DNA from: Paracoccaceae bacterium
Lineage (GTDB): Bacteria > Pseudomonadota > Alphaproteobacteria > Rhodobacterales > Rhodobacteraceae
Assembly (NCBI GenBank): GCA_017510335.1
Contig: JAFWNM010000007.1
Coordinates: 62,001-126,000 of the forward strand
Direction of reading: 5' to 3'
DNA length: 64,000 nt
Both the position numbers and the translations under genes were made by a program. Within the stretch, counting starts at the first letter, position 1, and each line of letters starts with the position of its first letter. The notes beneath the pieces are model-generated. The model worked only from the letters and a program-made list of their open reading frames with translations. It was not told the origin of the DNA and did not search any database. Shown in pieces: positions 1 to 64,000 of the stretch.

Positions 1-716
1 TGGCCCGGGTATCGCAGGGTCTTGAACACCAGACTTTCAACCGCGACATCATGTATATGCACAAGCGCGTCCAGACTGCCCGCCGTTGTGAAGCTTTCAA
101 AGCATTCGCCCGCCAGCGTGATATTTTCCAGTTCGGCAAGTGGCGGAAGGGACGTTTTGCGCCCCTGCCGGATGGCAAGGCACGGGCTGAAATATTCGAC
201 CATAAGCCCGTCGATACCCAACAGGTTGCCATAGCCCAGCCTGTTCGTGCGCCGGGCGGGCAACACACCGACATGTGCCGTCACCCGCGCGCCCGGCCCG
301 GCCCGGCGCATGGTTTCGGCAGTCAGGGCTGTCACATAGCCCGGGGCCAGCCCGCAGGCCGGGGCGAAACAATGCGTTGCCCCCTGCGCCACATCGGCAA
401 TATCGGCGGTCAGATCGGGGTTTTCGGAAATATCCAGATAGTGGCAGCCAACCTGCCGCGCAAGCCGGGCAATATAGGCAGTGGTCGCCCAAACATTGCC
501 CGCCATGATGATGGCCGACAGGCCGGACAGTTGCGTGCTTGACAGATCCACTGAGCCGCACCGCACTGCAGGGTGCAGCGCCGGCGCGGACTGGCCGCCC
601 GCTTCCGGTTCGGGGGCCGACAGCCAGACGTCATAGCGCGGATCTGCCGCCAGCGTGTTGGCGATAGTCTGCGCCATACGGCCCCCGCCATGCACCAAAA
701 TGCGATACTGCCCCAT
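1..716 (-). CDS. Saccharopine dehydrogenase-like protein (C-terminus cut by window edge)
   Basis: About 238 residues are visible before the frame runs off the left edge. The protein begins MGQYRILVHGGGRMAQ, a Rossmann dinucleotide-binding start with a glycine-rich turn. Later it carries YLDISENPDL, CFAPACGLAPGY and NLLGIDGLMVEYFSPC, which match the layout of saccharopine dehydrogenase and lysine 6-dehydrogenase-type oxidoreductases (compare GLAPG and the EY-x-NPC region). Members oxidise or form C-N bonds at amino acids with NAD(P). It is the last visible gene of the leftward unit, 10 bp after the ABC ATPase gene, so it probably acts on the imported amino acid. The exact substrate cannot be told. 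Confidence 0.8.
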   Translation of the reverse strand, partial: MGQYRILVHGGGRMAQTIANTLAADPRYDVWLSAPEPEAGGQSAPALHPAVRCGSVDLSSTQLSGLSAIIMAGNVWATTAYIARLARQVGCHYLDISENPDLTADIADVAQGATHCFAPACGLAPGYVTALTAETMRRAGPGARVTAHVGVLPARRTNRLGYGNLLGIDGLMVEYFSPCLAIRQGRKTSLPPLAELENITLAGECFESFTTAGSLDALVHIHDVAVESLVFKTLRYPG

Positions 717-726
717 GCCCCGCCCC

Positions 727-1524
727 CTACCCGTGAAAGCGCGACAGGAAGCCGCGCAGCCGTTCGGACTTCGGGTTGCGCAGAATTGCATCGGGTGTGC
801 CTTCCTCTGCGATCATGCCGCCTTCCATGAATATCACGCGGCTGGCAACCTCGGCGGCGAAGCCCATTTCATGGGTGACCAGTACCATTGTCATCCCATC
901 ATCGGCCAGTTTGCGGATCACGCCCAGAACCTCGCCCACAAGTTCGGGGTCAAGCGCGCTGGTCACTTCATCCAGCAGCAGCATGTCGGGCCGCATCGCA
1001 AGGGCGCGCGCGATTGCCACGCGCTGTTTTTGCCCGCCCGACAGATGCGCGGGGTAGGCGTCGCGCTTGTCGGCCAGCCCCACCTGCGCCAGCAGGTCCA
1101 TGGCATGGGCTTCGGCCTTGGCGCGATTCTCGCCCAGGACCACACATGGACCGCGGGTAATGTTGTCAAGCACTGTCATATGCGGAAACAGGTTGAAATG
1201 CTGGAACACCATGCCGACATGGCGGCGCAGGGTGCCCATGCCGATACTGCCAGCGCGCGTGCGAAACCGGCGTGCTACGGGTTGGTCACGAAAGGCCAGC
1301 GTGCCACCTGTTGGCACTTCCAGCATGTTCATGCAGCGGATCAGCGTGGACTTGCCTGACCCTGATGGGCCGATGACTGCCAGCACCTCTCCTGCGGGGA
1401 CTGCCAGATCGATTCCTTTTAGCACCTCCAGCGTACCAAACGCCTTTTTCAGTCCGCGCAATTCCATCACCGGCTTGGTGGGGGCAGGGTCTGCGGGCGT
1501 CTTGATCTGTTCGAGAATAGCCAT
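727..1524 (-). CDS. Polar amino-acid ABC importer, ATP-binding protein
   Basis: Cytoplasmic ATPase of a PAAT-type (GlnQ/HisP-like) importer, 265 residues. It has Walker [10 protein letters not shown], a Q-loop ([13 protein letters not shown]), the signature LSGGQKQR, Walker B LLLDE followed by TSALD, and the switch His in LVTHEM. An ATG six bases further upstream (1530) is possible, but an AAGGA box is spaced 8 nt from the ATG at 1524 and only 2 nt from the other. It lies between the permease gene (12 to 18 bp away) and the saccharopine-dehydrogenase-like gene on the same strand. ATP hydrolysis here should drive uptake of the ligand caught by the binding protein at 2283-3116. Confidence 0.93.
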
Positions 1525-1542
1525 GGTCATTGTCCTTCTGGA

Positions 1543-2205
1543 TCAGTCGCTGCGGCGCATGCGGCGTTCGAAATGGTCGGCAATTTGCGTCAGCGGGAAC
1601 AGCATTGCGAAATACAAAAGCGCAGTCAGGGTATAGGCTTCCAGCGGGCGGTAGGTGGCACTGTTGACCATGGCGGTCATGTAGGTCAGCTCGGCCACCG
1701 ATATCGCATACAGCAAAGAGGTGTTCTTCACCTGGATCACCGACTGGTTGATATACGCGGGCAGCATCTTTTTCAGGGCTTGCGGCAGGATCACATTGGT
1801 CATTGTCTGCACCTGGGACATACCCACGGCCTGCGCCGCTTCGGCCTGCCCCTTGTCCACGGCCAGAATGCCGCCGCGAAAGATCTCGGCATAAAATGCG
1901 CCCACATACAGCGACAGCACCATCAACCCGGCGGTTGAATTCGATATGGAGAAGCCCAGCAACATCGGCAGCGCGTAATAGGCCCACAGCAACTGGACCA
2001 GAAGCGGGGTGCAACGAAAGATTTCCTGATAGCTGCGCGCCAAAAGACGCAAGACCGCAAAACGCGACAGCCGCGCAAAACAAGTCAGAAGCCCCACGCC
2101 AGTGCCAATCAGGATGGACCCGACCGTGTAGAGGAAGGTCATCCATATCCCCCACATGAACAGGTCCAGTGACAACAGAACCGTATAGAAATCCCAATTA
2201 TACAT
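1543..2205 (-). CDS. Polar amino-acid ABC importer, permease
   Basis: HisM/HisQ-type inner-membrane permease of about 220 residues with the family loop QEIFRCTPLLVQLLW near residue 70 and the EAA-type coupling segment EAAQAVGMSQVQTMTNVILP, which docks on the ATPase. The frame is open further upstream, but the start at 2205 (MYNWDFY) is preceded by AAAGGG at suitable spacing and gives a normal family N-terminus. Only one permease gene is present; it would act as a homodimer, or a second permease lies outside the window. It sits between the binding-protein and ATPase genes. Confidence 0.9.
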   Translation of the reverse strand: MYNWDFYTVLLSLDLFMWGIWMTFLYTVGSILIGTGVGLLTCFARLSRFAVLRLLARSYQEIFRCTPLLVQLLWAYYALPMLLGFSISNSTAGLMVLSLYVGAFYAEIFRGGILAVDKGQAEAAQAVGMSQVQTMTNVILPQALKKMLPAYINQSVIQVKNTSLLYAISVAELTYMTAMVNSATYRPLEAYTLTALLYFAMLFPLTQIADHFERRMRRSD

Positions 2206-2282
2206 TGGCAGCGCGCCCTTTCTTGTAATCTGTCTTGCCAGTGGCGGAACGGCCCGGCCCCTAAGGGCCAGGCCAGGCAGGT

Positions 2283-3116
2283 TCATCCACCGAAGTCAAA
2301 GCCCTGCGGCAGGTCATCCATGGTGATGCCAAACGGTGCCATACCGCCCACAATCCAGGTCTGGTTGTTGCCCATCTGGCGGTTGTAATTCGCCCAAGCT
2401 GAAACGAAGGTCTTGAACTGCTCGTCAGCGCTGTAGTTGATGCCGATGACCGATGGCGACGACAGGCGCGGTTCAGGAACATAGATATCACCAATGGCGG
2501 GATTGCGTGTGCGCATCACCATGGAGTTCAGGACAGTGTTGATCAACGCATCGGCCCGCCCGGTTGCTACAGCAATAACCGCTTCGTCGCGGGTCTGGAA
2601 ACGCAACATATTGGCGTTGGGCAGGTAGGCGCGCGCGATATTGTCCTGTGCCGATCCGGTATCGACCGCGATGGTGATGTCAGGAGAGTTCAGCTCTGCC
2701 CAGGATGCGTTTGCCAGTTCGGCATCGGGCGAGACGATGACAAAACTGTTGTAATAGGTCGGTTCCGAGAAATAGATCGACAGCGCACGCGCTGGCAGTG
2801 CCGTCAGCGCGAAGGCCACGTCAACGCGGCCAGACTGGATATCAAGGATCGAGTTTGCCCAGCTTGATTCCACCATCTCCAGCTCGACGCCCATCGTTTC
2901 GGCCATGTCGGCGGCCATGTCCACGACAAAGCCCGACCATTCGCCGGTGCGGATGTCGCGCACGAAATAGGGGGCCTCGGTCGGAATTCCGGCCACGCGC
3001 AGAACCCCGCGGTCGCGGATCTGGTCGATGGTGCCCTGCGCGTCGGCGGTCTGGCCAAGTGCCACTGCGGCTGCAAGTGCGGCCACACCTGCCAGCATAT
3101 TCCTGAAGATTGACAT
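2283..3116 (-). CDS. Polar amino-acid ABC importer, periplasmic binding protein
   Basis: 277-residue family-3 solute-binding protein. Residues 1-26 form a signal peptide ending near TADAQ. The mature part opens with IDQIRDRGVLRVAG and continues with GFVVDMAADMAETMGVELE and SGRVDVAFALTALPAR, the standard pattern of this family that catches amino acids in the periplasm. The ligand-binding Arg is usually in a 'TPER' motif; here that stretch reads ALPARALSIYF, which keeps the Arg. It is the first gene of the leftward unit and faces the rightward oxidase operon across a 315-bp spacer. Confidence 0.92.
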   Translation of the reverse strand: MSIFRNMLAGVAALAAAVALGQTADAQGTIDQIRDRGVLRVAGIPTEAPYFVRDIRTGEWSGFVVDMAADMAETMGVELEMVESSWANSILDIQSGRVDVAFALTALPARALSIYFSEPTYYNSFVIVSPDAELANASWAELNSPDITIAVDTGSAQDNIARAYLPNANMLRFQTRDEAVIAVATGRADALINTVLNSMVMRTRNPAIGDIYVPEPRLSSPSVIGINYSADEQFKTFVSAWANYNRQMGNNQTWIVGGMAPFGITMDDLPQGFDFGG

Positions 3117-3431
3117 TTCTTACCCTCCTGTTGGTTAGCGTCCGGTTTTGGCGCAACGGTTTTCATGCCCCGCATCTGCTGCGATGGCTGTCAGGAGGGC
3201 ACAGTTTTTCGGGCTGTCAATCAATACAATTATGCCATGGTCACTTACAAAGATATTTGCATGTATATTTCCCATGCTTTTATATCCGGACCATATTTCG
3301 GATGGAACACCATCTTATTGCAAATATTTTAGCAGGTTGGGTGGATGAATTTACATCGCGGTGCCGCGACAGGCTGACTAACCTTTGGGACAACGCCCTG
3401 CGCATCCTGTGCGGGGCATGGGGTCAGAACT
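3117..3431 (-). promoter_or_regulatory. Divergent control region between importer and oxidase operons
   Basis: A 315-bp gene-free, locally AT-rich spacer between two divergent operons, so it must hold both promoters. Two inverted repeats are visible: ATATTTGCA at 3253-3261 pairs with TGCAAATAT at 3319-3327, and ATCCG pairs with CGGAT ten bases later around 3285-3305. Either could be a regulator site. No regulator gene lies next to it in this window. Confidence 0.5.
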
Positions 3432-4592
3432 GTGGCAGCAAAGCTTGACATAGCAGTGTTGGGGGCGGGCGTCATTGGCGCCGCAACAGCGCACCATCTC
3501 GCCCGATCCGGGGCGCGCGTGACAGTGATAGATGCAACCGGCCCATCCGCCGGGGCGTCAGGGGCTTCGGACGGGGCGGTATCGGTGGCTTCCAAGAAGC
3601 CGGGAACGCTGGCGCGGTTGGCCACGGCGTCGTTGCTATACACGCGGCAACTGGCGGCGGAAGGTGTGCTGGCGCGTGCATTTGTGCCCCGACCGGCGTG
3701 GTATTTCGCCACCCTTGACGCCGAAGAACACGCGCTGGACGCGCTGGTGGCCAAGCTGCGCGCGATTGACGGGCCAGTGCAGGCCTGTGCGGATGGCGGC
3801 GCCGCGTTGCTTCCGGGCACCGGCGCGGGCGTGCGCCGCCTGGTCAAGATCAGCGGCGAGGGGCACATGACCGGATACGCGGCCACTGCTGCCTTGCTGG
3901 ATCATCCCGGCATCATGCGGCGCTGGCCAGACCAGGTGCGGGCCATCAATCCTGATGCATCGGGCGTGACGCTGACACTGGCCAGCGGACGACTGCGCGT
4001 GCGCACAGTCGTGGTTGCCACGGGGCTGGGAACGCTGTCCCTGTTTCCCGGCCTGCCGATGCGCCCGCGTGCGGGGCAGTTATTCGTCACCGATCGCGGG
4101 CAGGGCGGCCACTTGCCGGGGGCGCTGACCGCTGCATCCTATCTGATTGCCAAGACCGAAGACCCCGCGCGCCTGCCGGAACCGCCTGTGGTGATCGATC
4201 CGCTGACAACGGGCCAATACCTTATCGGGTCCAGCCGCGAGGACCACGGCGATTCGTCGCGCGTTGATTTCGCAACCATGATCGCGCTGATCCGCCGTGC
4301 CGCCACGGTCTGGCCAGCGCTGGGCGAACGCCGCGTGATCCGTGCATTTGCAGGTGTGCGCGCGGCCACCGCTGACGGTTTGCCCATCGTCGGGCATATG
4401 CCCGATGCGCCGAATGTCATCATGGCAACCGGGTTCGAGGGGGATGGCATTTGCCTGTCAGCGCTGATCGGGCGCGAGGTGGCGAAGATGGCCCTTGGCG
4501 ATGCGCCTGATGGTGCATTGGCAGACGATCTGTCGGCCCTGTCGCCTGCGCGATTTGCACCAGAAACATGGAGGGACGCATGGGCGGGATAA
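3432..4592 (+). CDS. FAD-dependent D-amino-acid/opine dehydrogenase, DAO-type subunit
   Basis: 386 residues. The N-terminus AVLGAGVIGAATAHHLA is a GxGxxG FAD-binding fold and VIDATGPSAGASGASDGAVS is the adjoining FAD loop of the DAO (DadA/glycine-oxidase/OoxB/HcnC) family. The C-terminal GFEGDGICLSALIGREVA closes the FAD site. The start is GTG at 3432; a nearby ATG at 3418 is out of frame. It is followed, with a 13-nt overlap, by a small 2Fe-2S protein and then a second FAD protein, the gene order of the heterotrimeric opine oxidase, HcnABC and D-hydroxyproline dehydrogenase group. Such complexes oxidise the alpha-carbon amine, commonly a D-centre, and pass electrons to the respiratory chain. 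Confidence 0.85.
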   Translation: MAAKLDIAVLGAGVIGAATAHHLARSGARVTVIDATGPSAGASGASDGAVSVASKKPGTLARLATASLLYTRQLAAEGVLARAFVPRPAWYFATLDAEEHALDALVAKLRAIDGPVQACADGGAALLPGTGAGVRRLVKISGEGHMTGYAATAALLDHPGIMRRWPDQVRAINPDASGVTLTLASGRLRVRTVVVATGLGTLSLFPGLPMRPRAGQLFVTDRGQGGHLPGALTAASYLIAKTEDPARLPEPPVVIDPLTTGQYLIGSSREDHGDSSRVDFATMIALIRRAATVWPALGERRVIRAFAGVRAATADGLPIVGHMPDAPNVIMATGFEGDGICLSALIGREVAKMALGDAPDGALADDLSALSPARFAPETWRDAWAG

Positions 4593-4831
4593 TCCATTGG
4601 CAGGGCCGGAAAATTGCCTTTCGCGCAGGTGAAACTGTGGCTTCGGCACTTTTGCGGGCAGGCATACCGCAGTTCGGGCAGTCCGGCACCGGATTGGAGC
4701 GCGGCGTATTCTGCGGAATCGGGCAATGCCAGAACTGCCTTGTCATGCTTGCGGGCCGCCCCGTCGAAGCCTGCCTTCTGCAATGCGTGGACGGGATGAA
4801 TTTGGAACCACAGCAATGGGTTACACAATGA
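4580..4831 (+). CDS. Small 2Fe-2S subunit of the amine dehydrogenase
   Basis: 83 residues with a ferredoxin-type cluster motif FCGIGQCQNC followed by EACLLQC, giving Cys spacing C-x4-C-x2-C and a fourth Cys about 16 residues on. This matches HcnA and the small gamma subunits of D-hydroxyproline dehydrogenase and opine oxidase. The start at 4580 is chosen because GGAGG sits 5 nt upstream; an in-frame ATG at 4568 overlaps that box. The start lies inside the preceding gene, and the stop overlaps the next start in an ATGA, so the three subunits are translationally coupled. Confidence 0.85.
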   Translation: MGGIIHWQGRKIAFRAGETVASALLRAGIPQFGQSGTGLERGVFCGIGQCQNCLVMLAGRPVEACLLQCVDGMNLEPQQWVTQ

Positions 4832-6093
4832 ATGCCAAGGGGCCGGTTCTGGTGGTGGGTGCGGGGCCTGCGGGGCTGTCGGCGGCGCTGGCGCTGGCAG
4901 GCGCGGGCCTGCCGGTGCGGGTGGTCGACCATGCCCCTGCACCTGGCGGGGCGGTCCATCGCCAGCCATTGCCGGGAACGCGCGCAACCGGCACCCGGGA
5001 GCATAAGCGCGCCTTCAGCGCCTTGATGGCAAAGGTGCGCGCGGCGGATATCGATATCTGCTGCGCGACCGGCTTTGCGGGGCTTGACCATAGCGGCGCG
5101 GCCCTGCTGACGGGAATGCGCGCCGGGATGGTGCGCCCGCGCGGCCTGATCCTTGCCACTGGCGCCCGCGAACTGGTGCAACCGCGCCCGGGCTGGACCC
5201 TGCCCGGGGTGCAGACTGCGGGCGCGGTGCAAACCCGCCTGAAAACTTTGGGCACAGCGCCGGAAGGGCGCATTATGCTGGGGGGCAACGGTCCGTTGCT
5301 GCTGGCGGTCGGGGCCGAGCTTTGCGCGCTTGGCAATCCGCCGGTGGCCATCATTCTGGCGGGGCGGCCTTTTGGCGCTGCAGGGCTGCGCCTGCCGCTG
5401 GCTTATCAGGTCGAGGCTGCGCGCCACATGGCGCGGCTGCTGGCGGCGCGGGTGCCGATAGTGACCGGCGCGCATGTTCTGGCGATTTCACAGGACGCAG
5501 GAAAACTGCTTGCTACAGTGCAAACCCGCCGCGGTTCGCGCGACATAGTGGCCGATCTGGTCGGCCTGCATGACGGGATACGCCCCAACGCCACCGGATT
5601 TTCCGCCAATGTGCCGATTCCCGTTGAACAGGCGGGCGATTGTCATGTGGCCCTTGGTGCGCGCGCAGCGCTGGCTGACGGGCGGCGTGCCGGACTTGCG
5701 CTTGCCGCCCGACTGGGCGGGCGCGGGCATGGCGCCCTGCCGCATTGCGCTGTCCTTGCGCACGAACGCGCAGCCCAAGCCCGCCTTGCCAAAATCTTCG
5801 CGCCGGTTGATGGCCCCAAACTGGCTGATTTGCCCCCCGATACCATCCTTTGCCGCTGCGAAGGTCGCACTGTTGCGGATTTGCGCAATCTGGGGCCGGA
5901 CTGCACTGCGCGCCAACTTCGCCTGACCGGACGGTTTGCCATGGGGGCCTGTCAGGGCCGCTTCTGTGGGGATTGGGTCGCGCAGTTGGCAGGCCACGCT
6001 GATCTTGGTCAACCGCGCCTGCCGCTTCGTCCGGTGGCGATTGCCGATTTGTTGACCCTTGAACCCGACACCCCTGATGGAGAAACCCGATGA
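4828..6093 (+). CDS. FAD/NAD(P)-binding dehydrogenase subunit with BFD-like 2Fe-2S end
   Basis: 421 residues. VLVVGAGPAGLSAALALA at the N-terminus is the first dinucleotide site, LILATGAREL is the ATG motif, and IMLGGNGPLLLAVG the second Rossmann site. Near the C-terminus CRCEGRTVADL followed by GACQGRFCG gives C-x-C and C-x4-C, the BFD-like cluster seen in HcnB and OoxA. It is the large partner of the two preceding subunits, coupled by ATGA at both ends (4828 and 6090). Together the three form a membrane-linked amine/imino-acid dehydrogenase. The substrate cannot be read from sequence. Confidence 0.85.
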   Translation: MNAKGPVLVVGAGPAGLSAALALAGAGLPVRVVDHAPAPGGAVHRQPLPGTRATGTREHKRAFSALMAKVRAADIDICCATGFAGLDHSGAALLTGMRAGMVRPRGLILATGARELVQPRPGWTLPGVQTAGAVQTRLKTLGTAPEGRIMLGGNGPLLLAVGAELCALGNPPVAIILAGRPFGAAGLRLPLAYQVEAARHMARLLAARVPIVTGAHVLAISQDAGKLLATVQTRRGSRDIVADLVGLHDGIRPNATGFSANVPIPVEQAGDCHVALGARAALADGRRAGLALAARLGGRGHGALPHCAVLAHERAAQARLAKIFAPVDGPKLADLPPDTILCRCEGRTVADLRNLGPDCTARQLRLTGRFAMGACQGRFCGDWVAQLAGHADLGQPRLPLRPVAIADLLTLEPDTPDGETR

Positions 6094-7487
6094 ACCTTGC
6101 CGCACCAATCGCCCATGCCAACGCGCGCCAGATCAAGATCTGCAGCCCCTTTGACAACCGCCTGATCGGCACCCTGCCCGAAGCCGGTGCCGACGCGGTC
6201 AACGCTGCGGTCTTGCGCGCGCGCAATGCCGCACGCGCCTTTCGGTCGTCCACGCCTGCGCAACGACGTGCGCTGCTTGACAGTCTTGCCGCATTGATTG
6301 CCCGTGATGCCGAACAACTTGCGCGCACCATCAGCGACGAGATGGGCAAAACCATCACCGAGGCCCGCAACGAAGTGCGGCGCGCGCAGAACACACTTCG
6401 CTTGTCGGGCGATGCCGCTACTTTTCTGGATGGCGAGGTGATGCATTGCGCCATTGTTGCAGGCGGCGCTGATCGCCAAGCAGTTGTCACGCTGAAACCT
6501 GTGGGCGTGGTTGCAGCGATCACGCCGTTCAATTATCCGCTGAACCTGCTGTGCCACAAGCTTGGCCCTGCAATCGGCGCGGGCAATGCGCTGGTGGCCA
6601 AACCTTCGCCCAAGGCGCCGCTGGCTGCTGACCATCTGGTGCGCCTGACCATCGAGGCCGGTTTTCCGCGCGATCTGGTGCAGGTTGTGCATGGGGGCGC
6701 GGAAACCGCCCTTGCGCTGGCGCGGGCACCGATTGACCTTTTGTCCTTCACGGGCGGGCCGCAAGCGGGACTGGCGCTGAAAAACGCCGCCGGGCTGGTG
6801 CGGTGCCTGATGGAACTGGGCGGAAATGACCCCCTGATCGTCATGCCCGATGCCGATCTTGATGCCGCTGCGGAAACGGCCGTTGCGCAGCGGTTCGAAA
6901 TTGCCGGGCAAAGCTGCGCTGCGGTGAAAAAGCTGCTGGTCCACGAGGCCGTGCGCCGCCCCTTCACGGAACGTCTGCTGGCGCGCACCCGGTCGCTGCC
7001 GTTTGGCGACCCGTCATGCGATGATATCGCCATGGGGCCAGTGATCGACATGGCCGCCGCCACCGAAGTGATGGCCCGCATTTCCGACGCGGTGTCAGGC
7101 GGGGCGCAGTGTCTGGCAGGCGGCACACATGACGGCGCCTTGGTGGCGCCCACGGTTCTGGCTGATATGGCTGCGGATTGTCGCCTGCTTGCCCTTGAAA
7201 CCTTCGGTCCGGTCCTTGCGCTGCGCGGCTTTACGGATATTGCGGCGTGCATCGATGAAGTGAATGCGTCGCCCTACGGGTTGCAGGCGGGCGTGTTTAC
7301 GAATGACCATGCGGTTATTCGCCGCCTGTCGCGTGATTTGCAGGTGGGCGGGTTGATGGTCAACGAAGGCCCCGATTTCCGCGCAGAGCATGTTCCTTTC
7401 GGCGGTGTGCGCACCTCTGGACTGGGCCGCGAGGGGGTGCGCATCGCGATGCGGGAGATGTCGGAAACGCATGTGGTGATTGACTGA
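6090..7487 (+). CDS. Aldehyde dehydrogenase family protein
   Basis: 465-residue NAD(P)-dependent aldehyde dehydrogenase. Catalytic features are present: Asn in PFNYPLN, Lys in AKPSPKAPL, general-base Glu in MELGGNDP and nucleophile Cys in GQSCAAVKK. It should oxidise a semialdehyde to an acid. Its start overlaps the preceding stop (ATGA) and its stop overlaps the next start (TGATG), so it is within the amine-dehydrogenase operon. A semialdehyde made by reverse aldol cleavage (DapA) or by amine oxidation is a reasonable substrate; this is inference. Confidence 0.88.
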   Translation: MNLAAPIAHANARQIKICSPFDNRLIGTLPEAGADAVNAAVLRARNAARAFRSSTPAQRRALLDSLAALIARDAEQLARTISDEMGKTITEARNEVRRAQNTLRLSGDAATFLDGEVMHCAIVAGGADRQAVVTLKPVGVVAAITPFNYPLNLLCHKLGPAIGAGNALVAKPSPKAPLAADHLVRLTIEAGFPRDLVQVVHGGAETALALARAPIDLLSFTGGPQAGLALKNAAGLVRCLMELGGNDPLIVMPDADLDAAAETAVAQRFEIAGQSCAAVKKLLVHEAVRRPFTERLLARTRSLPFGDPSCDDIAMGPVIDMAAATEVMARISDAVSGGAQCLAGGTHDGALVAPTVLADMAADCRLLALETFGPVLALRGFTDIAACIDEVNASPYGLQAGVFTNDHAVIRRLSRDLQVGGLMVNEGPDFRAEHVPFGGVRTSGLGREGVRIAMREMSETHVVID

Positions 7488-8146
7488 TGCGGGTTGCAGT
7501 TTTCGGGGCCGGGGGGCGTGTCGGCAAGGCGCTGGTGGCCCGCATCACGGCGGCAGATGACCTGACACTGGCCGGCACGCCGGGGCATACATTAGCGTCG
7601 GGCAGTTTCGACGCGTGTGATGTGGTTATCGATTTTTCCAGTCCAGCGGGCACAATGGCGTTGCTGGACCATCTGGCAGGCAGTGCCCTGCCTGTGGTGG
7701 TGGGCACAACCGGTTTTGACGCTGCGCAAATGCAGCGCTTGCGCGATGATGGCGCAAGGCGGCCAATTCTGGTTGCGGCCAACTTCACCCCCGGTTTCGG
7801 GGCGTTTCACGCAGCCCTTCTGGGGCTGGTAGCCGCGTTGCCCGATGCCGGTCTGACGTTGCACGAAACCTATAATGCGGCCAAGAAATCGCAGCCTTCG
7901 GGCACCACCCTGGGCCTGCAGGCCGATATTGCCGCACTGGACCCGCAACGTGCGCTGACCTTTAAGCTGCACCGCGAAGGCGAAATTTCGGGCATTACGA
8001 CCTTGGTTCTGGCCTTGGACAGCGCGCAGATCACGCTGACTTTGAACGTCGAAAGCCGCGATGCCTATGCCGCCGGTGCGCTGGCGGGGGCGCGCAGCCT
8101 GATCCGTCAAGCGGCCGGTTTTTACACACTCGATACTGTCAACTGA
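7487..8146 (+). CDS. DapB-like reductase with altered active-site motif
   Basis: 219 residues, shorter than the usual 240-275 of dihydrodipicolinate reductases. VAVFGAGGRVGKALV is the NAD(P) site, FSSPAGT and GTTGF match DapB, as does ANFTPGFG. The catalytic stretch is normally E-x-H-H-x-x-K-x-D-A-P-S-G-T; here it reads ETYNAAKKSQPSGTT. The Lys and the PSGT substrate loop remain but both His are replaced by Tyr-Asn. It therefore may act on a related cyclic imine or in another direction rather than in lysine biosynthesis. It overlaps the aldehyde dehydrogenase gene by one base and is 15 bp ahead of the dapA-type gene. Confidence 0.75.
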   Translation: MRVAVFGAGGRVGKALVARITAADDLTLAGTPGHTLASGSFDACDVVIDFSSPAGTMALLDHLAGSALPVVVGTTGFDAAQMQRLRDDGARRPILVAANFTPGFGAFHAALLGLVAALPDAGLTLHETYNAAKKSQPSGTTLGLQADIAALDPQRALTFKLHREGEISGITTLVLALDSAQITLTLNVESRDAYAAGALAGARSLIRQAAGFYTLDTVN

Positions 8147-8161
8147 CTGAAAGGACACGCT

Positions 8162-9076
8162 ATGACCGATGTGACCCAACGCCTGCGCGGCGTTTTCACG
8201 GCACTTGTCACCCCGTTCAATGAACAAGGGGATATTGACTGGCACGCTTTTGACCGCCTGATCGACCGCCAGCTGGAGGCCGGAATTACAGGTCTGGTGC
8301 CCGTCGGCACCACGGGCGAGGCCGCAACGCTGGAACCTGACGAGGCCGAAGCCCTTATTGCGCATACCGTCAAGCGCGTGGACGGGCGGGCCTATGTTCT
8401 GGCCGGAACCGGCACCAACAACACGCGCAAATCAATAGAAGCGACGCGGCGTGCAGAAGGCGCGGGTGCTGATGGTGTGTTGGTGATCACACCGTATTAC
8501 AACAAACCCACGCAAGCCGGGCTTGTGGCCCATTTCGGCGCCATCGCTGATGCCACGCGCTGCGATGTGATGCTGTATTCGGTGCCGGGGCGCACAGGCG
8601 TGGCCATCGCGCCTGAAACCGCCGGGCAGCTGGCACGCGCGCATAGCAACATCGTCGCCATCAAGGAAGCAGGCGGTGATCCCGCACGCGTAACGGCGTT
8701 GCGCGCGGCCTGTGGCACCGCTTTTGGTGTGCATAGCGGCGATGACGGGCTGGCGCTACCGTTCTATGCGCTGGGGGCCTGCGGGCTGACTTCGGTTTTG
8801 TCGAACTACGCGCCCGAAGCCTGTGTTGCGCAGTATCGCGCCTTCTTGGCAGGTGATCTGAAAGGCGCGCTGGACTGGCACGAGCGTATGGCCGACCTGG
8901 TTGGCGCCCTTTTTGCCGAAAGCAGCCCTGGCCCGGTGAAACGGGCCTTGGCGATGACCAACCAGATGAGTGACACAATGCGCCTGCCCATGATCCGTAT
9001 CGGCGAAGCGACCGAGCATCGCTTGCAACAGGCGCTGGCCGGTTTTGCGGCCAGTGCGCAAGTCAGCGCAGGTTAG
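8162..9076 (+). CDS. dapA: DapA-type 4-hydroxy-tetrahydrodipicolinate synthase
   Basis: 304 residues, a typical length for the N-acetylneuraminate-lyase/DHDPS barrel. It keeps the DHDPS residues: Thr50-Thr51 in VGTTGE, Tyr113 in TPYYNKP, Tyr139 and Arg144 in YSVPGRTG, and Schiff-base Lys168 in AIKEAGG. This set supports condensation of pyruvate with aspartate semialdehyde, or the reverse. Its place at the end of a catabolic-looking operon, beside a divergent DapB-like protein and away from other lysine genes, suggests a second copy with a degradative or special role. AAAGGAC precedes the start. Confidence 0.88.
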   Translation: MTDVTQRLRGVFTALVTPFNEQGDIDWHAFDRLIDRQLEAGITGLVPVGTTGEAATLEPDEAEALIAHTVKRVDGRAYVLAGTGTNNTRKSIEATRRAEGAGADGVLVITPYYNKPTQAGLVAHFGAIADATRCDVMLYSVPGRTGVAIAPETAGQLARAHSNIVAIKEAGGDPARVTALRAACGTAFGVHSGDDGLALPFYALGACGLTSVLSNYAPEACVAQYRAFLAGDLKGALDWHERMADLVGALFAESSPGPVKRALAMTNQMSDTMRLPMIRIGEATEHRLQQALAGFAASAQVSAG

Positions 9077-9457
9077 TCACCCGGGCGCATAGCGGGGCGC
9101 ACATCCGCGGCGGCCTGCTGGGACCGCGGGTGCAGCAGGGCGTCAGGTTCAGTATCGTTAAAACCGAAAGAAACCTGACGCTTCAGCGCCAGATCGCATG
9201 ACAGTTCCGCGCCATCTGCCCGACCTGCGTGATAACGTTTTCGCGGGTCGTGCAGAAATACCTTGAAGGTTTCGGGCACGCGCCCACTTAATCCGGAGTA
9301 AATTAATGATCAGGTAATACATATATGTCTGACGCGGATCATCTGGCGGGCAAGATTAACTGTGCAGTGCCATCAGCCCTGCACATGCGCGCGCGGCGGT
9401 GCAAAACCGGCATGTCCAGATGACCGGATATGGCACGAAACTTTCCAAGGGTGTAAC
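9077..9457. other. Intergenic stretch without a supported gene
   Basis: 381 bp between dapA and the first exoD-like gene. A leftward GTG-started reading frame of 68 codons ends inside dapA (9073-9279), but it has no clear ribosome site, domain or context, so it is not called. The part around 9295-9330 is AT-rich and could hold the promoter of the exoD-like gene. Confidence 0.4.
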
Positions 9458-10102
9458 ATGACCCCCTTTGGCGGCGTTCCTGCCGCAACACTTGCTACTG
9501 ATAGCCAGGCGGGGCGCGCCGAAAGTAGCATAACAGCCATTCTGCAGCAGCTTCAGCGTGCCATTCTGGACCAGCCCGACGCCAGAACAACCACCTTGCG
9601 GACCTTGCTGGTCGTGATGGAGCGAAGCTCTTTTCCCGCGCTTTTATTGGTGTTTTCCATGCTTCTGGTGTCACCATTAAGTGCTATTCCCGGTGCGACC
9701 ACAGTGCTGGGGCTGACCATCGCGGCAATTCTGGGCCAGTTCCTTCTGGGCAGACAGCACGCGTGGCTTCCTGCCTTTTTGCTGGATCGCCCGATACAGG
9801 CAGCCAGAACCCTGCGGGCGTTGCGCAGGTTGGACGGGCCTGCAGACTGGCTGGAACGCCGGTTGCGGCGCAGGCTTGGCTGGCTATTTCACCCACCCCT
9901 TTCAAAAGCGCCGAAACTGCTGGCGTTCATGGCCGCACTTTGCGCGCCGCTGATGGAAGTGATCCCCGCCAGCGGCACCAGTGTCGGCGCGGCGATAACG
10001 CTGTTCAGCGCCGGTTTGCTGGCGCGCGACGGGGTGTTCGTGCTGGTCGGTGCCTGCCTTGCGGCGATTATGCCAGTCACATTATGGCTGTTTTTGACGT
10101 GA
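9458..10102 (+). CDS. ExoD-family membrane protein (copy 1)
   Basis: 214 residues, with four to five hydrophobic segments (around 55-85, 90-105, 150-175 and 175-210). The stretch LLLVFSMLLVSPLSAIPGAT, followed by LGQFLLGRQHAWLPAFLLDR, matches the ExoD family, first described for exopolysaccharide synthesis in rhizobia; biochemical function is unknown. An earlier in-frame start exists, but AAGGGTG before the ATG at 9458 decides the start. A second family member lies at 14909-15535. It converges with the mgtC-like gene. Confidence 0.75.
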   Translation: MTPFGGVPAATLATDSQAGRAESSITAILQQLQRAILDQPDARTTTLRTLLVVMERSSFPALLLVFSMLLVSPLSAIPGATTVLGLTIAAILGQFLLGRQHAWLPAFLLDRPIQAARTLRALRRLDGPADWLERRLRRRLGWLFHPPLSKAPKLLAFMAALCAPLMEVIPASGTSVGAAITLFSAGLLARDGVFVLVGACLAAIMPVTLWLFLT

Positions 10103-10140
10103 CGCGCGCAGTGCCATAGGCTGCCGTTGGCGCCCGCCCT

Positions 10141-10644
10141 TCAGGTGTGTGTCTCAGTGTGGTCGCTGTTGTCTGTGGTGGCGTGGGGCACAACAAATGG
10201 CACCACTGCCAGAATGATCAGCACAACCACTGCCGACAGGATTGCCGTCGCCTCCAGTCCCAGCCCGACAATAACACCGATCCCCGCAGTCACCCAGATA
10301 CTTGCGGCGGTTGTCAGCCCCTCGACCTGATGTTGGGATCTGCGCACGATAATCGCGCCCGCCCCAAGAAAGCCTATGCCCTGCACAACACCTTGTAACA
10401 CGCGCGACATGTCTTCGATCGGCATGCCGCTTTGCAACGGTCCCAGCACGAACAGCGCGGCACCCACGGCAACCAGCATATGCGTGCGCACCCCTGCACT
10501 GCGCGCCTTGCGTTCGCGTTCATATCCCAGAATTCCCCCAAGGAATGCCGCAAGCGACAGCCGCGCCGAGATGACGGCGATGGTTGCCATATCCGGGATA
10601 TCCGAAAACTCGCTTGCGATGGCCGTCCAGAATTCTTGTTGCAT
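10141..10644 (-). CDS. MgtC/SapB-family membrane protein
   Basis: 167 residues. The N-terminal half has the MgtC signature: RLSLAAFLGGILGYERERK, then RTHMLVAVGAALF and GVVQGIGFLGAGAIIV, each in or beside a membrane helix; about five helices in all. MgtC proteins affect growth at low magnesium and survival under acid or host stress, often through inner-membrane ATP synthase control. The C-terminal domain of long MgtC proteins is absent, giving the short SapB-like form. The last residues are hydrophilic (TDNSDHTETHT). Confidence 0.88.
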   Translation of the reverse strand: MQQEFWTAIASEFSDIPDMATIAVISARLSLAAFLGGILGYERERKARSAGVRTHMLVAVGAALFVLGPLQSGMPIEDMSRVLQGVVQGIGFLGAGAIIVRRSQHQVEGLTTAASIWVTAGIGVIVGLGLEATAILSAVVVLIILAVVPFVVPHATTDNSDHTETHT

Positions 10645-10844
10645 GACAATTCCCTTTTATGCCCGCGTTGATGAAGGTCGCTAGGCATGTAACGCACAAC
10701 TTCCGCTGGCGGTCATGGTCAGTCGCAAAGATTACGTCGAAAGCGAAACACCCCGCCCGCCGAAGCGGGGCAGAATGGCCGCGCGCTGACGCCCGCAACC
10801 ACTGGCAGTTTTCCGCGCAAGCCGGGCGTTTGTGGGGTGGGTTG
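10645..10844. other. Spacer between mgtC-like gene and sigma-factor promoter
   Basis: Gene-free stretch between two divergent genes. A short hairpin, CCCCGC at 10751-10756 with GCGGGG at 10765-10770, is the only structure seen. The sigma-factor promoter box follows at 10845. Confidence 0.4.
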
Positions 10845-10869
10845 GGAACTACCTGCGCCACGCGTCGTT
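10845..10869 (+). promoter_or_regulatory. EcfG-type promoter of the sigma-factor gene (perfect match)
   Basis: GGAAC at 10845-10849, 16 bases, then CGTT at 10866-10869. This is the consensus published for EcfG general-stress promoters in alphaproteobacteria. It lies about 100 bp before the ECF sigma start at 10971, implying autoregulation. Confidence 0.65.
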
Positions 10870-10970
10870 GACAAGAACCAGTGCGGCAATCGTTTGACTT
10901 CGCATGTCTCAAAAGCGGAACGCCGGTTCGCGCTTTTGCGCTACATGCTCCAACAGAAAGTGTATGCGCG

Positions 10971-11534
10971 ATGGGTCAAGAACAGCGGGCATCTGTCCCA
11001 GAAACCGAGGAAGAAATTGTTGCACTTATGCCGGCGCTGCGGGCATTTGCCCGAACATTCCATAGCAATATAAACGACGCCGATGATCTTGTTCAGGAAA
11101 CGCTGACGAAAGCCCTGAGCAAGGTTCACCAGTTCACACCGGGCACCAGACTTAAATCCTGGCTGTTCACCATCATGCGCAACACGCATTTCACACACTA
11201 CAGGATCAGCCAGCGTGAATCCCCGGGAAAGGCGGATTGTGTGGCCAATCTTGTGGGCTGCCCGGCGCGGCAGGAATGGTCGGCCCGCCAGCGCGAGTTA
11301 AGCAAGGCGATATACCGGCTTCCGTGTTCGCAGCGCGAGGTGATCATGCTGATCGGCGTGCTTGGCTTCAGCTACAAGGAAGCCGCCGAAGTGTGCGGTT
11401 GTGAAATAGGCACTGTCAAAAGCCGCCTGAACCGGGCGCGGTTGCGATTGCTGCAAGACATGGAAGAGGACTCCCCCGCCAGCACCACCCAAAATGTATC
11501 TGCGCCGGTTTCTGCGGACATACCCTTGGCGTAG
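10971..11534 (+). CDS. ECF RNA polymerase sigma factor, EcfG-like
   Basis: 187 residues. Region 2 is clear: LMPALRAFARTFHSNINDAD, then DLVQETLTKALSKVHQF and LKSWLFTIMRNTHFTHYR. Region 4 has LPCSQREVIMLIGVLGFSYKEAA and the recognition helix GTVKSRLNRARLRLL. There is no extra C-terminal anti-sigma or SnoaL domain. The FTIMRNT stretch and PGTRLKSW are like the alphaproteobacterial EcfG/RpoE-type group. The frame is open 30 codons upstream; ATG 10971 gives a normal family N-terminus. A perfect EcfG-type promoter precedes it and related boxes occur before neighbouring stress genes, so it is the likely regulator of this block. Confidence 0.85.
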   Translation: MGQEQRASVPETEEEIVALMPALRAFARTFHSNINDADDLVQETLTKALSKVHQFTPGTRLKSWLFTIMRNTHFTHYRISQRESPGKADCVANLVGCPARQEWSARQRELSKAIYRLPCSQREVIMLIGVLGFSYKEAAEVCGCEIGTVKSRLNRARLRLLQDMEEDSPASTTQNVSAPVSADIPLA

Positions 11535-11625
11535 CGGGGGATGGCGCGCAGGCGCGGGTCAGCGCGCCCCATGCCAGAAAGAAGCGCGCAGGCATGGGGC
11601 CTGTGCCCGCACCATGGAGGGTTTC

Positions 11626-13119
11626 ATGAACGTCCTTGTCATTCTTGGTCATACCCGAAGCGACAGCCTTTGCGGTGCGCTGGCGGGGGCCTATGCCGCT
11701 GGGGCACAAAGTGCAGGATGTATGGTGCGGTCCCTTGATCTGGGCAAGCTGGCGTTCAACCCCGATGTCACGGTTGCGTCCCCCGCCGATCAGGCCTTGG
11801 AACCCGATCTGGAACTTGCCCGCGATCTTGTCGCCTGGGCCGATCATCTGGTGTTCGTGTTCCCCAATTGGTGGGGCACCATGCCCGCCCGGCTGAAGGG
11901 TTTTCTGGATCGGGTGTTTTACCCCGGGTTCGCCTTTCGTCAGGATGGCGGGCATTATTATGGCCTGCTGGCACCGCGCACGGCGGAATTGCTGATCACC
12001 ATGGATGTGCCGCCGCTGGTCTATCGCTGGGTGCAAGCCGCGCCCGGCCAACGCGCCATGGCGCGCGCAACGCTGGGTCTTTGCGGACTCAAGACATTGC
12101 GTGTGCATCATTTTGCCCCGGCAAGTCACGCCGATATGGCGGTGCGTCATGCGTGGGTGACGCGGGCGCGCGCCCTGGGCGAAGGGCTGGCCGGTGGACC
12201 GCGTGGCCCGGTGGGCGAACGCCTGCACCGCGTCGGCCAATGGCTGCTGGCCGTGCGGCCGCAATTCTATCCGATGAGCATTCTGGCCTACACTTTGGGG
12301 GCGTTGCTGGTGATGCGGCCGCTTGACCCGTTGGCTTTTGGGGCAGGTCTGGCGGCGATGGTCACGCTGAAGGTTGCCACAGTGCTGTCCAATGACATCT
12401 TTGACCACGAAAGCGATGCGGCAAACCGGCATTGGGGCCCGTTCAACGGTGGCGGACGCAGCTTGAACGAGCGGGGCATGACACCTGCGGACCTGTGGCG
12501 CGGGGTTTATGTGGCGCTGACGGTTTTTCTGGTCGCAGCGCTTGCTGTGCTGGCCGTGGCCCCTGCACCGGGGGGCGCAATGCTGGTTCTGGGCGTTCTG
12601 GCAGTGTTGGCACTGGGTTATACGCTGCCCCCGCTGAAGCTGTCGCATCGCGGGTTGGGTGAACTGGATGTCGCGCTGACCCACGGGCCGGGGGTGTTGT
12701 TGCTGGGGCATGTGGTGCAGGGGGGCGGGCTTCTGGCGCCGCATGCCTGGGCGATGGGCCTGACCATCGCGGTGGCGGTGCTGCCAGCGATCCTGCTGTC
12801 GGGCATCCCCGACCGCGCCGCCGACACAGTCGCGGCCAAAACCACCCTGGTGGTGCGACTTGGTGCCGCGCGCACGGCGCGGCTGGCGCAAGGCCTGACG
12901 CTGCTATCTGCACTGTTGGCCATGGTGCTGGCGCTGGTTCTTGCGCCAGTGGGGCTGTTGCTGCCGCTGGTTGTGGTGCCGCATGCGGCACTTCAGGTCT
13001 GGATGCTTGCGCGCTACCTGCGCGCTGGCGCACCAGAGGGGCGTATCGACCTGTTGCTGGGGGGCGCGCTGGCCTATGTGGCGTGGTTCGTGGTGCTTCC
13101 GGTCGTTGCATTATGGTAG
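11626..13119 (+). CDS. NAD(P)H:quinone-reductase-like / UbiA prenyltransferase fusion
   Basis: 497 residues in two parts. Residues 1-190 are a flavodoxin-fold NAD(P)H oxidoreductase (VLVILGHTRSDSL, then VFPNWWGTMPARLKGFLDRV, the FMN/FAD-binding loop of the NQO/MdaB family). Residues 205-497 are a UbiA-superfamily membrane prenyltransferase, with the first Asp-rich motif NDIFDHESD at 256-264 and the second in GIPDRAAD at 393-400, plus about eight membrane helices. ATG 11626 is chosen because GGAGGG lies just upstream and the flavodoxin fold begins directly. The two activities are normally separate proteins. A role in making or reducing a prenylated quinone is inferred. It follows the sigma gene by 91 bp. 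Confidence 0.8.
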   Translation: MNVLVILGHTRSDSLCGALAGAYAAGAQSAGCMVRSLDLGKLAFNPDVTVASPADQALEPDLELARDLVAWADHLVFVFPNWWGTMPARLKGFLDRVFYPGFAFRQDGGHYYGLLAPRTAELLITMDVPPLVYRWVQAAPGQRAMARATLGLCGLKTLRVHHFAPASHADMAVRHAWVTRARALGEGLAGGPRGPVGERLHRVGQWLLAVRPQFYPMSILAYTLGALLVMRPLDPLAFGAGLAAMVTLKVATVLSNDIFDHESDAANRHWGPFNGGGRSLNERGMTPADLWRGVYVALTVFLVAALAVLAVAPAPGGAMLVLGVLAVLALGYTLPPLKLSHRGLGELDVALTHGPGVLLLGHVVQGGGLLAPHAWAMGLTIAVAVLPAILLSGIPDRAADTVAAKTTLVVRLGAARTARLAQGLTLLSALLAMVLALVLAPVGLLLPLVVVPHAALQVWMLARYLRAGAPEGRIDLLLGGALAYVAWFVVLPVVALW

Positions 13120-13161
13120 GCCACACGCCGCCACGTCACGCTGGCCCGGCCCGGTTTCTTC

Positions 13162-13186
13162 GGAACATCCGCGCCTTTGAACGGTT
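13162..13186 (+). promoter_or_regulatory. EcfG-type promoter candidate before the PRC-barrel gene
   Basis: GGAAC at 13162-13166, 16 bases, GGTT at 13183-13186; one mismatch to CGTT. It lies 30 bp upstream of the ATG at 13217. Confidence 0.45.
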
Positions 13187-13216
13187 GGACAGGCATACAC
13201 CAAAGGAGAAACAGCC

Positions 13217-13618
13217 ATGACCAACCCGACACCCGGACTGCCGGGCCACACCGCGCAAGACACTGAAATCGACGAATCCCAGCGCCTCATCTCGTCCAGC
13301 AAGGTCGAGGGGACGGCAGTTTACAGCCCCGAAAGCGAAAAGATCGGCAATGTTCACAACTTCATGGTGGACAAGATCACCGGCAAGGTTTCCTACGCCG
13401 TGATGTCATTTGGCGGTTTTCTGGGCATTGGCGAGCGTTACCACCCGCTGCCCTGGGATTCCCTGAAATATGATACTGGTGTTGGTGGCTATGTTGTCAG
13501 CATTTCGCGCGCGCAGTTGGAAGGCGCGCCAACTTATGCCCGCGATGAAGACCCATGGACCGACCCCGACTATGGCCGGCGTATTCACGGCCATTACGGG
13601 TTTCCATACGGTTTGTGA
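13217..13618 (+). CDS. PRC-barrel domain protein
   Basis: 133 residues. The centre, ISSSKVEGTAVYSPESEKIG followed by VHNFMVDKITGKVSYAVMSF and GIGERYHPLPW, is a PRC-barrel as found in photosynthetic reaction-centre H subunits, RimM and many stress-linked small proteins of alphaproteobacteria. The C-terminus is rich in Tyr, Asp and His and may be flexible. The exact role is unknown. AAAGGAG precedes the start. A strong hairpin terminator follows at 13632-13653. Its 3' end lies antisense to the extended sodC frame. Confidence 0.88.
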   Translation: MTNPTPGLPGHTAQDTEIDESQRLISSSKVEGTAVYSPESEKIGNVHNFMVDKITGKVSYAVMSFGGFLGIGERYHPLPWDSLKYDTGVGGYVVSISRAQLEGAPTYARDEDPWTDPDYGRRIHGHYGFPYGL

Positions 13619-14207
13619 TCCTGTCACCTGTAGCGGGGCCTTTTGGCCCCGCTGTTTTGTTCGTGCCCAGTAGGGTGCGGGCTTTGGCTTGCAGGCGCCA
13701 TTCGATCACGGCGCAGGCAATCCGCGCGCCGGCATCGCCTGATGGCTGGCTTTCGTAATCATCCGGTTCCGCGTGCAGCATCAGGGCGCGGCCGCGAATA
13801 TCGTTCTTGCCGCCTTCAAGGGTAACCATCGCATTCAGGACCTGCGCGCGCAAAACCCCGTCTGTCGGGACATATTGGTTGGGCATGTCCCCTTCATGGG
13901 GGCCGCCCTCGACCAGAAACCCGTGATCTGCGCCCGTGGCCGAAAAATGGCCGCCTGCGGTGTCATGATCCTGGTCGGCATCGCAAACGCCGTCTTCGTG
14001 AATATGGAACGCCACCCAGCGTTCGGGGACCAGACCTTCCAATGTCAGATCGATCAGAACGCCGGCATTTGTCTGGGTAAGGATGGCGCTTCCAGCCAGT
14101 TCCCCGTCCTGGTCAACAAAGGACGCCGTGGCGGTTTCCCCCGTTTCGGACAATGCCGTGCTGGCCAGAAATGCTGTCGTGACTGCAGTTGCGAATAGAA
14201 GTTTCAT
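13497..14207 (-). CDS. sodC: Cu/Zn superoxide dismutase with unusual C-terminal run-on
   Basis: 236 residues. Residues 1-20 are a signal peptide, so it acts in the periplasm. Metal-site motifs are present: AFHIHEDGVCD (Cu ligands), GGHFSATGADHG (bridging and Zn ligands), and the C-terminal GDAGARIACAVIE with the disulfide Cys. The enzyme converts superoxide to peroxide and oxygen. Family members normally stop right after RIAC-x-VI; here the frame runs on for about 65 residues of Arg-rich, low-complexity sequence, through the PRC-gene terminator and 122 bp into that gene's antisense strand. A lost stop codon or frameshift near 13685-13695 is likely. Confidence 0.9.
   Translation of the reverse strand: MKLLFATAVTTAFLASTALSETGETATASFVDQDGELAGSAILTQTNAGVLIDLTLEGLVPERWVAFHIHEDGVCDADQDHDTAGGHFSATGADHGFLVEGGPHEGDMPNQYVPTDGVLRAQVLNAMVTLEGGKNDIRGRALMLHAEPDDYESQPSGDAGARIACAVIEWRLQAKARTLLGTNKTAGPKGPATGDRITNRMETRNGREYAGHSRGRSMGLHRGHKLARLPTARAKC
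13632..13653 (+). terminator. Rho-independent terminator after the PRC-barrel gene
   Basis: AGCGGGGCC, loop TTTT, GGCCCCGCT: a perfect 9-bp stem followed by GTTTTGTT on the plus strand. Confidence 0.8.
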
Positions 14208-14239
14208 TTTTCCGGTCCTTTTCTACTGGATATCCCTTC

Positions 14240-14264
14240 AACTGTGGCAGCCCTGCTATGTTCC
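14240..14264 (-). promoter_or_regulatory. EcfG-type promoter candidate before sodC
   Basis: On the minus strand GGAAC (14264-14260), 16 bases, AGTT (14243-14240); one mismatch to CGTT. It lies 32 bp before the sodC start. Confidence 0.4.
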
Positions 14265-14471
14265 GCCGGTCATGGAATGGCCCTGTGCGAATTTCCGCAG
14301 GATTGGCCAAAACCGCGCGATCATTTCATGCGTGTCTGGCAAGGTGGCGGGCGTGCCCCAGATGTGCGGTCGTCGTTGGGGCGGGGCCGCGAAACTTTCG
14401 TCGTATTGTGATCCGGTCCGAAGGTTCGGTCATAGAAGATGGGTAGGTATATTCAGGGAAGCACACTATTG

Positions 14472-14642
14472 ATGACCAGTCAGGGCAATGACGGCGCGGA
14501 CAAGGCCAAGCTACAGCAACAGATGAATGACCTGCTTGCCGGGCTGCAGGAAGAGCCGCTTCCAGAGGAGTTGCGCGCCCTTGCCGATAAATTGCAGGCC
14601 GCGCTTGCCCGCCATCAGAAGGCAGCAAGGCCGCCGGAATAA
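14472..14642 (+). CDS. Small acidic/amphipathic protein, possibly NepR-like
   Basis: 56 residues from ATG 14472 (an in-frame ATG at 14439 is also possible). The core LLAGLQEEPLPEELRALADK is helix-Pro-helix. It resembles the E-P-(V/L)-P-(D/E) hinge between the two helices of NepR anti-sigma factors that hold EcfG, but lacks the usual aromatic residue before it. Its presence 3 kb from an EcfG-like sigma gene adds some support. No phyR is visible. The NepR identity is inference; otherwise it is an unknown small protein. Confidence 0.45.
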   Translation: MTSQGNDGADKAKLQQQMNDLLAGLQEEPLPEELRALADKLQAALARHQKAARPPE

Positions 14643-14735
14643 ACCACACCACGGTCGCGGCGCGCGCGGGTGCTTTCGTCAGGTGCGTCCCGCACATGCG
14701 CGGTGCAGGATTGCGGTGTCATGAACATATAAAAC

Positions 14736-14760
14736 GGAACCATTCCGGGCGCCGAAGGTT
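14736..14760 (+). promoter_or_regulatory. EcfG-type promoter candidate before the second exoD-like gene
   Basis: GGAAC at 14736-14740, 16 bases, GGTT at 14757-14760; one mismatch. It is 148 bp before the exoD-like start, in a 266-bp gene-free stretch (14643-14908). Confidence 0.35.
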
Positions 14761-14908
14761 CGCTTTGCAGAGCCATGCAACTGATGGAGCCGCCGGGAAT
14801 GTGCCCTAAACGACCCACCGCCACAAGATCGCGCCTGTTCGGACAAACCGGCGCGGCCAGCCATAGCAAAATTGCCCCCTGTGCGGCGGCTTTGCGGGCC
14901 TGTGTGCC

Positions 14909-15535
14909 ATGACAGCCAGTAACGGCGCGCAACAGCCCCACACCGGCGAGATCGGCGAGATTGTCGCCACATTACGCAAGGCCGGTGACGACCATTCGCC
15001 AAGCGTGCGCGAGATTGTGGAACATCTGGGGCAGGCGTCGTTCGGGGCCATGTTGCTGGTTCCTGCCATGATTGTTGCCACCCCCGCCAGCGGTTTGCCG
15101 GGCCTGTCGTCCACCGGCGGGCTGATCATTGCGTTGATTGCCTGCCAGATGATCGTGGGGCCCAATCATGTCTGGCTGCCCGCATGGCTGATGGACCGCC
15201 GGATTGACAGCGACAGGTTTGACCGCGCGCTTGATTTTCTACGCCGTCCGGTGCGGTGGGTGGATCATGTCACCCGTGAGCGGCTTACATGGGTGCTGCG
15301 CTGGCCCATGGTTGTGCCGCTTCATGTGCTGTGTGTGCTATGCGGGCTGGCTATGCCGTTGTTTGAACTGGTGCCGTTCAGTTCGTCCATCGCTGCGGTT
15401 GCGGTGTGTATCATTGCGGTAGCGATCATTGCCGATGATGGGTTGCTGGCGCTTTTGGGTGTTGCCGTGGCAGTGGCGGGCGCTGTGTCCTTCATCGGGC
15501 TTGCCGGCAGCATCTCGTCAGGGATTTTCGGCTGA
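14909..15535 (+). CDS. ExoD-family membrane protein (copy 2)
   Basis: 208 residues. SVREIVEHLGQASFGAMLLV, then PAMIVATPASGLPGLSSTGG and IALIACQMIVGPNHVWLPAW, match the ExoD family more fully than copy 1 at 9458. About four membrane segments are visible (around 40-90, 135-165, 165-185 and 185-205). The biochemical function is unknown; rhizobial ExoD affects exopolysaccharide and alkaline tolerance. It is followed by an 84-residue gene on the same strand, probably co-transcribed. Confidence 0.8.
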   Translation: MTASNGAQQPHTGEIGEIVATLRKAGDDHSPSVREIVEHLGQASFGAMLLVPAMIVATPASGLPGLSSTGGLIIALIACQMIVGPNHVWLPAWLMDRRIDSDRFDRALDFLRRPVRWVDHVTRERLTWVLRWPMVVPLHVLCVLCGLAMPLFELVPFSSSIAAVAVCIIAVAIIADDGLLALLGVAVAVAGAVSFIGLAGSISSGIFG

Positions 15536-15588
15536 CTGAAGGCAGGCCCGGCATTTTGGGCCGCGTGCATATCAAGGAGGCATCACGC

Positions 15589-15843
15589 ATGACAGATCAA
15601 TCCCCCCAGCAACTTGAAGGGCGCCTGAATGCCCAACGCGAAGCGATTGCCGTGCTGCTGGCGTGGGCCATGCGCCAGCCGGGCAATGACATTCTTGCGG
15701 CGCTGGAAGACGGCTTGGGGGTGCAGGACCATCAGGAAGACCCCGGTGTGCTGGCCGACACGGCCTTCGCAATCGAGGGGGCCGCCGCACAAGAAACCGG
15801 GCTGTTGCTTGACCGTGCCAAAGCGATCCGCGACACTGCCTGA
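15589..15843 (+). CDS. Hypothetical protein, 84 aa
   Basis: A soluble, helix-rich protein with no recognised domain: LEGRLNAQREAIAVLLAWAM is followed by acidic residues (GVQDHQEDPG) and a Leu/Ala-rich end. AAGGAGG spaced 8 nt before ATG 15589 gives strong support that it is translated. It follows the second exoD-like gene by 53 bp and probably shares its transcript, hence a stress role is plausible but not shown. Confidence 0.65.
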   Translation: MTDQSPQQLEGRLNAQREAIAVLLAWAMRQPGNDILAALEDGLGVQDHQEDPGVLADTAFAIEGAAAQETGLLLDRAKAIRDTA

Positions 15844-15943
15844 ACGCAGGACCGGCCCGGAAGGTGCAATCGTTTGTGCGAAGCGCCTTGTGCCGTGCTG
15901 CCTTCAGTTGCATTCACACAGGGCGGCGTAACCGCATGATGCG

Positions 15944-16162
15944 CTAGTAGGTGCCCGGCGGGTCACTGGCGGGGAAGGATTCGTCGGCGCGTTCATCCAC
16001 CATGTCCCAGTCCTTTGGCCGCGCTGTCATGTCCCGCAGGCCGGTGTTGCGGGCCAGTGTGCGCCCTGCGGCACGCCTTGGGCGGGCGCGGGTGTCGCGT
16101 GTCAGGGCGCAGCTGGCGACAAAGCCAGCAACGAACAGAAGCGCAAGATTTCTTATTTGCAT
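15944..16162 (-). CDS. Small predicted lipoprotein with DESFPASDPP tail
   Basis: 72 residues from ATG 16162. The N-terminus MQIRNLALLFVAGFVASCAL is a lipoprotein signal with Cys18 as the likely lipid site. The middle is Arg-rich. The C-terminus VDERADESFPASDPPGTY contains a DE-x-(S/A)-DESFPASD-P motif that recurs at the ends of many small proteins in alphaproteobacteria; its meaning is unknown. A perfect EcfG-type box lies 65 bp upstream. Longer in-frame starts exist but would place the signal sequence internally. Confidence 0.65.
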   Translation of the reverse strand: MQIRNLALLFVAGFVASCALTRDTRARPRRAAGRTLARNTGLRDMTARPKDWDMVDERADESFPASDPPGTY

Positions 16163-16226
16163 TTGGTATGTCCAATCGTGTCGGCGGGCAGTCGTGCGCC
16201 CGCCTGGTTGCATGTTCCAGTATCGA

Positions 16227-16251
16227 AACGCGAAATGGACGGGTTTGTTCC
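16227..16251 (-). promoter_or_regulatory. EcfG-type promoter before the small lipoprotein gene (perfect match)
   Basis: On the minus strand GGAAC (16251-16247), 16 bases, CGTT (16230-16227). It is 65 bp before the start at 16162. Confidence 0.6.
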
Positions 16252-16357
16252 CGATCATGCGCCGCCTGCGTGGGCAAGGACACTGGCGCAAGCATGCGCG
16301 ATCAGTCTGCCGCCTGCTGCAGATCTCGCGCGTTCAAACCGTTGCGGTATCGCGCGG

Positions 16358-16382
16358 GGAACAAACCCGCCCAAAAGGTGTT
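16358..16382 (+). promoter_or_regulatory. EcfG-type promoter candidate before the stress SDR gene
   Basis: GGAAC at 16358-16362, 16 bases, TGTT at 16379-16382; one mismatch. It is 34 bp before the ATG at 16416. Confidence 0.5.
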
Positions 16383-16415
16383 GGAGGATTGAAACAGCAA
16401 ACGGAGCCAAAAAGA

Positions 16416-17486
16416 ATGACCCCCCCAAAGCCCCCGACCCCACCGGATTCCGAAGATAAAATGCCCGCGAACGAGGCCCTGCGCCGGACTGACCCTGATG
16501 TGATCGATCAACGCCAGCAACAGATTGACCCCGCCGGCCAGCACCGCAGGGACGTGAATGCCGACGCTGGCACTACGATGAACCCGCGCTGGCATGGCAC
16601 CGTGCCACCAAAGGATCGGGGCTGGTATCCCGAAGGGTTCCCGATGCCCCCCTTTCCCGAACAGACGCAGGACCTGCCAGGTTGCCTGTCCCAGATGGAC
16701 CCCCGGCCCGATCATGGCGAAACGTCATGGGTGGGTCACGGGCGGTTGCGCGGCGCTTGCGCCCTTATTACCGGCGGGGACAGTGGCATTGGCCGTGCCG
16801 TCGCCATCGCCTATGCCCGCGAGGGCGCGAATGTCGCATTGTCGTTTCTGGACGAAAACCAGGATGCGAAGGACACCGCCCGCCATATCGAAGCTTGCGG
16901 GCAGCGGTGTCTGTTGCTGCCGGGCGATATATCGGACCCCGGGCATTGTCGCCATATTGTCGAAACGGTCGCTGCGGAATTCGGGCGACTGGATATTCTG
17001 GTCAATAATGCCGCGCATCAGCAAAGTTTCGAAACCCTTGACGAAATCTCGGATGAAGAATGGCAGCGCACCTTCGCGGTCAATATCCATGCCATGTTCT
17101 ATCTTTCCAAGGCTGCGGTCACACAGATGGGCAAGGGGGCGGCGATCATCAACACGGCCTCGGTCAATTCGGACATGCCCAATCCCAGCTTGCTGGCCTA
17201 TGCGACAACCAAGGGTGCGATCCAGAACTTCACTGCGGGGCTTGCGCAGATGCTGGCCGACAAGGGAATACGGGTGAATTGCGTGGCCCCCGGGCCAGTC
17301 TGGACGCCGCTTATTCCCGCAAGCCTGTCAGGCGAAACTGTCGCGCAGTTCGGGGCCAATTATCCCATGAAGCGGCCCGCGCAGCCGGTCGAACTGGCAT
17401 CTGCCTATGTTATGCTGGCCGAACCGGCGTCAAGCTATGTTTCGGGGGCGACTATTGCAGTGACAGGCGGTAAACCGATGATCTGA
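16416..17486 (+). CDS. Short-chain dehydrogenase of the general-stress (YghA/GSP39-like) type
   Basis: 356 residues. A Pro-rich N-terminal extension (1-95) ends in MDPRPDHGETSW, typical of the YghA/YdaD/GSP39 subgroup. The cofactor site LITGGDSGIGRAVAIAYA begins near 117, NNAAH follows, and the catalytic set is Ser in NTASVNS, with Tyr and Lys in AYATTKGA. Close relatives in Bacillus are sigma-B stress proteins and in E. coli an aldehyde reductase; the substrate here is unknown. An EcfG-type box sits 34 bp upstream. The frame is open far upstream, but GGAG before ATG 16416 and the family pattern decide the start. Confidence 0.88.
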   Translation: MTPPKPPTPPDSEDKMPANEALRRTDPDVIDQRQQQIDPAGQHRRDVNADAGTTMNPRWHGTVPPKDRGWYPEGFPMPPFPEQTQDLPGCLSQMDPRPDHGETSWVGHGRLRGACALITGGDSGIGRAVAIAYAREGANVALSFLDENQDAKDTARHIEACGQRCLLLPGDISDPGHCRHIVETVAAEFGRLDILVNNAAHQQSFETLDEISDEEWQRTFAVNIHAMFYLSKAAVTQMGKGAAIINTASVNSDMPNPSLLAYATTKGAIQNFTAGLAQMLADKGIRVNCVAPGPVWTPLIPASLSGETVAQFGANYPMKRPAQPVELASAYVMLAEPASSYVSGATIAVTGGKPMI

Positions 17487-17570
17487 CAGGGCGCTATTTT
17501 CTGCCCTTGCCGCCTGTGGTTCAGGCCGCAGGGGCACCAGTTATCACGGGGAATGCGCATCGCCGCCGCA

Positions 17571-17879
17571 TTACGCGTTTGCGTTGTTGCGCTTTCGGGT
17601 TTGTGCGGCTTTTCGGGCGGAGTCGGATCGCTTTTCGGCCGGGCGCGCGGCAGCAGCTTCGCCGCCTTTTTTTCCGCCCTTCTTTGCCGCCGGGTTTCCA
17701 GTATGGGTGCCCCGGCCCGCGCCGCTTTTGTTGCCGCCGCCATCATCCTTGTTGACGGTCGCCCAAGCGCGGCTTTTGGCGTCTTGCGCGGGCACGCCGC
17801 GCTTTTCATAGCTTTCGGCGATATGCTCGGCCTTTCGTTTTTGTTTGTCGGTGTAGCTGGACTTGTCGCCGCGTGGCAT
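17571..17879 (-). CDS. Small basic Lys/Gly/Ala-rich stress-type protein
   Basis: 102 residues. MPRGDKSSYTDKQKRKAEHI opens a conserved block (AESYEKRGVPAQDAKSRAWA) found in small proteins often labelled 'plasmid stabilisation' without experimental basis. The C-terminal half is low complexity (KKGGKKGGEAAAARP), very basic, and could bind nucleic acid. The start has GGAGGCGAAA upstream. A near-consensus EcfG-type box lies about 180 bp upstream on the same strand. Confidence 0.75.
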   Translation of the reverse strand: MPRGDKSSYTDKQKRKAEHIAESYEKRGVPAQDAKSRAWATVNKDDGGGNKSGAGRGTHTGNPAAKKGGKKGGEAAAARPAEKRSDSARKAAQTRKRNNANA

Positions 17880-18058
17880 TTTCGCCTCCTGTCATGGCTA
17901 TATGGGTCAGGCCCCGGTTTGTCGCGCCTGTGTCGGTGCAGGACGGGGGGGTGCTATGCCCCGTCCGGCAATGCGTGGCCCCATTCACAGGGCAACCGCC
18001 CCGCCAAGCGCCCCCGCGTACCCTGCGGGACGTTCGCGCGTGCCGGGGTCGCCTTCTT

Positions 18059-18083
18059 AACCAGCGGCGGGACGGATTGTTCC
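18059..18083 (-). promoter_or_regulatory. EcfG-type promoter candidate before the basic protein gene
   Basis: On the minus strand GGAAC (18083-18079), 16 bases, GGTT (18062-18059); one mismatch. The distance to the start is long (about 180 bp). Confidence 0.35.
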
Positions 18084-18139
18084 GTGCGCCGGGCATATGT
18101 GCCAACAGCACAACGGGCAATTCATGCCCCCTTGTGTTT

Positions 18140-18164
18140 GGAACACCGCACCATCTGGGACGTT
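18140..18164 (+). promoter_or_regulatory. EcfG-type promoter before ectD (perfect match)
   Basis: GGAAC at 18140-18144, 16 bases, CGTT at 18161-18164. It is 68 bp before the ectD start. Confidence 0.65.
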
Positions 18165-18232
18165 AGACCAGCAGAGCATGACATGGCCACGCGGCCACAT
18201 GAAATTCTGACCATCACGAGGAGGAGTAGACA

Positions 18233-19177
18233 ATGAACATTGTCCAACGCGCCGAGCAGTTCCCCAAAACAGATCCCTATCCCACACGGACCAAGGAAAC
18301 CGAATCCATCGGTCCGCGCGAAGACCCTGTGCTTTGGCGCAAATGGCAGGAGGGCGCGCCAGTGACACGCGGCCAGGCGCTGCATTACAAGACGAAGGGC
18401 TATTTGGTGTGCAAGGACCTGTTCGCAAAAGACGAAATCGACCAGTTGATCGAAACATCGGCTGCGCTGCGGGCCGGCAGCGGGCATATCCGCAGCGAGG
18501 ATCTGGTCACCGAACCCGGTTCGGATGCTGTGCGCACCATTTTCCGGCTGGATGAACATAGTGCGCTGTTCGCCCGTCTGGCCGCCGACACGCGGCTTGC
18601 GGATGTGGCGCTTTTTTTGCTGGATGACGAGGTATATCTGCACCAAAGTCGGCTGAATTATAAACCCGGGTTCACCGGCAAGGAATTCTACTGGCATTCG
18701 GATTTCGAGACCTGGCACGCCGAAGACGGCATGCCCCGCATGCGCGCTGTTTCTGCGTCGATCCTGCTGACCGACAATAGCGCCCTGAACGGCCCGTTAT
18801 TGCTTATTCCCGGCTCTCACAGGTATTTCATCGCCTGTCAGGGCGAAACACCTGATGCAAACCATAAGTCCAGCCTGAAGAACCAAGTGGTGGGGGTGCC
18901 TTCGCGGGAAATACTGGAAAGCCTTGCCGCCGAACATGGGCTGGATGCTGCTACCGGGCCTGCGGGGACTGTGGTTTTCTTTGAATGCAATACGCTGCAT
19001 GCGTCAAACGGCAATGTCACGCCATTCCCGCGGTCCAATGCGTTCTTTGTCTATAATGCCATGTCCAACAAGCCTGTGGCACCTTTCGCGGCGGCGCGCC
19101 CGCGCCCGGCGTTTCTGGCCAATCGTTCGGCAATCCGCGCTGTTGCCCCGGTCCAAGGGTCATTGATCGCGGGGTGA
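18233..19177 (+). CDS. ectD: Ectoine hydroxylase
   Basis: 314 residues, the usual EctD length. YLHQSRLNYKPGFTGKEFYW, followed by HSDFETWHAEDGMPR, is the EctD signature. Iron ligands are His155, Asp157 and His256 (NTLHASNGN), and Arg197 in PGSHR fits the 2-oxoglutarate salt bridge. The enzyme uses iron, oxygen and 2-oxoglutarate to turn ectoine into 5-hydroxyectoine, a protectant against heat, drying and salt. AGGAGGAG precedes the start. No ectABC genes are in the window, so ectD is unlinked from synthesis. Its perfect EcfG-type promoter suggests control by the general stress response. Confidence 0.96.
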   Translation: MNIVQRAEQFPKTDPYPTRTKETESIGPREDPVLWRKWQEGAPVTRGQALHYKTKGYLVCKDLFAKDEIDQLIETSAALRAGSGHIRSEDLVTEPGSDAVRTIFRLDEHSALFARLAADTRLADVALFLLDDEVYLHQSRLNYKPGFTGKEFYWHSDFETWHAEDGMPRMRAVSASILLTDNSALNGPLLLIPGSHRYFIACQGETPDANHKSSLKNQVVGVPSREILESLAAEHGLDAATGPAGTVVFFECNTLHASNGNVTPFPRSNAFFVYNAMSNKPVAPFAAARPRPAFLANRSAIRAVAPVQGSLIAG

Positions 19178-19322
19178 ATTCATCATGCACGGGCATGGCC
19201 TTCGGCCGCGTTGCGTCGCTGGTGCCGCGCCTTGGCGGTTGTGACAAGATGGCGTGCCCGGAAATAGCACGCGCGCCCCCTTGCAGGCCGGATTGTCCAG
19301 ACAGGGGGCGGGCGTGCCTGCG

Positions 19323-19697
19323 TCAGTCATCGTCACGGCGGTTGCGCTGGCGCTGCCAAGGCCAACGCCCCTCGATCTCCACTTCCAGCGAAAAACTCAG
19401 GAAGGTGCGGATCAACACGATAACTGCCAACACCCCAAGACTGTCCAGCGAAGGTTCGATGATGACCGTGCCCACGATGTCGGCAGCAATCAGAAACTCC
19501 ACCCCCACAAGAATGCTTTTTGCCAGCCGCGCCCGAAATGCGTCATAGATATTGTGGTCCCCTGGCGGGGGGAAGACGATGCTGCGCGCCGCGCCAAACA
19601 GCGCGATTGCGCTGCCTGCAACGATTGCAAGGACGCCCATCACTTCCAGCAGCCGGGCGATGACGTCAAGGTATGCGTGTATCATGTAACGTGCCAT
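19323..19697 (-). CDS. DUF1622-family membrane protein
   Basis: 124 residues with three hydrophobic segments (around 12-35, 60-80 and 85-105). The pattern RLLEVMGVLAIVAGSAIAL, then RARLAKSILVGVEFLIAADI and LGVLAVIVLIRTFLSFSLEV matches the DUF1622 family, whose function is unknown. The C-terminus is Arg/Trp-rich and probably cytoplasmic. It lies alone, convergent with ectD, in the stress block. Confidence 0.8.
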   Translation of the reverse strand: MARYMIHAYLDVIARLLEVMGVLAIVAGSAIALFGAARSIVFPPPGDHNIYDAFRARLAKSILVGVEFLIAADIVGTVIIEPSLDSLGVLAVIVLIRTFLSFSLEVEIEGRWPWQRQRNRRDDD

Positions 19698-19794
19698 GTG
19701 GCGGGGCGTTCATTTCTGAAGCCCGGTTTCATAGACGAAAACCCGGCCCGGCGTTGGGGCCGGGGCGGGTTCTGACGTAATCGGGGGCTGGCGA

Positions 19795-20262
19795 TCAAAG
19801 ATCGTCGACAATCTCACACAGCGCGACCATCTCTGGCGCGGTTGCGTCCGCGTCCGGCGCGCCAAGCGTGCCGGTGTCTGTGGCGTCGTCCGTTTGCTCG
19901 GATGTGCCCGGATCGGTGCCGGGCGCGGCATTGCCGGTGTCTGACGCAAGGTCGTCTGCTGGCGCAGTCTGTTGGGCGCTGTCCATGCCGGTATCTTCCG
20001 CGTCAGTGTCTTCGCAATATGCGCGCACAAGCTCTTGCTGATCGGTCGACAGGTCCGCCCAGTTTTCCGCGATGTCGTCCGCGTCATGCAGCGCGCCGGT
20101 ATCGGTGTCGCTGAAGAAGGCGTCAACCGTCTGGGTGTCCCAATCGAATGGCACAGTGCTGACGGTGAAACTGGTTCCGCCATCCACTTGTGTATCCTGC
20201 GCGAACACTGCGGTGCCGGTGCCCAATACAAAAGCAAGGGGTAGGATAAATTTAGGGGTCAT
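19795..20262 (-). CDS. Secreted, strongly acidic hypothetical protein
   Basis: 155 residues from ATG 20262 (MTPKFILPLAFVLGTGTAVF, then AQDTQ), a signal peptide with likely cleavage after VFAQ or AFA. The mature protein is rich in Asp, Thr and Ala, with a low-complexity DTGxxDA-type segment in the second half and only two or three Cys. No domain is recognised. An acidic exported protein fits a halophilic or haloalkaliphilic host. An EcfG-type box lies 60 bp upstream. Confidence 0.7.
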   Translation of the reverse strand: MTPKFILPLAFVLGTGTAVFAQDTQVDGGTSFTVSTVPFDWDTQTVDAFFSDTDTGALHDADDIAENWADLSTDQQELVRAYCEDTDAEDTGMDSAQQTAPADDLASDTGNAAPGTDPGTSEQTDDATDTGTLGAPDADATAPEMVALCEIVDDL

Positions 20263-20322
20263 TTTGCAGCTCCTGCTGGTGATGCCTTGTGAGGGCCTGA
20301 ACGTGAAGGCCTGAACCCCTCC

Positions 20323-20347
20323 AACAGTGTGATGGCCGGTATGTTCC
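20323..20347 (-). promoter_or_regulatory. EcfG-type promoter candidate before the acidic secreted protein
   Basis: On the minus strand GGAAC (20347-20343), 16 bases, TGTT (20326-20323); one mismatch. It is 60 bp before the start at 20262. Confidence 0.45.
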
Positions 20348-20458
20348 AATTATTTTGCGCCCGCTGCTGGTCCGGCATGGACGCATCTTCGTTTGCCAAA
20401 CCCCGAAGGCGTTTGTGTCCGTGGCTGTCACCCGCGCCGGATTTCTTCAGGCATATTC

Positions 20459-20484
20459 GGAACAAAACCGGCCATTGCGCTGTT
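20459..20484 (+). promoter_or_regulatory. EcfG-type promoter candidate before the sodium:solute symporter
   Basis: GGAAC at 20459-20463, 17 bases, TGTT at 20481-20484; one mismatch, 17-bp spacing also known for EcfG. It lies 36 bp before ATG 20521. Confidence 0.4.
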
Positions 20485-20520
20485 TCTTGGTGGGTTTTCC
20501 AAGCTTCAGGAGTGTATGCC

Positions 20521-22098
20521 ATGCCTGATTTTGATGTTTCTGTTCTCGATTTCTCTATTGCCGGACTTTACATCGTTATCATCATGGCCGTCGGGCTTTG
20601 GGTTAGCCGGTCGGCCAAGGATTCTGGCAGTTTTCTGGGCGGAAGCGGGGCGATATGGCCGGTCATCGGTATTTCGATGATGTCCGCCAACCTGTCCGGC
20701 ACATCTTTTGTGGGGCTGGCAGGTGCAGGCTATGAGCATGGCATCGCTGTCTGGAACTACGAATGGACCGCCACGCTGGTGTTGATTTTCTTTTCCTTGT
20801 TCGTGTTGCCTTTTTACCTGCGCTCCAAGGTCAGCACGATGCCGGAATTTCTGGAAAAACGCTATGACTGGCGGGCGCGCAAGGTCTTTGCCGCGTTTTC
20901 TGTGGTCACTGCAGTCGTGATTGACAGCGCGGGTGCGCTGTTTGCGGGGTCGCTGACGCTGAAGCTGTTGTTCCCTGATGTGCCCATGTGGACGCTGATT
21001 GCGCTGATCGCCGTTCTTGGCGGGGCCTATGTTATTCTGGGCGGGCTGAAAGCGGTCATGGTCACAGATACCATTCAGGGCGTATTGCTTATTGTGGTGG
21101 GCACGATTGTTTTCTTTATGACATTTGCGCAGATCGGGTCATGGGACGGGGTGAAGCAGGCCGCGCCCGATGGCGGGTTCACAGTTGCCCCACCTGCGGA
21201 TGATGATTTCTTTCCCTGGCCCGGGATATTCACGGGGGCCATCTGGCTAAGCTTTTATTACTGGACGACCAATCAGGCCGTAGTCCAGAAGGTGCTTGCA
21301 GCCAAAAGTATTGACCATGGGCGCTGGGGGCTGTTGCTGGCTGCGGCGTTCCAGTTGCCGTTCCTGTTTATCCTGGTTTTGCCCGGTGTGATGGGGCGCG
21401 ACGTGTTCCCCGACCTGCAGGAAACCGACCAGATATGGCCTGCACTGGTGTTTGAATTGCTGCCGCAGGGCCTGCGCGGGCTGGCGCTGGCGGCTTTGGT
21501 GGCGGCGTTGATGTCCACAGTCGATTCCGTTCTCAATGCCAGCGCGCAGCTGGTGGTGAATGATTTCATCAAACCGCGCAAGAAGAAGATAAGCGATGCG
21601 CGCATGCTGATGATCAGCCGCGTGCTTGTGGGTGTCTTCATGGTGCTTGCGGCTGTCTGGGCGCCGCTGATCGGCACGTTCGGCGGGATTGTGGAATATT
21701 TCCAGTCGTTTCTGGGTTATGTGACCATGCCGGTTGTGGTGGTCTTTTTGGGGGGGCTGTTCTGGTCCCGTCCACCACGACATGCGGCATTCTGGACCCT
21801 GTCCATGGGCATTCCCGTTGGTATTGCATGTTTCACCGCATTCGAGGTCCTTGAACTTATCGATCTGCAATTCCTGTATGGCACCGGGTTGATGTTGCTG
21901 CTGAACCTGGGTGTATATCTTGCTGTCACCCTGCGGTCGGACGCCCCTGATATGGATACAACAGACCTGACCTGGAGTCGTGAAAGCTGGCGCAAGGACC
22001 GCGAGGAACTGGCCGGCCGGCCATTGTGGCAATCACATCATCTGTGGTCTGCGGTTCTGGCCGCTGTTACCCTTGCAATGGTTGCAATCTTCGTCTGA
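20521..22098 (+). CDS. Sodium:solute symporter (SSS/SGLT family)
   Basis: 525 residues with 13 to 14 hydrophobic helices. Family marks include ISMMSANLSGTSFVGLAGAG in the first helix pair, GGLKAVMVTDTIQGVLL, and the Na2-site helix ALAALVAALMSTVDSVLNAS. It couples sodium entry to uptake of a small solute across the inner membrane. The SGLT-like branch takes sugars, but substrate cannot be fixed. ATG 20521 has CAGGAG 8 nt upstream; the open frame before it has no membrane character. The location beside ectD and the stress genes suggests osmotic or carbon scavenging under stress. Confidence 0.9.
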   Translation: MPDFDVSVLDFSIAGLYIVIIMAVGLWVSRSAKDSGSFLGGSGAIWPVIGISMMSANLSGTSFVGLAGAGYEHGIAVWNYEWTATLVLIFFSLFVLPFYLRSKVSTMPEFLEKRYDWRARKVFAAFSVVTAVVIDSAGALFAGSLTLKLLFPDVPMWTLIALIAVLGGAYVILGGLKAVMVTDTIQGVLLIVVGTIVFFMTFAQIGSWDGVKQAAPDGGFTVAPPADDDFFPWPGIFTGAIWLSFYYWTTNQAVVQKVLAAKSIDHGRWGLLLAAAFQLPFLFILVLPGVMGRDVFPDLQETDQIWPALVFELLPQGLRGLALAALVAALMSTVDSVLNASAQLVVNDFIKPRKKKISDARMLMISRVLVGVFMVLAAVWAPLIGTFGGIVEYFQSFLGYVTMPVVVVFLGGLFWSRPPRHAAFWTLSMGIPVGIACFTAFEVLELIDLQFLYGTGLMLLLNLGVYLAVTLRSDAPDMDTTDLTWSRESWRKDREELAGRPLWQSHHLWSAVLAAVTLAMVAIFV

Positions 22099-22184
22099 CG
22101 CAGGCCGCCGCCCCCTTGTTGCCTTGATTTGTCGCCCTTGCCCCTGTTTTGCAGGCGCATCCAGCGCCCCGCATTGCGGGGTAT

Positions 22185-23660
22185 TCAGGCAATCGTGCCC
22201 GGCGCTGCGGTGATGGAATGATAGCCCTGAAACTGGATCAGGCCTTCATACCCGAAATTGCGCCCGATGCCGGATTTTTTGAACCCGCCGAATGGCCCGT
22301 TGCCATCCTGCGCTGAAGGACCATGCGCGTTGATGAAGCTGTATCCTGCCTCAATGCGCCGCGCGAGTGCCACCGCCCGGTCGATATCCGCCGACCAGAC
22401 CGATGATGCAAGGCCGAACTGGTCGTCATTGGCCAGCGCCAGTGCCTGTTCCTCGGTATCGAAGGGCAGGATGGGCAGGATCGGGCCAAACTGCTCCTCG
22501 CGCACCACACAAAGCGACGGATCGGCATCAATCACCAATGTGGGCCGCTGGAAATACCCTTGCGCATACAGCGCAGGGTCCGGCACCTGTCCCAGTTCGA
22601 TGACATTTTGCCCTTTGGCGCGGGCCTGCGCTATCATGTCGGTGACGACCTTCAGCTGTTTGGCGTTGTTCATTGGTCCCATGGTGGTTTCCGGCAGCAG
22701 CCCATCACCGATCACTTGTGCATCGACAACCGCGCGCAAGCCTTCCACCACCTGCTCAAAGCGGGAGCGATGCACATAAAGCCGCTTCAGCGCGTAGCAG
22801 ATTTGCCCTGTCGACATGAATGCCGCGCGATATAGCCTGTGGAAGGCATCCCCTGACAGGTCGGCATCGTGCAAGACCAGCCCGGCATCATTGCCCCCCA
22901 GTTCAAGCGTTACCGGCGTAATGTTCCGGGCGGCGACTGTCATCACATGACGCCCGACATCAACCGAGCCAGTGAAATTCACATAGCGCACCAATGGGTG
23001 GCCAATGATTGCGTCCCCTATGCGACTGGCCGACCCTGTCAGAATATTGACCACCCCCGGCGGCAGCAATTCCGCAATTCTGTGCAGCGTAAGGGTCGGC
23101 GCAAGCGCCGAGTTGGCCGAGGGTTTGACCACCACCGTATTGCCGGCCATCAACGCCTGCGGCAGCTTCGCGCCCAGAATGGCCAGCGGCCAGTTCCACG
23201 GCACGACCAGCGCGGCCACCCCGCGCGGCTGACGGGTGATGATTGTGTCATTGGGGGCGGCGCGGATGACCTCGTCGCGGGCAAGGCGTTCGGCGTAATT
23301 GGCCGATTGAATGAACCGTTCGCCCAGGCGGCTGATTTCCAGATGCGTCTCTCGCAGGATCTTGCCGTGTTCGCGGGTGAACAGCCGCGCCCTAGCGTCA
23401 ACTTCTGCCATATCCTGCGTGATCGCGGCCGCCACTTTGCGCAGCAAGGCGCCGCGCTCCTCATAGCCAAGTGACGCCCATGCAGGGAAGGCCGCATGTG
23501 CGGCTTTTACCGCGCGGTCAACATCATCGGGTGTGCCTGCCGCTGCACGGCCCACCAGTTCCCCGGGTCGTGCAGGGTTGAAAATACCGTAGGATTTGCC
23601 ATCCGATGCAGCGGCGGCAGCGCCGTCAATATACAGCAGGGTTTCGATGGGTTCAGTCAT
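22185..23660 (-). CDS. Aldehyde dehydrogenase family protein
   Basis: 491 residues. Active-site set: Asn in PWNWPLAI, Lys in VKPSANSAL, Glu in LELGGNDAG, Cys in GQICYALKR, and the C-terminal PFGGFKKSGIGR. The middle and end resemble vanillin/benzaldehyde-type and betaine-type enzymes. It is 13 bp downstream of the TRAP large permease gene on the same strand, so it should oxidise an aldehyde arising from the imported substrate, perhaps the product of the SDR at 27646. Start at 23660 is preferred over 23687 because of the AAAGGTG box and absence of overlap. Confidence 0.9.
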   Translation of the reverse strand: MTEPIETLLYIDGAAAAASDGKSYGIFNPARPGELVGRAAAGTPDDVDRAVKAAHAAFPAWASLGYEERGALLRKVAAAITQDMAEVDARARLFTREHGKILRETHLEISRLGERFIQSANYAERLARDEVIRAAPNDTIITRQPRGVAALVVPWNWPLAILGAKLPQALMAGNTVVVKPSANSALAPTLTLHRIAELLPPGVVNILTGSASRIGDAIIGHPLVRYVNFTGSVDVGRHVMTVAARNITPVTLELGGNDAGLVLHDADLSGDAFHRLYRAAFMSTGQICYALKRLYVHRSRFEQVVEGLRAVVDAQVIGDGLLPETTMGPMNNAKQLKVVTDMIAQARAKGQNVIELGQVPDPALYAQGYFQRPTLVIDADPSLCVVREEQFGPILPILPFDTEEQALALANDDQFGLASSVWSADIDRAVALARRIEAGYSFINAHGPSAQDGNGPFGGFKKSGIGRNFGYEGLIQFQGYHSITAAPGTIA

Positions 23661-23673
23661 TTCCGCACCTTTC

Positions 23674-24972
23674 TTAGCGCATCGCATCAGGCAAGATCGT
23701 CGCGATCTGCGGGAACATCAGGATCAGCACGCCGCCCACCACCATTGCCACGATATAGGGCAATACGCCGATGAATATTGACCCAAGCGGAATTTCCGGG
23801 GCGACCGCTTTTACAGTAAACACATTCATTCCGATCGGAGGGGAGATAAGCCCAAGTTCGATCACGATGATCACAAGAATGCCAAACCAGATCAGGTCCA
23901 CGCCCACAGCACCAAGTGCTGGCAGAAACACCGGGATAAGCAGCAGAAGAATGCCGATGGATTCAAACACCATGCCAAGCAGCACACAGATTGCGCAAAT
24001 CATCAGCACCAGACCAATCGGCCCCAGCCCCCAACCCAGGATCATTTCGCGCAGTTCATGTGGCATGCCTGTCAGGTTGACGAACTGGGCAAGGATCAGC
24101 GCCGTGAAGACGATTGCAAAAATCATCGCGGTTGTCTTGACTGTTTCTTCGAAAACGCCCCGCAGGCTTTCAAGATCAAGGAAATGGCCACGGAACACCC
24201 CGAAAACGAACGCCCCTGCACAGCCAACGCCTGCGGCCTCTGTCGGGGTGAAAATTCCACTGTAGATGCCGCCCAGAACGACCCCGAACAAAATGATCAC
24301 CGGCCAAGTTGCGTAGGACGCGCGCAGCATGTCCGCAAGGCGCATGGCGCGGCCGGCAGGGCCATAGTCGGGGCGGATGGTGGTCACAATGGCCGCCACC
24401 AGCATGAACAGGCAAACCAGCATGATCCCCGGAAGAACCGCCGCGATGAACAGCACCCCGATATCCTGTCCGGCCACGATGCCGTAGATAACAAGGGGAA
24501 CAGATGGCGGGATCATAATGCCAAGGGTGCCGCCTGCCGCGATGGTTCCGGCAGAAAAGCCGTCATTATAGCCAAAGCTGCGCATTGGCGGAATGGCAAC
24601 GCGCGTCATCGTTGCCGCAGTCGCAAGCGAAGAACCACAGACCGCCGCGAACCCCGCACAAGACAGCACCCCCGACAGGGCCAGCCCCCCCCGAAACCGA
24701 CCGAACCATGCATAGGACGCATCGAACAAATCCTTGCTGATTCCGGAACGGTGAATAAGCGCGCCCATCAGGACGAATAAAGGAATGATCGACAGGTTGT
24801 AATTCGTCGCCGTGTCCACCATCCATTGCGATGATACCGCAAGGGCGGCGTCCCGCCCGCGCAAATACATGATGCCGAAAAACCCGACAGCCAGCGTCGC
24901 AAAGGCCAGCGGCACCCCGACAAAGGCCAGAAAAAGCAGAGCTGCGAAGCCTATCAGTGCAAGTTCCGTGAT
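23674..24972 (-). CDS. dctM: TRAP transporter large permease, apparently started on ATC
   Basis: About 432 residues and 12 or more helices, DctM family: IPLFVLMGALIHRSGISKDL, CGSSLATAATMTRVAIPPM, and AGGTLGIMIPPSVPLVIYGI are conserved pore segments. It carries the sodium-driven transport step. The protein should begin (M)TELALIGFAALL; at that point the DNA reads AAGGAACCG-ATC-ACG, a good ribosome site followed by ATC. No ATG or GTG lies nearby in frame; the next candidate is TTG at 25050 or 25068, inside dctQ. The gene is 7 bp after dctQ. Confidence 0.85.
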   Translation of the reverse strand: MTELALIGFAALLFLAFVGVPLAFATLAVGFFGIMYLRGRDAALAVSSQWMVDTATNYNLSIIPLFVLMGALIHRSGISKDLFDASYAWFGRFRGGLALSGVLSCAGFAAVCGSSLATAATMTRVAIPPMRSFGYNDGFSAGTIAAGGTLGIMIPPSVPLVIYGIVAGQDIGVLFIAAVLPGIMLVCLFMLVAAIVTTIRPDYGPAGRAMRLADMLRASYATWPVIILFGVVLGGIYSGIFTPTEAAGVGCAGAFVFGVFRGHFLDLESLRGVFEETVKTTAMIFAIVFTALILAQFVNLTGMPHELREMILGWGLGPIGLVLMICAICVLLGMVFESIGILLLLIPVFLPALGAVGVDLIWFGILVIIVIELGLISPPIGMNVFTVKAVAPEIPLGSIFIGVLPYIVAMVVGGVLILMFPQIATILPDAMR

Positions 24973-24979
24973 CGGTTCC

Positions 24980-25465
24980 TTATCCGTCGATTTGCGGGGA
25001 ATGCGGCGGCGTTTCGCGCTTGTTGTCGCGCATTGCGGCCACTGCGCCAATGATGGCCAGCGCGGCAAGGATGGTCATGCCCCCCAGAAACCAGATCATC
25101 GGCAGCCGTAGAACAATCGTCGTTTCGGGGTATTGCGTCAGATCCCAGGTGCGCCATGCCAGAATGCCTGCGACAGCCACGACGCCCAGCAGGGTCATTA
25201 CATCAAAAATGCTGCGATAACCCCGCCGGAAATACCTAAGCAAAAACGGCTCGAAAAGGGACACGTTGACATGCCCGCGGTCGCGCGTGACAACGAACAT
25301 GCCACTGAAGACAAGCACGCCAAGCAGAAGCTGGACCATTTCGGACGACCCGAAAACCGGCCGGCTGAACACATATCTCATGAAGACTTCTGCGCATGTG
25401 ATCGCAATCATCGCAATCAGGCAGCCTGCGCCCAACAGGGTTGTAAATTTCCGCAAAAAGATCAT
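24980..25465 (-). CDS. dctQ: TRAP transporter small permease
   Basis: 161 residues, four membrane helices (9-29, 44-65, 89-110, 122-145). EVFMRYVFSRPVFGSSEMVQ and RDRGHVNVSLFEPFL are hallmark DctQ stretches. It forms the membrane complex with DctM and receives ligand from DctP. Gene order on the minus strand is dctP, dctQ, dctM, aldehyde dehydrogenase. Confidence 0.93.
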   Translation of the reverse strand: MIFLRKFTTLLGAGCLIAMIAITCAEVFMRYVFSRPVFGSSEMVQLLLGVLVFSGMFVVTRDRGHVNVSLFEPFLLRYFRRGYRSIFDVMTLLGVVAVAGILAWRTWDLTQYPETTIVLRLPMIWFLGGMTILAALAIIGAVAAMRDNKRETPPHSPQIDG

Positions 25466-25524
25466 CGCATCCTCCTCATGCGGTGGTGCGCGCGGCGGTG
25501 TGGCCGCGCCGCGCGGTGCTTTGC

Positions 25525-26553
25525 TTAGTTAGCCGAGCTAGCCGCGACACGCGCGCGCGTGTCTTCGATCAACGCCATCCCGTCGATACCATAGGCGGCT
25601 TGAACCGCGTCGGCCCACGCTGTTGCAATTCCATTTGAGGCGTCTTGCATGGCGGCAAGCAGGTTTTCGTCCATCGGGGCAAAGGTCACGCCCATGGCTT
25701 CAAGCTGCGCGCGTGCCGCATCATCGGCGGCATCGGTTGCGGCGCCCAGACGTGCGGCCAGGGCAGCGCCGGACAGTTCGGTAATGGCGGCGCGGTGTTC
25801 TTCTGGCAGGCGATCCCAGCTGCGCTGGTTGAAAAAGATCGAGAAGCTTGCCGATTGCAGCGCAGGCACCATTTCCACGCATGACTTCGTATAGGGGGCA
25901 ACACCGAAGGCGATGATGGTTTCCATTGTCACGCCAAGATGGGCATCGACAGTGTTGCGCGACGTCAGTTCCTGAAGCTGGACCGCCGGAGAAGCCGTAA
26001 TCGCAAGCCCCATCGCGGCCAGCGTGTCGGCAATCGTGCCAGGAAGGGCCCAGACGCGCCGGGCGCGCAGGTCTTCCAGTGTGGTAATCGGTTTGTCAGT
26101 GGTCGAGCACAGATAGGTGGGACCAAGATGGAAACCCGACGCGACTTCGACACCGCGCAGGTTCTCGACTTCGGCAAAGCTGTCCTTGTAGGTGTCCCAA
26201 AAAGCGACGGACATCACTTCGCTGTTTCCCCGGTCGATGAAGGGCATCTGCGTCACCATGGTTCCGGGGGCGTTCTGGGCAAGGAACCCGTTAAAGATGA
26301 AGCCCCCATCCGCGACACCATTGCGCACGGCATCGACAATGCCCGGCGGCGGCGCAACTGATTGCGGCGGGAAGGTGATCTTGACCGCGCCATTGGTGGC
26401 GGCGGACACGTCTTCCGCCCACGCCTCGAACACTGGCCAAGAGAAATGCGTCGGTGGAAATAGAATATTGAAGGTCAGCCGGGTTTCTGCAGTGGCAGGG
26501 CTGGCGAAAGCAGTTGCCGCCAAAAGGCCAGCGAGCAGGGGCGTGCGCGTCAT
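25525..26553 (-). CDS. dctP: TRAP transporter substrate-binding protein
   Basis: 342 residues with a signal peptide (MTRTPLLAGLLAATAFASPA, cleavage near TAE). The fold is DctP-like: ARRVWALPGTIADTLAAMG is the conserved strand that holds the ligand-contacting region, and TVDAHLGVTMETIIAFG precedes the hinge. The usual carboxylate-binding Arg of the 'R-x-x-G/P' motif appears as RARRVW. The start at 26553 is preferred over 26568. The ligand is probably an organic acid; the neighbouring oxidative genes suggest an aromatic or sulfated one. Confidence 0.9.
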   Translation of the reverse strand: MTRTPLLAGLLAATAFASPATAETRLTFNILFPPTHFSWPVFEAWAEDVSAATNGAVKITFPPQSVAPPPGIVDAVRNGVADGGFIFNGFLAQNAPGTMVTQMPFIDRGNSEVMSVAFWDTYKDSFAEVENLRGVEVASGFHLGPTYLCSTTDKPITTLEDLRARRVWALPGTIADTLAAMGLAITASPAVQLQELTSRNTVDAHLGVTMETIIAFGVAPYTKSCVEMVPALQSASFSIFFNQRSWDRLPEEHRAAITELSGAALAARLGAATDAADDAARAQLEAMGVTFAPMDENLLAAMQDASNGIATAWADAVQAAYGIDGMALIEDTRARVAASSAN

Positions 26554-26660
26554 TTTGAATCCTCCCATGGATCGACAAACAGGTGCCGCCCCTTTCCTAG
26601 CGCCTTGACGTGATAACGATCAACGGCGATTGTCAAATCGCGATACACTGGGCTTATCAC

Positions 26661-27554
26661 CTACAGCGCCGTCACCCTGCGGCGAATACAATTCACCAAG
26701 GCATCAGCGGCAGGGGTCAAGGGGTGACCCGCGCGTGTCATAAGCGATATTTTCAAGGGCGCGATTTCCTCGCGTATCGGAATTGCGGCAATCCGCGCTG
26801 TCTGTTGCATTTTTTCCAGCAGCAGTGCGGGGAACGTGCACACAGCCCCCAGATGTTCAACAAGCGCAAGCGCGCCAAAATAGGATTCGGATGTCGTTGT
26901 CGCATGCGGGGGCACAAGCCCGTTGTCGATGAAGGGTTGGCGGAAAATATCGCCCGGCCCCCCCGGTGCGCCGATCATGATCCACTGTGCGCCTGTCAGT
27001 TCCGCAAGGGACCGCGCCTTCAGCAGCGGTGAACCGGCAGCGGTCACAACAAGAATCTGCGTGTCGATCAGGTGTTCTATGGCAATCTCGCGCGCCATTC
27101 CGGCAGGCGGTGTCGGGCCTATCAGAATGTCGATTCGCCCTTCGCGCAAGGGTTTCAGCGCGCCGGGGAACAGCCCGCTGGACAGGCGCACGTCGATGTC
27201 AGGATGTGTCTTGCGAAACAGCGTCAGTGCGCGCGGCATGATCCGCATCGCGGCCAGCGGCGAGACACAGACATGAACCGCGCCGATCTGTTCGCCCCGA
27301 AGCTGGGCAACTTCTTCATCAAGGCGGTCAATCTCGGATGTGATGGTGCGCGCGCGCAACAAGACGCGTTCCCCTATTTCGGTCAGTTCGACCCCGCGCG
27401 ATGTCCGCGCGAAGATGGCCACGCCCAGTTCATCCTCGGCCTGCCTTAGGGCTTGCGTCAGCGCGGGTTGCGATTTTCCCACTGCCGCCGCTGCCGCCCG
27501 AAGGCTGCCGTGTTCGGCTATGGCCACAAGAACCTGGATGTGTTGGACCTTCAT
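26661..27554 (-). CDS. LysR-family transcriptional regulator
   Basis: 297 residues. Residues 1-60 form the winged helix-turn-helix (LVAIAEHGSLRAAAAAVGKS followed by QPALTQALRQAEDELG). Residues 90-297 form the co-inducer domain. The start at 27554 (MKVQHIQ) has a typical LysR N-terminus; the frame continues upstream without support. It lies between the TRAP operon (same strand, downstream) and the rightward SDR/P450 operon, 91 bp from the latter, the classic arrangement for a regulator of the divergent operon and probably of the transporter. Confidence 0.92.
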   Translation of the reverse strand: MKVQHIQVLVAIAEHGSLRAAAAAVGKSQPALTQALRQAEDELGVAIFARTSRGVELTEIGERVLLRARTITSEIDRLDEEVAQLRGEQIGAVHVCVSPLAAMRIMPRALTLFRKTHPDIDVRLSSGLFPGALKPLREGRIDILIGPTPPAGMAREIAIEHLIDTQILVVTAAGSPLLKARSLAELTGAQWIMIGAPGGPGDIFRQPFIDNGLVPPHATTTSESYFGALALVEHLGAVCTFPALLLEKMQQTARIAAIPIREEIAPLKISLMTRAGHPLTPAADALVNCIRRRVTAL

Positions 27555-27645
27555 GCGATAACCTAGAATTATACATAGTGATTTTTCAAGTCTATTCTTG
27601 ATCGGTTGCGCTGCCGTAACTTCGCCTTGAACAAGGAGGATACAC

Positions 27646-28458
27646 ATGGCGCAGTCAATCTATGCAGTCACGGGTGTTGCAAGCGGCATCGGCGCTGAGC
27701 TGGCGCGGTTGCTGAAAGACCGTGGCGACCGGGTGATCGGCCTCGATATTCGTGAAACCAGCGCGAATATCGATTGCTTCATCCCGCTTGATCTTGATGA
27801 CCCACAAAGCATCATCGAGGCCGCTGCGCGCATTGATGAACCGTTGGACGGGCTGTGCAACAACGCCGGTCTGCCGCCACGTCCGGGCCTGGAGGAGACA
27901 ATACTGCGCGTCAATTTTCTGGGCACACGCGCCTTCACACATGCGCTGGTCCCGAAGATGCGCGCCGATGCGTCGATCGTCAACATGGCCAGCCGTGCCG
28001 GTCACGGGTGGCGCGACGGGCTTGAGCAGGTCAAGCGACTGGGCCGACTGTCACACCGCGACCCGCTAGAGCGTTTCATCACCCATGAAAAACTTGATGC
28101 GACACGTTGCTATAACCTGACCAAAGAGGCCATAATCCTTTGGACCATCGCAGAAGCCGAGGCGATGGTCAGCCGGGGGCTAAGGATAAATTCCCTAAGT
28201 CCCGGTGGTATTTCCACTGGCATTCTAAGCGATTTTCAAAAAGCCTTCGGGGATAAAATGATGCGCAACGTGCAGCGCGCGGGCCGCCCCGGCCAGCCTG
28301 TCGAAATTGCCGAAATTGCGGCATTCCTATTGTCGGGCGCGTCCAACTGGATCAAGGGAACAGATATTGCCATCGACGGCGGCATGGGGGCGTTTAATCA
28401 GGCCGACTTGATGGACCTGCATGAGCTGCGCCTGGTGCAAGAGGAGACGATCACATGA
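27646..28458 (+). CDS. Short-chain dehydrogenase, coniferyl-alcohol-dehydrogenase-like
   Basis: 270 residues. TGVASGIG at 9-16 binds NAD(P), CNNAG is conserved, and the catalytic set is Ser116 (NMASRAG), Tyr156 and Lys160 (YNLTK). The short cofactor domain and the loop RVNFLGTRAFTHAL resemble the 3-alpha-hydroxysteroid/coniferyl-alcohol dehydrogenase branch. It likely oxidises an alcohol to the aldehyde that the aldehyde dehydrogenase at 22185 then takes. AAGGAGGA precedes the start, and its stop overlaps the P450 start (ATGA). Confidence 0.85.
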   Translation: MAQSIYAVTGVASGIGAELARLLKDRGDRVIGLDIRETSANIDCFIPLDLDDPQSIIEAAARIDEPLDGLCNNAGLPPRPGLEETILRVNFLGTRAFTHALVPKMRADASIVNMASRAGHGWRDGLEQVKRLGRLSHRDPLERFITHEKLDATRCYNLTKEAIILWTIAEAEAMVSRGLRINSLSPGGISTGILSDFQKAFGDKMMRNVQRAGRPGQPVEIAEIAAFLLSGASNWIKGTDIAIDGGMGAFNQADLMDLHELRLVQEETIT

Positions 28459-30641
28459 CCACACATGCCCCGCTGGCCAATGGCATTCCCATTTCTGACA
28501 TCGACTTCTATTGCGACGAGGCGATCCGCAACCCCTATCCTGTCTATGAGGAACTTCGCGCGCTGGGTCCGGTTGTCTATCTGTCGAAACACGATCTCTA
28601 TGCGCTGCCAAACTACAAGGAGGTCAGCGAGGTGCTGCGCCAGCCCTTGCGGTATTCCAGCGCGCGCGGCGTGTCGCCATTGCAGAAGGTGAATGACATT
28701 CTGGTGGGGTCGACGTTGAATTCCGACCCGCCAGCACATGATCGCACCCGTTCCATCACGTCCGAACCACTTTTGCCCGGTGCCTTGGCCACGGTCGAGG
28801 GGCGCATCCGCGATGCCGCCGAAGGGCTTGTCGACACGTTGTGCCAACGCGGCGAATTCGATGCCGTTGCTGATTTCGCGCGCTTTCTGCCCGTGACCAT
28901 TGTTGCCGAACTGGTCGGCCTGCCGCCGGCAGTGGACAGCGCGCAAATGCTGAAATGGGCGTCCGCCACCTTCAATCTGTTCGGCACCGAGAATGCGCGC
29001 ACCAAGGAGGCGTATGAGGATCTGAAGGATCTGCGCGATTTTCTGTTGGTCTATGGCCGTCCAGAGAAGCTGAAGGAAGGGGGCTGGGCCAAACGCATTT
29101 TCGAGGTTGGCCCGGAACGCGGGATTAATTTCGAAACCTGCGCGCAGTTGATGCGCGACTACATCAACCCTTCGCTGGATACCACGATTTCTGTATCGGG
29201 GCAGTTGATCCGTCTTTTTGCCCAGAACCCTGACGACTGGCAAAAACTGCGGGACAATCCCGCACTGGTGGCCAACGCCGTCGAAGAAACCGTGCGGATT
29301 GCTGCGCCAGTGCGCGGCTGGACCCGGTATGTTGCCCAGAACAGCGAGATTGCGGGCCACCCCATCCCCGAAGGTGCGCGCGTCCTGGTGATGTTTGCAT
29401 CTGCCAATCGTGACCCGCAGAAATTCCCTGATCCGACCCGTTTCGATGTGACGCGGGATGTGCATGATCATGTCGGTTTCGGGCAGGGCGTGCATATGTG
29501 CATGGGGATGCATCTGGCACGGCTGGAGATGCAAAGCCTTGTGCAGGCCTTGCGGCGGCGCGTGGCGCGGTTTGAATTGACCGCCGAACCCCAGGTCGCG
29601 CTGAACAACTCGATCCAGGGGTATGCCACGATGCCGGTGCGCGTGCATCTGGCAGATCAGGTGCTGGCGCGCGACAGTGTTGAACGGGCCGAAAGCCCCT
29701 GGCTTGATGTGACGGTTACCGCCCGCGAACCGGCTGCCACCGATATCATCAGCCTTGAACTGCGCAGCACGCAAGACCGCCCCCTGCCAGCCTATCAGGC
29801 GGGCGCACATCTGGATGTCTATATCCGATCCGGGCTTGTCCGGCAGTATTCGCTGACAGGCGACCCGGCTGATACCACAAAATACCGGCTGGGTATCTTG
29901 CTTGACCCTAAGTCGCGGGGCGGCTCTGCGGCCATCCACGCCCAGTTCCAGCAGGGCGCAAAGATACGCATCGGGCGGCCGCGCAACAACTTCCCCCTTG
30001 ACCTGTCAGCCGCGCATACAATTCTTTTTGCGGGCGGTATCGGCATTACGCCCATGCTTGGCATGGCCTATGCCCTGCAGGCGGCGGGCGCATCTTGGGA
30101 AATGCATTATTGCGGGCGTGCGCTTGAACGGCTGGCGTTTCTGGATGAACTGGCCCGCTTCGGTGACAAGGTGCATCTGCACATCGACACTGGCCCGAAA
30201 GACCAGCATCTGGATATCAACACTGTCCTTGCAAGGGCAGCACCGGACAGACAGCTTTATGTCTGCGGACCGAACGGATTTATGGATTTTGTGCTGCGCG
30301 CCGCCCAAAACAACGGTTGGGCACAGGACTGCATGCATCTTGAACGCTTCGGCGCCGAGGTCAACACCGATGGCGCCCCCTTCACGGTTGTCGCAAAGAA
30401 ATCGGGCAAGACCTTTGACGTCCACCCCGGCGAGACAATTGCCCAGAAGCTGGAAGAAAACGGCGTGCATGTGCAGGTGTCCTGTCAGTCGGGCGTGTGT
30501 GGCACCTGTTTGACGACAGTTCTGGAAGGTATGCCCGATCACCGTGACCTTGTGCAAACCGATGTTGAAAAAGCCGCAAATGCGCGCGTTACTGTTTGCT
30601 GTTCCCGGTCAAAGACCCGAAAACTGGTGCTGGATATCTGA
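28455..30641 (+). CDS. Self-sufficient cytochrome P450 (CYP199-like) fused to FMN/2Fe-2S reductase
   Basis: 728 residues. Residues 1-405 are a P450: heme motif FGQGVHMCMG with Cys349, I-helix NPSLDTT with Asp242-Thr243, and stretches GPVVYLSKHDLYALPNY and MFASANRDP that resemble CYP199A 4-methoxybenzoate demethylases. Residues about 410-640 are a phthalate-dioxygenase-reductase module (RQYSLTGDP for FMN; FAGGIGITPML and YVCGPNGF for NAD). Residues 645-728 carry a plant-type 2Fe-2S cluster, CQSGVCGTC, Cys677/682/685. One chain thus contains the whole electron path. The usual Gly in the I-helix motif is Ser240. O-demethylation or hydroxylation of an aromatic acid is the likely reaction; substrate unproven. 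Confidence 0.9.
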   Translation: MTTHAPLANGIPISDIDFYCDEAIRNPYPVYEELRALGPVVYLSKHDLYALPNYKEVSEVLRQPLRYSSARGVSPLQKVNDILVGSTLNSDPPAHDRTRSITSEPLLPGALATVEGRIRDAAEGLVDTLCQRGEFDAVADFARFLPVTIVAELVGLPPAVDSAQMLKWASATFNLFGTENARTKEAYEDLKDLRDFLLVYGRPEKLKEGGWAKRIFEVGPERGINFETCAQLMRDYINPSLDTTISVSGQLIRLFAQNPDDWQKLRDNPALVANAVEETVRIAAPVRGWTRYVAQNSEIAGHPIPEGARVLVMFASANRDPQKFPDPTRFDVTRDVHDHVGFGQGVHMCMGMHLARLEMQSLVQALRRRVARFELTAEPQVALNNSIQGYATMPVRVHLADQVLARDSVERAESPWLDVTVTAREPAATDIISLELRSTQDRPLPAYQAGAHLDVYIRSGLVRQYSLTGDPADTTKYRLGILLDPKSRGGSAAIHAQFQQGAKIRIGRPRNNFPLDLSAAHTILFAGGIGITPMLGMAYALQAAGASWEMHYCGRALERLAFLDELARFGDKVHLHIDTGPKDQHLDINTVLARAAPDRQLYVCGPNGFMDFVLRAAQNNGWAQDCMHLERFGAEVNTDGAPFTVVAKKSGKTFDVHPGETIAQKLEENGVHVQVSCQSGVCGTCLTTVLEGMPDHRDLVQTDVEKAANARVTVCCSRSKTRKLVLDI

Positions 30642-32305
30642 TGGCGCAGGCAAAAAACATTCTATTCATCATGTTCGACCAGTTGCGGTGGGATTATCTT
30701 GGCTGCGCGGGCCATCCTTATTTGCATACGCCGCATATTGATGCGCTTGCCGCAGAAGGCGTGCGCTTCACGCGTGCCTATGTGCAATCGCCTGTCTGTG
30801 GTGCCTCCCGGATGAGTTTCTACACGGGGCGCTATGTGCATTCACATGGTGCGACATGGAACCGTGTGCCGCTGAAAGTCGGTGAACGGACGATGGGCGA
30901 CCATCTGCGCGACGCGGGCATGGACTGCTGGCTGATTGGCAAGACCCATATGAAAGCTGATGACGAGGGCATGGCCTGGCTTGGCATCGACCGCGACAGC
31001 GTTATTGGCGCGCGTGTCGAGCAATGCGGATTCGATGTCTGGGAACGCGATGACGGCATGCGGCCAGAGGGGCCGGATGGCCTGTATGATGAAAATTACG
31101 GCGCTGCAATCTATAACGAATGGCTGCGGGGCCAGGGCTATAGCAGTGCCAACCCGTGGCATGACTTCGCCAATAGCGGCCGCGAAGAGGATGACCCCGA
31201 AAAGATGGCCTCGGGGTGGTTTTTGAAGAATGCGCGCAAGGCGGCAGCAATCCGCGAAGATGATAGCGAGACGCCTTATATGACCTCGCGCGCGATCGAA
31301 TTCATGCAGCAGGCAGGGGACACCCCCTGGTGCCTTCATCTGTCCTATATCAAGCCGCATTGGCCCTATATCGCGCCTGCGCCATATAATGCGATGTATG
31401 GCCCCGAGCATGTCATTCCCGCCGCGCGCCACCCGCGAGAGAAAGCCGAGGCGCATCCGGTTTTCAAGGCGTTCATGGAAGGCCGCATTGGCAAGTCCTT
31501 CAGCCGGGACAAGGTCCGCGAGGCCGTGATCCCGGCCTATATGGGGCTGATCAAGCAATGCGACGACCAGATGGGGCGTCTTTTTACCTGGCTGAAGGAA
31601 ACCGGCCGTTGGGAAGATACCCTGATTGTGCTGACTTCGGATCATGGCGATTATCTGGGCGATCACTGGATGGGTGAAAAGGACCTGTTTCACGAACCAT
31701 CGGTCAAGGTTCCGCTGATCATTCGTGACCCCGCCCCTCAGGCAGATGTGACGCGCGGCACATGCTGCGACGCGCTGGTAGAAGCGATCGACCTTGCGCC
31801 AACCTTCCTGCAGGTTGCTGGCGGTGCCCCCAGACCGCATATTCTGGAAGGCCGTTCGTTGATACCCTGGCTGCATGGCCAGACCCCGGAATGGCGGGAT
31901 TTTGTGGTAAGCGAATACGACTATTCAATGAATCCGGCAGTTGCGAAACTTGCCAGGGACCCGTCTTCGGCGCGGTTGTTCATGATCGCGGACAAGCGCT
32001 GGAAGTTCATGTATGCCGAAGGGATGCGGCCACAACTTTTCGATATGGACAATGACCCGTTCGAATATGTCGATCTTGGCGAAACCGGGGCCTGTGTCGA
32101 TACCCTGGCACTTATGTATGACAGGCTTGGGCAGTGGGCGCGGCGCCTGTCGCAACGCACAACCCGTTCTGACGCACAGATTATTGCCGAACGCGGAAGG
32201 TCGTCTGCGCGCGGTGTCACATTGGGGGTCTATGATGCGGACGAAATTCCCGCACCGCTGACCCAGTTCTACCGCGGCGTACCCCGCCCTGACCCGACAA
32301 CCTGA
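30641..32305 (+). CDS. Sulfatase / phosphonate-monoester-hydrolase family enzyme
   Basis: 554 residues of the alkaline-phosphatase superfamily. NILFIMFDQLRWDYLG opens the metal site. The nucleophile motif is PVCGASRMSFYTGRY: Cys53 is the candidate for conversion to formylglycine, but the usual C-x-P-x-R reads C-x-A-x-R. GKTHM and TSDHGDYLGDHWMGEKD give the remaining metal and sulfate ligands. No signal peptide is seen, so it acts in the cytosol. It hydrolyses a sulfate or phosphonate monoester. Start ATG overlaps the P450 stop (TGATG) and the SulP gene starts one base after its stop. Confidence 0.87.
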   Translation: MAQAKNILFIMFDQLRWDYLGCAGHPYLHTPHIDALAAEGVRFTRAYVQSPVCGASRMSFYTGRYVHSHGATWNRVPLKVGERTMGDHLRDAGMDCWLIGKTHMKADDEGMAWLGIDRDSVIGARVEQCGFDVWERDDGMRPEGPDGLYDENYGAAIYNEWLRGQGYSSANPWHDFANSGREEDDPEKMASGWFLKNARKAAAIREDDSETPYMTSRAIEFMQQAGDTPWCLHLSYIKPHWPYIAPAPYNAMYGPEHVIPAARHPREKAEAHPVFKAFMEGRIGKSFSRDKVREAVIPAYMGLIKQCDDQMGRLFTWLKETGRWEDTLIVLTSDHGDYLGDHWMGEKDLFHEPSVKVPLIIRDPAPQADVTRGTCCDALVEAIDLAPTFLQVAGGAPRPHILEGRSLIPWLHGQTPEWRDFVVSEYDYSMNPAVAKLARDPSSARLFMIADKRWKFMYAEGMRPQLFDMDNDPFEYVDLGETGACVDTLALMYDRLGQWARRLSQRTTRSDAQIIAERGRSSARGVTLGVYDADEIPAPLTQFYRGVPRPDPTT

Positions 32306-32306
32306 C

Positions 32307-34076
32307 ATGGCCCGCTTGTCGTTTTTCCCGGCTGCCGCATGGTTGCGGCAGACCAATGGCGCGTCGTTGCGCGCTGATGCGTTGGCTGGGCTGACGAATG
32401 CGGCCATCGTGCTGCCACAGGGGGTGGCCTTTGCAACCATTGCAGGGCTGCCGCCGGAATTTGGCCTGTATACCGCGATGATCACAGCCATCGTTGCGGC
32501 GCTTTTCGGGTCTTCCATGGTAATGGTGTCGGGGCCGACCACCGCGATATCGGCGCTTCTGTTTGCCACGCTCGAAGGGCTCGCTGTTCCGGGAAGCGCG
32601 CGATACATCGAACTGGCATTGCTGCTGACATTGCTGGTCGGGGTGTTCCAGATTGTTGCCGGGCTTGCGCGGTTGGGCGGGCTGGTGTCGTTTGTGTCGC
32701 ATTCCGTTATCGTGGCCTTCACTGCGGCGGCTGCGCTGCTGATCGCGATAAGCCAGCTTTCGGGCGCGCTGGGCCTGGAGGTTGCAGCCGGTGGCAATGT
32801 CCTTGACCGGCTGCGCAACGTGGGGGCCGCCATCGGTGATGTAAACCCGCTGGCAGCGATGATTGCAGGCGCTACTTTTGTGACGGTCGCCCTGATCCAG
32901 ATGCTTGCGCCACGGCTTCCCGGTTTTCTTGTGGCCCTTCTGGTCGGCGCGGGCATCGCCACGCTGAGCAATGCTGCGGAACATGGCGTCAAGATGCTGG
33001 GTGCCATTCCCGGCGCATTGCCCAGCCTGTCGGTCCCGCATTTCCAGTGGTCCGATGTTGCGATGCTGGCACCGGGCGCAGCGGCTGTTGCCCTTGTGGG
33101 CCTGCTGGAGGCCATCTCGATCGGGCGCACCTTCGCGCTGCGCAGGAAGGAACCGTTTGCGCCGAACCAGGAAATAATGGGTCAGGGCCTGTCGAACACC
33201 ATTGGCAGTTTCTGGATGTGTTATGCAGGGTCCGGTTCGTTCACCCGATCGGGCGTAAACGCCGAGGCTGGCGCGCGCACCCCGCTTTCGGCGGTTTTTG
33301 CAAGCCTCTTTCTTGTGGGTATCTTGTTGGCCTTCGGCAGCTACATCACATCTATCCCGCAGCCCGCCATGGCCGGTCTGATCATCTATGTTGCGTGGCG
33401 TTTGATCGACCGGAAGGAAATCCGCCATATCTTGCGGACCTCTTGGCCTGAAACGCTTATCTTGCTGCTGACACTTGGGGCAGGACTGCTTATCGAACTG
33501 GACTTTGCGATTTACATTGGTGTGATTGCGTCCTTCTCGGTGTTTATCTACGAAAGCTCGCACCCGTCGTTGCGGGTCAGCGCCCCTGTGGTTTCGGCCA
33601 GTGGACGGCGCAAGTTCCGCAATGCGGACTTGCACCGCGTGCCGGAATGCCCGCAACTGGTTTCTGTTCGGCTGGATGGTCCTTTGTATTTCGGGTCTGT
33701 CGAACATGTCGAATCCCAGTGGAAGGCGCTTAGGGCCAAGCGTCCGGCGCAAATCCACGCGATTTTCTATCTGAAGGGGGTCGGCAAGATTGACCTGTCG
33801 GGTGCTGATTTTCTGATCCACGCAATCCGCGAGATCCGCGCCGATGGTGGCACCTTCCGTATCGTTGCGTTGTTCCCGCCCTTGCTGGAATGTCTGCGGC
33901 GTTTCCATGTTCTGGACGAACTGGACAAGGACTGTCTGCACATCTCGAAAGGTGATGCTGTCAGCGCCGCAGTTCGCAGGCTGGACCACCGCATTTGCGC
34001 GGGATGTGAAAAACGCGTGTTCACAGAATGTGCGCAGCTGCCTTATGCAGGTGACGCGCCACCCCCGCAAAGCTGA
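32307..34076 (+). CDS. SulP-family anion transporter with STAS domain
   Basis: 589 residues. Ten or more helices; conserved ADALAGLTNAAIVLPQGVAF with the Pro-Gln of the SulP core, and GLYTAMITAIVAALFGSS, with SGPTTA. A C-terminal STAS domain covers about 450-560 (VSVRLDGPLYFGSVEHVE, KIDLSGADFL). SulP proteins move sulfate, bicarbonate or carboxylates. Being one base after the sulfatase gene, it may take up or release the sulfate made from the substrate. It ends the rightward operon; a degraded region begins after it. Confidence 0.92.
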   Translation: MARLSFFPAAAWLRQTNGASLRADALAGLTNAAIVLPQGVAFATIAGLPPEFGLYTAMITAIVAALFGSSMVMVSGPTTAISALLFATLEGLAVPGSARYIELALLLTLLVGVFQIVAGLARLGGLVSFVSHSVIVAFTAAAALLIAISQLSGALGLEVAAGGNVLDRLRNVGAAIGDVNPLAAMIAGATFVTVALIQMLAPRLPGFLVALLVGAGIATLSNAAEHGVKMLGAIPGALPSLSVPHFQWSDVAMLAPGAAAVALVGLLEAISIGRTFALRRKEPFAPNQEIMGQGLSNTIGSFWMCYAGSGSFTRSGVNAEAGARTPLSAVFASLFLVGILLAFGSYITSIPQPAMAGLIIYVAWRLIDRKEIRHILRTSWPETLILLLTLGAGLLIELDFAIYIGVIASFSVFIYESSHPSLRVSAPVVSASGRRKFRNADLHRVPECPQLVSVRLDGPLYFGSVEHVESQWKALRAKRPAQIHAIFYLKGVGKIDLSGADFLIHAIREIRADGGTFRIVALFPPLLECLRRFHVLDELDKDCLHISKGDAVSAAVRRLDHRICAGCEKRVFTECAQLPYAGDAPPPQS

Positions 34077-34142
34077 AACACCCCGCCGCCGCCCGTGGCC
34101 AGATATCCGGCATTTCGGGCGTGACAGGGGGTGTGGCGGGTG

Positions 34143-34640
34143 TCATGACAGTTCTGGCCGGCCCTGTTCATGCGGGGGTATTCGGAATACGTTCAGTGTC
34201 ATTGATATAAGCGTGGAATCGCCCAGCAGGCCAACCAGATCGATCAGCTTTTCGGTGCCAAGTGCCGCGACTGCCGCAGCATACAAGCTATCTGAAACGT
34301 CGCTGGTTTCAAGAATCGAACGCGCGACAGCATGGACAACCTTTATGTGTTCGTCAGTATATTCGGGCTGTGTTCCTGTGCGGATCGCTTCAGTAACACT
34401 GGCTGAAAGCCCTGCTTTCAGGGCCTCTTTTTTATGCGCGGCCCATTCATATTCGGCGGACCAATGGCGCGCCATGGTCAGAATGGCAAGCTCGCTCAGG
34501 CGGGGTGGGGGCAGCAAGGTGTCGTATCTGCAATAGCGTCCAAGGTCCTGCGCACGCGCCGCAAGTTCGGGGCGATACAGCCATGTGGCCAGCGGCCCCC
34601 GCACACCACCGCGCGGCCCCGATGCGATACTGTCGCGCGC
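34143..34640 (-). pseudogene. Carboxymuconolactone-decarboxylase-like fragment, 5' end lost
   Basis: From about 34640 leftward the sequence encodes ARDSIASGPRGGVRGPLATW, followed by PPPRLSELAILTMARHWSAE and TLISMTLNVFRIPPHEQGRP, a CMD/AhpD-type protein. The N-terminal 20 or so residues are missing: reading back past 34640 gives only antisense thiolase. The visible part is otherwise intact, including the ARHW...EWAAH region of this subgroup. A long open frame continues to 34799 by chance. The gene was cut by the rearrangement that joined it to the thiolase remnant. Confidence 0.75.
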
Positions 34641-35472
34641 GCCATTTGTGATGCCCAAGGCCGGGACAGCCTTTGCGCGCACTGCCGAAGTGCATGACAC
34701 GACGATTGGCTGGCGCTTCATCAACCCGCTGATGCAGGCGCAATACGGCGTTGGGTCGATGCCCGAAACCGCCAAGAATGTGGCCGAGGATTTCAGCATT
34801 TCGCGCGCTGATCAGGATGCGTTTGCACTGCGTTCCCAACAAAAGGCCGGGCGTGCCCTGCAAAAAGGCCGCCTTGCGCTTGAAATTACGCCGGTCACCC
34901 TGCTGCGGCGCAAGGGGCCGCCCCCAAGTTTTGCGACAGACGAACACCCGCGACCTGATACCACCGCCCGGGCGTTTGCCGCACTCAAGGCCCCGTTCCG
35001 GCAGGGCGGGTCAGTCACGGCGGGCAATGCGTCGGGCGTCAATGATGGTGCAGCGGCACTTATCATCGCCTCCGAAGGGGCAGCGCTGCGCCATGGACTG
35101 ACCCCGATTGCGCGCGTTCTGGGCGGGGCGAGTGCAGGTGTTGCGCCGCGCATCATGGGGTTTGGTCCCGCGCCTGCGTTACAAAAGCTGATGGCGCGGC
35201 TTGGCCTGACGCAATCCGATTTTGATGTGATCGAATTGAACGAGGCCTTTGCCAGTCAGGGGCTTGCCACGCTGCGCCATCTGGGAATTGCGGATGATGA
35301 TGCGCGCGTCAACCCCAATGGCGGCGCAATTGCGCTTGGGCACCCGCTGGGCATGTCCGGTGCGCGGATCACGGGCGCCGCAGCGTTGGAACTTGCGCAA
35401 ACAGGGGGGCGGCGGGCGCTTGCCACCATGTGCATCGGCGTTGGTCAGGGTATCGCCATCGCCCTGTCGCGT
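34630..35472 (+). pseudogene. Acetyl-CoA acyltransferase (PcaF-like thiolase) remnant
   Basis: From SRAPFVMPKAG (34633) onward the reading frame matches beta-ketoadipyl-CoA thiolases: DTTIGWRFINPLMQAQYG, then SMPETAKNVAEDFSISRADQ, ELNEAFASQG, GGAIALGHPLGMSGARI (catalytic His) and MCIGVGQG (second Cys). The first 130 or so residues, with the nucleophilic Cys, are absent; upstream DNA belongs to the CMD fragment on the other strand. The C-terminus runs without its own stop into the acyl-CoA dehydrogenase remnant. It cannot be active. Confidence 0.85.
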
Positions 35473-36107
35473 GACATACGGACTTACCCCCGAACAAGCC
35501 GAACTGGCGCAGGCTGTGCGCCGCTTCGCAACAGGCAACCTTGGCGCGGGCGCATTCGCGCGAATACCCATGGGATAACGCGCAGCAACTGGCCGATATG
35601 GGCATGCTGGGAATTACAATCCGCGAAGAAGATGGCGGTATCGGTGGCACATTGATGGATGCAGTCATCACCATTCAGGAACTGGCCATGCTGTGCCCCA
35701 AAAGGTGCCGATGTGGTGCAGGCGGGCAATTTCGGGCCGATCCGCACCTTTGCCGAATTCGCCACCCCCGCCCAAAAGGCGCGCTGGGGAAATTCGCGGA
35801 AATGACAGTGAAACTGGAAGCCGCCCAGATGCTGCTATACCGCGCCGCACAGGATGCGGATGCCAATGGCCTGCCATCAGCGCTTGATACGGCAGTGGCC
35901 AAACTGGCCTGCAACGAGGCAGGGTTTGACGCGGCAAACGAGGCCATGCAAGCGATGGGGGCCTACGGGTATTCGACCGAGAGTCTGGTGGAATATTGCT
36001 TAAAACGCACGTGCGGATGGCAAATTTCCGGGGGATCGCTGGAAATGTTGAAAAACCGAATTCCCGAACATGTCTTTGACCGGCGCTTCAATCAAAGGCC
36101 GTCGTGA
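35471..36107 (+). pseudogene. Acyl-CoA dehydrogenase remnant (two frameshifts, internal deletion)
   Basis: Begins GTG at 35471 as MTYGLTPEQAELAQAVRRFA, shifts frame near 35540 into HSREYPWDNAQQLADMGMLG, shifts again near 35698 at an A-run into GADVVQAGNFGPIRTFAEFA, then jumps near 35800 to the C-terminal helices (MTVKLEAAQMLLYRAA, then MGAYGYSTESLVEYCLKRTC and GGSLEMLKNRI). About 200 central residues, including the FAD and substrate region, are gone. Its last stop overlaps the next start (TGATG), a relic of the former operon. Confidence 0.85.
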
Positions 36108-36895
36108 TGGCTGCGCAAGTCTGGCAAAAGGCGCTGCTGCGTCCGGACAGCATAGCCCTTGTGGGGGTGTCTGATGACCCTTTGAAAACGTCGGGTCGCC
36201 CGCTGCGGTTTTTGCGTACGGCCGGATATGGCGGCACAGTCTAGGCGATCAATCCCACCCGCGCGACAGTCCAAGGCGAGCAAGCCTATGCGTCGCTGGA
36301 CGACCTGCCTGCGGTGCCTGACCATGCGTTCATTCTGACCGGCGCCGCGCGCGCTGGACGCTTTGGAAGATTGCGAAGCGCGCGGTGTCGCGGTGGCGAC
36401 AGTTCTGGCCACAGGCTTTGCCGAGGCGGGCGCTGCAGGGCAGGAAAACCTGGAACGTCTGCAAGCGCTGATTGCCCGTGGAAAACTGCGTGTGCTGGGG
36501 GCGTCATCCATCGGGCTGGCCAATCGGCATAATGGCATGACCTTGACGGCCAATGCAGCCTTCGCCGAACCGGACCTGCCAAAAGGCGGGCTGTTCGTGG
36601 CGTCGCATAGTGGCCGCCTTATCGGCGCGCTGATGTCGCGCGGCAAGCGCAAGGGGCTTGGCTTTGCGGGGCTGGTGTCGGTGGGCGATGTCTGCATGGC
36701 CGCGCTTGATGATTCAAAGGTCGCGGGCTTCTTGCTGTTTCTGGAACAAATGAACCACGCCGACCGCTTGCGCGATTTTGCTAAGGCGGCAGCGGCGCGC
36801 GGCAAGCCCGTCGCGGCGTTCAAGCTGGGTCGATCCGACGCGGCGGCGGAACTGGCGCAATCGCATGCTGGCGCGCTGGCCGGCGCGGACGAGGT
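36107..36895 (+). pseudogene. NDP-forming acyl-CoA synthetase remnant
   Basis: Starts ATG 36107 (LLRPDSIALVGVSDDPLKTS), a CoA-binding domain. Codon 46 is TAG at 36242, where family members have Tyr in V-Y-x-INP. A frameshift in a GC-repeat near 36350 moves the frame to LEDCEARGVAVATVLATGFA and then ASHSGRLIGALMSRGKRKGL. The match ends near 36895 in QSHAGALAGADEV, where another gene fragment begins. The downstream ATP-grasp part is missing. Confidence 0.8.
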
Positions 36896-37306
36896 TGCTG
36901 GAAATCGTTCGGGGAACGCAGAGCAGCGACCATGCAATGGCCACTGGCTTTTCGGTGGCGCGGATGCTGGGCAAGCAGCCCGTCGAGGCGCGCAATGCCT
37001 TTGGTTTTATTGGCAACCGCGTTTATGCCGCGTATCGCATGGCCTGTGAATTCATGCTGGAAGATGGCGCTTTCATGCACGATGTCGACACGGCCCTGGG
37101 AGCGTTCGGTTTCGCAATGGGGCCGTTTGCCGTGGCCGATCTTTCGGGCCTTGATATTGCATCGCGTATGCGCCAGCAACAAGCCCCCCGCCGGAACCTG
37201 GCTGACCGCTATGTTCATATTCCTGACCGCCTGTGCGAAGCGGGCCGGTTCGGTCGCAAAACAGGTGCAGGGTATTACCGCTATGATAATGCGGGCAAGC
37301 CGCTGG
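36890..37306 (+). pseudogene. 3-hydroxyacyl-CoA dehydrogenase C-terminal fragment
   Basis: LLEIVRGTQSSDHAMATGFS, NAFGFIGNRVYAAYRMACEF and GAFGFAMGPFAVADLSGLDI match the C-terminal domain of FadB/FadJ-type dehydrogenases. The N-terminal NAD domain and hydratase part are absent. It is joined on both sides to pieces of the acyl-CoA synthetase. Confidence 0.8.
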
Positions 37307-37392
37307 TCGTCTACAAGGTTGGACGTTCGGAATCCGGTGCGCGTGCAGCCGTGTCGCATACTGGCGCAATGACGGGCTTCAGCCCGCGATGA
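37307..37392 (+). pseudogene. Second small acyl-CoA synthetase fragment
   Basis: VVYKVGRSESGARAAVSHTG, followed by AMTG, matches the NDP-forming acyl-CoA synthetase segment just upstream of the ATP-grasp domain. It shares the (Y/F)K-x-GRS...SH-x-GA pattern with 36825-36890 of the first fragment, so the hydroxyacyl-CoA dehydrogenase piece lies between two related junctions. Confidence 0.6.
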
Positions 37393-37801
37393 CGACCAAC
37401 CCATCCACTGCGGCCACGTCCTGGGTGGAAATAACCGGGGCGTCGCGGACAGTGGCGGTCCGTGGGACAAACACCATGTGTTGCGTCACTTTTCCGATCT
37501 GGGGCGTGATTTCGACAATGTCCCCTATTTTGACCGGCGCCAGAAACTGATGATTCAGGCTGATTGTGGCCCCGCGTTCCGCGCCGGCTACCAGCCTTGC
37601 GGCTTGTCCCAGCGCACGATCCACGAATGTCATCAGCATGCCACCATGCACGACACCATTGCGATTGGCATGAATTTCCTGCGCAATGAAGGCAACTTGC
37701 CCCACGCCTGCGACATTGCGCCGCCACAACCCGCCGACATGTCCGATAAACCCGTCATCAGGTTCCAGATACCAGCCCGCATTTTCCAAACTTGTGCTCA
37801 T
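37379..37801 (-). CDS. PaaI-type hotdog thioesterase
   Basis: 140 residues from ATG 37801 (MSTSLENAGWYLE). HANRNGVVHGGMLMTFVDRA is the hotdog helix with the conserved Asn/His-Gly-Gly of PaaI/acyl-CoA thioesterases. It hydrolyses acyl-CoA esters. The last dozen residues (AAVDGLVVIAG) are unlike the usual KV-W/V-x ending, and the gene abuts the fragment region, so its 3' end may be altered. It is one of two intact-looking genes in the graveyard. Confidence 0.75.
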   Translation of the reverse strand: MSTSLENAGWYLEPDDGFIGHVGGLWRRNVAGVGQVAFIAQEIHANRNGVVHGGMLMTFVDRALGQAARLVAGAERGATISLNHQFLAPVKIGDIVEITPQIGKVTQHMVFVPRTATVRDAPVISTQDVAAVDGLVVIAG

Positions 37802-37982
37802 AGCGAATCTTGTGCGGCAAGGCGGGCCATCAGGCAAGTCAATGTTGCGCGGTCAGAGGCATACTTTTTGTTATGCGCGCCCCAAGTTTAGACTGTTGTG
37901 CGAATTGGTCATTGCACAGACACTCGCCCCACAAGAATGAGTGCCGAACCACAGGGAGGGGACAGTGCTGGATTGAAATTAC

Positions 37983-38421
37983 AGAGATATCGTTGCCGGT
38001 TTCGGGTTGACGGTCTTTGGTTCAGGGGCCGTCATTTGGCCTTGTCGAATTATGCCACCGGAACCGTCACCCGCATGGGGCCGGGCATGATGCCTGCCGC
38101 CTTGGGGGCGATGCTGGCGGTCTTCGGGCTGCTGATCGCGGTTCCGGCATTCCTGCAGAACGGAACAAAAGTTGATGTCCGCTTCCGTGCGCTGATTGTG
38201 CTGTCCGCCAGCATCCTGAGTTTCGCGCTGATGATCGAGGAATTCGGGCTGGTCCCGTCGGTCTTTGCGACAACGCTTATCGCAACCTTCGCGGAAACCA
38301 AGGTTCCGACGACACGCGCCCTGATCCTTGCCGGTGCGACAGCCTTTGTGAGCTGGGCCGTCTTCATCTTGGGGCTGGGCCTGAGCATACCTGCATTTGG
38401 CTGGTCCTTCTTGCAAACCTG
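37983..38421 (+). pseudogene. tctB: Tripartite tricarboxylate transporter small permease remnant
   Basis: RDIVAGFGLTVFGSGAVIW in one frame is continued after a shift near 38040 by LSNYATGTVTRMGPGMMPAA in another, the typical TctB N-terminus. The three following membrane segments are readable. A TGA stands just before RDIV (37976), and the C-terminus runs into tctA sequence without a proper stop. Confidence 0.75.
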
Positions 38422-39180
38422 TTGCCGGGTCTTGAAACGGCAATCACGCCCACGAACCTGTTTTATTGTTTCGCGGGTGTGTTTCCTGGAACCTTCGTGG
38501 GGGTTATACTGGGCATTGGTCGGCTGGCCGCGATTTCGATGTTGTTCCCGATCACCTTCCACCTGGACCCGACTGCGGCGCTTATCATGCTGGCGGGCAT
38601 ATACTACGGAACGACTATGGCGGGTCGACTGCGTCCATTCTGCTGAACATGCCGGGGGCCACGTCATCGGCAGTGACCTGTCTGGACGGGTATCCGATGG
38701 CCCAGAAGGGCCGCGCCGGTGTCGCGCTTTTCATGACAACGATTGCGTCTTTCGTGGGCGGGTCAATCGGGATTGTCATCTTAGCCTGTTTTCGCCATTG
38801 ATTCCCGAATACGCTTTGACCTTCGGACCGGCGGAATATTTCGCGCTGATGGTTCTGGGGCTTGTCGCGGCTTCCACCGTCACCAATGTGACACCGTCCA
38901 AGGGCATTGCGATGGTCATTCTTGGAATGCTGATTGCAACGGTCGGGATCGACAGCCAAAGCGGGGCCGCGCGCTTCACCTTCGGTTCCATGAGTTTGAT
39001 GGACGGGTTCGGCATCAGTGCCATGGCAATGGGGCTGTTCGGCATTGGCGAGATTCTGAGTTCGGTGGGCACGAAGCGCGATGGCAGCATCGACAGGGAA
39101 AGCACACGGCTTCGCAACATGGTGCCAACCCGGAAGGACTGGTCGCGTTCCTGGAAACCGGGCCTGCGCGGATCGGCAAC
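38422..39180 (+). pseudogene. tctA: Tripartite tricarboxylate transporter large permease remnant
   Basis: LETAITPTNLFYCFAGVFPG, followed by FPITFHLDPTAALIMLAGIY, is the TctA start. A frameshift near 38615 leads to YGGSTASILLNMPGATSSAV, another near 38783 to FGPAEYFALMVLGLVAASTV, and the match stops near NMVPTRKDWSRSWKPGLRGS (about 39170). The C-terminal half, about 250 residues, is deleted and tctC sequence follows directly. Confidence 0.8.
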
Positions 39181-39880
39181 CTGCTGTTGCTGATCAACAC
39201 TGCCGCGATTGCCACAGCCCCCGCCCTGCAAAGCGACCTGCAATTTGACCCGATCGACGACATCACACCGATTTCGCTTCTGATCACCAGCCCCTATGTT
39301 CTGGTCGGCGGTGCAAATGTCCAATCACAGGATTTCTCCAGCTTCATGGAAGAAGCGCAGAACCGCCCCATGTTCATGGCAACAGCCGGGCCTGGCAGTT
39401 CGGGTCATACCATCTGAACTTGTCATTCAGGCAGCGGACCTTCCCGCTGATGTGGTGCATTTCGGCGGCGCAGGCGAGGCGCCGACCAATCTGATGGGCG
39501 GCCATGCGGATACCTATAGTTCCACCATGCAAAGTGTGGTGCCTCATGTCAATGACGGGCGCGCGAAGGCGCTGGCCGTTCTGGCACCAGCGCGGTTTGC
39601 CCTGCTGCCAGATATCCAGTCCAGTGGCGAAGTTGGCGTGTCGGGCGTCGAACTGGAAGGCTGGGTCGCAATCTTTGCCCTTGGCGGCATGGAAGAAGAC
39701 CTTGCAAACCGGGTCAATGCCGATCTGGCTGTAGCGATGGCCACAGACCGCATGCAGGAACAACTTGCGCAGACCTATGCGATTGCGGGTAGCCTGTCAT
39801 CGGCAAAATTCACCGAGATATATGTGCGTGACCTGCAAATCTGGCAAGACCTGGCCACTGAGCGTGGCATCGGCCAGTAA
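39181..39880 (+). pseudogene. tctC: Tripartite tricarboxylate transporter binding-protein remnant
   Basis: Starts mid-protein at LLINTAAIATAPALQSDLQF (no signal peptide) and continues DPIDDITPISLLITSPYVLV. After ATAGPGSSGH a frameshift near 39410 passes to VIQAADLPADVVHFGGAGEA. The C-terminus is complete and is followed by a terminator at 39904. With tctB and tctA also broken, the whole transporter is dead. Confidence 0.8.
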
Positions 39881-39903
39881 CCGCCAGAGGGCACGAATGC
39901 AGG

Positions 39904-39933
39904 AAGCCGGCGCATGTTTGGGCCGGCTTTTCA
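39904..39933 (+). terminator. Rho-independent terminator after the tctC remnant
   Basis: AAGCCGGC at 39904-39911 pairs with GCCGGCTT at 39922-39929, followed by TTC. It also lies at the 3' side of the convergent dehydrogenase gene. Confidence 0.65.
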
Positions 39934-40929
39934 ATTTGCCGATAGCAGTCGCAGTGGTTTTCCATTCAGCCAGCCATCCAGATTTTCGACTGTCTGGCCA
40001 TAGAAGCTCTCAAACGTCTCTTGCACGGCATAGCCCAGATGTGGCGTTGCCAGCACATTGGGCAGGCTGCGGATCGGGGCGTCCGGCGACAGCGGTTCAT
40101 GGTCATACACATCAATTCCCGCGCCGCCAATCCTGCCGCCAGACAGCGCGTCAAGAAGCGCACCCTGATCGACCAATGGCCCGCGCGCGGTATTGATCAG
40201 CAACGCGTCGGGTTTCATGCGCAACAGGTCCCCGGCGCCGATGATCCCCTTGGTGGCCGGACCAAGCACCAGATGCAGCGACACAATGTCAGATTGGCAA
40301 AACAGTGTTTCCTTGTCGACATGTGTTGCCCCGCCCGCTTGTGCGCGTTCTGCCGTCAGGTTCGGACTCCAGGCGATGACATCCATCCCGAAGGCCCTTG
40401 CGACCAGCGCCATGCGCGTGCCCAATTTGCCAAGGCCCACCAGCCCCAACGTGCGCCCATGAACCGCGCGTCCAAGGCGCGTTTGCCATTCCCCTGCGCG
40501 CATCGCAGCAGCCTCGGCGGGTAGGTGGCGCATCAGGCCAAAGATCAGCCCCCATGCCAGTTCGACTGTTGCGAATACGCCGTTGCCACTGCCATCGGTC
40601 GTCATGACAGGAATGCCAAGTGCCGCTGCAGTGTCGCTGTCAAGTGTCCGGTTCTGGCGCCCCGTCGCAGCGATGGCTTTCAAATTCGGCAATCCGCGCA
40701 AAATGTTGCCGGGCAGGTCGGTGCGTTCACGCAACAGGCAAATCGCATCAAACGGGGCCAGATCATCGATCAGGCGTTCAGGGGGGATGGCCTTGGTCAG
40801 AAAGGTTAGATCCGCGCGGTCCGCCAGCCGTGACCAGTCGGCAAGCCGGTGTGCAACGCCCATGTAATCGTCAAGGACAGCAACCCTGACCTTGCGGCCA
40901 GTGGGCAATGGGCGGTGGTGCTGGGTCAT
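39931..40929 (-). CDS. D-2-hydroxyacid dehydrogenase (NAD-dependent)
   Basis: 332 residues. LGLVGLGKLGTRMALVARAF is the NAD-binding motif; Arg in LINTARGPLVDQGALL, Glu in IDVYDHEPL and His in ATPHLGYA form the catalytic set. It interconverts 2-oxo and D-2-hydroxy acids; substrate unknown, though the Pro-rich N-terminus and loop RERTDLPGNIL suggest the phosphoglycerate-dehydrogenase-like subgroup common in Roseobacters. The start overlaps the stop of the truncated AbrB gene (ATGA), showing they once formed an operon. It appears intact. Confidence 0.88.
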   Translation of the reverse strand: MTQHHRPLPTGRKVRVAVLDDYMGVAHRLADWSRLADRADLTFLTKAIPPERLIDDLAPFDAICLLRERTDLPGNILRGLPNLKAIAATGRQNRTLDSDTAAALGIPVMTTDGSGNGVFATVELAWGLIFGLMRHLPAEAAAMRAGEWQTRLGRAVHGRTLGLVGLGKLGTRMALVARAFGMDVIAWSPNLTAERAQAGGATHVDKETLFCQSDIVSLHLVLGPATKGIIGAGDLLRMKPDALLINTARGPLVDQGALLDALSGGRIGGAGIDVYDHEPLSPDAPIRSLPNVLATPHLGYAVQETFESFYGQTVENLDGWLNGKPLRLLSAN

Positions 40930-41701
40930 TTGCGGTGTTCCTTGGGGTGTTTTCGGTTTTTGTAGCGCACGATCAGTCGCACGATCCACGGGATATTCGG
41001 CATGAAAATGAAAATCCGGACAAGATGGAATGTCGTGATCAGCACGACGTTCTGGCCAAGAAATTTGGCCGTCAGCGCCATTTCATTCACCCCGGCGGGG
41101 GCGGCCCCCAACACCATTATTTGCCAATCCACCCCGGTTACCATTGCAATCAGGACCGCGCTGAACGGACATAGCGCCAACAGCAAGACTGAAGATGCAG
41201 CATTTACAAGCGTCAATCGCAGGGACGACGCCACGAAGTCGCGCCGGAATGTCGCCCCAAGCCAGGTTCCAAGCAATATTTGCGCCAGTGCCAGAATATC
41301 GGGCGGATAGGGCATAAGCCCTGATCCGCTGACGGCCAGCAGCGCGGCTATGGCCATTGGTCCCAGAAAGTTCGGGTTGGGCACGCGCAGGATGCAAAAC
41401 AGCCACGCGCCCGCCAACCCGGCCGCGGCAAGAACCAGTAACGGCAGGGGGTCGAATTGCCCCAAAGAAACAGGGGTGCGCTGTGCAACCAGCCAGCCGG
41501 CCAGAGCATATATGGCGAAAGGAAGCAGGATCAGGACAGATGCCAGACGCAGCGTTTGCAAGACGACCACAGGCGCGGGGTCTATGTCTGCGGCCCGTGC
41601 CATCCTCGCGGCCTCGACAGGGCTGGTGGGAACAAATGACAAAAAGGACTGCGCCAGACTTAGCCCGGTCATGCGCGCTACCAGTAGCGCAACAGCAAAC
41701 A
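40926..41701 (-). pseudogene. AbrB-family permease, N-terminal part lost
   Basis: The readable part begins near VALLVARMTGLSLAQSFLSF and runs through seven or so helices to MALTAKFLGQNVVLITTFHL and a basic tail. It is an AbrB-type (formerly 'ammonia monooxygenase' annotated) membrane protein, but about 100 N-terminal residues are missing. The frame stays open upstream to 42110 by chance, passing through a perfect inverted repeat at 41702-41758 and into unrelated DNA. A complete homologue lies at 60633-61805. Confidence 0.7.
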
Positions 41702-41758
41702 TGCACATACCCGGTCGCCAGCGCCGCACCAGACGGCGCTGGCGACCGGGTATGTGCA
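41702..41758. repeat. Perfect 25-bp inverted repeat with 7-nt loop
   Basis: Arms 41702-41726 and 41734-41758 are exact reverse complements; the loop is CACCAGA. No T-run follows on either strand. The left arm is joined to the AbrB remnant and the right arm reads into an enoyl-CoA hydratase remnant, so the repeat marks a rearrangement breakpoint rather than a normal terminator. Confidence 0.85.
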
Positions 41759-41979
41759 AGCGAAGCATTGCTGGATGCGGCATGCGCATGGGCCGAAGAC
41801 CTAACCCAAGGGTCGCCCGCGGCAGTGGCCTTGACCAAGGGCATTCTGGACAAGACATTTGAGAGTTCGGATGAAGACATCTTCGCACTTGGCCGGCAGG
41901 CGCAGGCAATCTGCTATTGAACCAAAGAACATCGCGCTTCGGTTGAGGCCTTTCTTCAGAAAGCTGATACAAAGCCATA
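41741..41979 (+). pseudogene. Enoyl-CoA hydratase/isomerase C-terminal fragment
   Basis: DRVCASEALLDAACAWAEDL, then SPAAVALTKGILDKTFESSD and FALGRQAQAICY, match the end of crotonase-family proteins. An in-frame TGA follows CY at 41918-41920, after which TKEHRASVEAFLQKADTKP and a TAG complete the usual C-terminus. The N-terminal 170 or so residues are missing. The following 41980-42168 holds another unassigned decayed stretch (AGWDWAHGILAARADDARIR in one frame). Confidence 0.7.
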
Positions 41980-42168
41980 GCCCCCTTGGTCTGCGCGGGC
42001 AGGCTGGGACTGGGCGCATGGTATACTTGCGGCGCGGGCGGATGATGCGCGTATCCGCGCCGTCCCCCCCCCCGCAGACAACCACTTGCCGGGGCTGTGG
42101 CGCGCTTCACACCTGCCCGCCCCCGATACGCATTGCGTGGTGGGGGCGGGCCTGAAACCCGTGCAAGA

Positions 42169-43587
42169 TTACGCGGACACCAGCGCAGGTTCCTTGCTCG
42201 TGATCATGGCAGGGCGTTGGGACCGCCAGTCGGTGGCCAACTCATAGGCATGGCCCGCCCGCATCAGACCCGCTTCTTCAAATGGCCGCGCGACAAGTTG
42301 CAAGCCCAGCGGCAAACCTTGCGGCCCAAAACCACCACATAGTGACAGCGCAGGAACCCCCGCGACATTGAAGGGGAAGGTAAAATTGGGTTTGGTCAGA
42401 TTGTCCCATCGCGGAACCTGGTCGATCAGGGGCGCTTCGCCGGGGTTTGATGCCGTCAGCAGGATGTCGACATCGCGCATGACCGCTGCCAGTTCCGCGC
42501 ATAATTCCCGCCTGAAGCGGACGGCCTGCAGGTAATCGGCCCCGGTGACAAAACTGCCAAGGAACATACGGTCCCTGACGCGCGCTGAAAACGTATCAAG
42601 GCGTGTCATGGCCCAGTCTTCATAGGCGGCCAAACGCTCGGCGGCGGAAATCAGGAAGCCGCACGCAGACCAGTCCTGCAGGGATGGCAAGGTCACATCG
42701 ACCACAGTTGCGCCTGCGGCCTCGTAAATCCTGATGGCGTCGGTGATGCTGGCCTGGGTTGCTGGGGAAACAGGGTGGTCGGTTTCATGGAAATGGCGCA
42801 CAACGCCAATGCGCAGCCCCCTGACACCATCGCCAATTCCTGAAACATAATCCGGCACAGGCCTGTTGGCGCTGGCCGGGTCGGCGGGGTCATGACCTGC
42901 AAGGCTTTGCAGCATTATGGCGCAATCCTCGACTGTCCAGCACATCGGGCCGATATGGTCCAGACTATAGGCCGCTGGCGCAACGCCCGCGCGGCTGACC
43001 AGCCCATAGGTTGGCTTCAAGCCCGCAATTCCACACAGCGAAGCGGGGCCGCGAATAGACCCGCCCGTGTCTGTTCCGATCCCGCCCAGTACCAGACCTG
43101 CCGCCACAGCCGCGCCGGTCCCGCTGGACGATCCGGCGGTGAAATGCGCTGTATTCCACGGGTTGCGCGAAGGCGGATCAGGTAGATCAAAGGATGGCCC
43201 GCCATCTGCGAATTCATGCGTTGTCAGTTTGCCCATCAGAACGGACCCTGCCGCATCCAGACTGGCCGCGCAGGTCGCGTCCTTATCCGGTATGTTGTCG
43301 GCCAGAAAACGCGACTGGCAGGTGGTCAGAATGCCCTTGGTATCTACGATATCCTTCAGGCCGACCGGAATGCCATGCATCTTGCTTCGCGGGCCTGATG
43401 CCATGATCTCGGCCTCAGCCTTGCGCGCATCGCTTAGGGCGCGGTCTTCTGTAAGGGTCACAAACGCATGAAGCTCTGGTTCCATGACACGAATCCGTGC
43501 AAGGCATTCTTGTGTCAGTTCGACGGGCGATATGGTTTTTGCGGCCAGCGCTTTTGCGGCCGCGGCGATGGTTGGAATCTGTGACAT
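42169..43587 (-). CDS. Amidase-signature hydrolase, pair 1 (type B)
   Basis: 472 residues. The catalytic triad of the amidase-signature family is complete: Lys78 (VGLKDIVDT), the cis-Ser in AGSSSGTGAAV, and nucleophile Ser177 (GTDTGGSIRGPA). It cleaves a C-N amide or ureido bond, releasing ammonia or an amine. It shares HEFADGGPSFDLPDPPSRNP with amidase 3 (48064), so the two are paralogues. A 66-residue AtzG-like gene lies 11 bp upstream on the same strand. GatA and AtzE are relatives; substrate unknown. Confidence 0.92.
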   Translation of the reverse strand: MSQIPTIAAAAKALAAKTISPVELTQECLARIRVMEPELHAFVTLTEDRALSDARKAEAEIMASGPRSKMHGIPVGLKDIVDTKGILTTCQSRFLADNIPDKDATCAASLDAAGSVLMGKLTTHEFADGGPSFDLPDPPSRNPWNTAHFTAGSSSGTGAAVAAGLVLGGIGTDTGGSIRGPASLCGIAGLKPTYGLVSRAGVAPAAYSLDHIGPMCWTVEDCAIMLQSLAGHDPADPASANRPVPDYVSGIGDGVRGLRIGVVRHFHETDHPVSPATQASITDAIRIYEAAGATVVDVTLPSLQDWSACGFLISAAERLAAYEDWAMTRLDTFSARVRDRMFLGSFVTGADYLQAVRFRRELCAELAAVMRDVDILLTASNPGEAPLIDQVPRWDNLTKPNFTFPFNVAGVPALSLCGGFGPQGLPLGLQLVARPFEEAGLMRAGHAYELATDWRSQRPAMITSKEPALVSA

Positions 43588-43598
43588 CGGTTTTCCCT

Positions 43599-43799
43599 TC
43601 AGGTTGAAGATGTCTGAACAGGGGCGAAAACTGCCACTGGTTCAGCCATGTAGCTGCGTGGTTTGCGGACGCGCGATGCCATGGCGCGAACCAGGCCGTA
43701 GGCTTCGTAAAACTCCGCGAGTTCGGCCTCGTCATAGGTCAGGCCCTGCTGGGCGATAAGCGACCGGAAGTCCTTTTGGGATAGATCGGTATGTGTCAT
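43599..43799 (-). CDS. AtzG/GatC-like small partner of amidase 1
   Basis: 66 residues. A helical N-terminus (FRSLIAQQGLTYDEAELAEF) is followed by MASRVRKPRSYMAEPVAVFA, with the EPA-x-x-F ending typical of AtzG/DUF4089 proteins. AtzG binds the 1-carboxybiuret hydrolase AtzE as GatC binds GatA. The gene is directly upstream of amidase 1, as in the other three pairs here. AAAGAGG lies before the start. Binding to the amidase is inferred from context and motif. Confidence 0.75.
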   Translation of the reverse strand: MTHTDLSQKDFRSLIAQQGLTYDEAELAEFYEAYGLVRAMASRVRKPRSYMAEPVAVFAPVQTSST

Positions 43800-43865
43800 T
43801 CAATGCCTCTTTCTTGGAAGGAATGCCGCGGGCAGGGGGAAAGCCTGCCTTGGGGAGTATGCAAC

Positions 43866-43877
43866 ATTGTATCCAAT
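43866..43877. promoter_or_regulatory. Shared amidase-island box, copy 1
   Basis: ATTGTATCCAAT, an imperfect palindrome of ATTG and CAAT. It lies 67 bp before the start of the pair-1 small gene. Confidence 0.5.
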
Positions 43878-44196
43878 TGGCGCCAAGCGAATCTTGAATG
43901 CAGGTATTGATAGCTGCCCAAGCGGCGGCATATGCCTTAAATCTGTCAAGCAGGCGATTTTTTCATCAAAATACCGACAAATTGCGTTGCTTGCGTGTTG
44001 ATGTTCTGCAAGAATTTCAGGCGGAATGATGAATTTGAATACAAAAAAATTCAATCAGCGTGTCGCGGTCCTTGTTCAATCCCTCGAATTTGTCAGTGAG
44101 ATTTACAGTAATATACTGATTTAATTGATAAAATATTTGATAATTCCCTATCCCTTCAGGCGATTCGCAGAAAGGAAGATCATTTACTTCTGAATT

Positions 44197-44208
44197 TTTG
44201 TATCCAAA
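44197..44208. promoter_or_regulatory. Shared amidase-island box, copy 2
   Basis: TTTGTATCCAAA, a near palindrome, 65 bp before the pair-2 small gene. Confidence 0.5.
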
Positions 44209-44273
44209 ATTGGGTATGCGCATTCTAACGTGTCCTATATCGGCGCGGTCTTTATCAGGGAAAGGGAAATCGC

Positions 44274-44486
44274 ATGTCTGAAATTGTCGCAACACAAGGT
44301 CTTGTCACACAAACCATCAAGTTCTGGTCCGGGATTGATGTCCCCAATCCGGCGGCCAGGGAAATGGCCGGTCATTTTCTGGCGGCGCGCAACGATTTTG
44401 CAACGCTGCGCGGCAAGGCCCGGTTCGAGGAAGAACCCGCAAGCTTTCTGGCGGCCCTTCAATCGTGCAAGGAGTGCGCGCAATGA
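44274..44486 (+). CDS. AtzG/GatC-like small partner of amidase 2
   Basis: 70 residues. The end LRGKARFEEEPASFLAALQS has the E-x-EPA-x-F motif of AtzG-like proteins; the N-terminus is helical (QGLVTQTIKFWSGIDVP). Its TGA overlaps the amidase-2 ATG (ATGA), so the two are translationally coupled and probably made in equal amounts. AGGGAAA precedes the start. Confidence 0.75.
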   Translation: MSEIVATQGLVTQTIKFWSGIDVPNPAAREMAGHFLAARNDFATLRGKARFEEEPASFLAALQSCKECAQ

Positions 44487-45922
44487 CCAAGCTTGAAACC
44501 AGGTTCGAAAGCCTGACATCGCTAAGTGTCGTGGAGCAGGCTGATGCTGTCGCGCGCGGTGACACCACCGCCGTGGCCCTGACCGAAGCTGCGCTTGCCG
44601 CCTTTGAATTGCAAAACCCGTCGATCAATGCGGTGATATGGTTGCAGCAAGACGCCGCGCTTGAAGCCGCAACCGCGCTGGACGCCATGCAACGCACGGG
44701 CCGCCCGTTGGGGCCACTTCATGGCGTGCCGCTGGCCCATAAGGATATGTATTATCAGGCAGGCAAACCCTGCACTTGCGGGTCTGACATCCGCAAGAAT
44801 TTTGTGCCGGACTACACTGCAACGGTGATTGAACGCTTGCACGCGGCCGGTTCGCTGACATTGGGCGGCTTGAACATGGCCGAATTCGCCCAGAACCCCA
44901 CAGGCCACAACGCGCATTTTGGCGATTGCTGCAATCCGTGGGATTTGGCCTATTGCACAGGGGGGTCGTCATCGGGGTCGGGGGCGGCGGTTGCCGCGCG
45001 CTGTGTCGGGGCCTCGCTCGGGTCTGATACTGGCGGTTCAATCCGCTTGCCTGCGGCGCTTTGCGGTGTGACGGGCATCAAGGGCACGCAAACCCGCGTG
45101 TCGCGCTATGGTGTCATGCCTTTGTCCTTCTCGGCGGATAATGTCGGCCCGCTTGCACGGTCCGCCCGCGATTGCGCACGGATCATGTCGGTCATTGCGG
45201 GGTATGATGCGAATGACCCCACATCCGCGACAGACCCCGTGCCCGACTACGAGGGCGCGTTGACAGGCGATATTCGGGGCCTGCGGGTCGGCGTGCCGAC
45301 AAATTACTTCTTCGACGACATTGATGACGAGGTGAACGCCGCCTTTGTGCAAGCGATGACTGTTCTGGCGGACCGGGGTGCGGTTCTGGTTCCTGTGACA
45401 CTGCCGCATATGGCCGATATCAGCGCATATGGCGGCATCATCTCGCGCTGTGAAGGGGCCGCCATTCATGGGCAATGGATGCGCGACGCCCCCCAAAGTT
45501 ATTCTGTGCACCTAAGTGCAAGACTGTATGGCGGCAATGCCATTCCTGCTGTCATGTATCTTGAAGCCCTGAACCGCAGGGGCGGTATCTTGCGGTCCTT
45601 TGCCCATGATGTGTTCGGCGCGTGTGATGTGTTTGTTGCCCCTGCCTTGCGCACCAAGGTTCCCACCCGCCATGAAACCGATATAGACAGCGGGCGTGAC
45701 GGCACAATCGAAGCGTTCATGAATGTGTCAATCAACACACGGCCCGCGAATTACCTTGGCCTGCCGTCGGCGTCGGTTCCTTGCGGGTTCGATAGCAATG
45801 GTCTGCCCATCGGGCTTTTGATTCATGGCCGGCCGTTTGCCGAAGGGCGCGTGCTGAAAGTCGCGGATGCCTATCAGCGCGACACTGACTGGCATTTGCG
45901 CCGCCCCCCGATTGCGGCCTGA
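44483..45922 (+). CDS. Amidase-signature hydrolase, pair 2 (type A)
   Basis: 479 residues. Triad: Lys87 (LAHKDMYY), cis-Ser in GGSSSGSGAAV, Ser186 (GSDTGGSIRLPA). Positions of Lys and Ser are identical to amidase 4 (57246), and both share LNM-x-EFA and PTGHN, so they are close paralogues (type A). Family chemistry is hydrolysis of an amide or ureido group. It overlaps its small partner gene and is followed by a strong bidirectional terminator at 45930. Confidence 0.92.
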   Translation: MTKLETRFESLTSLSVVEQADAVARGDTTAVALTEAALAAFELQNPSINAVIWLQQDAALEAATALDAMQRTGRPLGPLHGVPLAHKDMYYQAGKPCTCGSDIRKNFVPDYTATVIERLHAAGSLTLGGLNMAEFAQNPTGHNAHFGDCCNPWDLAYCTGGSSSGSGAAVAARCVGASLGSDTGGSIRLPAALCGVTGIKGTQTRVSRYGVMPLSFSADNVGPLARSARDCARIMSVIAGYDANDPTSATDPVPDYEGALTGDIRGLRVGVPTNYFFDDIDDEVNAAFVQAMTVLADRGAVLVPVTLPHMADISAYGGIISRCEGAAIHGQWMRDAPQSYSVHLSARLYGGNAIPAVMYLEALNRRGGILRSFAHDVFGACDVFVAPALRTKVPTRHETDIDSGRDGTIEAFMNVSINTRPANYLGLPSASVPCGFDSNGLPIGLLIHGRPFAEGRVLKVADAYQRDTDWHLRRPPIAA

Positions 45923-45929
45923 TTGCATG

Positions 45930-45961
45930 ACCCGCGCCCCCAAAGGACAGGGGGCGCGGGT
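45930..45961. terminator. Bidirectional terminator between amidase 2 and formamidase
   Basis: A perfect 12-bp GC-rich stem, ACCCGCGCCCCC with GGGGGCGCGGGT, loop of 8. It lies between convergent genes and can serve both. Confidence 0.75.
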
Positions 45962-45970
45962 GTTCGGTGT

Positions 45971-46912
45971 TCACCCCTGTTCAAGCAGTGACTTGGCGAT
46001 CATGCAGTGCACGCCCTTGTTGCCATTGACGGTCTGGGTGATGCGCAGATCCGCCGCAAGCGAGCACAGCGTATATGCATCTTCAGGCGACAATCCCGCC
46101 TTTTCGCCCAGCACCACAATCATGTCGCGCAAGGCCCGGATGACACATTGATCCAGGTCTGGGTCCATGCCCATTGTGATGATATGCGTTGGCGTTTCCG
46201 CACGAGGGTATGCAAGGCCCGTCTGCTTGTGCAAAACGAAGGTGAAATCGCCTTCAAGTGCGGTTTCGATGGCGGTTACGCACACTTCGCCGTCACCCTG
46301 TGCCCCATGCCCGTCACCGCATGAAAACATCGCACCCGGCACAAAGACCGGCAGAAAAAGCGTTGTGCCCGCAACCAGTTCCTTGTTGTCCAGATTGCCG
46401 CCATGCGCGCGCGGCTGGATTGATGAAATACGCCCCCATGCCGGGGGCGGGGCCACACCCATCACACCAAAAAACGGCGCAAGCGGCAGTTCCAGCCCCC
46501 ATGGCAGGCGGCCCGTGTTTTTCTGCGCGTCCAGCGGGATGGTGATGTGCCGCGTTTCGTGGAAATCGTCGATCAGGGTTCCGGCAAGCGGGCGTATGAC
46601 ATTATACCCCCAGTCCGTGCGCAGTGCGACCTTGTCGATGCGTATTTCCAGCACATCGCCGGGCATTGCCCCTTCAATGGCGATGGGGCCGGTCAGGATA
46701 TGGCCGGGCAGCGGGCGTTCGGAGCGTTGGTGAATATCCAGCAATTCAGGCGGAATATGGAAGCCGTCGGGGGGCAGAACATCGGGTGCGCCGCTGACTG
46801 TCCGGATGGTGGCTGTATCGCCCGATTGCACGACAAGTGCGGGGGGCAAGCTGGCATCGAAATAGCCCCAGTGGCAGGTTTCCGGCGAAGCGTCGAGGGT
46901 GTGGTGTGGCAT
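45971..46912 (-). CDS. Acetamidase/formamidase family protein
   Basis: 313 residues. HTLDASPETCHWGYFDASLP opens the protein; GPIAIEGAMPGDVLEIRI, GAMFSCGDGHGAQGDGEVCV and TAIETALEGDF are the FmdA_AmdA signature. These zinc-type amidases release ammonia from short amides such as formamide or acetamide. Start 46912 has AAAGGA 6 nt upstream; ATG 46936 (ATGA overlap with the permease) is an alternative. Together with the amidases it could remove the last small amide of a pathway. Confidence 0.9.
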   Translation of the reverse strand: MPHHTLDASPETCHWGYFDASLPPALVVQSGDTATIRTVSGAPDVLPPDGFHIPPELLDIHQRSERPLPGHILTGPIAIEGAMPGDVLEIRIDKVALRTDWGYNVIRPLAGTLIDDFHETRHITIPLDAQKNTGRLPWGLELPLAPFFGVMGVAPPPAWGRISSIQPRAHGGNLDNKELVAGTTLFLPVFVPGAMFSCGDGHGAQGDGEVCVTAIETALEGDFTFVLHKQTGLAYPRAETPTHIITMGMDPDLDQCVIRALRDMIVVLGEKAGLSPEDAYTLCSLAADLRITQTVNGNKGVHCMIAKSLLEQG

Positions 46913-46932
46913 GCTATGTCCTTTGGGGCGCG

Positions 46933-47952
46933 TCATTGTGATGGCGGGATGGCGGGGTTCGGTTTCCCGCGGGCACTGTTTCTGTGCATCGTGTAGACCG
47001 TAGCGCCAACAACCAGCGCCGCGCCAGCAAATGTGGTGCTGTCCGGGAATTCCGCGAAGATGAAAAAACCGATTGCTGTCGCAATCAGCAAACGCACAAA
47101 TTCAAGTGGCGCAAGTGCCGACGCCTGCCCTGTCTGGTGGGCGCGTGTAATAAGATACTGGCCACCTGTTCCGGTAATGCCCACAAGCGCAATCAGCGCC
47201 CATTGCCGCATGTCAGGTTGCACCCACCACAGCAGTGTTGGCACTGCCAGCGCCACAATCAGGAAAACCGCCTGATAAAACAGGATTGTTTCTGTCCGTT
47301 CGGATTTTGCCAGAACGCGCACTGTTATGGTAATGCCCGCCCCGAACAGTGCCCCGATCAGCGTCAGCACATAGTAATACCCGATCCCCTCGCCGCTGGG
47401 GCGCAGCATGATCAGCACACCCACAAACCCGATGGCGGTGGCAATCCAGCGCCGGGTTCCGACACTTTCATTCAGGACAATCACAGCGCCAATCGTCACG
47501 AACAACACCTTGGCAAACCCCAGCGCCGTGACATCGGCCAGTGGTATGTGCAAAAGGGCCGTGAAACCGCACAGCATTGCGCCCAGCGAAAACGCGCCGC
47601 GCACCAGTTGCAGGCCCGGATAGCGCGTGCGCAGCGCTGCGGGAAACCCACGCATGAACAGCGGCAGCAGCAGGATTGTAACAATGATCTGCCGGATGAA
47701 CAGCACTTGCACCAGTGGCAAATCGGTGCCGATTGCCTTGATACCGGCCATCATGGCACCGAAAAGGAAGAATGACGCGATCATAAGGATGGAACCGCGC
47801 AGGTTGTCGGGGGCGGCCGCCCACCACAGCATCAGGCGGACCCGACGCATCAAGGGCGGTGCACCTTTTGGTGCTTTGGCTGTCTGAACCCGCGTGGGGG
47901 CGGGCAGATCGCCAGATGGTCCTGACACAGGTGGAGGAGTTGGCTTGTTCAT
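46933..47952 (-). CDS. EamA/DMT-family permease (copy 1)
   Basis: 339 residues with ten membrane helices in two EamA repeats (about 50-185 and 195-330). FIRQIIVTILLLPLFMRG and GFAKVLFVTIGAVIVLNESV are typical. The 40-residue Pro-rich N-terminus is cytoplasmic. DMT proteins move metabolites such as amino acids, often outward. It lies upstream of the formamidase gene with coupled ends, and 111 bp after amidase 3, all on the minus strand. Confidence 0.88.
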   Translation of the reverse strand: MNKPTPPPVSGPSGDLPAPTRVQTAKAPKGAPPLMRRVRLMLWWAAAPDNLRGSILMIASFFLFGAMMAGIKAIGTDLPLVQVLFIRQIIVTILLLPLFMRGFPAALRTRYPGLQLVRGAFSLGAMLCGFTALLHIPLADVTALGFAKVLFVTIGAVIVLNESVGTRRWIATAIGFVGVLIMLRPSGEGIGYYYVLTLIGALFGAGITITVRVLAKSERTETILFYQAVFLIVALAVPTLLWWVQPDMRQWALIALVGITGTGGQYLITRAHQTGQASALAPLEFVRLLIATAIGFFIFAEFPDSTTFAGAALVVGATVYTMHRNSARGKPNPAIPPSQ

Positions 47953-48063
47953 TCTTTCGCCTGATGATGGATGTGGGCGGGGCTATTGTCCGGGCATGCC
48001 GGATGCGTCCCGTCCCCGTTTGATGCCGCAAACGGGACGCAAGGGGGGGACTTGCGTGCCCTG

Positions 48064-49512
48064 CTATGCGGCCTGGGCCATGGTGATGTTCGGACGATGG
48101 GCCATCAGGCCCGCAGCCGTTTCATAGGCTTTGCCGATCCGAAGAACCGTAGGGTCTGCAAATGGCTTGCCCACAATCTGCATGGACAGCGGCAGCCCTT
48201 GCGCGGAAAACCCTGTTGGGATGGACATGGCGGGGTTGCCCGTCACATTGAACGGCATTGTCTGTATGGCCCATGCGGGCGGGGTTTCAGGGTCGATCTC
48301 GTCGAAACGCCCCGCCGGGGCCAAGGTGGATGCCGCTATGATGGCGTCATACTTGCCCAGAATCGTGTTGTTCACGCTGATCGACAGTTGGCGCCGCACC
48401 CGCAAGGCCTGCATCAGGTCCGACGCAGACAACAGGCCACCAACCGCCATGCGCGCATGGGTGAAGCGCCCGTAATCCAGCGGGCGCGTTTTCATGTCGG
48501 CCTCGTGAATGGCATAGGCTTCAGATAGCAGGATGACCCGGCCTGCGGCATTGAACAATTCGTAATCAGGCAGGGTGACAATATCGACAGTTGCGCCCAG
48601 TTCCCCCAGTTTCACGATTGCGGCGTCCAGCGCTGAAACAACTTCGTCACTGACCCCTTCTGCATCTTCGAAGAAGTGGCGCGGGAAGGCGAATTTCATC
48701 CCCTCGATGCCATCATTGATACCGCCCAGAAAATCAAGGGCACCGGGATCGGCAGAAGCCGGGTCCAGCGGGTCGTATCCGGCAATGACCTGCATTGTGG
48801 CGGCCGTGTCATCCACGCTGCGCGACAGGGGACCAGCATGATCAAGCGTGAAAGACAGCGGAAACACCCCCCGCCGTGACACAAGGCCGTAGGTCGGCTT
48901 TAGCCCCACAGTGCCACAATAGGCCGCCGGGCCACGGATGGAACCGCCCGTGTCCGACCCCATCGCCATGCGCACGAACCCGGCAGCCACCGCAGCCCCC
49001 GACCCCGAGGACGACCCGCCAGGAATATGGTCGGGGTTCCACGGGTTGCGCGCGGGCGGGAACGGCAGGTCAAAAGAGGGTCCGCCGAATGCGAATTCAT
49101 GTGTTGCGGTCTTGCCAATCAAAACGCCCCCGCCGCTGCGCAATTTTTCCGCCACCACGCAGTCGGACGTCGGCACATGATCTTGCAGCAATTTGGAATG
49201 GCAGGTCGTCCGAATTCCGGCTGTGTTGAAGATATCCTTCAAGGCATAGGGAATGCCCTGCATTGGCCCTTTGTCGATTCCGTTTGCAAAATCGGCATCC
49301 GCTGCATCCGCATCTGCAAGCGCCCTGTCGGTGGTAAGCGTGATAAAGCTGTTCAGCTTGTCATCCAGCGCGCCAATCCGCGCCAATGCATCCTTGGCAA
49401 GGTCTTTTGCGCTGATGGTTCCGGCCCGCAAAAGCGCGCCTGCGTCCAGTATGGACAGGTCATTCAGGGGAATTGTTGGTGCGTTCGGGGTGATTTTTCC
49501 GTGTTCAGACAT
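48064..49512 (-). CDS. Amidase-signature hydrolase, pair 3 (type B)
   Basis: 482 residues. Triad: Lys92 (YALKDIFNT), cis-Ser in GGSSSGSGAAV, Ser191 (GSDTGGSIRGPA). HEFAFGGPSFDLPFPPARNP links it to amidase 1 as a type-B paralogue. Start at 49512 lies one base after the stop of its small partner; the longer frame to 49545 would overlap that gene. Substrate unknown; AtzE and GatA are the nearest characterised classes. Confidence 0.92.
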   Translation of the reverse strand: MSEHGKITPNAPTIPLNDLSILDAGALLRAGTISAKDLAKDALARIGALDDKLNSFITLTTDRALADADAADADFANGIDKGPMQGIPYALKDIFNTAGIRTTCHSKLLQDHVPTSDCVVAEKLRSGGGVLIGKTATHEFAFGGPSFDLPFPPARNPWNPDHIPGGSSSGSGAAVAAGFVRMAMGSDTGGSIRGPAAYCGTVGLKPTYGLVSRRGVFPLSFTLDHAGPLSRSVDDTAATMQVIAGYDPLDPASADPGALDFLGGINDGIEGMKFAFPRHFFEDAEGVSDEVVSALDAAIVKLGELGATVDIVTLPDYELFNAAGRVILLSEAYAIHEADMKTRPLDYGRFTHARMAVGGLLSASDLMQALRVRRQLSISVNNTILGKYDAIIAASTLAPAGRFDEIDPETPPAWAIQTMPFNVTGNPAMSIPTGFSAQGLPLSMQIVGKPFADPTVLRIGKAYETAAGLMAHRPNITMAQAA

Positions 49513-49513
49513 G

Positions 49514-49720
49514 TCATGCAATCCTTGTGATAGGGGCAAAGCCATAGGTGTTCGCGGGTTCGTCTGCGGCAGTCAGATTCGTGGTGCGAAGCCGGGCGCA
49601 CATGGCTTCAAGTTCCACAAAGCCGCCTATAATCGCGGGCTTGCGGTCTTCTGGAAGGGGCAGGCCGTTGCGCGCGGCAATCGCTTCGACCAGCATTTCG
49701 GTATCTGCATCCTGTGACAT
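49514..49720 (-). CDS. AtzG-like small partner of amidase 3
   Basis: 68 residues from ATG 49720, with GAAAGGAGAT upstream. LVEAIAARNGLPLPEDRKPA, followed by FVELEAMCARLRTTNLTAAD and EPANTYGFAPI, is the clearest AtzG/DUF4089 match of the four: two helices then a tail that in AtzG wraps the amidase. It is one base from the amidase-3 start. Confidence 0.82.
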   Translation of the reverse strand: MSQDADTEMLVEAIAARNGLPLPEDRKPAIIGGFVELEAMCARLRTTNLTAADEPANTYGFAPITRIA

Positions 49721-49845
49721 GTTCAGATCTCCTTTCGGGGCGCGGGGTGGGCAGAAATCACGTTTCTTAAGAACGGGAGCATGGCTGTGGCGCACTGGAA
49801 TCAAGCCATGACATCATCGTATGCTATAATGTTTGGTATCGCAAT

Positions 49846-49857
49846 ATTGCATACAAT
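49846..49857. promoter_or_regulatory. Shared amidase-island box, copy 3
   Basis: ATTGCATACAAT, palindromic ATTG/CAAT ends, 126 bp before the pair-3 small gene. Confidence 0.5.
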
Positions 49858-50115
49858 AATGCAGTCGCGGCATAAATTTTTTGACTGGCACGCACTTCTT
49901 GCTTGCTGCGCCGTCGCCCGAATCGGGTAACGGGAAGGTGAGCGTTAAGCTGTGCCGAATTCGTGAAATTTCTTTTATATATTGATTTTAATAGGATAAA
50001 TTGAAATAATTATTGCCACATCGTCAGGTTTGGCAGTTTTGACAGTCTTTCTTCAGGTGGTGGCGGGGTGCTGGAAATTGAAGCCGAAAGATGAATTATT
50101 CGGCATTGCAGCATT

Positions 50116-50127
50116 ATTGTATCCAAA
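50116..50127. promoter_or_regulatory. Shared amidase-island box, copy 4
   Basis: ATTGTATCCAAA, 178 bp before the ABC binding-protein start. It shares thirteen bases, TTGTATCCAAAAT, with copy 2. Confidence 0.5.
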
Positions 50128-50304
50128 ATGGCATATCGCAATATCAAGTTTGTTGACCGGCCAGCGCGGGTGCGTGCACAAATTTCCTATGAGGCCGAGA
50201 TGCGATCCGGTTCTCAAGGTCACAAGGGCGATCAGGGTATCCGCGTCTGCAGGCTGCGTATGTCAAGACAAGAGCCATCAACCAGAGATGAAAGGCTGAC
50301 AAAC

Positions 50305-51903
50305 ATGACACTCCGAAAGTTAAGGAAAGAAATTGCCGCAGGTGCTGCTGCGCTGTCATTGGGGGTGATACCTGGTGCGGGGTATGCAGAAACAGTTTTG
50401 CGCGTTGCCATGACGGCAGGCGACATTCCCCTGACCATAGGCCAGCCCGATCAGGGGTTCGAGGGATACAGGTTTGTCGGCTACAAGCTGTATGACTCGC
50501 TGTTGTTGTGGGATTTGTCGCAGGGGGACACGGAATCTGACGTGATCCCGGGCTTGGCCACCGATTGGTATATCGACCCTGACGACAACAAACGCTGGGT
50601 CTTCGAACTGCGCGAGGGGGTCAGCTTCCATGACGGTTGCCCCTTCAATGCAGACAATGTTGTTTGGAACTATGAACGCCTGACACTGGAAGATCATCCC
50701 GCGTTCAACCCGCAGCAATATGCAGCCATCCGCACAAGAACGGTGGACATCGCGGGCATTGAGAAAATCGACGATTACACGGTCGCCATCAACATGAAGC
50801 GCACCGACAGCCTTTTCCCATTGCAGACCAGTTTCATATTCATGATCTCGCAATGCGCCTTCGAGGCGGCAGGCAGTGATTATGCTGCCTATGCGATGGC
50901 CCCGTCAGGCACCGGCCCATATAAATTTGACCAGATGGTTCCGCGCGAACGCCTTGAATTGATTGCAAATACCGAGTATTGGGATGCAGATCGCATACCC
51001 CGCCATGACAGGCTTTTGCTGCTGCCCATGCCAGAAGCCACCACCCGCGCGGCGGCACTGATGGCCGGACAGGTCGATCTGGTGGAAGCGCCATCGCCGG
51101 ATACAATTCCCATGCTTCAGGGCGCGGGCATGACCATAACGACAGCCCCCTATCCGCATAACTGGGGCTATCAGTTGAACTTTGTGGATGGTCCCTTCGC
51201 GGATATCCGGGTCAGGCAGGCGGCGAACTACGCGATCAACCGCGAAGAAATGGTGGCCATGCTGAACGGGTATGCGTTGCCGGGTTATGGCGCTTATCCG
51301 CCGGATTCGCCGTATTTCGGCGACCCGCTGAAATATGAATTCGACCCCGAAAAGGCCCGCGCCCTGCTGGAAGAAGCCGGCTGCCTGCCGTGTCACGTGA
51401 CATTTGCAGTGTCAACATCCGGTTCAGGCCAGATGCAGCCGTTGCCGATGAATGAACTTGTTTCGTCCCAGATGAATGCCGCCGGGTTCCGCGTGACCCT
51501 GGAGGTGATGGACTGGAACAAGCTGATTGATGTGTCGCTTAGCGGGCGTCCCACATACCCCGAATATGACGCCATCAATGTCAGCCGGGCATTGCAAGAC
51601 CCCTTCTCTGGTTTGTTCCGGTTCATGCTGGAAAGCCAGCATGGTCCGGCAGGCGGCAATTTCGGCCATTATTACAGCCCCGAAGCCGAAGCGCTGATCA
51701 CCAAGATCTATGAAACCTTCGACCAGACAGCACGCGACGCGCTGATCACCCAGGCGCACGAGCTGTTTGTTTCCGATGCGATCATGATTTTCGTGACTCA
51801 TGACACCAACCCGCGCGCGCTGTCGCCAACGCTGAGCGGATTTGTGCAGGCGCAAAGCTGGTTTCAGGACATGACACCCATCAGTTTTGGTCAAACCAAT
51901 TAG
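50305..51903 (+). CDS. Peptide/nickel-type ABC importer, binding protein
   Basis: 532 residues of the SBP_bac_5 (DppA/OppA) family. Signal peptide at 1-32 (LRKEIAAGAAALSLGVIPGA, then GYAE). WVFELREGVSFHDGCPFNAD and QAANYAINREEMVAMLNGYA are conserved. It binds a peptide or similar amide in the periplasm. ATG 50305 follows GAAAGG; the open frame 59 codons upstream would hide the signal peptide. It heads the long rightward operon. A hairpin follows at 51909. Confidence 0.92.
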   Translation: MTLRKLRKEIAAGAAALSLGVIPGAGYAETVLRVAMTAGDIPLTIGQPDQGFEGYRFVGYKLYDSLLLWDLSQGDTESDVIPGLATDWYIDPDDNKRWVFELREGVSFHDGCPFNADNVVWNYERLTLEDHPAFNPQQYAAIRTRTVDIAGIEKIDDYTVAINMKRTDSLFPLQTSFIFMISQCAFEAAGSDYAAYAMAPSGTGPYKFDQMVPRERLELIANTEYWDADRIPRHDRLLLLPMPEATTRAAALMAGQVDLVEAPSPDTIPMLQGAGMTITTAPYPHNWGYQLNFVDGPFADIRVRQAANYAINREEMVAMLNGYALPGYGAYPPDSPYFGDPLKYEFDPEKARALLEEAGCLPCHVTFAVSTSGSGQMQPLPMNELVSSQMNAAGFRVTLEVMDWNKLIDVSLSGRPTYPEYDAINVSRALQDPFSGLFRFMLESQHGPAGGNFGHYYSPEAEALITKIYETFDQTARDALITQAHELFVSDAIMIFVTHDTNPRALSPTLSGFVQAQSWFQDMTPISFGQTN

Positions 51904-51908
51904 GCAAC

Positions 51909-51934
51909 GTGCCGGGGTCTTGCGGCCCCGGCAC
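51909..51934 (+). terminator. Hairpin between binding-protein and permease genes
   Basis: GTGCCGGGG at 51909-51917 pairs with CCCCGGCAC at 51926-51934, loop 8. There is no long T-run. Such hairpins after the binding-protein gene commonly give more of that protein than of the permeases. Confidence 0.55.
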
Positions 51935-52053
51935 CAGTTCTTCTGCGGCGGCACGGTGCCCTTTTGCCCCGCATCGCATGGCGATCAAGCTGCACCAGAT
52001 CATCGCCACCCGCCCACGCCCGGCCCTGACGATCATCACTGTAAGGAAACGTC

Positions 52054-53010
52054 ATGATTTCATACATCATTCACCGCATTCTCTATGCTATTCCAATTTC
52101 CATAGGCGTCACAGTGTTCTGTTTCGCGCTTGTGTATATGGCCCCCGGAGACCCGCTGACCCGTCTGTTGCCCGATGATGCCAGCCCCGAAGTTGTCGAG
52201 ATGATGAAAAAGGCATATGGGCTGGATAAGCCTATTCCGGTTCAATACCTGATCTGGCTGGGAAATGCGCTGTCGGGCGATCTTGGGACATCTATCCAGA
52301 CAGACCGGCCCGTTCTGAACGAGGTCAGCAAGGCGCTTGTCAACACCATCATCCTTTCTGCGGTATCTGTGGTGGTGGCCTTTTCTGTGGCTTTCGTTCT
52401 TGGAACAGTGGCCGCGTATTATAACGGTCATGCAGTTGACCGGCTTGCCACAGGGTTTTCGGTTCTTGGGGTCAGCATTCCCAACTACTGGTTCGGGATT
52501 GTGCTGATCATCATTTTCTCTGTGCAGTTGCGCTGGCTTCCCGCCACGGGAATGGGACCGGCGGGGTCTGACGGGTTTTCGCTGCTTAGTCTGGACAGTT
52601 TGCGCCATTTGGTTCTGCCCGTGATCACCATGGCGCTTATTCCGCTGGGAATTATCATGCGCACCACCCGTTCTGCCGTGTCCGAGGTGCTGGGGCAGGA
52701 TTTTGTCCAGACGTTGCGCGCCAAGGGCCTGAATGAATGGGCGGTGCTGAACCATGCTGTGCGCAATGCGCTGCCCGGTGTGATGGCCGTTATGGGGCTG
52801 CAATTCGGCTACCTGATGGGCGGATCAATCCTGGTCGAGACTATTTTCACCTGGCCCGGCACTGGCTCGTTGTTGAACCAGGCCATTCTGAACCGCGATA
52901 TTCCGGTGCTGCAAGGGACCATCCTGGTTCTGGCGCTGATCTTCGTTGCGACCAACCTTGTTGTTGATCTGCTGCAAACCGCAGTTGACCCGCGCATCAA
53001 GCGAACCTGA
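52054..53010 (+). CDS. Peptide-type ABC importer, permease 1 (DppB-like)
   Basis: 318 residues, six helices. APGDPLTRLLPDDASPEVVE is the periplasmic stretch after helix 1; DFVQTLRAKGLNEWAVLNHA, followed by VRNALPG, is the EAA coupling loop; FTWPGTGSLLNQAILNRDIP is typical of DppB. It forms the channel with permease 2. TAAGGAAAC lies before the start. Confidence 0.94.
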   Translation: MISYIIHRILYAIPISIGVTVFCFALVYMAPGDPLTRLLPDDASPEVVEMMKKAYGLDKPIPVQYLIWLGNALSGDLGTSIQTDRPVLNEVSKALVNTIILSAVSVVVAFSVAFVLGTVAAYYNGHAVDRLATGFSVLGVSIPNYWFGIVLIIIFSVQLRWLPATGMGPAGSDGFSLLSLDSLRHLVLPVITMALIPLGIIMRTTRSAVSEVLGQDFVQTLRAKGLNEWAVLNHAVRNALPGVMAVMGLQFGYLMGGSILVETIFTWPGTGSLLNQAILNRDIPVLQGTILVLALIFVATNLVVDLLQTAVDPRIKRT

Positions 53011-53024
53011 GAGGGAGTTTTGAC

Positions 53025-53930
53025 ATGACGGACACGAACATATCGCTTGGGACCGCAGATGCCTTGATTTCCGAACCGCAACAGGACCGCGTCCGCACAT
53101 ATTGGCAACTGGTCCGGCTACGGCTGCGCCATGACAAGGTGACATTGTTTTTTGGCGCCATCATTCTGACCATCGTTCTGCTTGCCGTTCTTGCCCCGAT
53201 CCTGCCACTGCGTGACCCGCTGGAAACCGGCATGATAAACCGTCTGAAACCTGTCGGGTATCAGGGGTTCATTCTGGGAACAGATGAATTGGGCCGTGAC
53301 ATGCTGTCGCGGATTATCTGGGGCGGGCGCAGTTCCTTGCTGATGGGGTTGTTGCCTGTTGCACTTGCCCTGCTGATCGGCGGTGGGCTGGGTGTGATTG
53401 CCGGGTTCATGGGCGGCACCGTCAACATGATCATCATGCGCGTGATGGATGTGTTCTATGCGTTTCCGTCAATCCTGTTGGCGGTTGCAATTTCTGGCGC
53501 CATGGGCGGCGGCATGATGAATGGCCTGATTTCGCTAACCGTTGTGTTCATTCCCCCCTTGTGCCGTGTGGCAGAAACCGCAACGACGCAGGTGCGCGGG
53601 CTGGATTTTGTGGAAGCCGCGCGCGCCTCGGGTGCGGGGCCTGCATCCATCATCGGAACGCATATTCTGGGCAATGTTCTGGCGCCGGTGTTCGTCTATG
53701 CGTCGGGCATGGTGTCGGTGTCCATTCTGGTGGCTTCGGGACTGTCATTCCTTGGGTTGGGGGTTGCACCACCGACGCCGGATTGGGGGCTGATGCTGTC
53801 GACCTTGCGCCAGGCCATCTATGTAAACCCCGTCGTTTGCGCAATTCCGGGCATCGCCATTCTTATCACTTCGTTGTCGTTCAACATGGTCAGCGACGGT
53901 TTGCGGCAGGCAATGGACGTCAAGATGTGA
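53025..53930 (+). CDS. Peptide-type ABC importer, permease 2 (DppC-like)
   Basis: 301 residues. The cytoplasmic N-terminus is followed by TDELGRDMLSRIIWGGRSSL, the DppC/OppC hallmark, and the EAA loop DFVEAARASGAGPASIIGTH. GLGVAPPTPDWGLMLS closes the protein. It pairs with permease 1, starting 15 bp after it; GAGGGAG precedes the start. Confidence 0.94.
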   Translation: MTDTNISLGTADALISEPQQDRVRTYWQLVRLRLRHDKVTLFFGAIILTIVLLAVLAPILPLRDPLETGMINRLKPVGYQGFILGTDELGRDMLSRIIWGGRSSLLMGLLPVALALLIGGGLGVIAGFMGGTVNMIIMRVMDVFYAFPSILLAVAISGAMGGGMMNGLISLTVVFIPPLCRVAETATTQVRGLDFVEAARASGAGPASIIGTHILGNVLAPVFVYASGMVSVSILVASGLSFLGLGVAPPTPDWGLMLSTLRQAIYVNPVVCAIPGIAILITSLSFNMVSDGLRQAMDVKM

Positions 53931-53985
53931 CCGGCCAAACCCGCGCAAACCAGTTTTCAGTCACGCATTGCAAGGAGTTGCAACA

Positions 53986-55146
53986 GTGAACAAGACAGAT
54001 ACATCCCCCCTGACAGGACAACCCGCCCCGCCCGTGATCGACGTTGTGTCCAATAAAGACCCGCGCGACAAGGGCGGCCCCGCACAACCACTTTTTCTGG
54101 TGAAAGACCTTGTTAAGAACTTTCCGGTGCGCGGCGGCCTTCTGAACCGGACCACAGCGCAGGTGCAGGCCGTAAGCAACGTAAGCTTTCAGGTCCTGAA
54201 AGGCGAGACACTTGGCGTTGTCGGCGAAAGCGGTTGCGGCAAATCAACGCTTGCGCGTTTGCTGATGCATCTTCTGGACCGCACATCAGGAGAGTTGATT
54301 TTCGACGGCGAGGCCGTCGGCGTCAATGGTGGTATGCCAATGCGCAAGTTCCGCGAAGCTGCGCAAATGGTATTTCAGGACAGCTATTCGTCGCTGAACC
54401 CCCGCTTGCCAGTCGAAGATTCCGTCAGCTATGGCCCGAAAGTGCATGGCATGAACGGCAAGGCCGCGCGGGAATTGTCGCGCGACATTCTGCGCAAGGT
54501 CGGGCTGCGCCCCGAAATTTTCGGCCCGCGCTACCCGCATGAACTGTCCGGCGGTCAGAAGCAGCGCGTCAACATCGCCCGCGCGCTTGCCCTGTCGCCG
54601 CGTCTGGTCATCCTGGACGAAGCGGTGTCCGCGCTGGACAAGTCGGTAGAAGCGCAGGTGCTGAACCTGCTGCGTTTCCTGAAGCGGCATTTTAACCTGA
54701 CATATGTGTTCATCAGCCATGATCTGAATGTGGTGCAGTATATTTCTGACCGGGTTCTTGTCATGTATCTGGGCGAGGTGGTCGAACTTGGCCCCGTGGA
54801 TGAAATATACAACCGTCCACGCCACCCCTATACACGCGCGCTGCTGCGCTCGCGCCTGTCGATGGACCCTGACGACAGGATGGATGACGCCCCCATCGCG
54901 GGGGACCCGCCAAACCCCATCAACCCGCCATCCGGTTGTCGGTTCAGAACCCGCTGCCCCTATGCCGAACCGATCTGCGCCACCACCGCGCCCGCCATTT
55001 CAAAATGGACTGGCCCGGAAAGCCACACAGTCGCGTGTCACATGTATAACCCTGTCGAAGGCCACAGCCTGAGTGGCAAGCCGCCTGCACCGGATGCGGC
55101 ACCCGGCACGGACACCAAGACCCATCCGACCCGCGTTCACGCCTGA
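53986..55146 (+). CDS. Peptide-type ABC importer, ATPase 1 (DppF-like)
   Basis: 386 residues. Walker A GESGCGKST, signature LSGGQKQR, Walker B LVILDEAVSALD, and switch HDLNV. The C-terminal oligopeptide/dipeptide extension has Cys-rich RFRTRCPYAEPIC. A Lys/Pro-rich N-terminal tail of about 35 residues precedes the fold. GTG 53986 is chosen because AAGGAG lies 8 nt upstream; a TTG at 53968 overlaps that box. Confidence 0.92.
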   Translation: MNKTDTSPLTGQPAPPVIDVVSNKDPRDKGGPAQPLFLVKDLVKNFPVRGGLLNRTTAQVQAVSNVSFQVLKGETLGVVGESGCGKSTLARLLMHLLDRTSGELIFDGEAVGVNGGMPMRKFREAAQMVFQDSYSSLNPRLPVEDSVSYGPKVHGMNGKAARELSRDILRKVGLRPEIFGPRYPHELSGGQKQRVNIARALALSPRLVILDEAVSALDKSVEAQVLNLLRFLKRHFNLTYVFISHDLNVVQYISDRVLVMYLGEVVELGPVDEIYNRPRHPYTRALLRSRLSMDPDDRMDDAPIAGDPPNPINPPSGCRFRTRCPYAEPICATTAPAISKWTGPESHTVACHMYNPVEGHSLSGKPPAPDAAPGTDTKTHPTRVHA

Positions 55147-55161
55147 AAAGGAGGCACGACC

Positions 55162-56205
55162 ATGCCAAACGACCAAGTCGCCACGTCAAGCGCCCCCGAT
55201 ACAGCCGTTCCCATTGTCGATGTGCAGGGAATGTCCGTCAAGTTCGTCTCCAGAGAGGCGACCGTTTATGCCGTCAATGGCGTGGATTTTCGCCTGATGC
55301 CCGGTGAAGTGCTGTGTGTGATCGGGGAATCCGGTTCCGGGAAATCGGTATCCATGCGCGCGCTGATGCGCCTGTTGCCTGACAAGGCGCAGATTGCCGG
55401 AAAGGTGCATGTGTCGGGCCGCGATGTGCTGTCCATGACGCAATCCGAACTGACAGCGATGCGCGGCCGCGATGTCTCGATGATTTTTCAGGAACCGATG
55501 ACCGCGCTTGACCCGGTTTACACCATCGGGGACCAGATATCCGAAACGATCCTGCGCCATGAACCTGTCGGGCGCGATGTGGCCATGAAACGGGCGCTTG
55601 ATTTGCTGGAATTTGTGCGTGTCCCGTCAGCGGCGCGGCGTCTGAAATCCTATCCGTTCGAATTGTCCGGCGGCCTGCGTCAACGCGCCATGATTGCGAT
55701 GGCCTTGTCATGCAGCCCCAAGCTGCTGCTGGCCGACGAACCGACGACCGCCTTGGATGCGACCGTGCAAATTCAGGTGCTGATCTTGCTGCGCAAATTG
55801 CAAAAGGAAATGGGAATGGGCATGATTTTTGTCACCCATGACCTGTCTGTGGCAGCTCAGGTCGCTGACAAGGTTGCGGTCATGTATGCGGGCCAGATTG
55901 TCGAGATGGGGCATGTCCGCGATGTGTTGCGCAACCCCCAACACCCCTACACACAGGGAATGCTTGCCTCAACCGTGCATGGGCAGGACCGCAACAAGGA
56001 CATTCCTGCCATTCCCGGCAGCCCGCCCGATATGCGTTTGCGTGTCGCCGGCTGCAGTTTCGCGCCGCGGTGTCCGCATGCATCCGAAAGCTGTCATACA
56101 TCCGAACCGCCGCGCGTGGCTTTGGGCGCGGACCGCTACGCCCGATGCATTTTGCCCGACCCGTCACGCGGGCCAAATATTATGCCGCAAAAAGTCAGCG
56201 CCTGA
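55162..56205 (+). CDS. Peptide-type ABC importer, ATPase 2 (DppD-like)
   Basis: 347 residues. Walker A GESGSGKSV, signature LSGGLRQR, Walker B LLLADEPTTALD, switch HDLSV, and the Cys motif CSFAPRCPHASESC at the C-terminal extension. It completes the five-gene importer and lies 15 bp after ATPase 1 with AAGGAGG upstream. Confidence 0.94.
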   Translation: MPNDQVATSSAPDTAVPIVDVQGMSVKFVSREATVYAVNGVDFRLMPGEVLCVIGESGSGKSVSMRALMRLLPDKAQIAGKVHVSGRDVLSMTQSELTAMRGRDVSMIFQEPMTALDPVYTIGDQISETILRHEPVGRDVAMKRALDLLEFVRVPSAARRLKSYPFELSGGLRQRAMIAMALSCSPKLLLADEPTTALDATVQIQVLILLRKLQKEMGMGMIFVTHDLSVAAQVADKVAVMYAGQIVEMGHVRDVLRNPQHPYTQGMLASTVHGQDRNKDIPAIPGSPPDMRLRVAGCSFAPRCPHASESCHTSEPPRVALGADRYARCILPDPSRGPNIMPQKVSA

Positions 56206-56223
56206 CCTAGGGAGAGTTTCGAC

Positions 56224-56934
56224 ATGCATAAGATCCATATTCCCCAACATATCGTAGACCGCGTGATTGACCGGCGCGGCAGCGCCCATCCGTTCAGTGA
56301 TCTGGACCCGGCCCGCACGGCTTTGGTCGTGATCGACCTGCAAAACGGTTTCATGGTCCCCGGTGTGGCACATGCCCTGTGCGAAACCGCAGTAGAGATT
56401 GTGCCAAATGTCAACCGTCTGGCGCGTGCGGTCAGGGCAGGGGGGGGCAAGGTGTTCTGGGTGCAGAACACCCATGACGATAGCTGCCTGACAGAGTGGT
56501 CCGTTCTTCATGACTATACTGTGCGTGGAAAACAGATGCACCGTGTCAGGTCCATGTCTGAAGGCACCGAAGGGCACGCACTTTATCCGACGCTTGATGT
56601 GCAACCGGCGGATGAAACTGTGCAGAAAACAAGGTTCTCTGCATTCATCAGCGGGTCATCCGATCTGCCTGAACGGTTGAAAGCGGCAGATTGCGACACT
56701 GTGCTGATTGTGGGGACAGTCACCAATGTGTGCTGCGACAGTTCCGCGCGCGACGCCATGATGCTGAATTTCAAGACAATCATGGTCAGCGATGCCAATG
56801 CGGCCCTGACCGATGACGAACATAACGCCGCCCTTACGGCGTTTTACGCAACATTCGGTGACGTGATGGACACCGATCAACTGATCGCCTGCCTGTCACG
56901 CAATACCGAACCCGAACAACGCAGGGTCAGCTGA
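56224..56934 (+). CDS. Isochorismatase-type cysteine hydrolase
   Basis: 236 residues. Triad: Asp in VVIDLQNGF (near residue 39), Lys in QKTRFSAF, Cys in GTVTNVCCDSSARDA. The same fold includes N-carbamoylsarcosine amidohydrolase, ureidoacrylate hydrolase RutB and biuret hydrolase, all cleaving amide or carbamoyl bonds. The position, directly after the importer and before amidase pair 4, makes hydrolysis of the imported amide or ureide likely. Exact substrate unknown. GGGAGAG precedes the start. Confidence 0.85.
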   Translation: MHKIHIPQHIVDRVIDRRGSAHPFSDLDPARTALVVIDLQNGFMVPGVAHALCETAVEIVPNVNRLARAVRAGGGKVFWVQNTHDDSCLTEWSVLHDYTVRGKQMHRVRSMSEGTEGHALYPTLDVQPADETVQKTRFSAFISGSSDLPERLKAADCDTVLIVGTVTNVCCDSSARDAMMLNFKTIMVSDANAALTDDEHNAALTAFYATFGDVMDTDQLIACLSRNTEPEQRRVS

Positions 56935-57000
56935 CCTGACCCCGATATGCCCCGAAAAGCTGTGGTGCCCCGCACCTGTCACAGAAAGGTATAAGATCAA

Positions 57001-57249
57001 ATGAATTCCAGCATATCCGACAGCCCCGCGCGGCAACCGGGTTCGCGCGCAGAAATTGTGCGCGCGCAGGGTGTCTTTGTATCCGCCGCGGATGAAGATC
57101 GTATCGGGCGCATCACAGATGGCATTTCCGCAGCGCTGCTGAAAAGCCCGTTGCCAAGCCTGTTTGACACCGAACCTGCCCATTTCGACCGCGCGCAGAT
57201 ATCCGGCGCCGCAGCAGCCACCAACAGCACGCGGGGCGCATCATCATGA
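57001..57249 (+). CDS. AtzG-like small partner of amidase 4
   Basis: 82 residues. The first 20 are Ser/Arg-rich; ADEDRIGRITDGISAALLKS and LPSLFDTEPAHFDRAQ give the helices and EPA-x-F end of AtzG-like proteins. A 15-residue Ala/Ser tail follows. Stop overlaps the amidase-4 start (ATGA), as in pair 2. GAAAGGT lies 11 nt before the start. Confidence 0.72.
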   Translation: MNSSISDSPARQPGSRAEIVRAQGVFVSAADEDRIGRITDGISAALLKSPLPSLFDTEPAHFDRAQISGAAAATNSTRGASS

Positions 57250-58679
57250 AAGATCAGGCAAAACTAGCGTCAGATCCTGCTGACTGGTCAATTGTGGAAA
57301 CCGTGGATGCGGTCTGCGCGGGCCATGCGTCGGCGCTGGAGGTGACGCAGGCGGTTCTGGACCGGATCGCGCGGCGCCAGCCGGTGCTGAACTGCTTTAT
57401 CCGCATTGATGGCGACCGCGCCTTGGAAACTGCGTCTGGTCTGGATGCGGCGCGGTCCGCAGGCAGAACACAGGGACCACTGCACGGGGCGGTTCTGGCC
57501 CATAAGGACATGTATTACCGCGCCGGGCTGGTCAGCACTTGTGGTTCGGAAATCCGCCGCGATTTTGTTGCGCAGACCACGGCGACCGTTTTGGACAAAC
57601 TGGACAATGCGGGCGCGGTGGATGTCGGAACGCTGAACATGTCCGAATTCGCGTCGGGACCGACCGGGCATAACCTGCATCATGGGAATTGTCATAACCC
57701 GTGGAACCCTGACCATATCACAGGCGGGTCCTCGACCGGGTCGGGGTCGGCGGTTGGCGGCAGGCTTGTCGCGGGGTCGCTTGGGTCTGATACCGGCGGT
57801 TCGGTGCGGTTGCCTGCGGGAATTTGCGGGGCATATGGCATCAAGCCGACACAGGGCCGTGTGTCGCGTCACGGAGTCATGGGCCTTTCGTTTTCACTTG
57901 ATAATGTTGGCCCGATTGCGCGCACAGCGCGCGATTGCGCGCGCATGTTGTCGGTCATCGCGGGGCCGGACCCGATGGATACAACAGCATTGCCGGTTCC
58001 TGTGGATGATTACGAGGCCGATCTTGATGCCGGGGTCACAGGACTGCGTATCGCGGTGCCGAAGACCTACTATTTTGACGATATTTCCCCCGAAATCTCG
58101 AAACTGCTGGACAGCGCACTGGCGGTTTTCACATCGCTGGGGGCCAAAATCGTGCATGTTGACTTGCCACATCACGACATTATCGGCGCTTTGGGAAATG
58201 CTGTTGGCAGTTCTGAACAATGCACGCTGCATGATTTCTGGCATCAGACCTGTCCTGAAAAATATGCCCCGCTTATCAGGGCGCGCATGCAGGCGGGGTT
58301 CGGGGTCACAGCGGTGGAATATCTGAAGGCCTTGCACTTGCGCAGCAGCATTGCGCGCGCGGTGTCGGACGCGGCATTCGGCGATGCGGATGTGATGTTC
58401 CTGCCCGTCTTGCGGTTTCCCGTCCCAACACTGTCGGAAACCGATGTTGGTGATGGCGCGGGGCTGCACGAAATCCTTGGCAGTATCAACCATTGCACGC
58501 GCCCGATCAACTACCTTGGGTTCCCTGCGCTAACGGTGCCCTGTGGCTTTTCGGCATCTGGCCTGCCTGTCGCGTTCCAGCTGGCTGGCCCCGCATTTTC
58601 CGAGCGGCGGTTGTTTCGTTTTGCCGGTGCGTTTGAAGCGGCAAATGGTCTGTCCGACTGCGTTCCTGACCTGCCCTGA
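57246..58679 (+). CDS. Amidase-signature hydrolase, pair 4 (type A)
   Basis: 477 residues. Triad: Lys87 (LAHKDMYY), cis-Ser in GGSSTGSGSAV, Ser186 (GSDTGGSVRLPA), the same residue numbers as amidase 2. LNMSEFASGPTGHNLHHGNC differs little from the amidase-2 stretch, so these are type-A paralogues. It is in the importer operon between the isochorismatase-type hydrolase and the asparaginase-family gene, so the products of one may feed the next. Confidence 0.92.
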   Translation: MKDQAKLASDPADWSIVETVDAVCAGHASALEVTQAVLDRIARRQPVLNCFIRIDGDRALETASGLDAARSAGRTQGPLHGAVLAHKDMYYRAGLVSTCGSEIRRDFVAQTTATVLDKLDNAGAVDVGTLNMSEFASGPTGHNLHHGNCHNPWNPDHITGGSSTGSGSAVGGRLVAGSLGSDTGGSVRLPAGICGAYGIKPTQGRVSRHGVMGLSFSLDNVGPIARTARDCARMLSVIAGPDPMDTTALPVPVDDYEADLDAGVTGLRIAVPKTYYFDDISPEISKLLDSALAVFTSLGAKIVHVDLPHHDIIGALGNAVGSSEQCTLHDFWHQTCPEKYAPLIRARMQAGFGVTAVEYLKALHLRSSIARAVSDAAFGDADVMFLPVLRFPVPTLSETDVGDGAGLHEILGSINHCTRPINYLGFPALTVPCGFSASGLPVAFQLAGPAFSERRLFRFAGAFEAANGLSDCVPDLP

Positions 58680-58724
58680 CCCAAAAATACGCCTTAAGCG
58701 GCTAACTTCAAAGGATAATATGAT

Positions 58725-59723
58725 ATGAAACCAAAGGTCGCCGTCATCGGGACGGGGGGAACGATTGCTTCTATCGGCACTGGCCCGTTTGATATTGTGG
58801 ATTATGGTGCCAATCAAAAGATGCTTCAGATCGACGGCATTCTGGAATTGTTCCCGCAGGTGCATGACTGTGCCGACGTCATTGCAGTGCCCTACAAGGC
58901 AATCCCAAGCCCTGATGTGGGGTTTGCGGACTGGAAGATGCTTGTTCTGAAGATGGATGAACTTGCCGCCGCGCACCCCGATCTTGCAGGCTTCGTCATC
59001 ACGCATGGCACTGCGTCGATGGAAGAAACAGCCTATATGCTGTCGCTGGTGGCCAAAACACCCTTGCCGATTGTCGTCACCGGGGCACAAAGACCGGCTT
59101 CGGCCTTGTCCACTGATGCAGGCATGAACCTGGCCAATGCCATCCGCACCGCTGCAAGCCCCGAAGCCCGCGGGAAGGGGGTGTTGCTGCTGCTGAATGA
59201 TGAAATCCATGCCGCGCGGGATGTGGCCAAAACATCGACATTCCGCATGCAAACCTTCCGTTCCCCCGATTTCGGTGTGCTGGGGCATGCCGACGGGGAC
59301 CGGGTGGTGTTTTACCGCAGCCCGGTGCGCTGCACCTGCCCGGATACGGAATTCGACATTCGCAGCCTTGATGAATTGCCACGCGTGGACATCGTGTATG
59401 CCTATTCAGGCTGCGACGGCACCGCGTCGCGTGCATTCATTGCGGCGGGCGCGCAGGGGATCATCTCGGCAGGGTTTGCGCCCGGCTTTCCCGGGACTGC
59501 CGAACATGCTGTGCTGGCGCAGGCTGTGCAAGACAAGGGTATTATCGTCATGCAATCAACCCGCGCGGGCAGTGGGCGGGTGTTTCGTGGAAAGCGGATG
59601 CGCGACAGCGGAATCCTTGCCGCAGACAACCTGACGCCCCAAAAAGCGCGCTTGCTTCTGGCGCTTGCGCTGACCGTCGCCAAGGACCCGTCCGAGATTG
59701 AGCGGATATTCCTTAAATATTGA
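58725..59723 (+). CDS. Asparaginase-family amidohydrolase with altered substrate residues
   Basis: 332 residues. Nucleophile Thr13 lies in GTGGTIAS, and the second threonine Thr96 with the family loop THGTASMEETAY. In true L-asparaginases this reads HGTDTMEE; the Asp that holds the alpha-amino group is Ala97 here. The upstream Ser-Gln pair is Ser62-Pro63 (IPSPD). Lys in VAKTST is kept. Catalysis is probably intact but the substrate may lack the alpha-amino group of asparagine. No signal peptide, so cytosolic. It follows amidase 4 by 45 bp; AAAGGAT lies before the start. Confidence 0.85.
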   Translation: MKPKVAVIGTGGTIASIGTGPFDIVDYGANQKMLQIDGILELFPQVHDCADVIAVPYKAIPSPDVGFADWKMLVLKMDELAAAHPDLAGFVITHGTASMEETAYMLSLVAKTPLPIVVTGAQRPASALSTDAGMNLANAIRTAASPEARGKGVLLLLNDEIHAARDVAKTSTFRMQTFRSPDFGVLGHADGDRVVFYRSPVRCTCPDTEFDIRSLDELPRVDIVYAYSGCDGTASRAFIAAGAQGIISAGFAPGFPGTAEHAVLAQAVQDKGIIVMQSTRAGSGRVFRGKRMRDSGILAADNLTPQKARLLLALALTVAKDPSEIERIFLKY

Positions 59724-59736
59724 AAGAACCTGTCCA

Positions 59737-60636
59737 ATGGCCGTGCGTGAAGGTATTTTCCCCACACAAGAAAATCGCGATCCGCGCAAGGGACTTCTCT
59801 TGATGCTTGTCGGAATAGGGCTGTTTTCGGTCCTCAACGGGGTCGTAAAGGCCCAGATGGAAGTGTTTCCGCCCAATCAGGTTATCTTGTTTCGCAACGC
59901 CTTCGCGCTGGTCCCGCTGTGGTTCATGCTTTTGCCGCTGGGCGGGCTGGCTGCGCTGCGCAGCGCGCGGATCAAGGAACATGTCGTGTTGTCGGTTTTG
60001 TTTACCGGGACGCTGTTGTGCATCTTTTTTGCCTATTCCATCATGCCTTTGGTTGATGTTACGGCAATTTCCTTCACGCAGCCGTTGCTTGTCAGTGTGT
60101 TTGCCTTCGCGCTTAGGTTGGAAAAGACCACGCGCCTGCAATGGCTTGCCGTCGCCATCGGGTTGGGGGGCGTGCTGGTGATGGTCCAGCCCACCGGGGG
60201 CGGTCCGGTCATCGGCGGTCTGATTGCCCTGGTTGGCAGTGCGATGGGCGCGGCGTCCATGCTGATACAGCGGCGCCTGTCGACAAGTGACAGCACGCAA
60301 TCCATTGCATTCTACACGCTGGGCATTTCTGCGCTGCTGATGCTGCCGTTGATGTTCTATTCCTATGTGACGCCGACATCCTGGCAGTTGGCGGGGCTTA
60401 TCGGCATGGGGGTGGCGTCTGGAATTTGCCAATATGTGATTGTGCGCGCATTCTACCACGCGACCGCGTCTGAAATCGCCCCGATGACCTATACCAAAAT
60501 AATCTGGGCGGTTATCATCGGGTATCTGTGGTTTTCAGAGGTTCCGACACTGGATGTCATGCTTGGGTCGATTGCGGTGATGGGGGCCACTTATCTGGCG
60601 TTTCGCAGTGCTGCGGCTGCGCGGATGACAATATGA
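59737..60636 (+). CDS. EamA/DMT-family permease (copy 2)
   Basis: 299 residues, ten helices, two EamA repeats. FPPNQVILFRNAFALVPLWF, followed by AISFTQPLLVSVFAFALRLE, is typical. ATG 59737 is 13 bp after the asparaginase-family stop; the in-frame extension upstream overlaps that gene. Its own end overlaps the AbrB start (ATGA). Direction of transport is unknown; export of a pathway product is possible. Confidence 0.88.
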   Translation: MAVREGIFPTQENRDPRKGLLLMLVGIGLFSVLNGVVKAQMEVFPPNQVILFRNAFALVPLWFMLLPLGGLAALRSARIKEHVVLSVLFTGTLLCIFFAYSIMPLVDVTAISFTQPLLVSVFAFALRLEKTTRLQWLAVAIGLGGVLVMVQPTGGGPVIGGLIALVGSAMGAASMLIQRRLSTSDSTQSIAFYTLGISALLMLPLMFYSYVTPTSWQLAGLIGMGVASGICQYVIVRAFYHATASEIAPMTYTKIIWAVIIGYLWFSEVPTLDVMLGSIAVMGATYLAFRSAAAARMTI

Positions 60637-61805
60637 TACCTGTCCTTCGCAAGAAAGACCGCGCGCGGTTGCTGCAGGCTAACCCCGGATTGATGCAGTG
60701 GCGCTTCTGGGGGGAATTTGCCGCCACTCTGGCCTTGGCAATTGCTGGCGCCGTGCTGTTTGACTGGCTGTCACTGCCCTTGCCGTGGATGCTGGGGTCA
60801 ATGACATTTGTTACGCTGGGCGCTGTGTTGCGCTTGCGGCTGTTTGCCCCGGCTGGAATACGGCCCCCCATGACCGCTGTAATCGGTGTGTTGCTGGGGG
60901 CGTCATTCTCGCCTTCGGTGCTGGACAACCTGCTTGTCTGGATGCCCACGCTTCTGGGGTTGACAGTGTTTTCGGCGTTATCGGGGCTGTGCTGCGCGGT
61001 CTATCTGCACAAGGTTGCCGGGTTTGACCGGGTGACGGCTTTTTTCGGGGGCATGCCGGGCGGGTTGGTGGAAATGATTGAACTGGGCGCGGAACGCGGT
61101 GCAGACGAACGCGCCGTGGCACTGATGCATTCGGCGCGCATCTTGCTGGTTGTGTTTTCGCTGCCCTTTATCCTGCAATGGACCGAAGGCGTGCCAATCA
61201 ACGGATATGACGAAAGCAGCGCAGGCATACTGAACGCACCGCTTTCGACCTTCGCGCTGTTGTTGCTATGCGCCGTGGTCGGAACGCGCATGGGCCGCGT
61301 GCTGCGCCTTCCTGCAAAAGACCTGATGGGGCCGATGCTGTTTTCGGCAGTTTTGCATATCAGTGGCCTGACGGACTTCTCGCCACCTGATGAAATTGTG
61401 AAATTCGCGCAACTTATCATTGGAACTGTGCTTGGTGTTCGGTTTGTGGGGGTCGCCCCGCGCCTGATCGGGCGGATGATGGCCATCGCCATGGGAATGA
61501 CGGCCATTCTGATTGCGATTGTCTTTGCAACGGCAGGGGTGGTCGGCACATTTACGGGAATACCGCTTGCCACGCTGGTTCTGGCCTATGCCCCCGGCGG
61601 CCTTGCCGAAATGAGCCTTGTTGCGCTGGCTCTGAACGCGGATGTCGCTTTTGTTGCCACACATCACCTTGCGCGGATATTGCTTGTCATGCTGGGGGCC
61701 GCACCGATTTATGCGCTTCTGGTGCGCCTGACCTTGCCGCGCGCACATCCCAATTCGGGGCAGGAACGCGCTGTTTCACCTGCTGCACGTTCCTTGGAGG
61801 AGTGA
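60633..61805 (+). CDS. AbrB-family membrane protein (complete copy)
   Basis: 390 residues, ten or more helices. Two related halves contain FFGGMPGGLVEMIELGAERG and LAYAPGGLAEMSLVALALNA, followed by VAFVATHHLAR, the AbrB duplication (older annotation 'ammonia monooxygenase', which is wrong chemically). It probably moves an organic acid or amide-derived product. It is coupled to the EamA gene before it. A truncated relative lies at 40926-41701, beside the degraded genes. Confidence 0.85.
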   Translation: MIPVLRKKDRARLLQANPGLMQWRFWGEFAATLALAIAGAVLFDWLSLPLPWMLGSMTFVTLGAVLRLRLFAPAGIRPPMTAVIGVLLGASFSPSVLDNLLVWMPTLLGLTVFSALSGLCCAVYLHKVAGFDRVTAFFGGMPGGLVEMIELGAERGADERAVALMHSARILLVVFSLPFILQWTEGVPINGYDESSAGILNAPLSTFALLLLCAVVGTRMGRVLRLPAKDLMGPMLFSAVLHISGLTDFSPPDEIVKFAQLIIGTVLGVRFVGVAPRLIGRMMAIAMGMTAILIAIVFATAGVVGTFTGIPLATLVLAYAPGGLAEMSLVALALNADVAFVATHHLARILLVMLGAAPIYALLVRLTLPRAHPNSGQERAVSPAARSLEE

Positions 61806-61817
61806 ACACTTGTGTGA

Positions 61818-61829
61818 ATTGTGTCCATT
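61818..61829. promoter_or_regulatory. Degenerate amidase-island box in the GntR leader
   Basis: ATTGTGTCCATT matches the shared 12-base box at ten positions, 71 bp before the GntR start. It might mediate autoregulation. Confidence 0.3.
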
Positions 61830-61899
61830 CGGGGTGGATGAAGTGGAAATGTATGCTAAAGAACATGAGGGATGGAGGCAAAACATAGGACATGTATAT

Positions 61900-62604
61900 A
61901 TGGCCACGCGTGGTCTGGAAGTAACGCGGTCGATCCGGGAGGGTATTGCCAGCGGTGATTACAGCCCCGGCAGCCGCATGAATGAAAGCGAGCTGGCCGC
62001 GCGGTTGGGGGTTTCCCGAACCCCTGTGCGTGGGGCGCTGTCTGTGCTGGCGGTCGAAGGGTTGCTGGAATACACCCCCAATAGCGGCTATCGGGTCCGC
62101 AGCTTCGGTTCCAGCGACATTCAGAATGTCTACGCTGTGCGCGCCAATCTTGAAGGACTGGTCGCGCGTCAGGCGGCGGTGAACGGCCTGTCCGATCATG
62201 CACGCGGCACCGCGCACCGTATTGTCGACGAAACCGCAGCGCTTGTGCGCATGCAATCCTGGGGCGACACTGTGCGCGCATCCTGGGAAAAACTGAACCA
62301 TGAATTTCATGAAGTGCTGCGTGATGCGGCGCAGAACGAATATCTGGTGCAGATGATCCGCCGCACCGATGAAATACCCTTTTTCGGTCTGATCCGCTTT
62401 CAATGGTATGATGCGGAATATATGCGCAGCGCGCATGAAGAACATATCGAAATTCTGGATGCCATCATCAACCGTCAGGCAGGCCGCGCGGAAGCTCTTG
62501 AAACCGAGCATGTCTACCGTTCCGGTCGCCGCCTTGCGCGCCAGTGGCAATTGATCGAGGATCGCAAGAAACCCTCATCCGATGCAAGCGCCGTGGGTAT
62601 GTGA
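61900..62604 (+). CDS. GntR-family (FCD-type) transcriptional regulator
   Basis: 234 residues from ATG 61900. Residues 1-65 form the winged helix (RSIREGIASGDYSPGSRMNE, then LAARLGVSRTPVRGALSVLA). The rest is an all-helical FCD ligand domain with metal-type His residues (LNHEFHEVLRDAAQ, HEEHIEILDAI). ATAGGA lies 9 nt before ATG 61900; starts at 61849 or 61810 are possible. It closes the importer-amidase operon and is the only regulator in the island, so it is the best candidate to bind the shared ATTG-N4-CAA boxes, which look like FCD operators. Confidence 0.88.
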   Translation: MATRGLEVTRSIREGIASGDYSPGSRMNESELAARLGVSRTPVRGALSVLAVEGLLEYTPNSGYRVRSFGSSDIQNVYAVRANLEGLVARQAAVNGLSDHARGTAHRIVDETAALVRMQSWGDTVRASWEKLNHEFHEVLRDAAQNEYLVQMIRRTDEIPFFGLIRFQWYDAEYMRSAHEEHIEILDAIINRQAGRAEALETEHVYRSGRRLARQWQLIEDRKKPSSDASAVGM

Positions 62605-62795
62605 AATACCGGCCGCACTGCATTGGCTTTGCGAATGCGCAGTATCATCAGCCTGGGCAGGGGGGCGGAACCCATAGCGGCCGCGTTGCGGTATGTATCG
62701 GCACCCCCCTGTGTGACTGATGGGAACATACGGCACAACCAGCGCAGCCTGTGGCGGCGCGTCATCACGCAGTCACACTAGCCGGGATACCCAGC

Positions 62796-63698
62796 ATGGA
62801 GCTTTGGATCACCCTGTCGATCGCCGCCGCCGCGTTTCAGACCCTTCGCTTCATGCTGCAAAAACACCTGAGCATGGGGGCGCTTAGCGCCGGGGGCGCA
62901 ACGCTTGCGCGTTTTTTCTATTCCGCGCCTTTTATCGTTGTGCTTGCGTTCGGGTATCTGATTGTCAGCGGGGCAGGGGTGCCGGGTCATGCGCCGGTGT
63001 TCTGGAGTTATGCCGTGATCGGGGGGCTTGCGCAGATACTGGCGACATGGTGCGTTGTTGCCCTGTTTGCGGCGCGGAACTTCGCGGTCGGGATCACCTT
63101 CAAGAAAACCGAAGTGGTCCAGACGGCGATTGTGGGGTTTGTCATTCTGGGGGACCGCATAACCCTGCTTGGAACAGGTGCCATCGTGCTGGGGTTTGTG
63201 GGGGTGCTGCTGCTGTCAGACACGCCCGGTCTGAACCGGGTATGGTGGCGGCGGCTTGGCAGTCGGGCAACACTTCTGGGGCTGGCGTCCGGCGCTTTCT
63301 TTGCCATCTCGGCCATCGGGTATCGTGGGGCAACACTGGAAATCGCCAGCGCCGATCCGGTGTTGCGCGCGGCGCTTGCGTTGTGCGTGGTTACCCTGTT
63401 GCAGGCGGTCGGCCTGTCCTTCTGGCTTATGTGGCGCGAACCCGGTCAGGTTGGGCGGGTTATTGCGGCACGGCGCACTGCGGTGTGGATGGGCTTGACG
63501 GGAATGGCCGGTAGCCTGTGCTGGTTCACTGCCTTCACATTGCAAAATGCCGCACTGGTTTTCGCGGTTGGTCAGGTCGAGGTGATTTTTTCCCTTTTCG
63601 CCGCAGTGCTGTTTTTCGGCGAAAGGATCACATTGCGCGAAGGCATCGGGATCGCGCTGATTACCCTGTCTGTGGTCGCGGTCGTGGCATTTCGTTAA
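62796..63698 (+). CDS. EamA/DMT-family permease (copy 3)
   Basis: 300 residues with ten helices. AAFQTLRFMLQKHLSMGALS, followed by GITFKKTEVVQTAIVGFVIL, is an EamA repeat, and the second ends FSLFAAVLFFGERITLREGI. It is separated from the GntR gene by 191 bp with no structure recognised, so it may have its own promoter. ATG 62796 is preferred to 62751, which has little membrane character. Substrate unknown. Confidence 0.87.
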   Translation: MELWITLSIAAAAFQTLRFMLQKHLSMGALSAGGATLARFFYSAPFIVVLAFGYLIVSGAGVPGHAPVFWSYAVIGGLAQILATWCVVALFAARNFAVGITFKKTEVVQTAIVGFVILGDRITLLGTGAIVLGFVGVLLLSDTPGLNRVWWRRLGSRATLLGLASGAFFAISAIGYRGATLEIASADPVLRAALALCVVTLLQAVGLSFWLMWREPGQVGRVIAARRTAVWMGLTGMAGSLCWFTAFTLQNAALVFAVGQVEVIFSLFAAVLFFGERITLREGIGIALITLSVVAVVAFR

Positions 63699-63793
63699 GC
63701 GTTTGTGGCGCTCCAACGAAATGCCAGAATGCGACGGGGCATGTTGCTCAAATGCGGGAACCGGTTTTAAGCTTTTTGGATATGCGACATGCG

Positions 63794-64000
63794 CTAGGAT
63801 TGAAAGACATAGCTGCCGGGCGCGGCCATTAAGGGCGCATAGCCTTTCTCTTGGGTGCCGATGGCTGGCGCGGGCACCATAGCGCCCCCATTAGCCCGAA
63901 GCCACGCGACCCAGTCCGGCCACCATGACCCGGGCTTTGGTGCATGTCGGGCCAGCCAGGCGTCCGGGCCGATATACAAGGCCCCTTCGGGCCGGTGCGA
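63794..64000 (-). CDS. phaC: Poly(3-hydroxyalkanoate) synthase, C-terminal end (cut by window edge)
   Basis: The frame is open from the right edge to a stop at 63794. The visible 68 residues include EGALYIGPDAWLARHAPKPG, then SWWPDWVAWLRANGG and a PAPAIG-x(12)-APGSYVF end, the characteristic C-terminus of class I PhaC (GSWW-x-DW). The catalytic Cys and His lie outside the window. PhaC polymerises 3-hydroxyacyl-CoA into storage granules, typical of Rhodobacterales. Confidence 0.85.
   Translation of the reverse strand, partial: SHRPEGALYIGPDAWLARHAPKPGSWWPDWVAWLRANGGAMVPAPAIGTQEKGYAPLMAAPGSYVFQS

Follow-up and report, generated by a model that had tools for sequence, protein, structure and literature searches.

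Four genes for amidase-signature enzymes, each directly beside a gene for a small protein, lie within the 64,000-nt stretch of Paracoccaceae bacterium DNA analysed here (hereafter the window). As judged from sequence profiles, the small proteins are relatives of known enzyme subunits and form a family mostly missed by current databases, and the best reading of the gene pairs is that amidase and small protein form two-subunit enzymes. The arrangement is not peculiar to the present locus: among 254 related amidases, 140 have a small gene upstream and seven are fused to a small domain. Together with an Opp-type importer and further hydrolase genes, the four pairs make up an island that recurs in other bacteria and that probably serves inducible amide-nitrogen salvage by heteromeric amidases with AtzG/GatC-like subunits.

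Four amidases and their small neighbours

The amidases are A1 (42169..43587, minus strand; PF01425 E 2.7e-101; Lys78, Ser153, Ser177), A2 (44483..45922, plus strand; E 6.9e-102; Lys87, Ser162, Ser186), A3 (48064..49545, minus strand; E 4.7e-104; start at ATG 49545 or ATG 49512) and A4 (57246..58679, plus strand; E 8.7e-100; Lys87, Ser162, Ser186). Scores of 335-349 bits (E ~1e-100) against PF01425 and a residue check confirm the claim of an earlier note on this DNA that all four carry the full Lys-Ser-Ser triad. Its observation that Lys87 and Ser186 occupy the same positions in A2 and A4 is likewise correct if A2 is counted from its start, ATG 44483, its frame being already open from GTG 44465. 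A motif shared by A1 and A3 does exist, but its spacing had been misread: two residues separate the halves (HEF-xx-GGPSFDLP), and the proposed HEF-x-GGPSFDLP pattern with one is absent from A1 and A3 alike.

A1 and A3 are 44% identical, A2 and A4 49%. In the amidase tree, the sisters of A1, A2 and A4 all come from other genomes, that of A1 being from Bosea sp. 12-68-7 (L194); the sister listed for A3 is its own copy (L007). Recent tandem duplication within the genome is thus unsupported. A2 is 72% identical to a Prosthecodimorpha hirschii protein, and the best named relatives of A3 (66-70%), among the best 80 of 577 relatives kept from a genome-collection scan with an alignment as query, come from Bosea, Bradyrhizobium and Prosthecodimorpha; the scan with A4 alone as query returned no relative. 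Since rooting on GatA failed, we make no claim on the order of partner gain or loss.

The small genes lie where the earlier note had placed them, each beside its amidase and encoding 66-82 residues: putative AtzG/GatC-like subunit S1 (43599..43799, minus strand, 66 aa; S1/S3-type profile E 8.3e-19), and the putative subunits S2 (44274..44486, plus strand, 70 aa; S2/S4-type profile E 2.8e-20), S3 (49514..49720, minus strand, 68 aa counted from an ATG preceded by a good ribosome-binding site; S1/S3-type profile E 6.5e-17) and S4 (57001..57249, plus strand, 82 aa; S2/S4-type profile E 1.2e-15), numbered as their amidases. All these E values are seed scores, as each protein is among the seeds of its own-type profile; S3 is not a seed of the S2/S4-type profile, which it matches with E 1.4e-6. 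S1 precedes A1 by 11 nt. The two ATGA overlaps already remarked upon are those of S2/A2 (ATG 44483, stop ending 44486) and S4/A4 (ATG 57246, stop ending 57249), and S3 and A3 either overlap by 32 nt (ATG 49545) or are 1 nt apart (ATG 49512). Of the (E/D)EPA ending attributed to all four proteins, a looser EP[AV] is what they have in common (AEPV, EEPA, DEPA, TEPA); the strict form occurs in two of them, and the motif lies ~10 to 25 residues ahead of the C-terminus, not at the end. Among the 272 window ORFs of 55-100 aa, eight have EP[AV] in their last 35 residues, and four of these eight are the ORFs directly 5' of the amidases. An EP motif is found in 134 of 162 small-domain matches, thus not in all.

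Chance open frames at high G+C might be suspected, given that the ORFs are short, that three of the four lack a relevant Pfam match and that the region holds many spurious ORFs. Aligned families of 63 and 33 members, the EP[AV] counts and adjacency to amidases in other loci rule this out for practical purposes; small genes recur at this position in Alphaproteobacteria, Betaproteobacteria, a Myxococcus and Planktothrix.

Homology and pairing of the small proteins

Pfam by itself gives little: S1, S2 and S4 have no AtzG or GatC match, and S3 scores 18.6 bits against PF13318 (AtzG-like), so that all four stay under its 24-bit gathering cut-off; 3 of 63 and 0 of 33 homologues match this family at E<=0.01. 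Profiles built from the homologues reach further. The S1/S3-type profile matches AtzG with 96.1% (E 3.2e-9; reversed controls 0.3 and 0.6%), or with 95.5% if only the 20 rows found by PF13318 are used, and these proteins also resemble GatC. The S2/S4-type profile matches the S1/S3-type with 94.4% (E 8.5e-8), AtzG directly with 40.8% (E 2.8e-4; 48.4% with the 20 rows) and GatC with 19.7% (E 1.2e-3). Reversed cross controls of all these comparisons give 3.2% at most. Weak scores of this method say little either way, because it misses the accepted link between AtzG and GatC (3.4%; reversed control 3.2%) and two profiles score 8.4 and 10.3% against their own reverse. The AtzG/GatC similarity expected earlier is seen in homologue profiles, for the S2/S4 type by way of the S1/S3 type, but in Pfam only as the one sub-threshold match of S3.

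The predicted fold of S3 is AtzG-like, with AtzG ranked first and GatC next. Foldseek with the S3 model gave no match at E<=0.001, and querying the solved structures with just S3 gave nothing up to E 10. For S2 (model pLDDT 85.5, pTM 0.49), fold searches returned no clear match, and neither AtzG nor GatC chains were among those listed.

Of the 162 small-domain matches in 191 amidase-centred loci, all but two, 160, stand next to an amidase or form part of its chain (eight fusions, the small domain being C-terminal); as loci were collected around amidases, these counts are not a genome-wide census. Besides the paired and fused enzymes mentioned above, 81 of the 254 related amidases have no small gene called upstream, some of them having one downstream, and eight lie at edges. 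Pairing is less constant in larger amidase clades: in the clade joining A1 and A3 (125 members), 81 have a partner, seven are fused, 32 lack one and five lie at edges. Small-protein type and amidase type go together. With window rows counted, all 35 S2/S4-type genes stand by A2/A4-like enzymes, and of 93 S1/S3-type genes 75 stand by A1/A3-like and three by A2/A4-like enzymes, no amidase start being found downstream of the other 15; part of this tracking is built in, because the seeds for either small-protein type had been taken from loci with the corresponding amidases. Joint inheritance alone could explain the correlation of amidase and small-protein distances. Profiles and type tracking support the four AtzG/GatC-like pairs in two subtypes that had been proposed, and suggest that many supposedly lone amidases may really be two-part enzymes.

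A recurring island and its proposed role

Between and beside the pairs lie genes for an FmdA/AmdA formamidase/acetamidase-like hydrolase (45971..46936, minus strand; PF03069 E 1.5e-33), an EamA/DMT transporter (46933..47952, minus strand; PF00892) and, all on the plus strand, an Opp/Dpp-type substrate-binding protein (50128..51903; PF00496 E 9.7e-77), two ABC permeases (52054..53010 and 53025..53930; PF00528), two ABC ATPases (53968..55146, scanned from 54127, and 55162..56205; PF00005 and PF08352), an isochorismatase-type cysteine hydrolase (56224..56934; PF00857 E 2.1e-41), far under the cut-offs of RutB and biuret hydrolase models, and an asparaginase-like enzyme (58725..59723; PF00710, PF17763), whose sequence begins MKPKVAVIGTGGTIAS and shows no signal peptide evident by eye. 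A second EamA/DMT transporter (59698..60636; PF00892) is a probable island member; an AbrB-family membrane protein (60528..61805; PF05145) and a GntR/FCD transcription regulator (61810..62604; PF00392, PF07729) are possible ones, again on the plus strand. Their counterparts in the Prosthecodimorpha and Bosea islands are 49-51%, 51-57% and 48-56% identical, respectively.

That importer, formamidase-like, isochorismatase and asparaginase genes belong with the amidases is borne out elsewhere: in Prosthecodimorpha, Bosea, Rhizobium and others they recur alongside amidase ORFs that number from one to eight. Among 80 named loci, FmdA-like relatives (59-74%) occur in seven, relatives of the second EamA/DMT gene in two, and relatives of the AbrB-family and GntR/FCD genes in none. 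In Bosea and Prosthecodimorpha, A3 and FmdA flank a relative of the first EamA/DMT gene. Urease genes adjoin the island in Rhizobium tumorigenes; the window's own genome encodes urease away from it. Neither the island nor the wider small-subunit family is described in the parts of the literature on AtzG, AtzE, GatC, related amidases and the island genes that were covered. AtzE and hpxY are mentioned in PMC12625717.

According to our proposal, the ABC importer would take up amide-bearing compounds, which the four heteromeric amidases would hydrolyse to acids and ammonia. We infer physical complexes in which the small subunit, as a helical hairpin, would wrap each amidase and be required for it to fold or stay stable, the role that AtzG has for AtzE. 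The pairs would have evolved separately long ago and been gathered in one place, and their substrate ranges most likely differ. Other C-N bonds may fall to the FmdA-like, isochorismatase-type and asparaginase-like enzymes, the EamA transporters may export products and the GntR/FCD protein may regulate the island. The Arg by which GatA holds the glutamine carboxylate is retained in each of the four amidases (Arg365 in A3, counted from ATG 49545), and the Asp for the glutamine amine, which we take to be Asp425 of GatA, is lacking in all of them by a motif rule that finds it in 17 of 19 GatA-locus rows. This combination hints at carboxylate-bearing amides as substrates.

The stepwise amide or ureide breakdown system suggested in the earlier note, with the pairs attacking one polyamide or ureide in turn and taking off an amide group each in the manner of AtzE, would suit an island that recurs as one unit, has a single type of importer and encodes an assortment of C-N hydrolases, and the urease genes mentioned above would fit it. 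The amidase ORFs that accompany relatives of this importer vary in number and type, however, so that interchangeable specificities are expected rather than a fixed series, and the genome has neither an AtzH match nor an allophanate hydrolase over the cut-off. We therefore regard a stepwise route as unlikely; paired amidases, two subtypes and the recurring island stand, and parallel enzymes of differing specificity fit them equally well.

It is improbable that the small proteins are specific regulators or inhibitors of the amidases instead of structural subunits. Small, divergent and one per enzyme, with start/stop overlap in two pairs, they might look the part, but homology to AtzG/GatC and C-terminal fusions that keep the small domain permanently attached favour a constitutive subunit. 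Still less credible are relics of a tRNA-dependent amidotransferase that pass ammonia to an acceptor and do not release it. GatA is among the best family matches and S1/S3-type proteins are GatC-like, but the amidases score 283.5-317.9 bits against a GatA cut-off of 481.1, the 20 neighbouring genes scanned include no GatB family, the amine-binding Asp is missing and a genuine GatC-GatA pair of the same genome exists on contig C9.

In most studies, amidase-signature enzymes are treated as single genes. It is conceivable, though we propose it only tentatively, that a large, mostly unannotated GatC-derived small-subunit family turns a major branch of supposedly single-chain bacterial amidases into two-subunit enzymes, that alphaproteobacteria gather several such pairs in an importer-linked island dismantling one class of carboxylate-bearing amides, and that the small subunit helps to set the substrate of each pair. 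If the whole branch needs a partner of 60-80 aa, there may be a simple reason why preparations fail or are inactive, and substrates would become testable once the neighbouring gene is added. AtzE-AtzG would then gain an evolutionary setting, in which the descendants of GatCA form a wide range of catabolic amidases with two subunits and end, in some lines, as fusions.

Comparison with known systems

The 1-carboxybiuret hydrolase AtzE-AtzG of Pseudomonas sp. ADP (PDB 6c62) likewise joins an amidase-signature enzyme to a GatC-like partner encoded directly upstream, and the predicted S3 fold and the S1/S3-type profile resemble its AtzG. Unlike that system, four pairs are present here, three of the four small proteins have no Pfam match to AtzG, and the amidases remain under the cut-offs of the AtzE models NF006631 and TIGR02715 (461 and 425.75 bits; best 333.9 and 315.0 bits, by A2). 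A cyanuric-acid pathway (atzDGEHF) was rejected: searches of the genome gave no AtzH match (control positive in Caulobacter) and no allophanate hydrolase AtzF over the cut-off (best 186 of 511 bits, the matches being six general amidases). The AtzD search had no match either, its control likewise being without a match anywhere.

Also related are the atzG-atzE-atzH clusters of Proteobacteria, of which, according to PMC6219798, some in Burkholderiales have ABC transporter and amidase genes alongside and are thought to serve catabolism of nitrogen compounds. The present island shares with them an AtzG-AtzE-like pair; the clusters described there are defined by AtzH, however, whereas the island comprises several pairs, an Opp importer and genes of the FmdA-like, isochorismatase and asparaginase types. 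The amidases and the S1/S3-type proteins are also distant homologues of GatCA from the tRNA-dependent amidotransferase; as set out above, they differ from it in having no GatB among the neighbours scanned, in lacking the Asp and in scoring below the GatA cut-off. In the amidase of Rhodococcus sp. N-771 (PDB 3a1i), the small domain is, by a weak match and on our own reading, fused N-terminally, whereas the fusions found here are C-terminal.

Small genes paired with amidases

The 3.6-Mb genome contains six amidase-signature genes (PF01425), four in the window on contig C43 (A1 to A4) and one each on contigs C9 and C25. The C9 gene is a true GatA with GatC directly upstream; for the C25 gene no small partner was called. 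Amidase-signature chemistry involves a Lys-Ser-Ser triad and an acyl-enzyme, and the triad is complete in all four window amidases. Each has a small ORF (S1 to S4, numbered as the amidases) immediately 5' on the same strand, with an ATGA overlap in two of the four pairs. In Pfam and NCBIfam the window enzymes and small proteins stay under the curated cut-offs for AtzG, AtzE and GatA.

After removal of the own genome and known overlapping stretches, a census of 191 loci (17,706 ORFs) yielded 162 ORFs with the small domain (E<=1e-3), all of distinct sequence and including AtzG proper at AtzE loci. Most of these (139) run up to the start of an amidase, 13 closely follow an amidase stop, 8 are contained in an amidase ORF and two are placed otherwise; the loci were collected around amidases, and these figures are not a genome-wide rate. 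One of the two strays sits at a locus edge, and a longer stretch shows it before an A1-like amidase (L196); the other ends 214 nt ahead of an amidase ORF. On an Aminobacter aminovorans plasmid (L074:11500-11694) the order is reversed, the small gene following the amidase with a 4-nt overlap.

The type of small protein tracks that of the amidase. Pairwise distances of the two proteins correlate (r 0.68, 113 pairs, 0/2000 permutations), also within types (0.59 and 0.72), which joint inheritance without contact could explain. In the amidase tree, members of the well-supported clades closest to the window enzymes almost always have the partner; larger clades are less uniform. The one that unites A1 and A3 (n=125) has 81 members with a partner, 7 fused, 32 with none and 5 at edges, and that joining A2 and A4 (n=23) has 20, with none in two cases and one at an edge. 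Over all 254 amidases, the small gene is upstream in 140, GatC in 18, a fusion present in 7 and nothing called upstream in 81, and a further 8 lie at edges; the small gene is thus not universal to amidases.

We further found eight fusions in seven loci (L144, L128, L156, L147, L131 with two, L150 and L120), in which A1-like amidase ORFs of 542-633 aa carry the AtzG-like domain at their C-terminus, with seed-profile E-values from 1.6e-7 to 0.065. Pfam did not report the small domain in the two of these eight that were tested.

Relationship of the small proteins to AtzG

Of the AtzG/GatC likeness proposed in the earlier note, a direct search recovered a single sub-threshold match, S3 to PF13318 (18.6 bits, cut-off 24), and nothing relevant in Pfam/NCBIfam for S1, S2 and S4, but profiles of homologues link the S1/S3-like proteins to AtzG. 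Homologues were collected from amidases related to A1-A4 and their neighbours, in annotated plasmids, further genomes and the best 80 of 577 named loci. The small gene recurs beside related amidases, mostly annotated as "hypothetical protein", once as "AtzG-like" (Roseomonas marmotae), and in Planktothrix left unannotated.

The homologues split into two sequence types, S1/S3-like and S2/S4-like, which match each other in profile comparison (94.4%, E 8.5e-8). The S1/S3-like profile matches AtzG at 96.1% (E 3.2e-9; 95.5% once three manually added rows are left out) and GatC weakly (57%, E 1e-4); the S2/S4-like profile reaches 40.8% with AtzG and 19.7% with GatC. Reversed profiles gave at most 3.2% over all cross pairs and column shuffles (n=12) at most 1.2%, while two profiles score 8.4 and 10.3% against their own reverse. 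The accepted AtzG-GatC link is itself invisible to this comparison (3.4% vs 3.2% for the reversed control). Individual homologues match PF13318 in only 3/63 and 0/33 cases, so the curated model misses most of both families. We regard the small proteins as sister families, not as members by the curated test.

Predicted function, sister islands and distribution

According to PMC6219798, AtzG is non-catalytic and combines with AtzE into an obligate heterotetramer; AtzE by itself is insoluble. Because they are homologous, the small proteins would be expected to act in AtzG fashion, each holding its amidase as AtzG holds AtzE; the window pairs would thus work like AtzE-AtzG. In GatA, an Arg holds the glutamine carboxylate and an Asp its amine (Arg358 and Asp425 in S. 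aureus). The Arg is kept in 4/4 window enzymes, 24/24 AtzE-locus rows, 21/24 rows of the GatA group (which includes a few other amidases) and 164/202 others, and is thus common. By a motif rule, the Asp is found in 17/19 GatA rows, 0/23 AtzE rows and 0/4 window enzymes. Going by sequence, our best guess is that the substrates have a carboxylate near the amide and no alpha-amine, as for AtzE.

Judging from gene families, the ABC system of the island (about 42169-62604) would import the substrates, the amidases free ammonia, EamA transporters export and a GntR regulator control the system. In a study on Bradyrhizobium sp. DOA9 (PMC13207237), an rpoN mutant showed lowered atzE, amidase, isochorismatase and dpp genes; the effect fits nitrogen control, but the genes are not tied to the island described here. 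AbrB-family membrane genes lie on both island flanks (40926-42110 and 60528-61805), and tripartite tricarboxylate transporter genes (TctB/TctA, TctC) at 37898-39880 look partial and interrupted, probably decayed.

Prosthecodimorpha hirschii encodes A1-, A2- and A3-like enzymes (56, 72 and 69%), formamidase-like FmdA (74%), asparaginase-like ASN (72%), isochorismatase-type ISO (69%), importer parts (62-76%), AbrB (57%) and GntR (56%); in all, a stretch of about 45 kb holds eight amidase ORFs (one interrupted, L192:17292-19025) together with six small genes. The 30-kb contig of Bosea sp. 12-68-7 has five amidases (A1-like up to 68%, A3 70%; one interrupted, L194:9900-11335), four small genes and relatives of the importer, ISO, ASN, FmdA, EamA, AbrB and GntR. 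The interrupted frames, one in each of these two islands, suggest that an individual pair can disappear from an island. The earlier note saw the four pairs as stages of a stepwise pathway; this is possible, but amidase number differs among the sister islands, which favours parallel specificities.

Plasmids of Rhizobium tumorigenes and R. rhododendri carry the importer, FmdA (65-66%), A3 (60%) with its partner, three further amidases and ISO; on the former (L068:1-4579), the amidase island has urease genes and a gene with an asparaginase domain next to it. On Agrobacterium plasmids (L069:2073-3667, L066:14778-18167), nitrile hydratase genes lie beside an amidase and small gene, pointing to a nitrile-amide-acid route for these plasmid-borne pairs. 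Among the best 80 of 577 named loci (identity thresholds, <=10 kb each side), a close importer occurs in 12, ISO in 8, FmdA in 7, ASN in 5 and the EamA genes in 2 and 2, with at least two amidase ORFs in 20; AbrB and GntR were found in none, so their membership is backed by two islands only. With the own genome counted, A3-like enzymes (E<=1e-80) occur in 5/38 genomes of the genus, and A2-like ones in 5/292 of an order draw (E<=1e-90) and 49/385 of a class draw (E<=1e-100). This patchiness suggests horizontal spread.

Comparison with known systems

The genome differs from the cyanuric-acid pathway (atzDGEHF) in having no AtzH match in a profile search and no allophanate hydrolase over cut-off; a search for AtzD matched neither the genome nor the control. 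Clusters of atzG-atzE-atzH in many Proteobacteria, some near transporters and amidases, are already reported in PMC6219798. As far as our literature searches show, what is new is how far the small-subunit family extends past the Pfam model, that it includes a second (S2/S4) type, that the small domain can be fused to the amidase C-terminus, and that one island holds several pairs.
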